From the NCBI GenBank assembly GCA_036874045.1, contig JAZBRI010000003.1, forward strand, positions 3,732,501 through 3,796,500: 64,000 bases of DNA, read 5' to 3'. Each line of letters opens with the position of its first letter. Position 1 is the stretch's first letter. This document shows positions 1 to 64,000 of the stretch, piece by piece. The translations under genes were made by a program, and so were the position numbers. The DNA comes from Cymodocea nodosa (taxonomy: Eukaryota > Streptophyta > Magnoliopsida > Alismatales > Cymodoceaceae). The notes under the pieces were generated by a model. That model saw only the letters and a list, made by a program, of their open reading frames with translations, made no database searches and had not been told where the DNA came from.

Positions 1-2041
1 TGGAACATCAAAGAAAGCTCAACCAAATAAGCTTTCCACCTCTTTCTAACCATCTTTCCCACTTAAAGTTTGTAGAACAAAAAAAGGGTTGTTGCAAAGC
101 TTCATTGGGAATCTTAAATTGGAATTCAAGGGAGGGATAGTGTGCTTTAAGGGTGTCTCAAGGCCAAGGTAAGGGAGTTAGAGTATTTTAAATATGATTT
201 GGAAAATATTTAAGGTTTTTGTTGGAAAAGATTTAACATATATTATGGTTAGATTATGCCTACAGAAATTGATTGATGTACGTGCTACAAAAGTACTGCT
301 AGCTAGGCAACACGATTAGATTCATTTTCTTGAGTTTGATTGATGAATGCTTGTGAAAATACAAATTACATGACTTTGAGGGGTTCCAGTTTTGCAATGA
401 TTTCTTTGAGATTTTCAATTGTTTGTTAATTAAAATTTTTTCCTTTGATGTTGTGAAGTTTGTATACAAAGTTTGATGAAGTTTCGTTGAGAAAAGATGA
501 ATGGTTTTTAAGCTGAAATGTCTAGGGTTTGATAAGTTCATTAGATTGATTGTTTGTTCAACCATTTTGATACAAGGGTTGTGTGTTTACATTATTTAGT
601 TGGTTTTGACTGGTCAATTGGTGAAGCTTTTTGAGGTCTAAATTTTTATAAAGGTTACATTTATTAGATGATTAATTTAATGTCATTTGATTAGTAAATA
701 ATTGGTTAAGTGGTTTATAGATGGTTATGTGGTTGATTATTGGATGATTGGTTTGTAGATGATCATTAATCATTTATTAATTGATTTGTCATTCATTTCA
801 GGGTTAGTCTAAGATGGTTTGTGTTGTAATATGGGATGCAATGCAAATCTTGAGATGATCCTATACATTGTTTCAAATATTGATTTGTATCGGTGATTTT
901 TCATCATGTATTTTGGAGAATGCATGGAATTAGGGAATTTTTCTTGACGAATTAGTGCGGAATTGATGAATAAGATGATATTCGTGATTTTCTCACTTGC
1001 TGGAGGAAATTATGAAAGATATATTGACGTATAAAATTATTGAATATGTAAAGTCACGCTCGTAGGTATTTTATTAAAAGTAAAGTTAAGGATCGGACAT
1101 TTGATAACACATGAACAGACGTATTTTTTCCGGGGACGGGACGGGATGTTATGTTTTTATGGGAAGGATTCGTCGATGAAATATACGTCGATCTCGATAT
1201 AAAGAATGATAAAATATTTTCATATCATTTTTTATTATAAATAGTTTATACTTTTGTTTAAGAGTATTTAATAATTTTTCTATTATTTTCTTTTATAAAC
1301 AATTTGTACTCTTATTTATGAGTATTTAAATACTTTGATATCTTTGTTTATCACACACACCTCCTAGTTTGGAATAGAAAAGATGAGTCAATAATTTCGT
1401 CGGATCGTAATCTTATCTCAGTCAAAAGATGATGTGCGAAACGAGAATCAATTACTGCAGAAAAAACTAAAAGTAATGGAAAACCTAAAATCACATGTTT
1501 GGTAATCACGAGAAAAGATTTAAATTTATATAATTTACTTGAATAGAAATAAAAATACATGAACAAAGTAATTGATATATTCGACCACGATATTATGATT
1601 TGATTGTTGTTTGTTTTTAAGTACATGAACAAAATAATTGATTTACGTCTGTAGATCGGTAATGCACACATTTTTCTCAACTCATTTATTTATTTCTCGC
1701 ACGACGCCCTTTGACAGCTTGCATTGGATTAATCTATTGCCAAGTATTCTCTACCGCAGGGTATCGCCGAACAAAAAGGAAAGAAAACCCAAACTTTGGC
1801 GGCGTTCGCCGGAAAGGGTCTCGCTCTCATGCGTCACGTCCCTTTAACCCTTTGATTGTCCCTTTAACTTTGACAGCTGTATTTGGATTAATCTATTGTG
1901 AAGTAATCTCTACCGTATATTAAATGAGTTGTCGTTCAAGGACTTTGGGATTTAGCACGTGAATTATATATCCAATCGAGCCGCCGTTCGATTGAACAAG
2001 TGCTTGGACTCTTATTTCTCGCACGCCACCCTTTGACAGCT
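1..2041. repeat. Duplicated block, copy A (partner at 8811-10804)
   Basis: This stretch matches 8811-10804 almost base for base; I counted fewer than ten substitutions in the first 1.6 kb. Indels are a TTTA expansion in the partner near 10500 and about 43 bases present here near 1815-1857 but missing there. The match stops at a shared CCCTTTGACAGCT. The copy is cut by the window start. Short ORFs occur identically in both copies but look like chance AT-rich frames with no recognisable domain. Bases 1-1010 also belong to the dispersed repeat described at 8141-9817. Confidence 0.93.
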
Positions 2042-2065
2042 GTATTGGATTAATCTATTGCGATA
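1700..2065. repeat. Degenerate triplicated motif
   Basis: A motif built on CCCTTTGACAGC followed by TTGGATTAATCTATTG occurs three times, near 1708, 1860 and 2031. The spacer between copies carries CTCTACCG after the first two. It looks like an old local amplification inside the duplicated block. Confidence 0.6.
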
Positions 2066-3085
2066 TCTTATCTTATGGGTTGAATTTCGTGTGACATGCA
2101 ATATAATTAGTTGAACTGCATCCCAGGCTAAAATGAATATGCGGCACCTAAAGTTGGTCTTGTTATTGGACTTATGCATGGGGGGTTATATATTTTCCTT
2201 TTTACTCATATAATATTGATTTATTACATTGAACGTTGAATGTGAACCAATGTAAATGATTGTGATATATGTGACTATACGCGTTAACGAAGGAAGGATA
2301 TGTGGTAGGTTATGGCTGAAGGAATCTACAGACGATCTTGTCATTGCATTTATGATATATAATTTCCTTTCTATTCATGTAGTATTGACTTATTCTATTG
2401 AATGTTGAACGTGAACCAATGAAAATAATTGTTACAGGTAGCTATATATATCAGTGTTGGTTATGATATTGACTTTTGGACTCAAGCATAAATATACATC
2501 AGTGTTGGTTATGATATTGACTTTTGAACTCAAGCATAAGATTAAGTGTGTATATATACACACACACACACACATATAGATAATATTGATTGTTTGAAAA
2601 CATGTGATGCCAATGGTTGGCGTAGTTTCCAAGTAAACATTTTTCTTAATGAAATTGTAGTTTTCAACTAATTAACTTGCCATATGTGGTTGTTAAACTT
2701 GCTTGTGTGAAATCTAATCCAACGAGTGATCATTCGTTGGGTATGGGAAAGGAGCATGAGATGGATGCCCCATTCTTCATTTGTGCATGGATGGTTGAGC
2801 TTTCATATCAAATGAGGCTTTTAACGACTCTTTGGTTATCCCAGAATAATAAAAAATCTTTAACCAGAAAGTTTGGAAACATGTGGCGGATTTGGTTGAT
2901 TCTCCATCCTTAGCCCTAGTAAATCTCAAACAAAGTATATAATAAAAACATGTACATGTCGAAAGTTAGATCCCCTCAAAGTTAATATTATAATCATTCA
3001 AGTGATATCTTATATCTCAAAATAGTGCAATAAATTCTAACCTATTAGGAAAATCAACATCTCTCAAGTAATATTTACCTATAAT
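2042..3085. other. AT-rich stretch with small tandem duplications; no gene seen
   Basis: No recognisable coding sequence. A 48-base unit beginning TCAGTGTTGGTTATGATATT is duplicated in tandem at 2451-2546. A second pair of similar segments (around 2208-2265 and 2378-2435) shares GAACGTGAACCAATG-like sequence. A CA/TA microsatellite lies at about 2551-2578. The plus-strand ORF at 2677-2913 (78 residues) has no family I recognise. Confidence 0.5.
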
Positions 3086-4064
3086 TTATACAAAAGTTTT
3101 GAATATAATGTTAGAAACATTAATTCCACAATTTATATTATGCATAAGTATTTCTATTATTTTTATTAGTATCATATCTGGTGAAACCTTAAAAGCATTA
3201 CGTTGAGAAAGTATATCATGAAGAATACAAGCATCAACTATTGATTCTTCCCATCCACTAAGAACATAAACAATTTCCATATCAAAATTACATATTGCTA
3301 ATACATTTTGTGATAATTTACATTTTCTATTCCTCTAACATGTAGTTTCTTCATCATAAATTGTAACTTTGACATGGGTACCATCAATTGCTCCAATGCA
3401 ATCCTAAAAGAAAAAAGAATATACATAATAAAGACCACTAAATACTAAAGAATACATTGAAATATAACATTAACTCACCTTGAAATAAGGATAAACATGC
3501 CGATCATTTTGAATCTGTGCTGATGTTGATGATTCTTGCTTAGTCAATAGTTTATATCCTACTTTCAATATTACATTTAACATTTCATTGAAGTATGCAC
3601 TAATTGTCTAATTAGATTGACGAAAGCGTTCAATAGTTACACCATATCTATAATTTTGTCTAATTGTAACTAAAAATATTGCCATCTTTTCTTCTACATT
3701 CATACATCTATTATCTTGCACTACTCCTTTACGTCTTAAAAAACTACAAAAGTGGAAGAATACATGTTGATTCATTCTATAAATTTTCCTGCAATTATAT
3801 ACTTGATTAGGTAAAGATGAATTTAATAACGTAGTAATGTATTCTTATCATTCTTTGCTGTATATTCTAGAAGTACTCCTTGCAACATAATTTACACCAC
3901 TTGCAAAAGTAGTTATGAATTTCCATGCTTTCATCAGGTATAAGAGTATCTGTTCTTGTTCTGCCTCTTCCTCTTCCATAAGTGCTTTCAAAAGTTTCAT
4001 GTTTGCACTTATGTCCATTTGTAGTAAGAAAAAAAACTACAAAAAAGGAGATAGACAATAACAT
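3086..4064 (-). pseudogene. PIF/Harbinger transposase (ORF2), broken
   Basis: The reverse strand reads DCIGAIDGTHVKV around 3401-3365, the classic segment with the first catalytic aspartate of the PIF/Harbinger DDE domain. FDMEIVYVLSGWEES follows around 3283-3240, another family hallmark. Upstream (3800-3600) a segment equivalent to RYGVTIERFRQS fits the helix region before the DDE core. A short intron seems retained: TTCAAG, then GTGAGT at 3478 to TTTTAG at 3404 (75 bases), before GATTGCATTGG. Stop codons interrupt the frame both upstream and downstream, for example just after the TTC of the ETTC segment, so this is a pseudogene. The nuclease would cut and move the element's DNA in the nucleus. 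Confidence 0.85.
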
Positions 4065-4299
4065 TTACATTAGATGATGACAATAACAATCCACATTAGA
4101 ACATAATAAAAATATCTGGTACATCATCAACATACATAATATTTAATAACGTGAAACATTATCTTGTACATCATCAATATCAACAACATACATAACATTC
4201 AACAACATAATACCACCAACAACATTCATAATAATATCTTTAGTAATAATAACAATGTTTACTGCCTAACATCAACAACATTCTTCATTTCATATTATG

Positions 4300-5335
4300 T
4301 CTTAACCAAGTTAGTCTCATGTCTTGAGGTAAACCTAAAAATATTCTTCATTTTTGATGATTTTCTAATAACGTCATTGCATTATATACTTCATCTTGAT
4401 CTAGCTCACTTAGTTCAAGCAATAATGGAATAATGTCTAATTCATTTCTTTCTTCATTGTGTTGGAGTCTTAAGAATCCATTTCTTTCTTCCTCAACTTT
4501 GGCAATACATTCCATCATTTGCATTCTAGTTCTATTACAATCTTTATATTTCTGTAAAAATTATTTCATGTCTATTTCCATATCCCTAACTAATGCTGCC
4601 ATCTTTTTAGATGATTCTGCATGAGGACGAGCTTGTGAGTGCTTTTTTTTAGAATCCAATTTTTGTAAGGGTGGTGTTAACATATCATCATTAGATGGTA
4701 TTGGACATGTGATGTTATTGAAATTACTAAATAGAGATATGTCATCATTTAAATTAACCTCTTAAGACTCATAGAAGTCTATAGGTACTGCGCTTATTCC
4801 TCCTCTAGTAACACTTGTTTGAAAAATTAACTTCAACTACTCATATATTGTACATGACTTTCCTTTCAAAGTGGCACATTCAGGATGACTCTACAAATTA
4901 AGAAGAAATATAATGAGTACAAAATAAAGTATATATAAAATAAGAGAGAAACATATACATCATAATAATTAAAGTCACATTCACAAATTCTTCCCAGATT
5001 TCATCAGGTACAGATGTATGATCATTTATATAGTCTCATCTCCATCCACTTTGATTAACAATCTTACTATAATTTTTATACATTTGCCGCTAGGTCTTTA
5101 GACAACTATCAATATTTTTTTTCTCTAATCCAGCATTTGTTTTCAAATTGTAAGCTTTGATTACTTCAGTCCATGTGTCTACTCTAATCTTGCCATCAAG
5201 TGTTTTGACATTTCCTTGATTAATAGTATCATAAAGAAGATTTAAGATCATTTCATCATCTTTCTAACTCCATGTGAAATTTTTCCTTGATGTTGTCTTC
5301 TTTCCATGACCATTGTTTTCTGTCATTGTCTACAA
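4300..5335 (-). pseudogene. PIF/Harbinger ORF1, Myb/SANT-like DNA-binding protein, broken
   Basis: Read on the reverse strand, 5325-4990 gives a Myb/SANT-like domain: a tryptophan-containing first helix (FTWS), a segment with WTEVIKAYN, and an end near IWEEFVNV. Further down, 4440-4310 reads LLELSELDQDEVYNAM and then residues like QDMRLTWLR, the usual C-terminal tail of this plant accessory protein. The family is known to work with the transposase in nuclear import and binding of element ends. Several stops interrupt the frame. It lies upstream of and in the same direction as the transposase remnant, as in intact elements. Confidence 0.7.
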
Positions 5336-5340
5336 ATGTA

Positions 5341-5542
5341 TTCTTTGCATAATTAAAATACCTCATAAGTAATTAAGATTGATAGAAAAACATAATGTCA
5401 AGCATTCAAGTCAAATAGATTAATAGTAACATAGTTTTGATCAACATTCTTCATTTAAAGCAAGATAATATGTTTTTGGCAATTTGTTGTGGGAGCACTA
5501 TATTAGAGTTTTGTCAATTGGCTTATTCCTAAGTATTAAATA
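5341..5542. other. Right flank of the Harbinger element; no gene
   Basis: AT-rich sequence between the ORF1 remnant and the start of the 1,804-base duplicated block. It probably contains the unresolved element end. Confidence 0.35.
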
Positions 5543-5879
5543 GATTTTTAACATAGTTTCACGAAAGTATCTTTAAATATGATAACACAATAATCTACGT
5601 TTCATCAAATTATTAGTAATGAAATATTCAAAGCCTGAACCCATAAACACGAGATTCTAGTTGGACATTATATCACATGTAGCAAGGATGTGATTTATAA
5701 ATGGCATGGCATATTCATGACTTAACAGTTGCAAAATTTAAGGCAAAACCTCTCAGGTTAAGTATTAGAATTGATCAACATGACTAAAAAGTGGCATGAC
5801 ATGAGTTCAATGGAAAACAACTTAGGTTATGTACTACGGTTTGATTGATTAAGTAATGTAATCAGGTCAATTAACTGCT

Positions 5880-6215
5880 AATATGTTTGTTCCACTAATG
5901 GAACACATGATCCATGTTTCAATTAACCAATCTACTTGGAAGATTAAAAATCTTTTATTATTTATTTATTTTAATCTTTATGTAATTTTCAATTATTAGC
6001 TAGTCAATTAATTTGATCATGTGCAATTAAATGGTTAATTGTTAACTGAACTAACTTTTATCGAGTACATTAACTCTTAGGACCCTTAGTTGAGTATATG
6101 GATCTTGGATCCATATTCTATACATACTTGTATATATACTCTTCTAATGTAATGAATAACCCTAATCCTTTCTCATTTTCTCTAATCCTTCTTCTTAATT
6201 TAATATCATAGTAAG
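5880..6215. repeat. Possible LTR fragment (fossil), Ty1/copia-like
   Basis: The stretch has a TATATATAC promoter-like run near 6130, a following pyrimidine-rich end and a GTATCA-type primer-binding-like motif near 6207 (clearer in the partner copy near 12200). This is the layout of a copia LTR and its junction. No partner LTR or gag-pol was found next to it. Weak evidence; broken fossil if real. Confidence 0.3.
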
Positions 6216-6650
6216 GTTTCGATCGACCATTCTTGCTTGCCCTCACTTCCTCATTTTCTAATAATATACCAACTCGGAAAATGGAAGTGTGAAATCTACA
6301 TTTCAATAAATTGTCTCAAACTGATTATCCAATCTACATAGAAGATAATAAACATTTTATTATTTTATCTTTTTTATTCTTTATCTATCACTTTGATAGT
6401 AATAATAAAAATTTGTTAGCAAGTTTTAACTAGATGGTTGGAAATGATAATGATCGTAGTTCAATTCATTAAATGATTTATGTTATTTCTAATTATTATT
6501 TAGTGAATTTGACCATGGATAGTTAAAATGTAAATCATTAACTAAAGTAATTTTTGTCAAATTAGTTAATAATTAATTGTTAAGTTATGGAGTCATTTAA
6601 CAAAATGACTTTGGTTAATCCAATAATAGTTAGGTTGGGTAAGTGAATTG

Positions 6651-7076
6651 GTGAGGATATGGAAGGAGACGATGTCGCAGGGCGAAGATGTGTAAGGAGA
6701 CGACATCGCGGGTGAGGATGTGGAAAGAGACGATATCGCAAGGTAAGGATGCATGAGGAGACGATGTCGTAGGCGAGGATGTGGAAGGGGACAATGCTGC
6801 AGGGCAAGAATGTTTGAGGAGACGACGTTGTAAGGTAAAGATGTGCGAGGAGATGACGTTGTGGGAGAGGATGCAGAAAGAGATGATGCTATACGGCGAG
6901 GATACATGAGAATGCGTGAGGAGACGATGTCACGACGGGATGACGTTGCAAGGTGAAGATGTGTGAAGAGATGATGTTGCAAGTGAAGATGTAGAAAGAG
7001 ACAATGCTATAGGGTGATGATACATGAGAATGTGTGAGAAGAAGATACTACGATGGGATGAAGATGTGTGAAGGAG
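6651..7076. repeat. Minisatellite, about 29-base unit, roughly 14 copies
   Basis: Degenerate tandem units on the pattern GAGGATGTGGAAGGAGACGA, then TGTCGCAGGGC. Units vary by substitutions and small indels. The reverse-strand ORFs here (runs such as SSPTTSSPRTS) are products of the repeat, not genes. The same array occurs in the partner block at 12648-13072. Confidence 0.85.
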
Positions 7077-7348
7077 AGACGAGAGCAAGACCCGAATAAG
7101 AAATTTTCGTTGTTTTCACCTCAGGTGTAGTCGAAAAATGATAAAAACTTAGTATACAACATGCCTTTTATATAACGGAAAATGAAGAAAAAAATTTTAG
7201 ATGTAAAAACAATTAGAAAATAACAAAAAAATTTCCATCAATTTTATTTCTAACATTTTTCATCAGGTACAACACCCTCTAAAGCTCATCTCGTTCACTC
7301 GAGCTTCAACGGTGAGTCATGAAAAATTGACTTCCACGCGAATTTGCC

Positions 7349-7500
7349 TTTCTCCTTTTACACTTAGCTAGCTAGTTCTTGACCATTAACTCGTTCTCTA
7401 CCTTTGTAGCCTAAAGCAATGGTTCTGCTCATAGTTTTCTGGATTGATCCAGATTGACATATATCTACTGATCCAAAGGATTTTTTGTATAGAATAGAAT
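7349..7500. repeat. Short dispersed repeat (partner at 32813-32957)
   Basis: About 150 bases from CTTTCTCCTTTTACACTTAG to GATTTTTTGTATAGAAT recur nearly unchanged at 32813-32957 in APE2 intron 4, the main differences being a missing GCTA and ATCT. The match ends sharply on both sides. No coding sense recognised. Confidence 0.85.
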
Positions 7501-8140
7501 TTGATTGGCCAATCTTTTTAAAGGAGTTACAGGTGATTTTCTGTCCTTTCTTCCTCTTCAATTCTCTTGATCTTCATTCCAATTGGGTAGATTGTTGTGT
7601 CTATGAAATAGAAGGTCCTCGATCCACACTGTGGAGGTGTTTTCTAGGGAGAACTCATTGAATCAAGACTTGATTTTTCTTTTACAACTCTATCTTAAAG
7701 TGGATTCTCTTTTCCATCTCATTTCTTTCAATTTAAAGTAGATTGAAGATATTTATGTTATGTTTTAAGTTTTTTTACAATTTTCAAAATTTTTCATGAA
7801 TATCAGTGATTTTTTGTGTATTGGAGATTATTAGTAATTTTCAAAGAATATTAGTGACTTTCGGTGAATATTAGTTATTTTTAGAGAATATATCTTATTT
7901 CCAATAGATATTAGTGATTTTCAGTGAATGTTGGTTATTTTCATTTAATATATTTAGTGAATTGTATTGATTCCATTTGATTGATTATGAAAAAGATGAT
8001 GTTTTAACTTATGTTATTGATCTTACTTGTAGTTATCAAGATGTTAAGTAGATCAAATTGAAGTGAGAGTGACAATGAGTAGGATCTTAGTAGAAATGAA
8101 GAACTTGGTTGGCTTCATGAATTTCCTATTGAATGAATTT
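7501..8140 (+). mobile_element. 5' end fragment of a hAT-like DNA transposon
   Basis: About 7700-8125 aligns by eye with 38360-38790, the leader and first codons of the hAT transposon in APE2 intron 6. Shared features are a TTTTCCATCT-type start, TTAAGTTTTTTT, runs of ATATTAGTGA-like sequence, and a short coding start with ...AGAAATGAAGA and then GGTGGCT/GTTGGCTTC. The fragment stops where the 1.68-kb dispersed repeat begins (8141). It is a truncated copy with no usable transposase. Confidence 0.55.
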
Positions 8141-9817
8141 ATCATAGATGCTATTGAAATGGTGACTCCATTGTGATCCAATTAACGTTAAACTTTGAGG
8201 TATCTCATCTTGAATCTTATCAAAGCAATTCTTCTTATCTGTAAATCTTAAAAGGTACAATATAAGGGGAAAAAAGGCATGTGATAGAAAAAGTATTTTG
8301 TAATGACAGCCGTGGATAAATATGTAATTCACTTATTCATTGAGTAAATGGCTATCCACTTATTCATTACCCTATAAATATGTAATTCATTCTTCACATG
8401 GAATAGAACTCCCTTTTTTCTCCTACACGGAAATAAAATGGTTTGAAGAGATTTTTAACGTTAAGAAATGATTAAGAATGCCCTTAAACATGAGATAAAA
8501 GGAAGTGTCCAATAGGTTTAAGAGATAGGAACATGGAAGGAAGATTAAAATATGAAGTAAATTGATCTGCTAGATTGATTGATCATCAGGTTGACCATTC
8601 TAAGGCCCATTTAGCAGTTGTACTAGGTTGGTTATTTCCTTTGAACCAGTTGATCATTCGATTGACTGATTTCAGGTGGTAAAGCCACCTATAACTAGAG
8701 TTTTTCTCCTTCGTTTGCACTCACAATTTACACTGTTCTAACCCTAGGTTTGGAAGCTTCTCCCACACCTTTCGTCTCTCTTATTCACCTAAAATTCAAC
8801 CTTAGAGCCTTGGAACATCAAAGAAAGCTCAACCAAATAAGCTTTCCACCTCTTTCTAACCATCTTTCCCACTTAAAGTTTGTAGAACAAAAAAAGGGTT
8901 GTTGCAAAGCTTCATTGGGAATCTTAAATTGGAATTCAAGGGAGGGATAGTGTGCTTTAAGGGTGTCTCAAGGCCAAGGTAAGGGAGTTAGAGTATTTTA
9001 AATATGATTTGGAAAATATTTAAGGTTTTTGTTGGAAAAGATTTAACATATATTATGGTTAGATTATGCCTACAGAAATTGATTGATGTACGTGCTACAA
9101 AAGTACTGCTAGCTAGGCAACACGATTAGATTCATTTTCTTGAGTTTGATTGATGAATGCTTGTGAAAATACAAATTACATGACTTTGAGGGGTTCCAGT
9201 TTTGCAATGATTTCTTTGAGATTTTCAATTGTTTGTTAATTAAAATTTTTTCCTTTGATGTTGTGAAGTTTGTATACAAAGTTTGATGAAGTTTCGTTGA
9301 GAAAAGATGAATGGTTTTTAAGCTGAAATGTCTAGGGTTTGATAAGTTCATTAGATTGATTGTTTGTTCAACCATTTTGATACAAGGGTTGTGTGTTTAC
9401 ATTATTTAGTTGGTTTTGACTGGTCAATTGGTGAAGCTTTTTGAGGTCTAAATTTTTATAAAGGTTACATTTATTAGATGATTAATTTAATGTCATTTGA
9501 TTAGTAAATAATTGGTTAAGTGGTTTATAGATGGTTATGTGGTTGATTATTGGATGATTGGTTTGTAGATGATCATTAATCATTTATTAATTGATTTGTC
9601 ATTCATTTCAGGGTTAGTCTAAGATGGTTTGTGTTGTAATATGGGATGCAATGCAAATCTTGAGATGATCCTATACATGGTTTCAAATATTGATTTGTAT
9701 CGGTGATTTTTCATCATGTATTTTGGAGAATGCATGGAATTAGGGAATTTTTCTTGACGAATTAGTGCGGAATTGATGAATAAGATGATATTCGTGATTT
9801 TCTCACTTGCTGGAGGA
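8141..9817. repeat. 1.68-kb dispersed repeat of unknown class, copy B
   Basis: This segment recurs at 35720-37423 in APE2 intron 6 with different flanks, and its second part is also at 1-1010 of the window. Common limits are ATCATAGATGCTATTG on the left and CACTTGCTGGAGGA on the right. I see no terminal inverted repeats, LTRs, poly-A tail or coding domain. The 66-residue ORF in it (8750-8950) is conserved between copies, but no family is recognised. Confidence 0.8.
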
Positions 9818-10804
9818 AATTATGAAAGATATATTGACGTATAAAATTATTGAATACGTAAAGTCACGCTCGTAGGTATTTTATTAAAAGTAAAGTTAAG
9901 GATCGGACATTTGGTAACACGTGAACAGACGTATTTTTTCCGGGGACGGGACGGGATGTTATGTTTTTTTGGGAAGGATTCGTCGATGAAATATACGTCG
10001 ATCTCGATATAAAGAATGATAAAATATTTTCATATCATTTTTTATTATAAATAGTTTATACTTTTGTTTAAGAGTATTTAATAATTTTTCTATTATTTTC
10101 TTTTATAAACAATTTGTACTCTTATTTATGAGTATTTAAATACTTTGATATCTTTGTTTATCACACACACCTCCTAGTTTGGAATAGAAAAGATGAGTCA
10201 ATAATTTCGTCGGATCGTAATCTTATCTCAGTCAAAAGATGATGTGCGAAACGAGAATCAATTACTGCAGAAAAAACTAAAAGTAATGGAAAACCTAAAA
10301 TCACATGTTTGGTAATCACGAGAAAAGATTTAAATTTATATAATTTACTTGAATAGAAATAAAAATACATGAACAAAGTAATTGATATATTCGACCACGA
10401 TATTATGATTTGATTGTTGTTTGTTTTTAAGTACATGAACAAAATAATTGATTTACGTCTGTAGATCGGTAATGCACACATTTTTCTCAACTCATTTATT
10501 TATTTATTTCTCGCACGACGCCCTTTGACGGCTTGCATTGGATTAATCTATTGCCAAGTATTCTCTACCGCAGGGTATCGCCGAACAAAAAGGAAAGAAA
10601 ACCCAAACTTTGGCGGCGTTCGCCCTTTAACTTTGACAGCTGTATTTGGATTAATCTATTGTGAAGTAATCTCTACCGTACATTAAATGAGTTGTCGTTC
10701 AAGGCCTTTGGCATTTAGCACGTGAATTATATATCCAATCGAGCCGCCGTTCGATTGAACAAGTGCTTGGACTCTTATTTCTCGCACGCCACCCTTTGAC
10801 AGCT
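8811..10804. repeat. Duplicated block, copy B (partner at 1-2041)
   Basis: Near-identical to 1-2041 at offset 8,810 (8,814 after a TTTA expansion). The match ends at 10804 after TTTGACAGCT. Sequence to the right is a partial third copy of an internal part of the block (10836-11055), so the edge shows rearrangement. Confidence 0.93.
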
Positions 10805-10835
10805 TTATTTTTAAAATAATCGCAACAATATATTA

Positions 10836-11055
10836 AATTATGAAAGATATATTGACGTATAACAATTATTAAATATATAAAGTCACGCTCGTAGGTATTT
10901 TATTAAAAATAAAGTTAAGGATCGGACATGTGATAACACGTGAAAAGACATATCTTTTCCCGAGACGGCATTTTTCTGTTTTGTTTTTTTGGAAAGGATG
11001 CGTCGGTGAAGAAGACGTCGATCTCGATATGAAGAATGATAAAATTATTGTGCAT
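10836..11055. repeat. Third, diverged copy of an internal segment of the duplicated block
   Basis: Matches about 1004-1225 and 9814-10035: AATTATGAAAGATATATTGACG, TCACGCTCGTAGGTATTTTA and ACGTCGATCTCGATAT all recur in the same order. It is clearly more diverged than the other two copies. A 75-residue plus-strand ORF overlaps (10930-11157), with no recognised domain. Confidence 0.8.
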
Positions 11056-11537
11056 TTGTCAAATATCTGCTGTGGAGGGTGGTGGTGTGATGATATCGTC
11101 CAGAGCGTCGCGAAGATCGGTAATAGACACATTTTTGTGTGCGTGGACAATACTTAATATCTCTTTTTTTCTTTTTATAAAAAATTTATACTCTTTCGAA
11201 CCTGTGCGTGCGTAATTCATTATTTATTCACCTTGATGTAAATCATGTGTAAGTGTGTACATGCTATTAAAAAATATATTCATTAAGTGCGTGCATGCTA
11301 TTATTTATTCATTAAGTGTGTACAAAAAATTCGATGTATTCCAATAAACTGCATTTTCAATTCTAAATGAACCGCTAAGAGATTTAAATCAAACAAAAAG
11401 GTTCGATGTATTTGAATTAACTGGTTCGGCCGGTTTTAATTACGGACCACAAATCTATAGATATTCGAGAGACGTGAGACAGATGGAAATTAAGGTGCAA
11501 CGATGCAAGCGTAGGAGGATACGTGGGGCATTCACGT
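11056..11537. other. Unassigned stretch
   Basis: No gene or element recognised. It contains two GTGCGTGC/ATTTATTCA-type imperfect repeats around 11205-11320 and GC-richer sequence near 11420-11540. Confidence 0.4.
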
Positions 11538-13341
11538 GATTTTTAACATAGTTTCACGAAAGTATCTTTAAATATGATAACACAATAATCTCCGTTTCAT
11601 CAAATTATTAGTAACGAAATATTCAAAGCCTGAACCCATAAACACGAGATTCTAGTTGGACATTATATCACATGTAGCAAGGATGTGATTTATAAATGGC
11701 ATGGCATATTCATGACTTAACAGTTGCAAAATTTAAGGCAAAACCTCTCAGGTTAAGTATTAGAATTGATCAACATGACTAAAAAGTGGCATGACATGAG
11801 TTCAATGGAAAACAACTTAGGTTATGTATCGCGGTTTGATTGATTAAGTAATGTAATCAGGTCAATTAACTGCTAATATGTTTGTTCCACTAATGGAACA
11901 CATGATCCATGTTTCAATTAACCAATCTACTTGGAAGATTAAAAATCTTTTATTATTTATTTATTTTAATCTTTATGTAATTTTCAATTATTAGTTAGTC
12001 AATTAATTTGATCATGTGCAATTAAATGGTTAATTGTTAATTGAACTAACTTTTATCGAGTACATTAACTCTTAGGACCCTTAGTTGAGTATATGGATCT
12101 TGGATCCATATTCTATACATACTTGTATATATACTCTTCTAATGTAATGAATAACCCTAATCCTTTCTCATTTTCTCTAATCCTTCTTCTTAATTTAGTA
12201 TCAGAGTAAGGTTTAGATCGACCATTATTGCTTGCCCTCACTTCCTCATTTTCTAATAATATACCAACTCGAAAAATGGAAGTGTGAAATCTACATTTCA
12301 ATAAATTGTCTCAAACTGATTATCCAATCTATATAGAAGATAATAAACATTTTATTATTTTATCTTTTTTATTCTTTATCTATCACTTTGATAGTAATAA
12401 TAAAAATTTGTTAGCAAGTTTTAACTAGATGGTTGGAAATGATAATGATCGTAGTTCAATTCATTAAATGATTTATGTTATTTCTAATTATTATTTAGTG
12501 AATTTGACCATGGATAGTTAAAATGTAAATCATTAACTAAAGTAATTTTTGTCAAATTAGTTAATAATTAATTGTTAAGTTATGGGGTCATTTAACAAAT
12601 TGACTTTGGTTAATCCAATAATAGTTAGGTTGGGTAAGTGAATTGGTGAGAATATGGAAGGAGACGATGTTGTAGGGTGAGGATGTACGAGGAGACGACA
12701 TCGCACGTGAGGATGTGGAAAGAGACGATGTCACAAGGTAAAGATGCATGAGGAGACGATGTCATAGGCGAAAATGTGGAAAGAGACAATGCTGTAGGGC
12801 AAGAATATTTGAGGAGACGACGTTGTAAGGTAAAGATGTGCGAGGAGATGACGTTGTAGGTGAGGATGCAGAAAGAGATGATGCTATAAGGCGATGATAC
12901 ATGAAGATGCGTGAGGAGACGATGTCATGACGGAATGACGTTGCAAGGTGAAGATGTGTGAAGATATGATGTTGCAAGTGAAGATGTAGAAAGAGACAAT
13001 GCAATAGGGCGATGATACATGAGAATGTGTGAGAAGAAGATACTACGATAGGATGAAGATGTGTGAAGGAGAGACGAGAGCAAGACACGAATAAGAAATT
13101 TTCGTTGTTTTAACCTCATGTGTGGTCAAAAAATGATAAAAATCTAGTATACAACATGCCTTTTATATAACTGAAAATGAAGAAAAAAATTTTAGATGTA
13201 CAAACAATTAGAAAATAACAAAAAATTTTCCATCAATTTTATTTCTAACATTTTTCATCAGGTACAACACCCTCTAAAGCTCATCTCGTTCACTCGAGCT
13301 TCAACGGTGAGTCATGAAAAATTGACTTCCACGCGAATTTG
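11538..13341. repeat. Duplicated 1,804-base block, copy 2 (partner at 5543-7346)
   Basis: Equal in length to its partner and collinear throughout. Its right edge lies 134 bases beyond the stop codon of the minus-strand transporter gene, so the duplication ends at or in that gene's 3' flank. It carries the same possible LTR fragment (about 11880-12210) and minisatellite. Confidence 0.93.
12648..13072. repeat. Minisatellite, about 29-base unit (second array)
   Basis: Same unit and order as 6651-7076, with more single-base differences than the surrounding block. This fits the usual faster change of tandem arrays. Confidence 0.85.
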
Positions 13342-13474
13342 TCTTTTTCATCTTTCAACTATTCAGATACAAAAAATATTGAAGAGAGTGCATTAAACAG
13401 ACCTTCCAAAATCGACAACTGTTGGGGTGTTCGAAAACTTTGGAAAAAAAAAAAAGAACTCCTTTCAACCCCCT
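13342..13474 (-). other. 3' flank of the NFD4-like gene
   Basis: Sequence beyond the stop codon on the minus strand. It probably holds the 3' untranslated region; no poly-A signal could be placed with confidence. Confidence 0.4.
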
Positions 13475-15896
13475 TCAAGATTTACCATGATCGCTTGCGG
13501 CTTCCTTCTTGGTCCCCTTAGAAATGCATATCTTCCGGTACAAGGCTTTGGTCCTGACCGCCAGCACGATGTCCAACACGAACCCAAGCACGCACGCGAA
13601 GCACATGATGAGAAACACGAGCTTGTAGCAGTGCGCCCCTACGCAGGTGTTGCCACCGTCGGGCGACCTGGTGGCCTGCGCGTCGTAGAGAATCCCTGCC
13701 AGGAGGCCGGAGAAGAGGAAGGAGCCGAAGGGAAGATTTAAGATGAGGATGTTGTAGATCAGCCCGTAGTACTTGAGGCCGAAAAGCTCCGACGCCGTCG
13801 GCACCGTGATGGCCAGACGGATTCCGTAGCAGAGACCGACGATGATGGAGCCAAGGTAGAGTGATCCAGGAAAGGCGAAGGCCATCAAAACGTAGCCCAC
13901 TGCCATGAGGACCTGCGACGCTGCATTCCACGTCGGCCTTGGCGTCGCACTTCTCCTGGGGTTCAAAAATAAGAATAACAAACCCTTTAAAATTTTCACC
14001 ATCGATGTAAATACGATTTATAAGTTTTTATACGAATAGCATTCAAATTCATTTTTATAGTGGTTAATTTTTAAATTCATTAATATTTAAATTTTATCAT
14101 TCATCTGAGTAACGAAATTATTACACTCAATTATTCTATTTATTTAAATAATGTTCGATATGGCACGAATCATTAATTTATAGAAGGAAGAAGAGTTGAC
14201 GTACACGTTAAAATCTCGTAATTTAAGGTATCCTCTAGCACGCGCGGTTATAAATAAATAAATAAATAAAAGAAGAGACGGAAATAAATCGTCGTCGTGC
14301 GTACTTGATAAAGTACTCGGAGATCGTGCCGGCGCCGATTCTGCCGAAGAAGCCGAATATGCTAAACATGGACACGAAGATGGAGACCTCGGCGTATCCC
14401 ATGGCCACGCCGATCTGCCCCAGGTTGTTTTGGACGGCCAACCCCGTCCCCACGCCGCAGAGGAACGAAACGAACAGAACCCAGAACTCCAACGTCACCA
14501 CCACCTGCATTATGCTGTGGTCCTCCCCGATCTCCGGCCGACCACGGACGACGATGCTCTCTTGGGCATCGGCCTTTTCTACTTGCTGCTGCCGACGGTC
14601 GTCTTCTTCTGGGAGAAGGGGATCCCTCAGAGAAGAAGAAGGAGAGAGAATGGAAGACGCCGTCGGTGGAGTAGGCGCCGACTGCCGGTGGTAGACCGTG
14701 GTGTAGATTGGAACCCCTATCGGGACCGCGATAAGTACGAGGAGTCCTACGGCGAAAGCCCTGTGGAACAATTCTCCTTTTCCTATTTCCATGGTGCTGA
14801 AGTATTGCCTTCCAAACATGTCGTAGGACAGGAGGTAGAAGGCGATCACAATCGCCACCACGCTGAAGAACGACAAGTACCTGCATTCGTAACCCATTAA
14901 TCGATCGTTCTTGTTCCCTTTCTTTTCCTTTGAGACCATCCATACTGCTTCGGCCGTCCATGATCTTGATTGATTTGATCAGACCGCAGTAAAACGAAAA
15001 CAAACAAAGGGAATAAGCGTGGATGGTACGCACCGGGTGTCGTCCTTGTCTTGTTGATGAAGGTCGTCCTTTGTTGCGTTCCGATGGTCGTCGGGGATCT
15101 CGTAGAGGAAGAACATGGCAGCCAAGCAGACAACGAGGGGGACGATTGCCAGCATGAGCAAGAAGAAAGAAGGGCTGTCGTTGAAGAGAGCAGCGCAGAG
15201 GTCGGTGAAGATGGCCGTGCTCAGACCCACGTAGCCCTTCAGTATTCCCGACACAGGTCCCCTGTTCCGGTGGAAGTTCCTGATGCATGTGACCAGAACG
15301 GCCGTGTTCATCCACGTCGTGCTGTTGCCACCCATGCAGAGAAACACGCACATCTGCGACAGAAATAATTAAATCCTTTAAAACTCACTGCCCACCAAAA
15401 AAACCAGAGTAATCATCAAAACATATCGCCTGGGGTTTGTCTTGTTCACCAGCCAGTAAGGCAGAGGACGGATGGTTCGGGACACCACCAGCCACTGGGC
15501 GCCGTAGCCGACGAGGCCCTCGAGGGAGCCGATGAGGAGAATGACGTAGGTGGGGATGCTGTCGGAGGCGAGGCCGGCGAGGAGACCGAAGGCTTTACCC
15601 ACGTCCTTGGCCACGGAGAGTTCGTTGAGCTGGACCTGGTTCAGACCCATGAGCATCTTCAGCGCGTGGGAGTAGTTGGAGAAGGTGTAGTTGTTGCCCG
15701 ATATCATTTGCACCCACACCGCCGTGACGAACCCCAGCCACCTCCCGGCGTGCGTCCCAGGCGACAGCATCCCCAGGCGGCTACCTCCGCCGAACATCCT
15801 ACTGGTATCCTTTGACGGGAGCAAAACAGGGGCAAACCTGAAAACCAAACTGAAACTACGATCAAAAGGTAAAGGGATGTTGACGATTGGCGCCAT
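13475..15896 (-). CDS. NFD4-like protein (nodulin-like / major facilitator family membrane transporter)
   Basis: Four exons on the minus strand: 15896-15450, 15353-15034, 14880-14305 and 13955-13475, all joined by GT-AG introns with phases that keep one frame to the stop. The ATG at 15896 gives 607 residues; the ATG at 15797 (MFGGGSRL) gives 574 and looks more natural. Exon 1 has the nodulin-like start (GRWLGFVTAVWVQMISGNNY and TFSNYSHALK). Exon 2 has MGGNSTTWMNTAVLVTCIRN and GPVSGILKGYVGLSTAI. Exon 3 has a hydrophilic loop (SSSLRDPLLPEEDD) and then GVGTGLAVQNNLGQIG. Exon 4 has GLCYGIRLAITVPTASELFG and GGNTCVGAHCYKLVF. This is the family of Arabidopsis NUCLEAR FUSION DEFECTIVE 4, multi-pass membrane proteins of poorly known substrate. 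Coding GC is much higher than in the neighbouring APE2 gene. Residues matching family positions look intact. The exact substrate and membrane cannot be told from sequence. Confidence 0.93.
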
Positions 15897-16277
15897 ATAA
15901 TCGGACCTCGATATAATCGGATCCTTGGAACTTTCCGCGGTTCCGTTATAACAGAATTATCTTTTTTTTGATATTTAAATAAATTGCACTCATACCTTAA
16001 AGATGCATATTTGTTTAAATTAACAAATTAAACAAAAAATTTTCAAAATAGAAATGATGCATAATATTTTTTAATTTCCAAGATATTTTCGTCAAATAAA
16101 TGTGTGATGGAATATTATTATAAAAATAAAATGAATAATTCAAAGTCATAAATTTAGCTTACGGATGTACTTTTTTTAATGAATTATAAAACATTAACTT
16201 CATTTTTTTTTTAAATTACTATTTTAAGAAATACGGGTACAAGAAGCCGCCGCAGGGAGTTGCCGCAAGTGTGGCAA
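15897..16277. promoter_or_regulatory. Divergent intergenic region between NFD4-like and APE2 genes
   Basis: The two genes start head to head with about 380 bases between their outermost start codons (480 if the transporter starts at 15797). The region is strongly AT-rich except at its edges. A direct repeat of ATATAATCGGA lies at about 15895-15922, next to the transporter start. No clear TATA box in a fixed position for either gene. A shared promoter is an inference from spacing only. Confidence 0.55.
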
Positions 16278-16478
16278 ATGGAGACCGCCGAATCGGAAGG
16301 GGGGAGAGAGAATGAGATGCCGGGAATGGGAATGGAAGGAGGGCAGGAGGCGAGCTTCGAGACGTCTGGCCTGAAGATCGTGACCTACAACGTCAACGGG
16401 CTGCGATCGAGGGTTTCTCAGCATGGCTCCCTCCTCAAGCTCCTCAATTCCCTCGACGCCGACATCATCTGCTTTCAG
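16278..16478 (+). CDS. APE2: APE2 exon 1
   Basis: Residues 1-67, ending ...DADIICFQ before donor GTTAAC. It contains the first EEP motif ([15 protein letters not shown]). The N-terminal ~31 residues are acidic, glycine- and methionine-rich and not conserved in the family. Confidence 0.93.
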
Positions 16479-19400
16479 GTTAACATCTTACCTCTCCTTG
16501 ATCATTTCATCTATTGATTTGGGGTTTTTTTGAGGTTTTCTTTGAACTTTCAGTACATGTCCGACTATTTTTTGTAGTATGACAGGAAGCTTTTCTTTTG
16601 CACGACTATAATAACACTGCCATCTGTACAGACATAGTAGAGCATTATGGAGAAAACTGATTTGCTCATCTGTGGCTTATTCTCTTTTGTTTTGCTTCTC
16701 CTTGAAGCATGTTATGCTTCCTTTTTTGGACCTGTAATTCGCTGCTTAAACTCCTTGCTCGCTGTGTTTACGTAGCTGGGTACTTTTATGTAATCTATCC
16801 TTTTAAATTTTCCAAAAATAAATAATAACACTGCTATCGGGCTTTCGTCTGTGAATGGACAATGGACCTTTTAAACATGATGTTAGTGATATGAACTATT
16901 AGGTACGAGACTAATATCGATGGTATGGGACATCATGTGGTCTAGAAAGAGGAGTGAACTCTCCTCTCTATCATACTGGCCTTTTAGTCTTGGTTCTCTC
17001 TGATTGGTTTTGTTACAAAATGTCAAAGTCACACGATCTGAATCGAGTCTTGCATGGAGTGAGGACCTACTCATTTGTGACTTGAGGGTTGAAGGGGTGC
17101 TTAAATGTTTAGTGTGGGCCATCGACAGGGATGCCGATATAAGAAGTATGGTAGGGAGTGATATAGACTATTGTGTATGAGACTAAGGTGGTGTTTGTGC
17201 ATTTGAAATTCATTGGAATTGAATTGAATGAAATTAAATTCCAAAATCTAAGGTGTTTGTATGTCTAGAATTCACAGGAATTAAAATCCAATCACTTCAA
17301 GATATAAATACCCCTTATAATTGGGTGTCAAAAATCATTTCTGATCCCCAACCTTCAAATCACATGGAATGAGTCCTTTCACTCATGCACTCATCAATGC
17401 CATTGTCCAAAAAGTTTGTGTTGTTGACACCATTGCCTGTTCACGTACAACCCCTGCACTTTGATTCCCCTCTTCCCATTGACTTGTGCCGTCCACTTGT
17501 GTTTGTTTGTGTCTCCTCCATGTTGGTTGTCTCGTTCGTTTGCTCTTGTTTGAAAGTTTGTGCAAGCGTCTACTTGTCTCTTTTGTGTTAGTTGTCGAAG
17601 TTTGTTTGCTTGCGTTTAGAAATTTATGTGAGTGTTTGCAAGTTTTGATGCTTATTGAGGTTTGTTCGCTTGTGCCATTTGTTTGTTTGCTTGTTGTTGT
17701 CAGAGGAGGAAGAGAAAGGTTGGGGAAGAAGAAAGAAAAAAAAAGAAAATGAAAAGAAGAAAATAAAATAAATAAGAAGAAAGAGAAAGAAAGAAAAAAA
17801 ATGAAAACAAAGAAAATTAAAAGGAAGAAGAAGGAAGAAAAATAAGAAATTAATAGATATTATGACTCATTTTCAATGTCTTGTATTACAATTTTTTTGT
17901 ACTTATATAATATTTACTTTTATGACATTGTGTTTTAATTTTATTATGCACATTTATTTCCAATTTATGATAATTGAAGTTTTATTAGAGGGTTAATGAC
18001 ATTAATATCAAATTAATGGAAATGATAATTTTAAATTATTAGTATTAAAGTTAAATTTAATAAATAAATTAAAATTCAAATCTATTTATTTGAATTCTTT
18101 TGCTTTCTAACATGTGTACAAACATTCAAAATTTAAATTTTATTACATTTTAAACATACATAAACACACAAATTTCCATTTCTGATAGATTTTAAGAATT
18201 CAATTTTGATATATTCATTTCTAATTAATTTTAAGTTAGTTAAGGGGCGAACAAGAGGAATGAGAAAATGTATTCATTAAGAATTAAGGTACAAGATTAA
18301 GGGGATTAAATACCCATTACACAATTAGATATTCATTTAGGGTTTGTTTGTGCACTTAGAATTTGAATTCTACAAAATTTGACAAAAAAAATTCAAAATT
18401 CGGGTATTTGTGTAAACTCAGGAATTTGATGAAAATTGATATTTAGGTGTTTGTATACATAATAGAATTGAACATAATTAATTTTTAATGAAGTAAAGTA
18501 ATGAATTGAAGTAATTAGTAAAAATGTAATCAAGGAATTAATTACTTACATTAATCAATTGACATATTATTAAATTAAATATTTATATATCATTTATTAA
18601 TTAATTAAGCATGTCATTATTATATTTAGATGATCCATCTATTCCATGTATTTTGATGAAATTACATTATATATATATATATATAAACTTTACTCAATAC
18701 AATTTTTTAGTTGTAACTTATGTGGTTATAAATAATTATAGATATGAAATTACTTTGTATGTACTAGTTTAGAGTGATGTTCTCCATGTTGGGGACGATG
18801 ACGATGAGGGAGTTGGGGTTGGCATAGAGGAGGTTCTTGGTGAGGTCGACGGAGATGAGTCCAACAATGCATCTCATGTTGTTAAGGTTGTAGGTCTTGA
18901 CGTCCTCCCACATCCATTTATATAAATTTTTTCCTTTTTTTTTTAATAAAAAAGCCAAAGGACGTTTAAAGCTGTGCTTTGGTTAGACCCAATTTTCTTT
19001 TTAAAATTTTTCTTTTTTTTATTACTTTGTATTACATACTTAAAGTATTATAATACTCTGTATTATCAAGTGTGACATTTGTCAAGGTTCGCTGATGATT
19101 TTTCCTAGATCTACAATGGGCAACCCATTTTATAGTTCTGCTATTCGTTTTTTTTCTCTAATATGTTTCATCTTAGAAACTCTTTTTTTCAATTTTAGAT
19201 CATTAAAACCCTATGACATCCTTCGATCTGCAACATTCATCAATTTCATAAAAAATGGAGTAAGAGCATCTTCATTTTTGCATTATTTCAACAAGAGGAG
19301 CTTGATTGGAGGTGGAATGGTAGGACTTGATTGGAAGGCGTTGATTGGGGAGGGCGACATTGGAGGAGCCTTGATTGGGGAGGGCTTGAGACTGTAGGAG

Positions 19401-22400
19401 AGCTGGCAAGCAAGCAAGAGGTGGAATGCTACAACTAGGAGCTTGTCTGGGGTCGTATTAGCGAGACTAGAGAGGAGCATTGGGCATTTGGGATCGAACG
19501 ACAAGCGGAAGCTACGAGTGGACCGTAGGCAAGCACGACACAGAGAGGAACGTTGGACACTTGTGATCGGACGACAGGAACAGAACATTGCAACAGGGAG
19601 CGAGAGGGGTTTGAAGCTGCAAGGGTCAGGAGGGGTCGAAAGTTGCAAAGGTTGGGCAAGCTAGAAAAGTGAATTCACACTTTTTGGGTTGGAAATTCAT
19701 TTTCCTAATTTTTACACTGTTTTGGAATTCAAATTCTCAAGGACAAACACCCCTTACTTAGAATCTGGTGGAAAAAAATTTCAATTGTGCTAAATTCCAA
19801 GTGCACAAACCCTTACCTTAAGCTTAAATGGATATTCAACTATTACAAACATTCTCTAACACTTCCCTTCAAGTTAGAGTATATATATTAAGTATGCCCA
19901 ATTTATCACAAAGATGTTCAAAAACTCGTACACCTAATCCTTTGGTGAGAATATCTACAACTTGATCTTCAGAGTGAACAAAAGGTGTTGAAACAATCCC
20001 TTTGGCAATATTGTCTTGGATGAAATGATAATCTTCCTCAACATGTTTGGTTCTCTTATGAAAAATGAGATTGCTAGCAATGTAAATAACTGCTTGGTTG
20101 TTGTAATATATAGGTATAAGAACATTCACTTTAACTCCTAGCTTGAACAATAACACCTTGAGCCAAATGAGTTCAGAAGTTGCATTGGACATGCTTTGAT
20201 ATTCTAGTTCAACACTTGACTTTGAAATAATGTTTGTTTCTTACTTCGTTGAGTAACCAGGTTCTCTCCAAGGTATGTTAAATATCCAAAGGTAGATTTT
20301 TTGTTGACCTTATCACTTGTATATCCAGCATCAGAAAAACCCATCACCTGTAAATGTCCATGTTTTGTATACATAGGGCCTTTCCCTAAGGTGTATTTAA
20401 CATAGGCAAGAACTTTGACAACTCCTTGTTAGTGAACCTCTCTCAAAGCATGCATGAATTGACTAAGAAGATTCACGACATAACTAATATCTGGTTGAGT
20501 GACTGTTAAGTAGATGAGCTTTCCAATGAGTCTTTTATACTTACCTGGATCATCATACTTAGGAGAGTCTTCATCCTATAACAAGTGATTCTATTTTATA
20601 GGAGTGCTCTCAGGTTTGCATCCTTGAAATCTTGTTTCTTTTAAAAGATTAAGTGTATACTTTCTCTGAGATAAAGATAGATGACCTTTAGAGTAGTCAA
20701 ACTCAATGCCAAGAAAATACCTTAGCTTTTCCATGTCTCTTGTGGCAAAGTTATGTTGTAAAAACTATTTAGTTTCTTCTTTGCCCTAAAGATCATCTCT
20801 AGTTAGTAGCATATCATTAATATAAACTGTAAAGATAACAATACCTCTTAAAGTAATGTTTAATAGAATGATTAACACTACAATTGTCAAAGCCATCACT
20901 CCATATGATTTTACTAAACTTTTCAAACCAAGCCTTTAGACTTTGTTTGAGTCCATAAAGTATCTTATGAAGCAAACAAACTTGGTTTTTCCCCTGAGCA
21001 ACATACCAAAGAGGTTGCTTTATGAAAACTTGTTTATCTAGATCACCATATGGAAAAGCATTTTTAAGATCAAGTTGGACAATAGGTCAAAAACTATTCA
21101 CCACCATAGAGAGAATCACTCGAACGGAGGCCAATTGAGAAATAGGAGAGAAAGTCTTAGTGTAATCAACCTCATATTGTTATGTGAAGCCATGAACCAC
21201 CAATCATGCCTTATGCCTTTTAACACTGCCATTTGGTTGATGTTTGATGGTGAAAATTCATCTGTAGGTGACAATATTGGTATCCATAGGTTGATGTGCT
21301 AATTCTCAAGTGTCATGAGAGAGAAGAGCTCCCATCTCTTCATCCATAGCTGTCTTCTAATAAAGAATTTGAAGAGTCTTGTGATGGATTTCTAGATAAA
21401 GACTCTGTGAAGATGGTTAAGGCAAACTTGTGGAAGGTATCGATAATGTTAGCATAGTTGATAACATTAGATAGGGGGTGATGTATGTAGGTGTGTGTGC
21501 TCTTGTGAAGAGCAATGAGAAATTCATGTTGAGTAAGGTCAGGAAAAGACTCACTATCAGGGCGGGAGGTTGGTTTAGGGGCAATTGGAGTATGTTGTTG
21601 TCAACTGTGAACCTACAAATGCTAGGGAGATCAATTATCTTGTACTGATTTTGCTTCAGGAGAGGCAATAGTGGATGATTGGCTACTAGGTAGGTTTACC
21701 GGTCCTGGAAGAGGAGTAGATATAGGATCTTCTGATGGAATTGCGCTAAAGTAGGGTTGTGACTCAAAAAAGGTGACATCCATTGATATACAATATTTTC
21801 TAATAGGTGGATGATATAGACGGTATCCTTTTCGAGTTCTCGAATATCCAATAAACATACATTTGATGACATGAGGAGACAACATGTCAAGATTAAGAGT
21901 TAGATCTTAAATGAAAGTAGTACACCTAAACATCTTTAGAGAGATAACAAACAAATCATGGTTAGAATAGAGCCATGCAAGAGGAGTATCACCTTCTAAA
22001 GGTGTTGAAGGCATCTTGTTAATGAGATAGACTCTAGTAAGGATGACATTAGACCATAAAATTTTAAGAACATTCACATGCAACATAAGTGTACGAGCTA
22101 CATCAAAAATATGGTGATGTTTTCTTAATCCCATTTGTTGGAAAGTATGAGGGTAAGTGGTTTGATGGATGATACTGGAGGAAGAATAAATAGATTGAAA
22201 ATCATGTTGCATGAACTTAAGAGCATTGTCAACATACAAAAGTTTTGGACAAATAGAAAATTGATTTTGTATTTCAACAAGAAATTTTTTGAATACATCA
22301 AGAACTTCATAATGGTTTTTTAATAGATACATCCAAGACACATAGGAAAAATCATCCACAAAAATAACATAATATTTGTGTCTAGTAGAGGATGTAATTC

Positions 22401-25400
22401 TACTTAGATCCTAAATAACACAATGAACAATTTCAAACATGGCAGAAGATGACACTAAGTGTAAATTCTTGAATGAAGCACGAGTATGTTTTCCAAATTG
22501 ACAAGATTCACATTCAAAAGAAGAAATAGAAATCTAGGATAGAGCTTGACGAAACTTGGCACATAAATAATGTGAAGAACTTGTTAGTTGGTTGACCTGT
22601 GCTTTCACTGTGTTGGGCAAATCAGTGGTGACCAACACAGATGGACTTGGAGCATGTTGACTGACATTTCATAATGTTGGCATGCACCCAAGTGTCATGT
22701 CAAGTTGTTGACGTTGGAGAGAACCAATACACATTATCAAAAAAAAAGAAAACTGATACATGTCAGCAACATGGAGTTCTGTGAAAGCAGCTTAAGGGGC
22801 AATAGTGGCATCTATATTCTTTAAAACCAAACAAAAATTCCAAAATGGGGGAAAAGAGAAATACAAGCTTGATCTTTCTACGTGGATGGGATTAGGGACC
22901 CATACTAATGTACTATACCATGTATATAATACATACACATCATAATTACATGTATGAAATACATAGTTACATACACATGTATGATTGCCATTTGGTCATA
23001 ATTAGGGCATGGGAGTGGTGGCTGGTGAATTGTAAACAGTAATCCAAATAAAATGCCTCTTGTTTGGATAAGTATAAATATTCCTGTTTACATTTTAAAT
23101 TCTTTGTCAGGAGACCAAACTATCAAGGCAAGACCTATCTGCTGATTTAGCCATGGCTGAGGGATATGAGTCCTTCTTTTCCTGCACTCGTACTTCAGAA
23201 AAGGGACGCACAAGCTACTCTGGTGATCATTTACATATTAACACTTTTATGGCATACTTTTCATGCTCTTATTTCTAATTTGCATCAAGATATACAAAAC
23301 ATGAATTCTGTTAGTATCTTTGTACTCAAAGTTTTAAGCTTATTGATAAATGCTTCACAAACAAGTGAATGGGAGGCTGGTTTACTTTGATATCAATGGT
23401 CTAAAAGACTTTGATAATGTATAGTCTTCTTTGTGATGTAAAATATCATAAAAAAGAGATTGTAGGATACATTATTTCCGTAAGTCTTACTTTAGAATTG
23501 TTGTATCATTGATTGGCAACTAAAATATTAGCATATCATTCTTTTATGTTGTAAACTGTTACATTAGAATAGTTTTTCATTTACTCATTTGGAAATTATG
23601 CTATTTGAATATAAATATATTAGTTAATGTTAAAGACTTTATTTATGCCTTGTGGTTATATGGGTTATCAGATAATTGTGTACTAGAGTAGCCTTAAGTC
23701 ACCTATATAAAAATGTTATCTTTTTTTAACAATAATACATACTGATTAGACATCTAAGATAAATGAATATCCATTTATACTCATTAAATATACCCACAAA
23801 ACGCACATACATACAAGATATAACATGGTTATAATCAAACCACTAACATTTGCCCTTAAGTTGGGCATAATATTAAACGTGCTTAGCTTGGTGCAAAGAT
23901 TCTCAAATATCCCTATACACAAACCCTTTGTAAGAATATCTGTGAGTTTATTTAAAGATTGATTGTAAGGTGTAGATGTTATGCCTTTAATCACCATATC
24001 CTATACAAAGTGATAGTTGACTTTTATGTACCACATTCATTTGTTGAAGGTCAGATTGTTGGTTATGAAAATTTCTATGTAGTTATTACAATGCATAAAC
24101 ATAAAGAGTACAAATTCTGAATCCAAATTGTTGTAGAAATAACTTTAATTACACCATTTCACATGCTGTGTGGGCCATCAATCAATATATAGTTTTTTTT
24201 TCTTTTGATGAAAACCCCCGATTTAGTCATGGGGTGGGAACCTATAAAATCAAAAAGGCCTAAGGGAGGGACTAGGCCTTACCCCAGAAAATAGGTTAGC
24301 TAACCCATTCACTCGATTACACTTAAGGTTGGTCAGAAAGTTTGCTTCCATAGTGACAAAATTATCAATCATGCAAGGCAGATCAACACACGATTTATAA
24401 ATCTTTGTAGGTATATGCTTCAAGGCCCCTTTTGCTAAAGCATTTGCACTTCCATTAGCTTCTTTAAAAACATGATAAATAATATTCACTTGTCTCCTTA
24501 GGCTTTGTAACTGGTCTCAGAAGGTGTGTGCTTGCCAACAAGAGTAGTCTTCTCCCAAAATCATTTGAATAGTCTATTTCGAGTCAACTTCAACAATGAT
24601 ATTTGCTAGATCCATCCCCATCTCCTTACAGATTTGAATGGCATCCACAATAGGTCTAAGTTTTATAGTTATAGGCGAGAGGTCTTGTTTTTTTATTGAT
24701 CATGTCACAACATTCATTGGAAGAGTTGTTGGCAACATGGAAGTAGCTTTTCATCTTGTTTATCTTTTGGCTAGAGATTTCTTGTTATTTGTTAAGAAAA
24801 TTTAAAGTTTGCTGGACATATTTCTTGCTACCATTAAGGAAAATTAATAAGTCATCAACAAACAAAAGATGTGAAATGAGAATATCCTCCCTTCTAGTGA
24901 AGTTCAGAATTGTAACTTTGGTTTCCACAAGATTTGCAAAACCTCTGCTAAGCACTTTCTCAGCTAGAATAAAGAAACTGGGAGATAGCAAATCACCTTG
25001 TCTGAAACCTTTGGATGTTGCAAAGAAGGACGTTGGGGAGCCATCAATAAGTACAACAAAATTGTTGAATTCCACACAACCCCTAATAATATTCACCCAT
25101 TTCTCATAAAAACCAAACTTCTTCAGAACTCTCACAAGAAAGGGCCACTCCAGTCTGCCATAAGTTTTTTCCATATCAATAACCAATATTTAGCTTTGGT
25201 ACTAGACCTGGAAATTACATTTTATTTTTTACTTTGTCATTTAACCAAACTGCCTCTAGCATATGTGCAAGCTCGATTTGCAAGCCTTAGAATTGTAGCA
25301 GATAAGAGGAAGATTGATGGTAATGCAAAAGTTTAGATGGGTGGGTGGAGAGTTGCATGGAGAATTAGAAGCCTGGAGTGTTTCTTCAACAATGGAAGAG

Positions 25401-28400
25401 TAAAATGTAGTAGGGGCGGGACATGTTTACAGGGAACACATAGACACCCACATGACAACCCCTCAACATGCTTGTAGTAGCAATGATGGTCTAATAGTTC
25501 ATATCTTTACATGTTGTTCTTGAAAGAAGTGCTTGCAATTTTGACATGAGAACCTAGGTGTTTTTGTAGCCTACCATGTAGAGCCTCCCTCACCCCTCTT
25601 AGTGAAGTGAGGGACACCTGATAGGGGTGTTGACTTGCCCATCCTTAGTAGAAGTTCTGACCCAGTCAGATCGTCAGCCATGGTAGAACTTTGGGTTAGC
25701 TCATCTGAGGCATAGACCCACAGGCATGATGTTCATAGAGCTGCTCACTCTTGAATGAACTGTAGAGTAGCACTCCATAGACCACCCATTGACCTTCAAC
25801 AACAATAGGATAGTGGTCAATGGTGAACCTTGTAAAAGGAAAGTTCCCTGACAAAAGAAATGTCTCTGCAAAAGGGAAGTTGCCAATAAGTGAGAACTCG
25901 TATGGCCTAGAGATTAGGGAAACCCTAGCTGTTGCTCATAGGATTTTCAACCCTTATAAAGGTACAAAAAATTCCTAAGGTATGACCTCTCAAATTCCAA
26001 AACCTGATTCATCTATTGTTGTCCTTCCACATCTCTGATTTAAGTATAGAAGTTCTTTGGCCTTCCCCACATTGGGGACCAGAACTACTGTGCTTTTGTG
26101 TTGCAGGACGCCCAAGGGTGAGAGGAAGGTAGGGCCTGGATCAAATAGGCTCACGTTACATGTGATATTCTGGACCATCTGGTTAAAACAAGGAATTCAT
26201 TCATCTTTAAGGGTAATTCAGTTTCAATAGTGGAACTACTTCATGATGCTTTAAGCTCAGTTCAATTTTTGGTAAATGTGGTTTCTCTGTATAATGCATT
26301 TTTTGTAAATAGCTTTCAAGTTGTTTTAGTGTCTTTTTTTTCTTTTTCTTTTTCTTTTAGTGACCTCCTTGTTGAGCATCATCTTGTATGAACCTTACCG
26401 ATTCTAACATAATTTACCCTACTTCTCAAAAAAGATTTTTCCTTGATTTGGTAGTCCAGTTGTGGATCACACCAAAACACCCAACTCAGGAGGCTGTGGG
26501 TGATTTATGCCTAAATACCTAGTGAATTGTTGTGCCTCAATCGTGACAGTAAACTGACCCATTTGGCAGGCTGTGTCATCATAGCGACAATCATCATGAT
26601 GATATGAAAAAATTGTCAACATTGTGTAGACATGGCAATCATTTTGAGGATGACTTAGCCTGCTTGTTTCAATGGACACAGACCATGAAGTTTCACAATT
26701 ACCCTCATAGATGTTATGGTGATATTTAAACTTGAGCCTCAAGCTTTGATGGTCAACTTGATCCTGCCATCTTTTCTAGAGTGGTTAGCTAGCATGAATG
26801 ACTAGTGTGCATGGGATGAAGTCATTTCCAGAGTTAGTATACTAAGATGAAATTGAAGGATCTGTCAAATGATTTGGGCAAACAACCAAAAGGAACTTGG
26901 AGCATCTAGGAGAGCCATCCATTCAGTTTTGGGATGTCATGAAACAAAAACTTAAGCAAAAATACATCCCTTTGCAATACAAATGCTATATCTATCAAAC
27001 TTGGTTGAATCTTCTTAGACATGGATCCACGTTAGTGATTAGGTGTTTGGATGGGTTTGATGAGTTCATGATGTGCTGTAAAATCAGGGAAGATCCGTGC
27101 ATTATCATCACTATGTTTTGTAATAGACTATGCTTAGACATTAGAAGTGATGTTGAACTTTGCATGATTAACACATTCAAAAAGGCTTTTCATAAAGCTG
27201 TTTATGTTGCAAAGTACCTTAAGAACTCTAAAAGCCGTGCTCATATTCTCATAGTCAATCCTTGAATCCTCATCAGAAGACAGCATCCTCTTTTATCAGA
27301 TCCATAATTTCAAAGTTTGATGTAAAGTAGTGAATTTGAATTATCTGTGAACTCTCATTTGTCTCCTTCGGTTTGGTGTTTCAATTGTTGTCAAAGGGTA
27401 AATTTGCTTTTTGTACTCTGATTATGAAATTTTTCTTTTTGTATCTTTAACATATAATCTTATGATCGATGTACATCCTGATTGAAGAGAGGGTAATCAA
27501 GTTGACATGGTCCAAGAGATCACTCCTTGTGATGATCTTTGGTGATTGTGAAAGTGACCTGGATTAAGTGTCGGATGAATTAGGAGTGTTGAAATAGATC
27601 ATGAGGCCAAATCACGAGACTACTTTTGATGAATCAGATCAGTACTCTTCATACTTTCATAAAGTGTGGGAAGAACACCTGGAAGTTCCCATTGATGGGC
27701 TAATCTCTGAACATGGCCTTTAAAAATTGTATTACTCAAATGAGACTTTGATGAGAACCTCATTTGTCTGCACTTTTAGGGTCGTTTGAGGTTGATTTGA
27801 CATTCTTAATTGCCATTGAGATATGCCAAGTGTCTATCTAAATGACCACTTGGTGAGTGGTGTGTTGGACTGTCAGCTGGTTGGGAATCATAATTTTAAG
27901 CCTTGATTGTGCAATACGTGGATGATGCTATAGGAAGGAATCTTCTAATATGCTCAATTCACGAGGAATGGAGTGGATCCTTTTGGACCTTAAGTTTGAA
28001 TGTCCAATGGGAATAAAGTTATTATTATTGTACCAGTTTGGATGGAAGCATGCAGGGCTATGACATAGAAAAGTTTATATCACATGAGGCTGAGTCCTTT
28101 GATGATAAACTGGAAGTTTATGACATTTTGTATAAATATAGTCTTAGCAACAATAACCCAGGTCCCTTGTTAGTCATGCTTAACAAATTTAAATTGGTTG
28201 ATCAGCCCATATACGCAGATGAAATTCTTGAAAACAGTAGCATCTGTGCATGCTGACCGACTTGCTTACATTGGATTTTTATGCAAATCAGATACAAACC
28301 AAAGATGGATTACATATTGCCAAATTAGATATTGTAGGTGGTTCTCCCTAGTACAGTATGAAATCCAGCCATTTAGGTCATTTCCTTGTAGGACCTTCAA

Positions 28401-31400
28401 CAGAAATGCTCTTGAAGTAAACATAACCAAATGAGACCTATAGATTAGAGAAATAACCATCTCATAGATCAAGCTCATGAATGATCTAAATGCTTCTGGT
28501 TATCATGAATCATTACCATGCAGCAAGCAGCAAACTAACTCTATTATTATGTCACTTGCACGTGTAAAATCATGTTTGTTTGTCAGTTTGCATTCTGCAG
28601 TGTTAAGCTTTTGTGGAAAGAGTATACCCTTATTATGTGTACTCATTTGAGTTATTTAAATTCTCAATAGGTGTGGCAACATTTTGCCGAGTTAGTTCAC
28701 CATTTTGCAGTACTGAAGTTGCGTTACCATTAGCAGCAGAGGAAGGCATTACAGGTCTTCTTGGATATTCTGGAAAAAAAGAACTTCCGAGAAGAAGTGT
28801 TTTCCTTGAAAGGCTTGGAGATGTGACAACTGATGTTCTTTTCAAGATTGATAATGAGGGGCGTTGTATTGTCACTTATCATGGTCATTTTGGTTAGTTG
28901 TGAATTTTTTTTCTTTCATATTCCACTTAGTTTTCTTGTGAATGTTAAATTTGATATTCTAATGTTAAATTCCATCAATGTAGAATTTCTTAATATATTT
29001 CTTATGTATTTATATACTCATTATTTCAACATTTTTTGTCTATATGATGTTTATCCATAAGTATGTTATATTGTTACACATGCTTTGTTGTGAATTTAAA
29101 GATCTTTCAGTGCCTATTATTCCTAAATTTAACATAATTTTTGTTGTTAAGAACTTAATGCTCTAGTTTGAGTTTTCTTTAAACTTTGTTATCATCATCA
29201 TATATATGCCAATTTTTTTGTGAATATAAGTTGAGGGTGATTCTCATTCAAAAATTAGCATTGCCCAGGATACAAGTATGGCTGACCAAGATGATCAGAC
29301 CAAAAGAAAGAGAAGTACAATGCAGAAACTGAAAAAACAGAAACTAAATGAAAGCATATGCCCAATAGTCAAAGAGTCTACAGCCCTGTCCAATGATATC
29401 AATGAAAACAAATGTTGTTCCTGCACAACAAAATGGCAAAGAAGATGACATGTGTCATGAGTAATAAGTGGTGCATGATAGCAGCAGCCCGCAAGCTTTC
29501 CCTTAGTCTTGAAGTAGAGGCCAACAGATCAGAAAGACAATCTGGCTATAATCCCCTATGAAACTAATGCTCTTCCACACCATTCTAGATCAGTTAGAGG
29601 TGTATATTATCCTCATCCTTTTGCCTGCAGAAAGCACAAATTAGATCCCCTTTTGGAGGGCCATATGCGTTTTTATGGCTTAGTGATTAATCTCTCATGC
29701 ATTAATTTCCATATAAATAGTTTGAGGAGGATGGACCACCACCACCACCACCACCACCACCACCATTGCTTTAGTTGCATATACAAAATTTACACATTGC
29801 TTTTTTCAATGTTTGGGAGCTCTCCCTGAATCATAGCATGTTATAAACATATAAACCTATATTTTATAGAAAAATAAGCACAAACAAAATATATTTCATT
29901 CAAGCACAAATAATTAAACACAAAATTGGTTCATACCACACATAGGTTTATTATAAGATATTCATATTAGCATAGTTTGAAATACACAAGCATAAACATT
30001 CATAACTGAGGAGGAGAAGCCGAGGAGGAGGAAACATTCCAAAATATTTTCTAATCTCTTTACACATTTGTTTGCTAGCTTGCTCCATATAGTTGATCAT
30101 TGTGTTGTGATAGCTTCAGCTTCCATTTAAACCTGATTTATTTGTTGATCTGACTGAATGATGTAATTGTTAAGTGGGCTTGTTCACTGATCCAGTTGAC
30201 TGTTTATTTGGTTGAAGGATTCTTCATTTAGAAATTTTTAACTCAGTCATTCCATCATATGGCTGTCCAAGCTGATCCTTGACTGAAATGTCTTCCTTTT
30301 CACTTATTTTCTGTATCTTTCATTTCTTTATCTTTCTCTTCAACTTGAATTTCTCCAAAAGTGAGGCCAGTTTTCATTTTGAATATTGTATTTATATCCA
30401 ATGCCTTTTACATCCATATCTTGCTGATCGCTAAGATCAATGCCAAAATATGTCAGAATTCTTGCGATAATAGCTTCATAGAACAGCTTTGTTTTTAATC
30501 TTTCCATCTTGTGTATGATCATTCTTGCACAATTCACTTCAAATCTAGCAATGATTACATAGGTTGTCTTATAAATATTTTCACTCAACTCATTGTAATG
30601 TCCTTTTTGGTTTGAAAAAGATTTGTTGCAACAATGTACACCCAAATAATGAATTGGGTCCAAATAAGTTTGATAATAAGTTGGAGGGAATGATTGCCCC
30701 TCAGGTTGAGAACCCAAATAATTCTGCCTTCATTCCACCTTTAAGGAGAAGGTGTGAGTCTGGTCCATTGGTGGCACCCATGCTGCTTGGGTCACCAACA
30801 GTCATTGAGATCTCCTGCCGAAACATAGGGTGATCAAGCAAGTCCTGGTGGCCTCCTCTATTGGCACGACACTCAGCCCAGTTGCAGGAACAGCATGATT
30901 GCATCAGCTGCTGTTGCTACGACTATGGCGGCTGGTGGTGAGTTGCTCTGCTGCTACATTGGCAATCTGATGATGAATTGCTACCGCTGCTCCTCCTCTT
31001 CTTGGGAGTGGATCTTTATAGATCTATGAAAATCTACTTGGTATTATAGATTTGTGGAAATGTTTGTTATTATCATGAAAATCTAATAAAAACTATGTAA
31101 ATCAGATTTAAAACAAACAAAATCGAGAAAATTAACCACAACCATGATGCTGTACTTTTATCTATGAACCTTTATAATCTTTTAAAATGCTTTCAGCATG
31201 TTCATCTTAAATATATGTAGCATTTATAATGGTGTAAATGTTTAGATATTGAATCTACATATTCATGATATATGTTGTTGTCAAATTGAAATTCAAAGGT
31301 TTTTTACCATTTCTGTAGCCTTGCTTGCATCAAAATTTCCAGCATGTCCAACACATTTCTTATTTTTTTGCGCTAATGTCTAACACGAAACTGACATAAG

Positions 31401-34400
31401 AGAGTAAATCAAGTGCATGATACTGCCACATATGTAAACTTTGGGAAGAGTCAATTATATTCAGACTTAACTCTAAAAATGCAGACTATACTGACATCCA
31501 TACGATTTGGAGCTCTTCATTGTTATTAGTATTTAGCAATAACAGTGAACATATCCATTATACAAGATCATAAATACCAGATTGGTGGTTTAGCAATGAT
31601 TATGGTGAATCAAATTTCAACAACTAGAAGCCTAGTCATATTTTTTAATGTACTTAGTATCTCTTTTGCATGTTATGGTTAGTATATATTTGTTTTGCGA
31701 TTAATACTTTCTAATGTGCTTGGAAATTTAGAAAATCTAAATTATTTTACAAATATTAGTATTTACGTTAAAACTTTCTAAATTTTGAAGTTCATTGCTT
31801 GTTTTGATTATTTCTACTTTCAGTACTTTTCAATATATATGGCCCTTGTGCTAAAAGTGATGACAATCAAAGACTCCAGTTCAAGTTCCTTTTTTTCTTG
31901 ATCCTCCAGGTGATTATCTAAACAACTTTTTGTTGAGGAAGTATTTTTGTGCATCTTGATTCTTGAGAAAGTTTCAGCTATTAAATTTGTGCCAGTTTAG
32001 TGTGTTTGGAATATTTGCCCTTGCCAGAGATGACACTTCCAACTAGATCAATCTGTAATACTCAAAAAAGGCATGTAATATTGTTTTTGTTCTGGCTGTT
32101 TTGTTAATTGCTTATTTTTAAATTGATCAATATGCAATACATAAAAAGATGATGTAATATATTGTTGTGGTGGTTGGTTTGTTGTTTGCTTGCAAATTGA
32201 CATTTCTTCACTCATGGCCAAGTGTTAGTATCTATGTGTCATTGGCATTTTTCCGATTTCATATGGAATAAATGGTAATTTGGTATTTTTTTGGAGATTA
32301 TATAGAATAGGTGGAAAGCCTAGTGTATTAAATGGCATCGTTGATTTGCCTGACATGATGGTTATTATTATTATTTAACACATCCGTCAGCATAAGTCAA
32401 ATATTGTTTGAACCCACCTAAGATGTGAGAAAATGAGTATAGGCGTTTCATTTTTGATTTGGAATAATTGATCAAGATTGTGCCAGAGTTGGAGGGCATG
32501 CTGACTTGAATGCCAAAATCTTTGTCGATTGATGGACAACACACAAATCATATGTTCCATGAAGTCCCAAAACGTTAACGCCATCTTCTTTGATGTCATT
32601 TCCATGGTGGCTGAAATATTTTTTTGTAGTTACCTCCATGATGAGTTTCTGCATATTCTTTGACGAGATATCTTCTGTTGACTCACCTTTATCTTTTCCT
32701 TTTCCACACTGCTTTTCTTTCTTCTATTCCACTGTACCATCCCTCTTCTTCTACATTTTCATGAAATAAAGAATCCTATAGTCAAGGCTCAACTGTCATG
32801 CTTAATCATCAAGCCTTTCTCCTTTTACACTTAGCTAGTTCTTGACCATTAACTCGTTCTCTACCTTTGTAGCCTAAAGCAATGGTTCTGCTCATAGTTT
32901 TCTGGATTGATCCAGATTGACATATCGACTGATCCAAAGGATTTTTTGTATAGAATGGTGGACAACTTATGGATCTAAAACTCTGAAAGTATTTTAAGTA
33001 ACAAGAAAGGCATTGGTTTAATCAATCACAACATTATCAGTTAAAAGAAATTAGAGTGTGTACTCCATCCATATTGTCTAGAGAAAAAGTTTTAGCCAAA
33101 TGATATTGACATGACAAATTATTTTTAAAATCAGAGAGATTATTAATAGTAGCTTTATAATAGGGGCACTATAATCTGTATAATTCAGTTTTTTGCTGAT
33201 TAAGGGAGTATGGTATTGGTTACGAGATTTGTATAGTAAAATAAGTCATGGTATCTTGTGACATACACTCTCAATTAAACAAAATACACACAGTAGTTCA
33301 TAACCCTTATATTTCTATCTCCTTGTATGATGCACATAATGTTGGTTTTGCGTAAGCAAGCATGCCTATAATTTGAATGAAATACTACCTTAGGTTTACA
33401 CATTGTATATTGGATCTATATGATAAAAGTAGACTTGCAGATTCTATATGCAATTTTAATTAGAATTATATGATTTGGAAAGTTAGCTTGAAATCGGTAA
33501 AAAATTTCAAAAAAATTGGGTCTACAAAATATTTTGTTAGAACTATGAAGAAGGATGGAAAAAGAGAGGAGGAATGGAACAAATATGAGAAACAATAGAA
33601 TTTGGAGGAAAATGATGTTGATCTGATATTTGCAGTATATTAGCTGATATGGAGTCCAACTGTGTGAAAAACATGATTTCAATTGACACTAGGATGAAAT
33701 TCTGAAATAATATTTACTGGTCAAAATGTGTTTTAACCGAAAAATATGCAAATATCATTATTGAAAGTGGAAAACTGACATGTTGGTGAAATGTGTCAAA
33801 ATTTAATTTGTTTATCTAAGGTCATCTGGCTTTGTTGTAGGAAGATTTTATCATTGGAAGCAGAGAACATAAACTTTGTTTTTTTGTGATCTGAATAGAA
33901 ATAACATTTTCTCTGGCCAGAAACTGATGCGTGAATGTTCATAAATACGAGACTGGTAAATGCTCTATCTATTATCTAACATCACCTTGCTTTGTTATAG
34001 AAAAGATGGGAGTATCTTCTGAGCCAGGGGAAGAGGGTTTTTGTCGTTGGTGATCTCAATATTGCCCCTGCAGCTATTGATTGCTGTGACGCTGATCCAG
34101 ATTTTGAGAATAACAGGTTAACATTAAAAATATACAATTTTCATAAGAAACATAAATTCTTCGTGTGTTCAATCGCTTACAACAAAATTGTAACTGACAA
34201 TATATGTGCGGAGAACATCTGGTTTCTTTTCAGTTTGGGTAGAGGTTGTGTATACTATATTTTTCTAATATAAATATATGTCCTCTTTATTTTGCTCATT
34301 TTCATTCCATGTTTATAAATTGCAATGCAGGTTTAGGAAATGGCTTAGAGATTTGTTTGTTGCACAAGGAGGTCCATTCTTTGATTGTTTTAGAGAAGTA

Positions 34401-37400
34401 AATCCCGATAGGTACTGTATGATATGTTGCTTTAAATTTTGTTTAGAGTATGACATTTATCTATAGTTTCTTTCCACAGTTCAAAATGTTGGGAAATGTG
34501 GGTGGTGTATGTTGTATTGACTTGTCAAGATTTGGAGTTAAATCCTAAGCAAAGGCAACACAATCAAAGGTCATTGGTGGCAAGGAGAAAAGTTTTATAT
34601 CAAGACACAAACATTTGAGTGGAGTTTTCTATCCTTAGTCGACATCCTATTGATTTGATAGGATGTAGTAAGAATTACATCAAACTATGAGTACTTTGGA
34701 ATAGTCATCTATACCATAATAGTAGGAATTGCATTGGCCATTTTCTAAAGGTGCAAGGACAAGTGGTTCAATGAATAATGTTAAGGGTTCACAATAGCTT
34801 TGAAAGCCAAATGGAATGAATTCTTAGGCATTATCAATACAAAAATTTTGTGAGTAACAAGAAATTGTTTTTGTATTTTTGAAAAAGAAATTGACGACTT
34901 TAAGAATACTAGCTCTATCTTTTAATAAATAAACCCAAGAGATATGAGAAAAAGTTGTCAGTGAATATAATGTAATACCTATAATTATATACAAACAGCC
35001 CTAATTAGGCCCTACACAGCACAATAAATTATATCAAAATGATTTTTTTTTTTTGGATAATATCCCCAAATGTATTCATGGGGTGGGGGCCCAACTTGAA
35101 AAAAGGAAAAGTACAAGCTCAAGATAAAGCAAAAAATATTTAAAGAGTAACAACATATTTTATCAGTGGACAGGGGGGTGAGTCCTATAGGAGAGCAGTC
35201 CTTGGTTATCCATGTAGAGTTGAGCTTTTATGTGGATGGGAAATTGTGACTCAACACCATATTCAGTGTTGGCTCTATGATGAAGACCGTGGCCGGGAAA
35301 CACCTGATTTCCTTCTCTAAAGACAAGGCAGAAACTTTTAGCCTGATTTATGAGGGGAGTGAGGTTGAACCAAACAAATCTATTGATGGTGGTTAGACAG
35401 ACACCATCAAAATGATTCTAACTACTAATAGCAAGATGAAGATTAACTCTGACAACATCATGAACGCTAATCTATCTTTTATTAAATAAACCCATTAAAA
35501 TCATCAATTAATACAATGCAGTACTTGTAACCAAACATAGATGGCCCTAGTTGGGCTTGCATATTATAATAAACTATATTAAAAAGACTCTGAGTATTAG
35601 CAAGACAAAGATAATAATAGGTAGCTTGATGGCTCTTATCTGACATGACTTGCACTTAGAAGGTGAAACTGAAACCTATAGAAGTGCCTATGGAAATTAT
35701 CTGTGAGATGAATGACTTAATCATAGATGCTATTGAAATGGTGACTCCATTGTGATCCAATTAACGTTAGACTTTGAGGTATCTCATCTTGAATCTTATC
35801 AAACCAATTCTTCTTATCTGTAAATCTTAAAAGTACAATATAAGGGGAAAAAAGGCATATGATAGAAAAAATATTTTGTGATGACACCAGTGGATAAATA
35901 TGTAATTCACTTATTCATTGAGTAAATGGCTATCCACTTATTCATTACCCTATAAATATGTAATTCATTCTTCACATGGAATAGAACTCCCTTTTTTCTC
36001 CTACACAGAAATAAAATTGATTGAAGAGATTTTTAATGATTAAGAATGCCCTTAAACATGAGATAAAAGGAAATGTCCAATAGGTTTAAGAGATAGGAAC
36101 ATGGAAGGAAGATTAAAATATGAAGTAAATTGATCTGCTAGATTGATTGATCATCAGGTTGACCATTCTAAGGCCTATTTAGCAGCTGTACTAGGTTGGT
36201 TATTTCCTTTGAACCAGTTGATCATTCGATTGACTGATTTCAGGTGGTAAAGCCACCTATAACTAGAGTTTTTCTCCTTCGTTTGCACTCACAATTTACA
36301 ATGTTCATACCCTAGGTTTGGAAGCTTCTCCCACACCTTTCATCTCTCTTTTTCACCTAAAATTCAACCTTAGAGCCTTGGAACATCAAAGAAAGCTCAA
36401 CCAAATAAGCTTTCCACCTCTTTCTAACCATCTTTCCCACTTAAAGTTTGTAGAACAAAAAAAGGGTTGTTGCAAAGCTTCATTGGGAATCTTAAATTGG
36501 AATTCAAGGGAGGGATAGTGTGCTTTAAGGGTGTCTCAAAGCCAAGGTAAGGGAGTTAGAGTACTTTAAATATGATTTGGAAAATTTTTAAGGTTTTTTG
36601 TGGAAAAGATTTAACATATATTATGGTTAGATTTTGCCTACAGAAATTGATTGATGTATGTGCTACAAAAGTATTGCTAGCAAGGCAACACAATTAGATT
36701 CATTTTCTTGAGTTTGATTGATGAATGCTTGTGAAAATACAAATTACATGACTTTGAGGGGTTCCAGTTTTGCAATGATTTCTTTGAGATTTTCAATTGT
36801 TTGTTAATTAAAATTTTTTCCTTTGATGTTGTGAAGTTTGTATACAAAGTTTGATGAAGTTTCGTTGAGAAAAGATGATGGTTTTTAAGCTGAAATGTCT
36901 AGGGTTTGATAAGTTCATTAGATTGATTGTTTGTTCGACCATTTTGATACAAGGGTTGTGTGTTTACATTATTTAGTTGGTTTTGACTGGTCAATTGGTG
37001 AAGCTTTTTGAGGTTTAAATTTTTATAAAGGTTTCATTTATTAGATGATTAATTTAATGTCATTTGATTAGTAAATAATTGGTTAAGTGGTTTATAGATG
37101 GTTATATGGTTGATTATTGGATAATTGGTTTGTAAATGATCATTAATCATTTATTAATTGATTTGTCATTCATTTAAGGGTTAGTCTAAGATGGTTTGTG
37201 TTGTAATATGGGATGCAATGCAAATCTTGAGATGATCCTATACATGGTTTCAAATATTGATTTGTATCAGTGATTTTTCGTTGATACAGTTTGGGTTTTA
37301 AAAATGTAGATCTCGAAACTTCATGTATTTTGGAGAATGCATGGAATTAGGGAATTTTTCATGTAGGATTAGTGCAGAATTGTTGAATAAGATGATATTT

Positions 37401-40400
37401 ATGATTTTCTCACTTGCTGGAGGATGGATTGATTGATCCATTACAAGGATTGGCCAACTTAGAGAACACAGAAGTTGTTGCTGACCGTTAAAAGGATCAC
37501 CGAACAGTTCATTATCTCTTGAAGCATCGCTGTCTCATCTGAACTCGACCACTTACATGGTCCCTAAAGAATGGAAGCCCTCACATAGTCTGTTGACAAA
37601 CAGAAACCCATTGGGGTTTTCAAATGAGTCGTAGAGAGGGTGTTTGAGGAAGAAAGAGGCGGGAGGTGGTTAGAGTTTAAGAAAAATGTAGAGAAAAAAA
37701 AAAAGATAGAAAAAAAGATGGTGAAGAAAGAGAGAAAAAATGAAAAAAAAAAGGAAAAAAGGGGAAAAAATAAAAAAGTTAAAACTTGACAATTGTTGTG
37801 AAAAAAAATTTAAAAAGTGAGAAAGACAATTACGCTTCACATCAAAGGAAGGGTCCAATTGCCCTTCACGTAAGTGTTCAATTGTCCTTCATAATTGATG
37901 ATTTGATGTGGAAAAAAATTGAAAAAAAACCAATTGTCCTTCACATCGAAGAAGGTTCCTTCCCTTTTACATCAAGGGAAGGGTCAAATTTCCCTTCATG
38001 TGAAAGGAAAAAAGGTAAGGAGATAAGCTTTCCCTTCACGTGAAGGGGAATGGCTCCTTGTTCATTTACCCTTCCTGTAAAGGGTTTCCTTTCTCTATTT
38101 GAAGAGAAAAGTTACTTTTATATAAAGTTCTTGAAAGAGTTTCTTTCTCTTAAATTTTAAGATAAATGTAAAGGGAAGAGTTGGAAAGTTTAATTAAACT
38201 TTTGGAGAGTTTCTTTTAAAGAGTTGGAGAGTTTCTATGATTTAGTTCTGGTGGAACTTCTGTAGCTGCAAATATAGAAATTTTCATTTCATCCCTAATA
38301 TTCTCTTCAAGATCATCACTTCATTTCTGTTTTACAAATTATAACCATCTCTCAAGGTAAATTACTTTTTCCATCTTATTTATTTCATTTTAAAGCAAAT
38401 TTAAATTGTTATCATGATATTTTAAACTTTTTTTCTAATTTTTTATGGATATCAATAACTTTTTATGAGTATTAGTGAATATATTAATGAATAAGAGTAA
38501 ATATTATTCAATTTAAATAAATATTACATTCATAAGAATAAGAGCTCAATATTATTCAATTTAAATAGGTATTATTCAATAATAAGAGCTCAAACATAGT
38601 GATTAATCTTTTTTAGTTAATATTTTTAATGAATTACATTCATTCCATTCATAATAATAATATTTAAGTTGACTTATTTTATTAAGAATTGTGAAAATGT
38701 CAAGTGGATTAGATCAAAATAGTAATGACCATGAGTAAGATGGTAGAAATGAAGATTCTAGGTGGCTCCGTAGGTTTCCTGTGGATAACAACAAAGGGAA
38801 AAATCCAATGCAATTAGTATGGAAAAAAAAGGAAGTAGTAGTGTGTCTAGATTAAAGCAACATTTAGTTGGTGGTTATAGTAATGTAACAAAATGTCCTA
38901 AACATCCTATCATTCTTATAGATCAAATGAGACAGTTATTTAAAGATACGAAGACATAAAAGGGTGAGAAAAATAAGAGAGATGAATGTTTCAAGAGTAT
39001 TTTATAGCAAGAAAATGTGGAAATTCTATATTCTTACAGTGAATCACAACATCAAAGAATTTCTATTGAGGATAGTGATGAAGACATTGACTATGGAAGA
39101 GAGAATAATTCAGATCCTCGTATGATTCGTCAAGTTATAGGCACTTTGAAAAGGGTAGTACATCTTGTGTATATGTACCTTCTACTTCAAAGAGAAAGGA
39201 AATTACAAGTATGTTTAAAACATATAGTCAAAGATATGAATATTCAGATGTTATACTTGCTCGAGGTAACAAACAAAAACAAAGAATTGAAAGGTATGTG
39301 GACAAATGTTAGAGAAAAAATTAGAGCTATTGTATCAAAGTTTATGTTTTATAATGCTATTCTTGCAAATGCAACAAAAATACCATATGTAGAAAATATG
39401 GCAGGTGTAATAGCCAAAGAAGGATCAGGTATAAAAGTTTCAACTTATTATGAAATTACAAATAAATATTTGAATTCAACAAAGAATGAGCTTAATAGTT
39501 ATATTGATTGAAAAAATAGTGACCCATATACAGTGTGACTATCATGTATGATGGATGGACTTCTACTACTAGAAAGCAAATAATTAACTTCATGATATAT
39601 TATAATGGATGTACTATTTTTTTGAAGTCCATTAATGTATCAGAACATATTAGAGAACATAAGTATCTTTATTGATTATTTGTCAATTTTATTAAAGAAG
39701 TTGGTGTTAGAAACGTATGGACTTATCAAAAGAGAGTGAATGGTGAGTTGTGATTGTTTTTAACAATTTTAAATGATTTATATCTTATAAAAGCATAAAC
39801 AATTAAAACTATAAAAGATATGGCAAGTAATGTGGGAAAATAAAATAGGTAATAGAAACATATAAGAAATTTTTAAGTAGTTTACCCAAATAGCTAGTTC
39901 ACTTCTAAGACAGCTTAAATTTCACTATCACATTTATTTACAACACTTATTTTATGGTAGAAGTAAGAATCGATCACAACTTGAACTTTCTAGTTGTAAC
40001 TCTAACCAACAACACTTGATATTTTCTAGTATAAACTTCTAAAACTAACCAATTTTTCTTCAATCAGAGTTTGTGCACAAAAACTTTCAACACTTGAAAT
40101 TACTTGAGAATTCTTCACCAAACTTGAGTTGATTTTGAAATGCAATAATTCTGGATTTTCTCTCTTTTCTCTTAACCGAGTTGCTCTCACTATATGTATG
40201 AATATGATCATTGTTTTTCAATCACTGTTCTTAATCCATTCTTATATCACAGAATGTAACGATCAAATTTTCTCCAATGTTATATAATTTGTTGTAATTA
40301 CTGATTTGTTAGTCTCAAAAATAATAAGTTGCTGTTTAACTGACTATCAGAAATTCTAACTATTACTCTACCAAAACTCAGATAGTTATCTCATAACTCT

Positions 40401-43400
40401 TCAAGAAACTTGAACAATTAAACCATAACTGTACGAGTTTTTCCTTCTACTATTCTCTTATATTTTTCATGTGATGGCTTAAGTTCTGCAAGTGAGATTA
40501 TTGTAAAGTCATAGAGTTATCTTAACTGTTTAGGATACTCGAACAATTATCTCATAACTATACGAGTTTTCCTTCTTTTACTCATCTTTCCTCAATCACA
40601 TGATATCTTAAATTCTACACGTGAGATCACTTAAATTCGGATAGTTAAGTTATAACTCTTTAAGAAACTCGAACAGTTGTTTCATAACTATCTAACTTCT
40701 CTTGTTTTACTCATTAAATAATTGTTCGACTTTTCCTACTGCTTGCGATTGTTCTTCAGCTGTCATGATTTCTAGGTTGGTTGGATTGTTTGTATCCTTG
40801 TAAATACATGTTGAATTATGCTAATTCAACGAGTTTTGCAAATTGTCTTCTGACTAATATGTACTTTAATCTAGTAGCTTTTTCAGTTTTTGGCTCTTTA
40901 TCTGTACTTGTGAAATACATCTTAATTTCTCACATAGATTTTTGCATTATCAAAATACAATGGTTTTAACAGTTGAATCATCAAATATTGTATAAATAGT
41001 TGTAGATGATAGTGTCATCTTTAAAAAAGCTGATAAGAAAATAATAGACAAGTATTCTAATTTTTGGATAACTTGTGCACTACATTGTATTGATCTTATA
41101 ATGAAAAGAATTGGAAAGACCATAAAATTAACATGAATTATCACTAATTATATATGCAATTGGTCTTTCTTACTTGCATATATGGGTTCACTAGAAATCT
41201 ATGGTGGTGACTTAATTTGTCTTGGAGTTACTCATTTTACCACAAACTATATAGTACTATAATCTGTGGTTGACAAAAAGGCTGAATTAAAACACATGGT
41301 CAACATTGAGATACGTTACAAACATTCTAAAAGTGACAACTCAATATGTAGGAAAGTGATGTTAATGGTAAATGATTACATCTTTTGAGAAAATGTTAAA
41401 AAATGCATTGTCATCCTGAAGTCTGTTTCCAAAGTTTTAAGATCTGTTGATGGTGCTAAAAAACCCCACAATAAGTTTCTTTTATAAAGTTATGGATTTA
41501 ATGAGAGAGACAATATGTGACTTAGTACTGCAAAGCATTCTTTGATATTATCTAATATAGATGGTTTAGGATGTTTTTTCATTCATTACATGAAGCTGGT
41601 ATGCAATTACTTACATATATAAGTTTAATAATCAATTTATCTTAAATATTTTTAATACAAAATATACTAATTATCTTTTACTCAATAATTTGATATGTAG
41701 CATTTTATTTTGAATCCACAGTTCTAATATGAAAAAGAGCTTCGTAGTCATATTGATTTAATCAATTCATGAAAGTTTGTTATTAATAAGATTGAGCCAA
41801 ACATTGAAATTCAAGTACAAGCCTTAAGTGAGATAAAATGATTCAAGGACTGTTTATGGGTTTTTGGATACTTTGGAGCTATTCATGCTATAAATACTGA
41901 GTTTTAGTAAATAATTTTTTTACCAATTATTATAAATTTAAAATCATGTTTTTAAATATTGATACTAAATTACTAATATCTACTCAACTTTTTTTTTGCA
42001 GCTGAATGGTAGGTTATCCACGACATTGATGCTCTTAATTTGAGAAATATTGTAATCAAAATACTTTTTCAGACTGCTTCTGCTTCTGCTTCTGGTTGTA
42101 AAAAAAATTGAAGTACATTTAATTTAATCCATATAAAGTGGAGGAATAGAGTAGGAGCAGAAAGATTAAATGATTTGATATTTGTCCATTATAACGTGAG
42201 GCTTCATATGAAGCATATAGCTGAAGAAGAATATGATAAATTAGATCTAATTGATATTGTCTTTATCTATAAAAATTCTAGTGACGAGGATTCTATTGTA
42301 GATTAGATGAAAGATAATGGTATGTCTATTCTTGATGAAGAGGATGGAAAACTAGATGAACATATTGTAGAATAGTTAAATGTAGATGTTGAAACATACA
42401 TAACTTTTTCAGACTTTTATGATATTGGTAGAAGTCCAGGTTTGAGTCGTAATATAGATTCAGGAGATGATAATAATATTATATTATTTCTAGATGATGA
42501 TGATGATGGTGTTGGTGGCAATATTCTTGAATTTGAAACTTTAAGACTACTTAATCTATTTATAGGAAAGGATTAATTTTGTTATGTTATTTAAGACGAA
42601 GATCATAGAGCCAAACCCTCTCATATATGTGATCACAACCCATTCTTACATCATTGTACTAGAAGAATGTCAACATTACATGATGATAGTTATGATACAC
42701 AACAAGAAGCAAGAGGATAATTAAGTTTATTGTTATTATAAATCTTTAAAAATTTATAGATAATTGATCATCAATCATTTCATCAACTTCAAAACAACGA
42801 TCCTTATAATTATAAGTCACATGAAAGATCACATGACCTTTTTGATTATTACTTTGAGAATGCAAGGACAAATCCTTTAATCATACAAGTCAAGTAATTA
42901 TTCATCAAGTCAATATGACGAAGAATGTGAATATCATTAAAGAAAAATCAGTAGACCCTTTTCTTTATAGAATAGATCAAACTATAATCAGTTCCTATGC
43001 ATTGGATATCTTACCCATGTACTAGATAATGCATATAATCAATGGTTTATGGAATATTGTAGAGAATATTCTATATAGATGTCATAGAATAAATGTCATA
43101 TGACAAGAATAATAAATACATTTTCAAATGCTTCAAAATTATTGGATGTAAAAAGAATACAAGTTATATGGATACAATTCATATGACCCTCCTAGACATT
43201 CAAAATAGAATTAATTTTTGTATAATACTATTATTATTGAGATCATGTATGTCATTATATTTTTTTTTCACTTACATGATAATCACCTAAAAAAATTATT
43301 TAAATTTTTTTAATGCTTATTATAACTTTTTTTTTATTTTATTCCTGAGTTTTAAGTTTTTAAGCTGTTTCCATAAAAATATTGGATTTCCACTGATACA

Positions 43401-46400
43401 ATCCTTGATCCTCGATATGTTACCTTTTTTTATTGGATTGATCATCGATACGATACCAATATTTGAAATCATGATCCTATATATGATGTATGTATGGGTA
43501 TTTGGTTAATAAATTTATTTAACTGCCTAATGAATAATTAGTGGATTTTAATTAGGTTCTACTCAAACAACTTTGTAATGTATTAGACCTAAGATTGTTT
43601 ACTATTATATTGATATATTTAGACATTACAAGGATTCACTGAAAATGGGTTGTCCATTTTATGGGTGGTAGTACATCTCCTGAGGTTACCCAGCGTGTGT
43701 AAATACTTGTTGAATTGCTTATTGTTTATTGTGTTATCTATTATTAGATAATATTTTTAAATGATTCTTGATTGAAAAATTTTGTTTCAACTTATTGATT
43801 GAAGAATTCATAATAAAAGTGATGACACAAGTGCATTTGTTCGTTCCTTAGGGGTATTGAATTGAAAGGTATGATATCATTTTACCCTTCATTGGGGATT
43901 AATAGAGGGGTACCAGACTAAAAATAGTAGTATCTATTTGACCTTTTCTAAAGGTTAGTTGAGGGGCATTGATACGACGTGGTTAATATCTTGGCAAATG
44001 ATAAGCCCATTGTCAACCGAGTGTTGTAAATGCGCCAGTGACAGTTTTAATGGAATAGATAGAACCAAGTGAAAGTACTGATTAAATGATTGTTGCTTGA
44101 ATGCCAAAAAGTGTATGCTTGCATCATTTGATTGTTTGACTGATTGAGATGATAAATTGTAAAATTTTATTGGATAATTTAATGATGAATGAATTAGCCA
44201 AATCAATAAATAATAGAATTTTTTATTACTTGATTTAAACATATGATCATGTTTCATTAATTGAAGTTCTATTGATTGGTTTTCATTTTGTCAAATAAGG
44301 TTTCTTCTGTGGCTTCAATGAATATTTACTGAATGTCTGCTATCTAGAGTGTGATCTTATTTTTGTAATTAAAATATCGAAAGCATAGGTAAGCTAAGTC
44401 CATGTTAATATTATGAAATGTGTAGCTATGTGTGTAGTATAGAAGATAAGCATTGTAGCATGATAAATAAAATAAGATGGCAAATTAAATTTGTTGACTC
44501 ATGTATTCACAGTTTTTGACCCTTCAGTCTGAGTTGTTAGAACTTGGAAGCTTAGGTTGCAATTTTTCATGTTGCAGATGAAAGTGATTGATAGGATAGC
44601 AAGAGCTGATGAGGAGCATTTAAAAGGTGCATGTTAGACCTTCAAGACCTTTGCACTGTATTATATTGGAGGACTCTAATTATTGTTATTAAATTTTAAA
44701 ATATTTATGCTTTCCCTTGTTTATGTGAGGAAAAAATGAAAATTGGGATTTTTATAGTGAATTCACAAAGAACTTTGTCTTGTGTAATTTGAGAAGAGGT
44801 TTGTATCGTATCATGTACAAACGTGGCATCTGCTATGGAAAGAGAATGTATATTTGGCAACTTAGACAGATAAAGAGATTTTATGTATCTAACATATTTG
44901 AGGAGGTTGTCAAGTCAGTAATCTAGAGTAGCACCTTAGAAGTGGTGGTATGTGATGTCATGACATGGGACCAATAGTCTTGGAACTAAAAAGACTCCAC
45001 ATGCTCACTCATCTTAAGGAATGGATATTGTTCGACCAGCTAATAAAGATGTGTCAAATATGAAAGGGCTACTGTGCTCTAAGACTTTGTGGTGATCTGT
45101 ACCCACTCTGGTTGATTAAACAACAAATCTATGACTAGTCTAACCATTCACAATAGGGTCATTCTCAATCGATGGATCCACCAGGGGTACCTCTGCCCAT
45201 ACCACATCTATGATTATGTTTTTGAGTGGTTTCCATAGCTGATTAATCTAGAATGGAGGCTAGCATTCTAGTAGAGATCCAAAGTAGTCTTGAGAAGGTA
45301 GCATGAAGATTTAGAATTGTGATTACACCAAGTATTTGACGAAGGATGTGAGAAGATCATTTGGGATTTAAACTAAACAGATAGATTTCCACTACTAGCT
45401 TATCTTGATGCTATTGTAGCTTTTGTTGATATTAGTGGACATTGATTAACTGAGAGCTCATCCAATAGTCCCCTAAATGTAGTGTAATGATCTTATACTA
45501 AGGTATCCTCTTGGAAAAATGTGAAGAGTTACTCATATAGATTAAAATTTAGTATATATTCTTCTCATGGTTGTATGTAATTCTTTTCAAAGTGTCCCAA
45601 ATTATCTTGACTGGACAAAGAAGTATCACACTTTGAGTGATAGTAGGCTCCATGTTATTCACCAATTATGAGATAATAATATTATCATCTGTATACCAAT
45701 CATCATAGTTTGCATCTTTCACATCAAGAGGGCAGATTTCTTTCATGCTTTATCTTTCTATGACCTACAATAAATGTTTTAAAACCCTTAGGCCCCAACA
45801 AATAATTTCCACCATTCAACTTTTTGGGTCTTCCACTTTCTGTTCAAATTCGCTGAATGCCATTTTCTTTTAAGTACAAATTTGATTTATCTCAGCATTT
45901 ATTAAAACAACATGAATGGGAGCATAACACCTACAACACACTTAAGAATGCACACAAACTTGGACATCATGTCCGTGTACAACCAAATTCCATCACAAAT
46001 TAGGCAACTTAATGCATTCTACAGGAGTAGTCCAATGGGGTTGTTGAGGTCATTTGTTACCCTAAGAACCCCCCTGCAATCCCCCCTCCTAAGTCAACAA
46101 AAGAAAAGGGATAGGAAGAGATCAACAGTGAGAGTACACACACATTAGGTGACACCTACATGCCAATGCATTCACGCAATCCTTAGCCAATACTTGGATG
46201 CATCAACAATTTGACAAGTATGAGTAGCATCAAGATTCTCATATCTTTGGTTGTACATCCACTGTGCTTGCATTTTTCCTTTTGCATTTGTTGGTTGCCA
46301 TTGTGAATTGATTACTCCTACCTTCTGCATTAGTCATATGGTTAGAAGGACAAGAGATTTCATGACATCTACAAAGTTAGAAAGCCTATCCTTAGGTTCT

Positions 46401-49400
46401 CTACCTTCATAGAACAAAACCAACTCCTATCTTCACATTTTTTTACTTCTCTCACGTTTGTTTTGCTTTCATAGTTCCATTCCCAATAACAAATCTCTCT
46501 TTTGGCCAAAAATCAAACATAGATATGCAAGACACTTGGCAACACAATTGTTATTTCCTGGAGAATGTTGTTTCAATTTGATGACACCAATAGTCCCACA
46601 TTCATTGCCTTTTTTCACCATACTTGCATTTGTATGTTTGTTGTTATTGTTAGACATATGGGTCTTAATTGGGTATTTAAGTATGAATACCTAGATCCAT
46701 TTATGTATGGGCTATGCATGATTGTAATTAAACTCTGGTGAATGGAAAATCCCATGATTTTTCTCTTCTTCAAACCTTTCTTCTACATGGTATCATAAAC
46801 CAAGCATTGATGGCCACCATGTTGACATCCTTCTCTAACAACGTGATTCCCCTACCTCCTTCCCTCGTTTTCTTCACATAGGTGATTGCTTAAACCTTCC
46901 TCATGCTTTAAGCATTCATCTACATTTGTTTCCTCATCTATCCTTCTAAGGTTTTGTGGGTACATTATGCACAACTCACCCTTGTCTCGTCCATCGCTAC
47001 ACCTCTAACATAGATGCTTTATTTAAAAACTCATGGACAACTAAACTCATAGCCACCATTGTCAAGCTAAATGATGGTAATTACTGTTGTTGGTCAAATG
47101 CCTTCCAAACCTTCCTTGTAGTTTACAACTATGAATCTCATCTCTAAGACAATCCTTTGAACCTAAAATCCAAAGAATGTGTTGACTGGTACATAGTTGG
47201 CTGTGGTGTTATATCTTGGATCATTAACAATGTTGATGATGGCATCAAGTGCAACATCTCTTGTATTCAATTGACAAAGTACGTGTGGGAGATCCTACAC
47301 ATGACCTATGGTAATGAGTAGAAAATCTCCCATATTTGTAAGGTCTATGAACAGTTGTATACTCACAAACAAGGTGATTCCTCTATCCATTGGTATTATA
47401 ACTATCTTCGTGAGCTCCTCGATGAATTGGACATTTATCAACCATTAGTGTTGGACCTTGCTATTCTCCAACACTACCATGAAGAAGTTATTGATCCTTA
47501 GGGCTTGTTTGTGCATCTAGAATTTGAATTCCGTAGAATTTGAATTCTAACGGAATTTGAATTCTACAGAATTTGATGGAAAGAATTCAAAATCTAGGTG
47601 TTTGTGCACGTTTAGGAATTTGACAAAAATTGAAATTTAGGTGTTTGTGCACATGACAGAATTGAATGGAATTGAACAGAATTGATTTTTAATAAAGTTA
47701 AGTAATGAATTAAAGTAATTAGTGAAAATGTAATTAATCAAGAAATGAATTACTTACATTAATAAATGAACATATTATTAAATTAAATGTTTATATATTA
47801 TTTATCAATTAATTAAGTATATCATTATATAAAATAAATCAAAAATTACAAAAATTGATAACTTTTTAGTTATAATACATGTTTAAAACAATAAAAGGTT
47901 AATTATAAATTCTATATTCCTCGTAATGTAATAATAAATAAATTTTTTAAAAATATAATTATTATGAATTGAATAAATGAAAGTAAATAATAAATAATTA
48001 TTGAAATACTTTGATTATAAAAAAATATAATTCTGAACATTCTATTAGCTATAAATGACTTTTAAGACTTCGTTTGTGTTAGCCACAGAAATTTAGGAAA
48101 ATTATATAGTTTTTGAAATTTTGATATTATATATTAAATAATATTAATAATAATAAAATAATTAATATTTTATTTTTAATAAAAATATATATTAAAATAA
48201 TTAATTAAATAAAAAATATTAACAATATATACTTCAGCAGGCGAGGGTGAGCGTCGAGCAATCTTTTGGAAAATGAATTCCGACCTTTTAGGTTGAGAAT
48301 TTATTTTCCCAACCTTTACACATGATTGGAATTCAAATTCTCAGGGAATTTGAATTTCAAAATGCACAAACATCTCATGACTTGGAATCTGACGGAAAAA
48401 ATTTTCAATTCTGTCAGATTCCAAGTGCACAAACCCCTCCTTAGTGTCGACACAATTCTCTCTCTTAAGATGATGTTCAATAGAACCCTATATGTTTCTA
48501 CTACTACACCTTCCTTGACCCATGCTTCTAATACTTCAACCCTCACGATTGCTATGGGTGGTCAGGGTGGTTATGGTGCCTCCTCTCATCATGGTTGGGG
48601 TGGACGTCATGTCAACAATCCTCACTCTTTGTGTGAACACTGTGGGTGTAAAAATCATATCTTTGATTGTTGTTAGGATAAGTTTGGATAACCTTCTTCC
48701 ATTGTTAATTCAATACATTTAGTTGAAAATTCCTCTAGTATGGAAGTGTCATCCAATAGTAATGTCGCTATTACTTCCTATTGATCAATCACTATTTCAT
48801 AAGTTGATTACAATGAATTCTTGTTCTTTGATATTGATCAATCACTATTTCATAAGTTGATTACAATGAATTCTTGTTCTTTGAGCACAACAAAATGCCA
48901 CTAACTCCATAGCTTATGCCCTCTCAGGTATATCTTCTTCTTATACTACCTCTAGTGATTCTTGGGTTATCAATTCTGGTGTTTCCAACCACATTTTAGG
49001 TAACTAAACCCTCTTTAATTGCTTGTCCTCCATGTCCAACATTAGTTCCATTGCCATAGCTGATGGATGACATTGCCTTATTGTCAGCTCCAGCTTTGCC
49101 ATTGTCAACTCAAGTATTTCTCTTGATAACATTTTCTTTATTCTTGAATTTCCTATTAATCTTTTGTTCATTAATGCTATTACCAAATAACTTTATTATT
49201 CTATTACATTTTTTTCCTTTTATTGTGTCTTACAGGATCTATAAAGAGGGTGAATGATTGGTTTGGGCCTTAAGCATGGTTGAAGTGTCTATGTGCTTGT
49301 CAAAGATGATATTCTATATAGTCTCACATCTGTGGCCACTTTTGGTGATTCCTTCCTATTATGACATCATCATTTGGGTTATCCATCCATTTACAGGCTT

Positions 49401-52400
49401 TGTGAAGTACTTCCTTAGGTGTTCATTGAGTTTGTTTCTTGTGAGTCTTGTATCCTATAAGCAGTTTTATGCTACTTACCATAGTCGTGAATTATCTACT
49501 ATCAAAAGGTTGTTGGATTTAGTCTATTATGATATTTTGAGTTTCTCCCAAATTGAGTCTATTTTTGGTTATCATTATTATATTGTGTTTATTGACTATT
49601 TTCCTTGGGCGTCTTGTTATATTTGTTAAAAAATCAACAGTTTGTTAATGTTCTATCTACTTTTCTTCATGAAATTCAAAATCAGTTTGGTGCTTCTTTT
49701 AAAATTTTTACATTGACAATACTTTGGAATTTTCTCACTTTGATGTTGCTACCTTGTGTGATTAATGTAGAATTATTCATCAAACTTCTTGTACTTATAC
49801 ATCTCAAGAAAATGGGGTTACAGAACCTAAACATCATTACCTATTGGATGTTATCTGTACCTTAATGATTGAGATGAAAGTCTTTAAGTTCTTGTGGTTA
49901 TGTGATTCCTACTATATCATATCTCATTAATCATATACCCTCTTCTCCTTTAGGGGGAGACATCCCATTTTAGCATCTCTCCCTTGAGAGTGAACTTTTC
50001 TGTCTTCTTCCCAAAGTGTTTGGGTGTATGACATTTGTCAAAAACTTGTCTTTTGGTATTAACAAGCTTTCACCTTACTTAATTAAATATCTTTGTTGGT
50101 TATTATCATATTTAAAAAGGGTATTTTTATTTCTTTTCGCCTACTTGTCATTACATTGTTTCTATTGATGTTGTCTTCCTTGAAAGTCAACCTTATTTTA
50201 TTTCTACTACTTCTGATTTGCCAATTGATTCCCTACCTCAACCTATTCTAGTTGACCCTGATGTTCTTCCTCTCAAACAGGGGATATTATCAATTGATCT
50301 TGTGCCATAGTAGCCTCCATTACAAGTGTACTCTAGGGATGATAGCAAACACCTGAGACAATGCCCTTGGCATTGCCACTTCCACCACCTTCTTCAGATG
50401 TAGATCCTCCTCCCTTAGACCTTGATATTCCAATTGCTCTTCAGAAAGGTACCCATAGTCCTACCCTTCATCTTATTTCTCATTTTGTTTTCTATGATGC
50501 CCTTTGTCCCTCTAATCATTGTTTTACTCTATCTCCTTAGAATGGAGATTACAAAGAGGCCCTTACTCTTCCACACTAGAAGGAAGCTATGGGTCCTAAG
50601 ATGCATGCTTTACTATTGTGGTGTATGCGATAACTTATTCTCTACCTGAAGAGTGTTCTAGTTGTTGGCATTTAATAGGTGTTTACAATCAAGTGTAAAA
50701 TTGATAACTTTATTAATCGTTACAAAGCTCATTTTGTTACTCAAGGTTTTACTTAGACATATCTATTGCTTTCCTTGACTTTGTGTGAGTTATTTTGTCC
50801 ATGGTAGTAAATTCTGGATGGCCTCTCATGCATCTTGATGTATGTAATGCCTTCCTATATGATGATCTAAATGAAAAGGTGTTCATAGAGTAACCTTACA
50901 AATATGTTGCTTAGGGGGAGAACTATGTATACTTCTTATAGAAGACAATTTATGGGCTCAAACAAAGTTTGAGAGTGTGGTTTGCAAAGTTAAGCTCTAT
51001 TTTGCAAGTACAGGGATTCAAAAAATGTGTGGTGGATTCATATTTGTCAAACAAAGCAAGGTAGGGTATATTATTTTGGCTATATGTGTAGATGGCATCT
51101 TATTGATAGGTAATGATATAGAAGGTATTCAAGCTACAAGACTTCACTTGGCTTAACAATTTGCTATGAGAGATATGAGAAAATCTAGATATTTTTTAGG
51201 CATTGAGTTTGCCTTGTCTAAAGGAAGGTTATCTCTATCTTAGTAGAAGTGCTCTCTTGTTTTACTAAAAGAAATAGGTCTCTTGGGTTGTAAACCTAAA
51301 CAAACGTTGGTAGAATAGAATCCACCTATCTAGGATACTAGCTTAGAGAAACTTGATGATCCAAGAAGATATCGACGTCTCATTGGGAAGCTCATTTATC
51401 TTACTGTGACTTGGCTTAATATTGTACATGTTGATCTTTTAAGTTAATTCATGCATGAGCCACATGAAGTACATTGGAATAGAGCCCTTAAAGTACTTGC
51501 TTACATCAAACATAATCTTGGCAAAGGTCTAATTTATTCTAATCATGGACACTTGAAAGTTAATGCCTATTCTGATTGAAGTTATGATGGTGATCAGGGA
51601 GATAGAAGATCTACTTTTGAATGTTGCATTTATATGGGTTGCAATCTAGTCACTTGGAGAAGTAAAAAATAGAATGTTGTATCGAAATGTAGTGTAGAAG
51701 TTGAATATAGATCTCTGTCTTAAATAGTCAATGAATTAATGTAGTTAAAGAATCTTCTGATAGAGCTAGGAGTTAAAGTATCTTTTCCTATGAGTATGCA
51801 CCATGACAATTAGACTATTATATATATTTCAAGCAATTTCACCTTTTATAAGCATACGAAGTACATAGAAATTGATTGTCATTATATCTAAGAATTAGTT
51901 GTTGGTGGAAATATCTGCACTTCTTTTACTAGATCTTCAAAGTAGCCAGTTGATATTTTTACCAATGGTCTAAATGTAATTATTTTTAGGGATCTTTGTA
52001 ATAAATTGGGTTTGTATGATTTATATACTACCACTTAAGGGAGAGTGTTAGACATATGGGCCTTAACTAGGTATCCAGATTTGACTACTTAGATCCATTT
52101 ATGTATGGGCTATGCATGATTGTATTTAAACTCTAGTGAATGGAAAATCCCATGATTTTTCTCTTCTCCAAACCTTTCTTCTACAGTTATTATGAAATAT
52201 ATACACCATTCAAGATCTTTGAATTTGTCATTCATATCCTCATTGTCACTTAATAATGTCTTGATATTCCTCTAATAAAGACATTTTATCTTTAAATCAA
52301 CAACATTTCAAAATGATTGATTATGCCAGCAAATCTTGATATTGTATTATCTATTTAAGTTGTAAATGTTTGAAATTAGTAAAAGTTTGATATAAAAATA

Positions 52401-55400
52401 TATTTAATTTCAAAGCTTCAAAGTTATGGAAAGTGGTTGAAAATTAATTATTATTTTATTAAAATCTTGTATATTAAATTTTCTAAAGATAACATAATAA
52501 CTCTTAAGATTCCAACATAGTCAACAAAAAAATGGCAATTCATGCTTAAAGGTTTCTTTATTAATTACTCATGAAGCTGGTTTGGATTTGCAACAAAACA
52601 CCACAGAGATATTGATCCTTGTATTTGGCATAATTTGAGTTGTTCAACACCACTAGAAATAAGTATGAAGTGATAGGATTGTTGGCTTCCCTAGAGAGAG
52701 GTGTATAGAGAAGTTGAATTAATTTTAATCAAGTAAAGTTTATTGCAATTAACCTTGAAAAATATGAGTTGAGTAAATTGGCTACACTGAAAGGGAGGTA
52801 AAGAAACAATGAAATGATGCACACAAAATTTGTAGTGATTCGTTCAATCGGGATATGTCCACTTAGGAGATTTCTTTTTTGAGCCTATCCACTGATGCTT
52901 GGTGTTTTACTGGGTTCACACCTCAACTCTTTTACAATTTGAGGCAACTTTTTCGTCTCTTTGCCTCAGCATGTACAACCTGCTTGCCTTAACCTTCAAG
53001 GATCATTTTTATAGCCTAAGGACTTAAGCTTGAACTCATGAATGTTGCTTTACAGCTCTTGGAGTGCTTTTGCCCAAGTGACTCTCCTTAATTAAATGTG
53101 ATGGATATGCAATTTGGTTCCAATGTATGCAATTGAACTTGGAGCGTGAAGGAATGAAATGTAGAAAGGACTTGAGAATATGTAGATAAGATATACTAGT
53201 GTCCAAGTGTTGTGCCATGTCATTAGCAGCCTTATATTTATATTTATAGATGGACCAAGATAAATGTACGGATAATGGCTAGAAAATTACTCCAACATTT
53301 GATAGAATAGGTTAATCGGTAGAGTTAGTTGACTATTTCATCTGATGGTTGAATGATTTGGTTATAACCTAAAAGCAAATTTATTTACTTCTGTTGATCA
53401 TGTTGGCCATGATAGAGTAGAATGGTCAATCATTCTTATTTGGTTGGTTGAATTACTTGTTGGGCATTCTTTTGGTTTTTTGAACCAAAATTGGTTGACG
53501 TTATACCTTACTGGGCTAAACTTTGGTTGTCCAACCCAAAATTGGTTTACTCTATGAGAACATGATAGGTTGGTATATTGATTGTACTTGATTGATTGAT
53601 CATAGAAGATTTTGTATACTAAGTTTTAAAGCATGAATAAGTAATAATGTTAATGCATTCGTTTATATGGTTTCTGTTAAATGGTGTTAGGTGGTTGACG
53701 AAAGCTTTATAGACTTCCATATGCATGCTCATAAATTAGTAATGATTTTTATGTTCCTTGAGCATGTAACTTTATCGTGATATTTTAGTTAACCATTTGG
53801 AGACAGTTGACCGATCTTGGATTTATGTAGATTTTTTAAATATTAAGTTACATAGATTCTGCAATGACTTATGTCTTTATTCAATGTGCATTGTGCACTA
53901 AGGGCTAGGAGAAAATGTACAAATATTTATAATGCAAAAATAAATAGCTAATTTGACCTACACTTGATGCACTTGATTCAATCTTCTTGTTCTTCAATAA
54001 TCTTCACTTGATGTGACCACTTCACTAGTCTTCACTGAATGTAGCTGCCTCTCCCGAGCTTGCCTTCATTTCCTGTTTTTCTTGATTCTTTCGTTAGATT
54101 TTCTCATTTTTTATTAGGTTTTGTAGTCTTCAAAACCACCTTAGGTGGAACTACCATGAAGAGTTTTGTAGTCCAAGCATGGCAAAGATTTCTTTACTCA
54201 TTTTGCTTATTCTCGCACTCACAGACATCAGACCATGTTTCCCTTACTATAAGAATCCCATAGCCTCAATTACATACGATAGATGTCGAATTTTACTAAG
54301 AAAACATGGATGGATTTATCATGTTAATTAATATGCTGTGGATGAGACAAAAACTAGAAGCTGAGAAGACATGCTGTAATTGTGCAGTTAGAATTAGAGA
54401 AATCCCATGGTTTAATAATTAGGTTTCCTAATGATCAAATTCTTGTCAATATTTCTTTTAAAGTTTTGTAAACCTTATACAGTAATATATTTATTTCTAA
54501 AAATTGATCCAGAAAAGGAGCATACACATGTTGGCCGCAAAGTGTCGGAGCCGAAGAGTTCAATTTTGGTTCAAGAATTGACCACATTATCATTGCAGGA
54601 CCATGCTTTCATAGGGAAGTTTGGACAGATGTACACAACATTTTCAAGTGCCATGTGGAAGAATGTGACATTATGATTCAATTTCAACGGGGGAAGCCTG
54701 ACAGGGCACCCAAGTAATTGCCAAGATTATTTTTTTACGTTACTTTCCGTTGCATAAATTTATCATTCTTCTCGTTTAGGTGGAAAGGTGGAAGGAGTAT
54801 TAAATTAGATGGCTCTGATCATGCCCCAGTTTATGTTATTTTACGTGATGTACCTAAGCTACCAATGCATGATATTCCATTCTTAGCTGCAAGATACATT
54901 CCAGAAGTCCGTGGACGGCAACAAAATATTGGTGAGCTTAGTTCATAAGCACTTTGCACCTTTTCCATGCACATTTACGAGAATTGGATTATGGTCCCAT
55001 ATTATTTCGCACATATTATGGCAAAAGGATTTTTTTAGGTATAATTATGTTCAGAAACAATGATTTAGCTTATTGTCCTCAATGAATCGGTTACTATAAT
55101 TAACGGATTTATTTCATTGTAGTTTTGAACCTTCAGAGGATGAAGGTTTTGATTTTATAGATACTTGAAACAATCTACATATTGAAATATATGTTTCATT
55201 TTATGGAAGCTTGCCTTACCTTTTTTGATTGAGCAGCTCTTTGGTTGGATCTGTTTAATTAAATACATGTTTTTCAAGGTTGAAAGTATTTTCCTTTGCA
55301 AAAAATTTAAATATAATTTTTTATGGAGTATCACTAAAATATACATAATTATTGAAATTATATAATTATACATATTAATGAAATATACATATTAGTATTT

Positions 55401-58400
55401 GAGTTCAATAACGCTAAAAGTATATATAATTGTTATATATATATATATATATATATACCTAAAAAATAAAAAATAAATATTTGTATGGGTGCCCTAGGTA
55501 CCTTAGCTTACTGCCTAGGCAATTAGGCACCTTAAAAGGTATGGTTGCATTGTTGAACTCTACCTGTTCTAGAGTTTGAGAATTTCTACTTCCATACCAG
55601 CTCTTACATCAAAGATTTTTGTGTTGGATGCTTCTTTGTATGGTTGTAGGGATCTCAATTTTGGATATGACATTACATAAATAAAAACAACTTGTGCCAT
55701 AATCCTATTATGTGGGGTCAACGACATGAATTGTTTTTTTTCCAAATTTTTCTGTTAAATTACATAAATTTAATTTTTTTTGTCACAATTCCTAACCAAA
55801 TTGCTTTAGGCTTTCACTTTTTTTTTTACCTTAATTAATTCTCTTCTCCTAATTAGTGCATCCTTTGGTCTCTTAAGAATATGACCAAATCACTTAGTCA
55901 ATTCTCTTATTTTTAATTGATAAATCCTTAGTCTATTCCTAATAAAATTATTTTTTAACTTATCTCTTATAACATATTATTCATCTATTTTAGCATTCCC
56001 ATATTTGCAATACTAAATTTTTGTATATAATCATGCTTTAAAATCCTTCATGCTTGAGCATAAGGTATAATTAAGAAAATAACAGTTTTCTAAAATTTTC
56101 TTTTTAATTTTAAATGTATTCTTGTATTACATAATACTTCAAAAGCATTTCTCTACATCTATCCTACTTTAATCTTATGGATAGTATCCTCTATAATTTC
56201 TTTATATTATAGATTTAAAGTATTTAGAAGTCTTATTTTTATGAATCTTATGATCATCTAATTGTATACCTTTTTCATTATATTAATAGTTTTTGACCTA
56301 CTCAATTTAAATTCTTTAAATTTTAAATTATCTCTCTATAATTTTAATTTAAACTAATTGCTACCTTTTGTCAACTAAAATTATGTTATCAACAAATAGC
56401 ATGCACTAGGGTATTTAAATTTTCTTAGTTACTACATCTATAACCAAGATAAACAAATATTGATCGAAAAAGGATCCTTATTGTAAACTTATATCTATTG
56501 GAAATTCATTAATATATCCTTTTATAGTTTTAAAGCTAATAATTGCCTTTTCATACATGTTCTTTATAATATGAATATATTTTATGGATATTCCTTTTTC
56601 TTTCTAATACCTACCATAATAAGTTTCTAAATACTTTATCACAAGATTTTCCTAAATCAATGAAATTCCATGTGAAAGTCTTTTTTAATTCTTGTTAGAG
56701 TCTTTGAATAAATGGATCCTTATATGGATTTCTAGTAGTGTTGTGTTGTAAGTGAGTTTAGTCTCACATTGGTTATCATGCATGTATCTACTCTTTGTAG
56801 TCTTTATAAATGTAGGTCTTCCGTTATCTTATTAAAATCAATAACTTTCACCTATCTCTTGTATTTCAACATGGTATCACGGTTTAAGTTTTGAGAGTCT
56901 ATGAAGTGTGAAAAAGGTAGGGAGGAGGGAAACTTTAGTCACACCAAAAAAATGGTGGAAGTTCAAAAAAAGGGAAAAAAGGAAAATGGAGAGAAAAACA
57001 AGACAGAAAATAGTGATTAATACTCCGTTATCAATCTCTAAATAAATTAGTTATACTCTTTTTGTGTGAGTTTCAAAATTGCAATAACATTATTTCATCA
57101 AAGTTGTTTGTCTTCTATGATATCAGTCTTGATGTTGGACATTATTGTCTTGTTATTTTTATTGGATGATTAATGATAGTCATATTAGTAGTTGTAGGAA
57201 TATGTGTGTAAACTTTTTAGTATGTGTTGGTATATTTGCATATTAATTGAGTGTAATGATATCAACAATGAATTAACCTTCTAGTATGTACGGATGTTAG
57301 TATGTTGACTGTGTCTGATGATGTCAACAGCATATCAGTGCTTACAGTTGTTAGAGTGTGGTTAACTAGAATTTGATTGTTTTTCTTGCTTGCATAGCAT
57401 TGCTGTTACTTTTAGTTAGTGTCTGTTTGTTGTATATTTCTTGTTTAGTTTGTTATAAATTATGTGCCTATGAGTCTATTGCAAGTTTGATGCTTCAATT
57501 TGAGGGAGATTGTTAGAGTATATAAATAGATTGATTCTTAGTAATGACGTGTTGTAAATAGATATCATGCATGTATCTACTCTTTGTAACGTCTATAAAT
57601 AGAAGCCGTATGTTATCTTAGTAAAATTTAAATCAACAACTTCCACCTATTTCTTGTGTTTGAACAATTCTATAATTTTCTATTAGTTGTCTACGTAAGT
57701 GAATAGGTTCCATTGTTGGCTTATTTAGTATAAATCTAAATTAGTCTCCTATAATTTTATTTAGATTTCTTAGTCTTTTCTCAATTATCTTTGCCTGTAG
57801 TTTCATAGTAACTCATTAACTTAATATTGTGATAATTATTACAATTTTGCATTTTTCTCTTATTCTTAAATATAGGCATTAACAAACTCTTTTTGCATCC
57901 ATTTGGTATATTTTTTATCTTTAAAATTATACTAAAGGAGAGTTTGTGTAAGTGGGAAATAAAGGAAAGGAAAGTGACAAAAGGTAAGTATTGAAAATCT
58001 AAGTGTTTGTGCACTTGGAAAGTAAAAAGACAGTTATGGAAAGTAATTGTCACTTTCTCGGGTATAAATGTTTTAAGGGTAGAAACTTTCCTGTTCTTCC
58101 CCTTGGGAAAGTTTTGGAAAGTCCTTCCCATTTCTACTTGTGTCTGCCATTCTCATGCCTGCTTTTCATGTTTCCAAGCTTGTCATTTGCATTCTTGAGT
58201 CCAGCATTCTCATTGTTTACATAGGTTCTTCACAATAGCTTCCCGTCATTCATCATTCCTGTCTTCCACTCTTTGTGTAGCGTCTTCTTGACCCCTCACT
58301 CATTTGAAGCCCTTGTGCCATTCATTCACTACTCCTTTCGTCCATCTTCCATTGGAACCCAAACCCCCAAATGAACTGAAAGTAATAGCTGTTGATGAGT

Positions 58401-60754
58401 GGAGGCTTCAAATCCATGTCTTTCTCCTTGTCAGTGCTACCTGTCTTCCTTGTCGCTTCCCTCTCCCCCTCTTGTTCCTTGCATTCCTCCTCGTGCTTGC
58501 CTGATCTTTGGTAGAGGCTTAAGGAAGAACCCCAACGACATCAGGAATTTCTGGATCAGATTAGATAAATAGATTTTAATGTTTGAATTTTATTTTACAT
58601 TTGTATTCCTTTACTTTCTTTCAACTTATTGAACATGCACAAACATTTAGATATCAAATTCTTTTAAATTTTGGAACAGGCACAAACATCAAAAAAATAA
58701 AGGAAAAGAAAATATTGTTCTTTGCTTTCCATTTCATGTAAATTTCCTTAGATTTCTAGCTTTTCTTTCTACCGCTTTTTAACTACACAAACAAACCCTA
58801 AAAAGTTTTAGTTAACTAAATTTTTATTTTACTTATACACTTCTACACCTTAGTTGGGATACCATCTAGTTCAATATTTTTCCCTCATTTCATTTATATA
58901 AATAACATATTTAAATATAAATATTTAAAATAACACATTCAAATGACAAAATAAGGATGTAACTTATACATGACATTATAATATAACAATAAAAGGTGTA
59001 TAGAAATTATTAATAGAATTATCACATATTGTTTGAGTAATGTGCTACTAAATAATACATCCTATCAAATCTTTGTTGTGTTCCCAAGGAATACATATTG
59101 TATCTTAAGTGAATTCTTTTTTTTTTCTAGGAAAGCCCCGCGCATGCTGCATGGCATATTAGAAAGGAATCTTGGGGAATCCTGGATGTGTTGTATCCAA
59201 CATGTGTTGGGTGTGGATATGATATATGTTTAGAAAAATTTGTGCCTCCTAGCTGTTTCCTTATAATTTTGCTCTCTCTTTGTTCTAATTTACCTCTTGT
59301 GCTGATCTCTTAATGGAATCCTCTTTACCATTGGGAAAAAAAATTCATTTAGTTTTAGCTTTTTCTTCAAGGAAGTATGCAGTGCTTTTTGCTCTTCCAT
59401 GGATTAAACTAGAAATTCTTTTATAGATCAATTTCTGATATTCGTGAATATTTTGTTTTGCCTTTTAATTTGTGTTCAATCAAATAACCATCTAATTGCA
59501 GTCTCGATTCTCTCAAAAAGAAAACCAAGTATTGACATTGAGCATTATGAAGGGCCATCTCCAAACAAGGAGCTTTTAGATATAGACTTGTATCACCATG
59601 TGGGGCCCAGTCAGATTTCAGAATCTTCCGAGCAGGATGGTATGGATTTTCACGAAGTTAGCCTTCCTGTTCAAAAAATGTATTATACAAGTTTAGAAGC
59701 ACAATCTCAGGATCAACTGCTTACAAAAACTTTTTCTAGTAGTTCTGAAAGCAAGATAGAAGACTTTTCCCTTGGCTGCAGTACCCCTGCAGTTAGAAAA
59801 ATTAATCAAAAAAGTTGTTCTCAGCTTTCCATAAGATCATTTTTCCAGCAATCAAAAACTTGCTCAAAGTCGGTTGGTGTATCATGTGTGAAATTTGAGA
59901 AGCTAGAAGCAAAATCTGTTGCTTGTCCAGCAGAGGACACCACTACATCAAAAGAAACTTCCATGCGTAGAAATGTGATTTCCCCAGTGGAGTCTGGATA
60001 TAATCTAAGAGCTCATAATGAAGTCGAGTATGGCAGTACTTCTGAAAAGGAAAAAGACAATCTAACAGTCTCAAGATGGCAAGAAATACAACAGAAAATG
60101 CTAACAACTATACCCCTTTGCAAGGGCCACGGTGAACCTTGTGTTGCTAGGTTGGTAAAGAAAGCAGGTCCAAATGTAGGTCGGGGATTTTATGTGTGCG
60201 CCCGTGCCAAGGTATCTATACTGTTCAAAAATTATTAAATTATGTAGTTGCTTTCTTTCACCATTCACATGCATAGCACGTTCACTTTGTAGTAGCCAAC
60301 TATCTGCAAATGCTAAAATCCTGCAGAATATGCTATGTATTTTAGGGTTTGTCACACTTCTAATTTACTGAAAGCACATTTGAAACTGAACAAATTATTG
60401 GATGATCAAGCACATGTCATTCTTAAAAGCTTTTCTAGTTCTGCTTCTTGCTAACACTTTAGATGTTTGTTTTCTGATTTCAATAAGAAGGTTGAGCTTG
60501 TGGAAATATGGTAGGCACAGTCTTTTAGCTTTTATGTCATTGTTGATATTTGTCATATATTATATAACATTACCATGGCAATACCTCAGATAACATGTTG
60601 GTTGGAAATATGAAGTTATGAACAATGTCAACCCCAAGAATTAACATATATACTTATATTTACAAAATTCTTTCAGGGTCCTTCTTCTAATTCTGAAGCT
60701 AATTGTGGTCATTTTGAGTGGGCTTCATCAAGAACAAAGACTAGAAAAAGATGA
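16278..60754 (+). CDS. APE2: AP endonuclease 2 (DNA-(apurinic or apyrimidinic site) endonuclease), ten exons over 44.5 kb
   Basis: Exons: 16278-16478, 23111-23222, 28671-28892, 31824-31909, 34001-34116, 34331-34411, 54513-54713, 54780-54931, 59502-60211, 60677-60754. Every junction is GT-AG and the phases give one open frame of 652 residues. The protein follows Arabidopsis APE2 along its length. The EEP nuclease fold carries N38 (TYNVNG), E68 (ETKLSRQ), Y184 (NIYGP), D225/N227 (GDLNIAP) and D353/H354 (GSDHAP). A disordered middle follows, with a PCNA-binding PIP box QLSIRSFF at 498-505, then a GRF zinc finger (C597, H600, C623, C637) split between the last two exons. Known role: nuclear base-excision repair, cutting at abasic sites and 3'-end cleaning, with PCNA and single-stranded DNA binding by the GRF finger. 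Introns are 6632, 5448, 2931, 2091, 214, 20101, 66, 4570 and 465 bases, and the long ones are filled with transposons. Downstream ATGs at 16317 and 16323 are alternative starts. Confidence 0.95.
16479..17185. other. Start of APE2 intron 1; partly repeated
   Basis: Intron sequence with no gene. Two related segments (near 16887 and 17157) share GTGATAT-GAACTATT-like sequence followed by GAGACTAA about 270 bases apart, possibly the ends of an unclassified short insertion. Confidence 0.4.
17186..18240. mobile_element. Non-autonomous DNA element with GTTTGTGCA ends (M1)
   Basis: Left end GGTGGTGTTTGTGCATTTGA, followed by AT-rich sequence with repeated GGTGTTTGTATGTC. At the right end (18100-18240) inverted counterparts such as GTGTACAAACATTC and ACACACAAATTTCC appear. 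The interior (17380-17720) is of quite different composition: GTTTG-rich, then purine-rich (17700-17860). No transposase. The right limit is uncertain. Confidence 0.55.
17700..17860. repeat. Purine-rich low-complexity tract
   Basis: GAAAGAAGAAAG-type sequence of about 160 bases on the plus strand. Confidence 0.8.
18338..19822. mobile_element. Non-autonomous DNA element with GTTTGTGCAC ends (M2), inside a copia LTR
   Basis: Left end TAGGGTTTGTTTGTGCACTT; right end reversed reads TAAGGGTTTGTGCACTTGGA. Both ends continue into related sub-terminal sequence (GAATTTGAATTC). About 200 bases after the left end match M3 at 47580-47830. TGAATATC occurs on both sides in the host LTR and could be an 8-base hAT-type target duplication, though the exact ends are not settled. 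The interior holds two GC-richer segments (18764-18958 and 19270-19680) that look captured. No transposase. Confidence 0.72.
18764..18958 (-). pseudogene. Captured coding fragment of unknown host gene inside M2
   Basis: On the reverse strand a GC-rich, codon-like segment reads [20 protein letters not shown], then [20 protein letters not shown] and PNMENITL, before a stop. Composition and amino-acid content look like real protein, unlike the AT-rich sequence around. I cannot name the parent gene. It is most simply a fragment picked up by the transposable element. Confidence 0.5.
22681..23110. other. End of APE2 intron 1; unassigned
   Basis: AT-rich intron sequence. A short run of CATGTATGA/ATACATA repeats lies near 22918-22985. 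No gene seen. Confidence 0.4.
23111..23222 (+). CDS. APE2: APE2 exon 2
   Basis: Starts after TTTGTCAG with [19 protein letters not shown], which carries the metal-binding glutamate, and ends in a split glycine codon before GTGATC. It is a 112-base exon marooned between two transposon-filled introns. Confidence 0.93.
23223..24182 (-). mobile_element. Ty1/copia fossil: RNase H end with 3' LTR (minus strand)
   Basis: Reverse strand 24050-23880 resembles the end of a copia RNase H (...[20 protein letters not shown]). A polypurine-like AAGGGCAAA and a TGTTAGTGG LTR start follow at about 23859, running to lower coordinates. A LINE lies at its upstream side. Broken, partial, old. Confidence 0.65.
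24193..25181 (-). mobile_element. L1-type LINE, 5'-truncated (minus strand)
   Basis: Minus strand. At 25186-24785 a reverse transcriptase segment reads [40 protein letters not shown] and the catalytic-box variant [13 protein letters not shown]. After a gap, 24489-24250 reads [17 protein letters not shown], the end of a plant L1 RNase H domain. The 3' end is an A-rich tail (T run at 24193-24204 on plus). Near-matching flanks CAATATATAG (24183-24192) and CAATATTTAG (25184-25193) look like a target-site duplication. Frames are interrupted between and after the domains, so it is dead. Confidence 0.85.
25194..28256 (+). mobile_element. Ty3/gypsy-like retrotransposon fossil, gag region
   Basis: The plus strand at 26880-27265 reads like a retrotransposon gag ([20 protein letters not shown], then [14 protein letters not shown]). 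The stretch 25420-26170 upstream has a TATAAAGG-containing, LTR-like character, but no matching partner was found, so the left limit is a guess. The 28038-28256 frame (72 residues) may belong to the same element. Broken, old. Confidence 0.55.
28257..28670. other. End of APE2 intron 2; unassigned
   Basis: No gene or element recognised in the last 400 bases before exon 3. Confidence 0.4.
28671..28892 (+). CDS. APE2: APE2 exon 3
   Basis: Starts after CTCAATAG and reads [20 protein letters not shown], then a variable loop, then [13 protein letters not shown]. It ends in phase 1 before GTTAGT. Confidence 0.93.
28893..29277. other. Start of APE2 intron 3
   Basis: AT-rich intron sequence with no recognised feature. 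Confidence 0.4.
29278..29451 (+). other. Lysine-rich open frame in APE2 intron 3, unknown
   Basis: An ATG-started frame of 57 codons reads [20 protein letters not shown] and continues ...[20 protein letters not shown]. Its composition is more protein-like than neighbouring intron sequence. A further protein-like stretch follows at about 29560-29690 in another frame. It may be a captured or decayed host fragment; no family recognised. Confidence 0.3.
29735..29764. repeat. (ACC)10 microsatellite
   Basis: Ten perfect ACC units in APE2 intron 3. Confidence 0.97.
30340..30717 (-). pseudogene. Plant transposon-associated protein fragment (uncertain)
   Basis: A 125-codon minus-strand frame includes [20 protein letters not shown], then [20 protein letters not shown] and IDLSDQ. 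The pattern of a helix pair followed by GIDL resembles the conserved segment found in many plant transposon-encoded proteins of unknown role. It lies in APE2 intron 3 and is probably a retroelement or DNA-element relic. I cannot name the family with certainty. Confidence 0.4.
30834..31823. other. Rest of APE2 intron 3; unassigned
   Basis: GC-richer patch at 30880-31020 (CTGCTGTTGCTACG-like), then AT-rich sequence to exon 4. No gene recognised. Confidence 0.4.
31824..31909 (+). CDS. APE2: APE2 exon 4
   Basis: Starts after TACTTTCAG and encodes [16 protein letters not shown] and then [13 protein letters not shown]. The tyrosine of NIYGP is the equivalent of the APE1 active-site tyrosine. Ends before GTGATT. 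Confidence 0.92.
31910..32812. other. APE2 intron 4, first part; unassigned
   Basis: No recognised gene. Minus-strand frames at 32387-32654 (60-72 residues) show no known domain. Confidence 0.4.
32813..32957. repeat. Short dispersed repeat (partner at 7349-7500)
   Basis: Nearly identical to 7349-7500. The match starts at CTTTCTCCTTTTACACTTAG and ends at TTTTTTGTATAGAAT; sequences outside differ. Confidence 0.85.
32958..34000. other. APE2 intron 4, second part; unassigned
   Basis: AT-rich intron sequence without recognised features up to the acceptor of exon 5. Confidence 0.4.
34001..34116 (+). CDS. APE2: APE2 exon 5
   Basis: Starts after TTGTTATAG and encodes [20 protein letters not shown] and [18 protein letters not shown], with the catalytic Asp and Asn of GDLNIAP. 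Ends in phase 2 before GTTAAC. Confidence 0.94.
34331..34411 (+). CDS. APE2: APE2 exon 6
   Basis: Starts after AATGCAG and encodes [20 protein letters not shown] and REVNPD with a split Arg codon at each edge. It is followed by the 20.1-kb intron 6 (donor GTACTG). Confidence 0.93.
34500..35719 (-). mobile_element. Ty1/copia fossil: integrase segments in duplicate (minus strand), holding a LINE
   Basis: Minus strand. Two collinear integrase-core segments are visible, one below 35040 and one at 35450-35700. They share the same order of motifs (a zinc-region end, then a segment before TGGGTTTATTTA), which suggests a local duplication of about 0.2 kb inside the fossil. A truncated LINE (35045-35405) is inserted between them. 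No LTRs identified. Broken and old. Confidence 0.65.
35045..35405 (-). mobile_element. 5'-truncated LINE 3' end with 12-base target duplication (minus strand)
   Basis: A T-run at 35045-35056 (A-tail on the minus strand) is followed by a 3' region similar to the LINE end at 24210-24245 (both have CATGGGGTGGG next to the tail). The 12-base sequence ATCAAAATGATT flanks it at 35033-35044 and 35406-35417. Only about 360 bases of the element are present. Confidence 0.85.
35720..37423. repeat. 1.68-kb dispersed repeat of unknown class, copy C
   Basis: Aligns with 8141-9817 throughout, with about 2-4% differences by eye and one ~42-base segment (near 37280-37320, GTTGATACAGTTTGGG) absent from the other copies. 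Flanks are unrelated to those of copy B. The same 66-residue ORF occurs here (36318-36518). Confidence 0.85.
37424..37680 (-). other. Possible decayed coding fragment (unknown)
   Basis: The stretch is GC-richer than its surroundings. Read in reverse it gives short protein-like segments such as [16 protein letters not shown]. Stops interrupt all frames. No family recognised. Confidence 0.25.
37690..38055. repeat. Low-complexity A-rich tract followed by a cluster of CCCTTCACGTGAAGGG-like units
   Basis: 37690-37830 is A/G-rich. From 37836 to 38052 units of the type CCTTCACATCAAAGGAAGGG recur at least six times. One unit (38032-38047) is a perfect 16-base palindrome around CACGTG, and others are partly palindromic. 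It lies just before the leader of the hAT element. Confidence 0.65.
39017..39511 (+). pseudogene. hAT transposase fragment with DUF659
   Basis: 164 codons open. The first part is acidic ([16 protein letters not shown]), then comes the DUF659 start: a segment with [20 protein letters not shown] followed by [18 protein letters not shown]. The frame continues past a stop at 39509 with [17 protein letters not shown]-like sequence. DNA-cutting residues would lie in the parts further downstream. Inactive. Confidence 0.8.
40372..40735. repeat. Tandem repeat, about 125-base unit, three diverged copies
   Basis: Each unit has ATAGTTATCTCATAACT-like sequence, then CTCGAACAATT and ACGAGTTTTTCCTTC, then ACATGTGATG/TTAAGTTCTGCA-like sequence. 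Units start near 40375, 40500 and 40625. Located within the segment that splits the hAT transposase. Confidence 0.7.
42561..45140. other. APE2 intron 6, unassigned AT-rich stretch
   Basis: No gene recognised. The 43955-44257 and 43093-43290 frames have no known domain. A short segment at 43385-43490 resembles, in reverse, part of the 1.68-kb repeat (TTTCAAATATTG with a nearby GATACAG). Confidence 0.4.
45150..45860 (-). mobile_element. Possible Ty1/copia gag fragment (minus strand), fossil
   Basis: Read in reverse, 45850-45540 resembles the start of a copia gag, including a [10 protein letters not shown]-like and an IIWDTLKR-like segment. No LTR or pol found nearby. Broken, old. Confidence 0.4.
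45861..46642. other. Intron 6, unassigned
   Basis: No feature recognised before the copia insertion site. Confidence 0.35.
46648..46787 (+). repeat. 5' LTR of the copia fossil
   Basis: 140 bases, TG...CA ends, followed directly by the primer-binding site. Confidence 0.95.
47502..48437. mobile_element. Non-autonomous DNA element (M3) inside the copia fossil
   Basis: Left end GGCTTGTTTGTGCATCTAGA; right end reversed GGGGTTTGTGCACTTGGAAT. Long imperfect terminal inverted repeats continue for about 100 bases (GAATTTGAATTC and GTTTGTGCAC motifs recur). The direct repeat TCCTTAG flanks it at 47495-47501 and 48438-48444; counted as 8 bases it matches at 7 of 8, which fits hAT. It shares about 250 bases with M2 after the left end. 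The interior is AT-rich and non-coding. Confidence 0.85.
52046..52185 (+). repeat. 3' LTR of the copia fossil
   Basis: 140 bases, preceded by a polypurine tract and followed by the GTTAT target duplication. Confidence 0.95.
52191..54512. other. End of APE2 intron 6; unassigned
   Basis: AT-rich, with several TTGATTGATTGATCA-like runs near 53330-53600. No gene recognised; probably old repeat sequence. Confidence 0.4.
54513..54713 (+). CDS. APE2: APE2 exon 7
   Basis: Starts after TTGATCCAG and reads [38 protein letters not shown] and on to QRGKPDRAP. It lies in a different frame from the long open frame at 54431-54676, which is a shadow. Donor GTAATT. Confidence 0.93.
54780..54931 (+). CDS. 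APE2: APE2 exon 8
   Basis: Starts after CTCGTTTAG, only 66 bases beyond exon 7. Encodes [19 protein letters not shown] with the catalytic Asp-His pair, then [16 protein letters not shown]. Donor GTGAGC. Confidence 0.94.
54932..55689. other. Start of APE2 intron 8, with (TA)n
   Basis: AT-rich. A (TA)12 run lies at 55434-55457. Just after it, 55487-55535 has short inverted motifs (GCCTAGGC, TTAGGCACCTTAAAAGGT). Confidence 0.5.
56693..57666 (+). mobile_element. Short LTR element (TRIM-like, copia-type ends), fossil
   Basis: LTRs 56693-56871 (179 bases) and 57511-57666 (156 bases), both starting TGTTAGAGT and ending AACA. Perfect 5-base target duplication ATTCT (56688-56692 and 57667-57671). 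A TGGTATCAC primer-binding site follows the first LTR and TTTGAGGGAGAT precedes the second. The 639-base interior has no gag or pol, so it depended on another element. It sits within the RTE LINE and is younger than it. Confidence 0.92.
57928..58800. mobile_element. Non-autonomous DNA element with GTTTGTGTA ends (M4), inside the RTE LINE
   Basis: Left end GGAGAGTTTGTGTAAGTGG; right end reversed AGGGTTTGTTTGTGTAG. Sub-terminal copies of GTTTGTGCACTTGGAA and GGCACAAACATC are as in M1-M3. The interior (58080-58520) is pyrimidine-rich, GC-richer, and unlike those of M1-M3. The interrupted LINE reads on at both sides. Target duplication not resolved. Confidence 0.7.
58901..59501. other. End of APE2 intron 8; unassigned
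   Basis: AT-rich sequence up to the exon 9 acceptor; no gene. Confidence 0.4.
59502..60211 (+). CDS. APE2: APE2 exon 9
   Basis: Starts after TAATTGCAG. It encodes the disordered linker, the PIP box QLSIRSFF and most of the GRF finger ([20 protein letters not shown] and [11 protein letters not shown]). At 710 bases it is the longest exon. Donor GTATCT. Confidence 0.94.
60677..60754 (+). CDS. APE2: APE2 exon 10 (last)
   Basis: Starts after CTTTCAG and encodes [20 protein letters not shown], then KTRKR and stop. The CGHFEW segment closes the GRF zinc finger, matching the family's NCGYFKW end. Confidence 0.94.
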   Translation, partial: GPSSNSEANCGHFEWASSRTKTRKR

Positions 60755-61655
60755 TTTGCAATGATCCTGTCATGTTTGTAAGGCAAACTTTAAGTGGCCA
60801 GAAAGGTGGTGTAGATGTTGGAGACGAGTAAGCCTGAATTCTCTCGCTTTATCATAAGAATGCATATGTATTATTAGTTACAAATGTTTCAAAGAATGGC
60901 AAAAGCCTTTGAGTTTCAACCTCGTCATCATGGTCTAGAAGTTATTTATTGTTGTCTCTGTCAAGAACAAGAGTCTACTGCGTGGGATGAGTTCTAATCT
61001 ACTCTTCTTCTTGACGTCTGCCAAGGATCAAACCCTTGATCATTGGTGTGAACATTGTAAGTCTGACCACCAAGATATTAAGGAACTTCGCAAGTGCCAA
61101 TCTATACATTACTTGGAACAACAAGTGTGTTTCCCAGAAATACATCAAATGACTGTAAATTCTAATTTTGCTCCAAGCTGAACCCATAGATTGATCTGAA
61201 TTGTCATCATGATCCCGAAATTTGGCACTGACTAATATATTTGTAATGATGGACAGTCAGACTTGATTATCTGACCTTCACAAGTACATGGTATGCCAAT
61301 GTATCAAATGAACTTTGGTCTGCGGTTCTGCTATTTTTCAAAGGACCAACATCTAGCTATTTATGCATAAAATGTAATTTTTTAAGAGTACCTAACATAT
61401 GCTGACCTGATTTTGAATGTTTTCAGAGAAAGGGGTGATGGATACAAGATAAATCAGCTGCTGTGTACACCCACCTCAATATATCTTTTTTTTCTGTTTA
61501 TAACATTGTTAGTCGTCAAGATCAAACGTTTTTCCTGCACCACTAGTGGCTGAACCTGTCGCTTTGTTTGAATCGTCATATACTCATCTGGGAATGACAA
61601 TTTGTGAACTGTAGATAGTTTTTAAATTTGTGCCGCTGATGATCACATGGGTATC
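60755..61655. other. APE2 downstream region
   Basis: It begins with the APE2 3' untranslated region; the cleavage site is not clear. A 35-codon frame at about 60894-61001 and other short frames have no known domain. Confidence 0.4.
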
Positions 61656-61853
61656 TTAAGAAACACTGATCTTTATTTGTTGTAGGCCATCGAAGGACTT
61701 GAAGGAAAGTGAAGCATGATCAGTATTAAATTTGGTGGTAAGACATTTAGCAATTAATTTGTATGAGCTATTTAGAAGACTAACCGTATATAAAATTATA
61801 ACTCCACAATCTTCTTTGGGATTAAGGCTGAGTGTTTGATTGATGTTCTTCAA
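61656..61853 (-). mobile_element. LINE reverse transcriptase scrap (minus strand)
   Basis: The minus-strand frame reads SLNPKEDCGVIILYTVSLLN followed by SSYKLIAKCLTTKFN. This is the YRPISLLNSSYKLIAK-like segment at the start of L1-type reverse transcriptases. Only this short piece is visible. Confidence 0.6.
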
Positions 61854-62011
61854 GATGGATGGACCATCTAATCCAGAACTCTTATCTCTTCTTCCGTGAA
61901 GTCTCTATCTCTTTTTCATTCTTTAGCATTTTAGGGATAAGCATTGTGCAGAAGTATGGACGTAGAGGAGAGTATACTGCACTAGTGATCTTGAATGGTC
62001 ATTAACAATCC

Positions 62012-62230
62012 ATGGAAATTAACTACAATTCAAGATGCTATTCTTTGTTAGCTGTGAATAAGATGGACGGTATCCAATCTGAATATTGCAGTTGTCGGCA
62101 AGACGTTCCGTTCTATACTTCCCTTCTTGAATTGACTAGGGAGACTCGCGAGGTGCGTCATGCCTGTAGGGAATGCAATAGTGTTAATTGCAGATTCTGT
62201 GGCAAAGAAGGCCATACAAAGCAGGGCTAG
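62012..62230 (+). CDS. Small cysteine-rich open frame, unknown
   Basis: 72 codons. The second half has a metal-binding-like spacing: C-x-C, 23 residues, C-x2-C, 4 residues, C-x2-C, 4 residues, H (YCSCRQ ... CREC ... CRFCGKEGH). Codon content is more protein-like and GC-richer than the flanks. It could be an exon of an undetected gene, a captured fragment, or a retroelement-derived knuckle. No splice partners were found, and it may not be expressed. Confidence 0.3.
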   Translation: MEINYNSRCYSLLAVNKMDGIQSEYCSCRQDVPFYTSLLELTRETREVRHACRECNSVNCRFCGKEGHTKQG

Positions 62231-63710
62231 TGAGCTGTTCCGGAATTCGGCCGAACTGCCCAAGGAGATTTTGCATGCTTGGAAGGTGGATGCATGGAGT
62301 TTATCTTCTTAACGCCAGGTTTAGTGTTTTGTGATAGAGTTTCATCTTGTAATCCTTTCGGCTTTGCGTTCCCTTCCCATGAACAGATGGGAGATTTAAT
62401 TGGAAAAAAAAAACTACAATAATTCAATTAAAGTAGGTAATTCACTCTATTCTGCATATAATTATTTGCCGAAGTAGGGAATTGAAGAAATTATACTGTC
62501 CAAATCTTGGTGACAATGGTATCTTATTAAAAACATAGGGAATGAAAAGCTCACAAGATTACTTCATTGATTACGATTAAGACTATAAATAGAGGTTGTG
62601 TAAGAGATTAAGCTGCACGAATTCTAGTCCAGAAATTTACATCACCCTATTGTCAATTAAGATATGATATTCTTATTTTTCTCAACAGTATTCTTCAAAT
62701 TGAAACAGCCCAACTTACAACGAACTAAGATGCAACTAAAATAAAAAATAAGAACATGAAGTAAAAAGTACCCGCAACATTTATACAATAACGTAAAGAA
62801 AACGTAGACAATAATAAACAAGCATATATTCAAGGTACACGTAAATAAAATCCAATCATGCTGCTTCTGTAGCGAGAGTTCCCTTTTTCCTGGGCACTTT
62901 TCTCACTTTCTCATTTATCAGTGATTTCCTCGCTCACACGTCTCCTTTCCACTTTATTCTTATTATTTATTACGTTCCTTATTTTCCAAACTTCTCCTTC
63001 TTGACTTTTTTTCACTGATGAGTGATGAGAATACAAGCACGCAACGTCTTTTCACGTTTGTTGACGTTGGTCTTTCGATGAATTTTCGTGAAAAAGAAAA
63101 GAAGATGGACATCGGTTGGATGCGAAGTTAGGCAACATATACACAAGAAAAATGAACGGAAGACTAAAACTATTTTTTGTTTACCGGTTCCACGGGCGGA
63201 GTTTCAAAGCGAACCTGTACCTATTTTGAAATCTACCCTCATTACATATAATTATGCTGGACCATTCGACGATCAGTTAAATTGGGTTCCGACCTCACAC
63301 GGATGATCGGGGAAAATACGCAAATTCCTTCGATATCGTATGGAAAGTTAACGTTGGTGGAAAAGAAGCAAACACGTCTTTTATTGTTATTAATTATCCA
63401 CAGTTCTCACAGAAAGCAGGTGAACAATAGTGTCCATGTCGAGACAAGAACGAAGTGTGTGAACGATACATGGCATGCCGCTTCACTCGCCTGTGTTATG
63501 GGGGTGTGAATGCAATTGTCACAGATGTAATCCACAGATAAATCGTCAGCACTACAACGTCGGCAAGCAAGGTGGTGACAACATATAATACAAAGGTTTT
63601 CTCATCTCTTTTTCTTTCACGGAAACCTTCAGATGTAGTGTGAGTGCGACAGTTGAGAATAAGAACAGTAGATAACTACAGCACATATGATCTTGAATGG
63701 GTAGACGCCA
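62231..63710. other. Intergenic region upstream of the hevein-domain gene
   Basis: No gene recognised. Composition changes from AT-rich (62400-62870) to more balanced (63000 on), as expected when approaching a promoter. Frames at 63088-63306 and 63282-63509 have no known domain. Confidence 0.45.
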
Positions 63711-63894
63711 TTGACCTTAACGGGTGGAGATGGATAAGCACCCAAAACGTCATTGCTTCTGGACGCTAGAATTAATCAGAGCCCGATTGGTTCACGCCAT
63801 TAAGGGTCGAGTTTAAGCTCTATATAAACAGCTCCATTCTCCCTCTTACCCTCTCCACGTGCAATCCCCATCGAGATCCATCGATCAAAGAAGC
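63711..63894 (+). promoter_or_regulatory. Promoter and 5' leader of the hevein-domain gene
   Basis: TATATAAA at 63821-63828, 74 bases before the ATG. A W-box core TTGACC at 63711-63716 could bind WRKY factors, common in defence-gene promoters. A G-box CACGTG at 63856-63861 falls in the likely transcribed leader. Function of the last two is inference. Confidence 0.7.
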
Positions 63895-64000
63895 ATGAAA
63901 GCTTTCTTGCTGGTGCTGTCCTTGTCCATGGTGGTAGGCCTGGCATGCCTGCCGCTTCCCACAAGTGGTCAGCAATGCGGGAGCCAAGCAGGTGGTGCAA
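63895..64000 (+). CDS. Secreted hevein-domain protein, probably class I chitinase (partial, runs off the window)
   Basis: Only the first 35 codons are present. Residues 1 to about 25 form a signal peptide (MKAFLLVLSLSMVVGLACLP, then LPTSG). The mature part starts QQCGSQAGGA, the opening of a chitin-binding hevein domain. In plants this start is usual in class I (and IV) chitinases, and less often in hevein-like lectins or PR-4 proteins. The enzyme would cut chitin of fungal walls after secretion or delivery to the vacuole. The catalytic domain lies outside the window, so the choice between chitinase and lectin is open. Codon use is GC-rich, unlike APE2. Confidence 0.85.
   Translation, partial: MKAFLLVLSLSMVVGLACLPLPTSGQQCGSQAGGA

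Follow-up and report, generated by a model that had tools for sequence, protein, structure and literature searches.

APE2 works with ZDP in active DNA demethylation in Arabidopsis. The Arabidopsis protein (At4g36050) is described as a homologue of human APE2 that belongs to the ExoIII/EEP superfamily and carries a GRF-type zinc finger (PMC10573277, PMC9743578). Arabidopsis ape1l ape2 double mutants were reported to be embryo lethal (PMC4287435), and zdp ape2 double mutants to have proliferation and development defects (PMC10573277); given these phenotypes, a gene such as APE2 is expected to be kept. Long introns have also been studied in Arabidopsis. IBM1 and PPD7 contain long heterochromatic introns, IBM2 and EDM2 have been studied in the handling of such introns (PMC5364540), and the full-length RNA of most genes with mCHG in their introns was reported to be independent of that methylation (PMC11265718).

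We analysed a window, the whole stretch of 64,000 nucleotides of Cymodocea nodosa DNA considered here, that contains an APE2 gene. An earlier note had claimed an apparently intact APE2 over 44.5 kb, and the open frame, both Pfam domains and the repeat-filled introns that we found support this. By published description, Arabidopsis APE2 shares with the product here its place in the ExoIII/EEP superfamily and its GRF-type zinc finger; the gene here is 44.5 kb long, and Arabidopsis APE2 was compared with it by description only. Repeats lie inside the introns of this APE2 as they do in IBM1 and PPD7. The full-length IBM1 transcript depends on intron methylation; in the introns of APE2 here, CpG depletion was seen. 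We consider it highly likely that this gene, the only APE2 found and most likely functional, has introns swollen by mostly old repeats, and that the whole 44.5 kb is transcribed from a shared promoter and spliced to encode a 652-aa enzyme.

Gene model and predicted product

We located most of the catalytic exons by tblastn with a fragment of human APE2, followed by frame reading and joining. Ten exons lie on the + strand between window positions 16278 and 60754, and when joined they give a frame of 1,959 bp that encodes 652 aa plus a stop; the number of exons, the coding length and the start and end positions given in the earlier note all agree with ours to the base. Exon 1 (16278-16478), which has Pfam support, contains the YNVNG motif and a start codon that is likely only, as there are additional in-frame ATGs. 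Exon 2 (23111-23222) encodes the catalytic Glu in QETK and a YSG loop with S for G. Exon 3 (28671-28892) and exon 4 (31824-31909), the latter with the catalytic Tyr in NIYGP, each have a second copy upstream of the window. Exon 5 (34001-34116) carries the GDLN motif and is followed by exon 6 (34331-34411), exon 7 (54513-54713) with NFGSRID and exon 8 (54780-54931) with GSDH. The linker, the PIP-like motif and the start of the GRF finger are in exon 9 (59502-60211), and the remainder of the finger and the stop codon in exon 10 (60677-60754). The exons had been called small, which does not fit exon 9 at 710 bp.

The gene spans 44,477 bp, of which introns make up 42,518 bp. Introns 1 to 9 measure 6632, 5448, 2931, 2091, 214, 20101, 66, 4570 and 465 bp, and six of the nine are longer than 2 kb. 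In the spliced model read from the DNA all nine introns are GT-AG and their phases agree, as had been claimed; the 20.1-kb intron reported before is intron 6 (34412-54512, + strand), at exactly 20,101 bp. An Rfam search of the window at gathering score returned no structured-RNA matches.

We found that both Pfam domains of the spliced product exceed their cut-offs. PF03372 (Exo_endo_phos) matched residues 35-354 at 3e-21 over profile positions 1-225 of 225, and PF06839 (GRF zinc finger) matched residues 595-644 at 8.2e-12. Among solved chains the top match of the product was 6wcd (7.1e-45), followed by bacterial-type ExoIII chains and then APE-type chains; 7n3z (2.3e-18) and 7n3y (2.9e-17), labelled 'endonuclease 2', and the GRF chain 5u6z (1.8e-17) also matched. 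We take 6wcd to be the catalytic domain and 5u6z the GRF finger of Xenopus APE2, and 7n3z to be yeast Apn2. Since Exo_endo_phos is covered end to end and is joined by the GRF and 6wcd matches, the gene model is not a product of chance. The order of the catalytic motifs and the GRF finger is the same as in 6wcd and 5u6z.

The NxNG, QETK, Tyr, DxN, SRID and SDH motifs of the ExoIII family have known roles in catalysis. Judged against five aligned solved chains and human APE2, all of these residues are present in the product (NxNG, the Glu of QETK, Tyr, DxN, the Asp of SRID, and SDH). PIP boxes follow the pattern Qxx[ILM]xx[FY][FY], and the candidate QLSIRSFF in exon 9 (59822-59845, + strand), read from translation and DNA, fits this pattern. 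The claim that every recognisable residue is in place holds for the textbook catalytic, PIP-like and GRF residues, but two neighbouring positions differ. The YSG loop has a serine where all five chains aligned, of 60 listed, have a glycine. After Tyr-Gly-Pro there is a cysteine, where four aligned bacterial-type chains have N and human APE2 presumably has H; 6wcd differs from the product at both positions, with the YSG glycine and an R after Tyr-x-Pro. The position after Tyr-x-Pro varies among relatives too, and neither altered position is family-defining. The cysteine is also found in the duplicated exon 4 and therefore predates the duplication. Because relatives carry other residues at these two positions, which lie close to the active site, function is likely rather than proven. 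Our data suggest that the locus most likely encodes a functional APE2, that is, an ExoIII-family 3'-5' exonuclease / AP endonuclease.

Repeats, CpG content and length of the introns

The introns carry broken repeats and the exons remain open. In intron 6, at least 12,077 bases (60%) matched other chromosomal places, and at least 13,793 bases (69%) once positions 35709-37424 were added, whose copies among the matches listed were both local; at least 3,279 bases (49%) of intron 1 matched elsewhere in the genome. The genome copies of the intron repeats were mostly 65-85% alike among the matches listed. The introns had been described as transposon-filled, which genome matches and Pfam bear out for introns 1, 2 and 6. 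Frames of 70 aa or longer number 74 in the introns, and ten of these were scanned; three had mobile-element domains (RVT_1 and RVT_2 over the cut-off, rve below it), and the other seven gave nothing convincing as nested genes.

Intron 1 contains a decayed Copia-type element (19818-22572, - strand; RVT_2 at 8.7e-13, rve below cut-off) that is found at more than 30 genome places, mostly 70-84% alike among the matches listed. A reverse-transcriptase relic in intron 2 (24788-25189, - strand) is LINE-like by its RVT_1 match (5.8e-13). Intron 6 holds an old interspersed element (37430-43475) with another repeat nested at ~39.7-41.0 kb, an LTR element (46648-52185) on the + strand and so in the same direction as the gene, and a further interspersed repeat (52665-54140). 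We take the LTR element to be Copia-like from its motifs. Its LTRs (46648-46787 and 52046-52185, 140 bp each) were found by self-comparison with a 60-bp limit, the pair being too short for a 150-bp limit, and differ at 13 of 140 positions. The element is bracketed by the 5-bp target duplication GTTAT, and next to the LTRs its interior has primer-site-like and purine-tract-like sequences. K between the LTRs is ~0.10, which gives a rough age of ~4-8 million years; two assumed rates, 1.3e-8 and 6.5e-9, were used both for this element and for the duplicated blocks described below. Four frames from the element gave no Pfam match, and its coding part is therefore decayed. Within it lies a high-copy repeat of ~0.95 kb (47490-48455) with at least 39 other places at 84-92%, closer to its copies than most intron repeats are. 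Three head-to-tail copies of this repeat, ~1.0 kb apart, occur at C1:8205864-8208921.

We found that the CpG observed/expected ratio is 0.18-0.34 in introns 1, 2, 3, 4, 6 and 8, compared with 0.46 in the APE2 exons, 0.47 in the whole window and 1.08 in the NFD4-like neighbour; the corresponding GpC values in the six long introns are 0.82-1.28. The 0.95-kb repeat of intron 6 is an exception and is not CpG-depleted (0.92, 11 CpG). The depletion suggests past methylation of the six long introns, and it fits a state in which most of the long-intron sequence has been methylated over the long term. Given that most Arabidopsis genes with mCHG introns are independent of that methylation, plain tolerance of intronic heterochromatin is the best reading. 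APE2 might instead be under feedback from its own methylated introns, such that full-length mRNA requires the repeats of intron 6 (and of introns 1, 2 and 8) to be heterochromatic and to be read through with IBM2/EDM2-type factors; the gene would then sense the methylation level that it helps to set, like IBM1. We consider such feedback extremely unlikely.

The introns most likely grew as Copia-type elements, a reverse-transcriptase element and further repeats, mostly old, inserted one after another. RNA polymerase II probably transcribes the full 44.5 kb from a promoter common to APE2 and the divergent NFD4-like gene, and the spliceosome would treat each of the nine introns as an ordinary GT-AG intron and remove it, with intronic heterochromatin tolerated with the help of IBM2/EDM2-type factors. 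The predicted 652-aa enzyme would combine an EEP catalytic core, a PIP-like site for PCNA and a GRF zinc finger.

Long introns are a common feature of this genome. Two of seven gaps between exon matches of RAD51, searched with a human query, exceed 1 kb (maximum 2.1 kb), and in MutS-family genes six of 14 gaps do (maximum 4.5 kb), one such gene on C1 having four successive gaps of 1.8-4.4 kb. This comparison covers parts of a few genes, and APE2 intron 6 is more than four times the longest gap in them. The gene is of an ordinary plant kind and extreme in degree. It had been put forward as a good case for asking how plants splice very long introns, but the multi-kb introns of other genes here and the work on IBM2 and EDM2 in Arabidopsis (PMC5364540) do not support it as special. 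In the same report, a T-DNA in an intron of Arabidopsis GL2 was never suppressed, and its authors suggest that a length over 20 kb may exceed the transcription or splicing machinery (PMC5364540). Intron 6 is at about this length, which makes APE2 here a natural case; if full-length APE2 mRNA is present at a normal level, the suggested limit fails for this plant.

The suggested limit also bears on whether APE2 is losing its function, either because its long introns impair full-length mRNA or because relaxed selection lets the protein drift while APE1L and ZDP cover for it. AATAAA words number 56 in the APE2 introns as a raw count, and early 3'-end formation is therefore possible; 32 of them lie in the 20.1-kb intron, which, like the two atypical residues close to the active site, would suit a decaying gene. 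Against this, the frame runs through 652 codons without a stop or frameshift and the splice sites are undamaged, despite an LTR element in intron 6 that is millions of years old. Furthermore, joint loss of APE2 and APE1L is embryo lethal in Arabidopsis (PMC4287435). We regard decay as unlikely.

Upstream duplications, the NFD4-like neighbour and copy number

An NFD4-like / nodulin-like MFS gene (13475-15956, - strand; Pfam PF06813 and PF23262) is divergent from APE2. Its first open frame is 321 bp from the APE2 ATG, and this arrangement suggests a promoter common to both genes; the intergenic stretch has a CpG observed/expected ratio of 1.38, from just 6 CpG in 321 bp. The NFD4-like region (13475-16277) has a GC content of 0.51 and a CpG ratio of 1.08, and the nearby APE2 exons 0.43 and 0.46.

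The segment 25274-32956 (+ strand), which includes exons 3 and 4 plus parts of introns 2 and 4, has a copy at window positions -9077 to -1315 (C3:3723423-3731185). This copy is ~34 kb upstream and ~2% diverged, and it adjoins a copied 3' end of the NFD4-like gene (13406-14115, copied at -9785 to -9075). The segment 7346-13357 is matched in two pieces, at -1458 to 2046 and at 5543 to 7362. Overall, C3:3722715-3745857 (window -9785 to 13357) is a head-to-tail mosaic of duplicated blocks, in the order of the NFD4-like 3' end copy, the copy of 25274-32956 and then 7346-13357 twice, with an unmatched stretch breaking up the first occurrence. The blocks diverge by 0.3, 0.5, 1.8-2.3 and 3.5%, and these differences argue for more than one event or for gene conversion. 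The junctions have a few bases in common and may have arisen by template switching or microhomology-mediated repair.

The near-identity of these head-to-tail blocks, which lie immediately upstream of the window and in its left part, together with their uneven divergence from 0.3 to 3.5%, would also be expected if part of the span were an artefact of assembly, such as haplotype copies placed one after another to the left of APE2. Inside APE2, however, there are only source copies of the blocks, introns 6 and 8 are independent of them, and the exons are collinear and single except for exons 3 and 4. An artefact of this kind is very unlikely.

In the stretches compared, the copies of exon 3 are identical at 359 of 361 positions and those of exon 4 at 179 of 181. 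Both exons retain their splice sites in the copy; exon 3 differs by a single silent change and exon 4 by a single I/V change. These two differences in 308 coding bases, one of them silent, compare with ~2% for whole blocks, at which ~6 would be expected (Poisson chance ~0.06, a weak signal that concerns those exons only). A search with the whole protein did not find exons 1, 2 and 5-10 in the upstream partial copy, which therefore cannot make APE2. RNA reads from exons 3 and 4 would map twice owing to this near-identical copy, so the RNA-seq mapping that had been proposed needs care at these two exons.

Searched with the whole APE2 protein, the 374.6-Mb assembly gave 13 matches: the ten exons of the gene itself, exons 3 and 4 of the partial copy upstream, and a weak match on C17 (E 0.023) that is probably an APE1-type gene. 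The earlier note had named a compact intact APE2 elsewhere, with no transcripts from this locus, as evidence against its reading; no second APE2, compact or otherwise, was found by this whole-protein search of the assembly, and we rejected that candidate. A second GRF zinc finger above the Pfam cut-off lies at C1:1348055-1348162 and is absent from the matches of the APE2 protein search.

LINEs joined to telomere repeats

We also observed L1-type LINEs near contig ends whose poly(A) tails are joined directly to CCCTAAA telomere repeats (for example L031 at C6:20001-30000, L035, L036 and L041; 3' ends L042-L070). Their ORF1 frame contains DUF4283, and an ORF2 frame of 1,117 aa contains endonuclease, reverse transcriptase and zf-RVT. 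Many of the endonuclease matches are near contig ends and others are inside chromosomes. There were 29 exact matches to the LINE 3'-end sequence and none to a reversed-pattern control. Eighteen of the 29 pass through poly(A) into CCCTAAA repeats, and all 18 are at most ~30 kb from a contig end and in one orientation (8 on the + strand at starts, 10 on the - strand at ends); the other 11 are internal to contigs and continue into ordinary DNA. Several contig starts are N, and the placement relates to the visible sequence rather than to the very ends. Telomere repeats of the TTTAGGG type, together with the nodulin-like neighbour and APE2 itself, mark the genome as that of a land plant. A 2023 list of telomeric retrotransposons has Chlorella Zepp1 as its sole Viridiplantae entry (PMC10088271), and no land-plant case of telomere-joined LINEs was recognised among the papers listed in a literature search, at the level of titles and the starts of abstracts. 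The junctions could have formed if poly(A) RNA was reverse-transcribed from the G-strand telomeric 3' end, and the pattern resembles retrotransposition targeted to telomeres, here in a land plant. These LINEs look more novel than the giant-intron APE2 and may be worth more.
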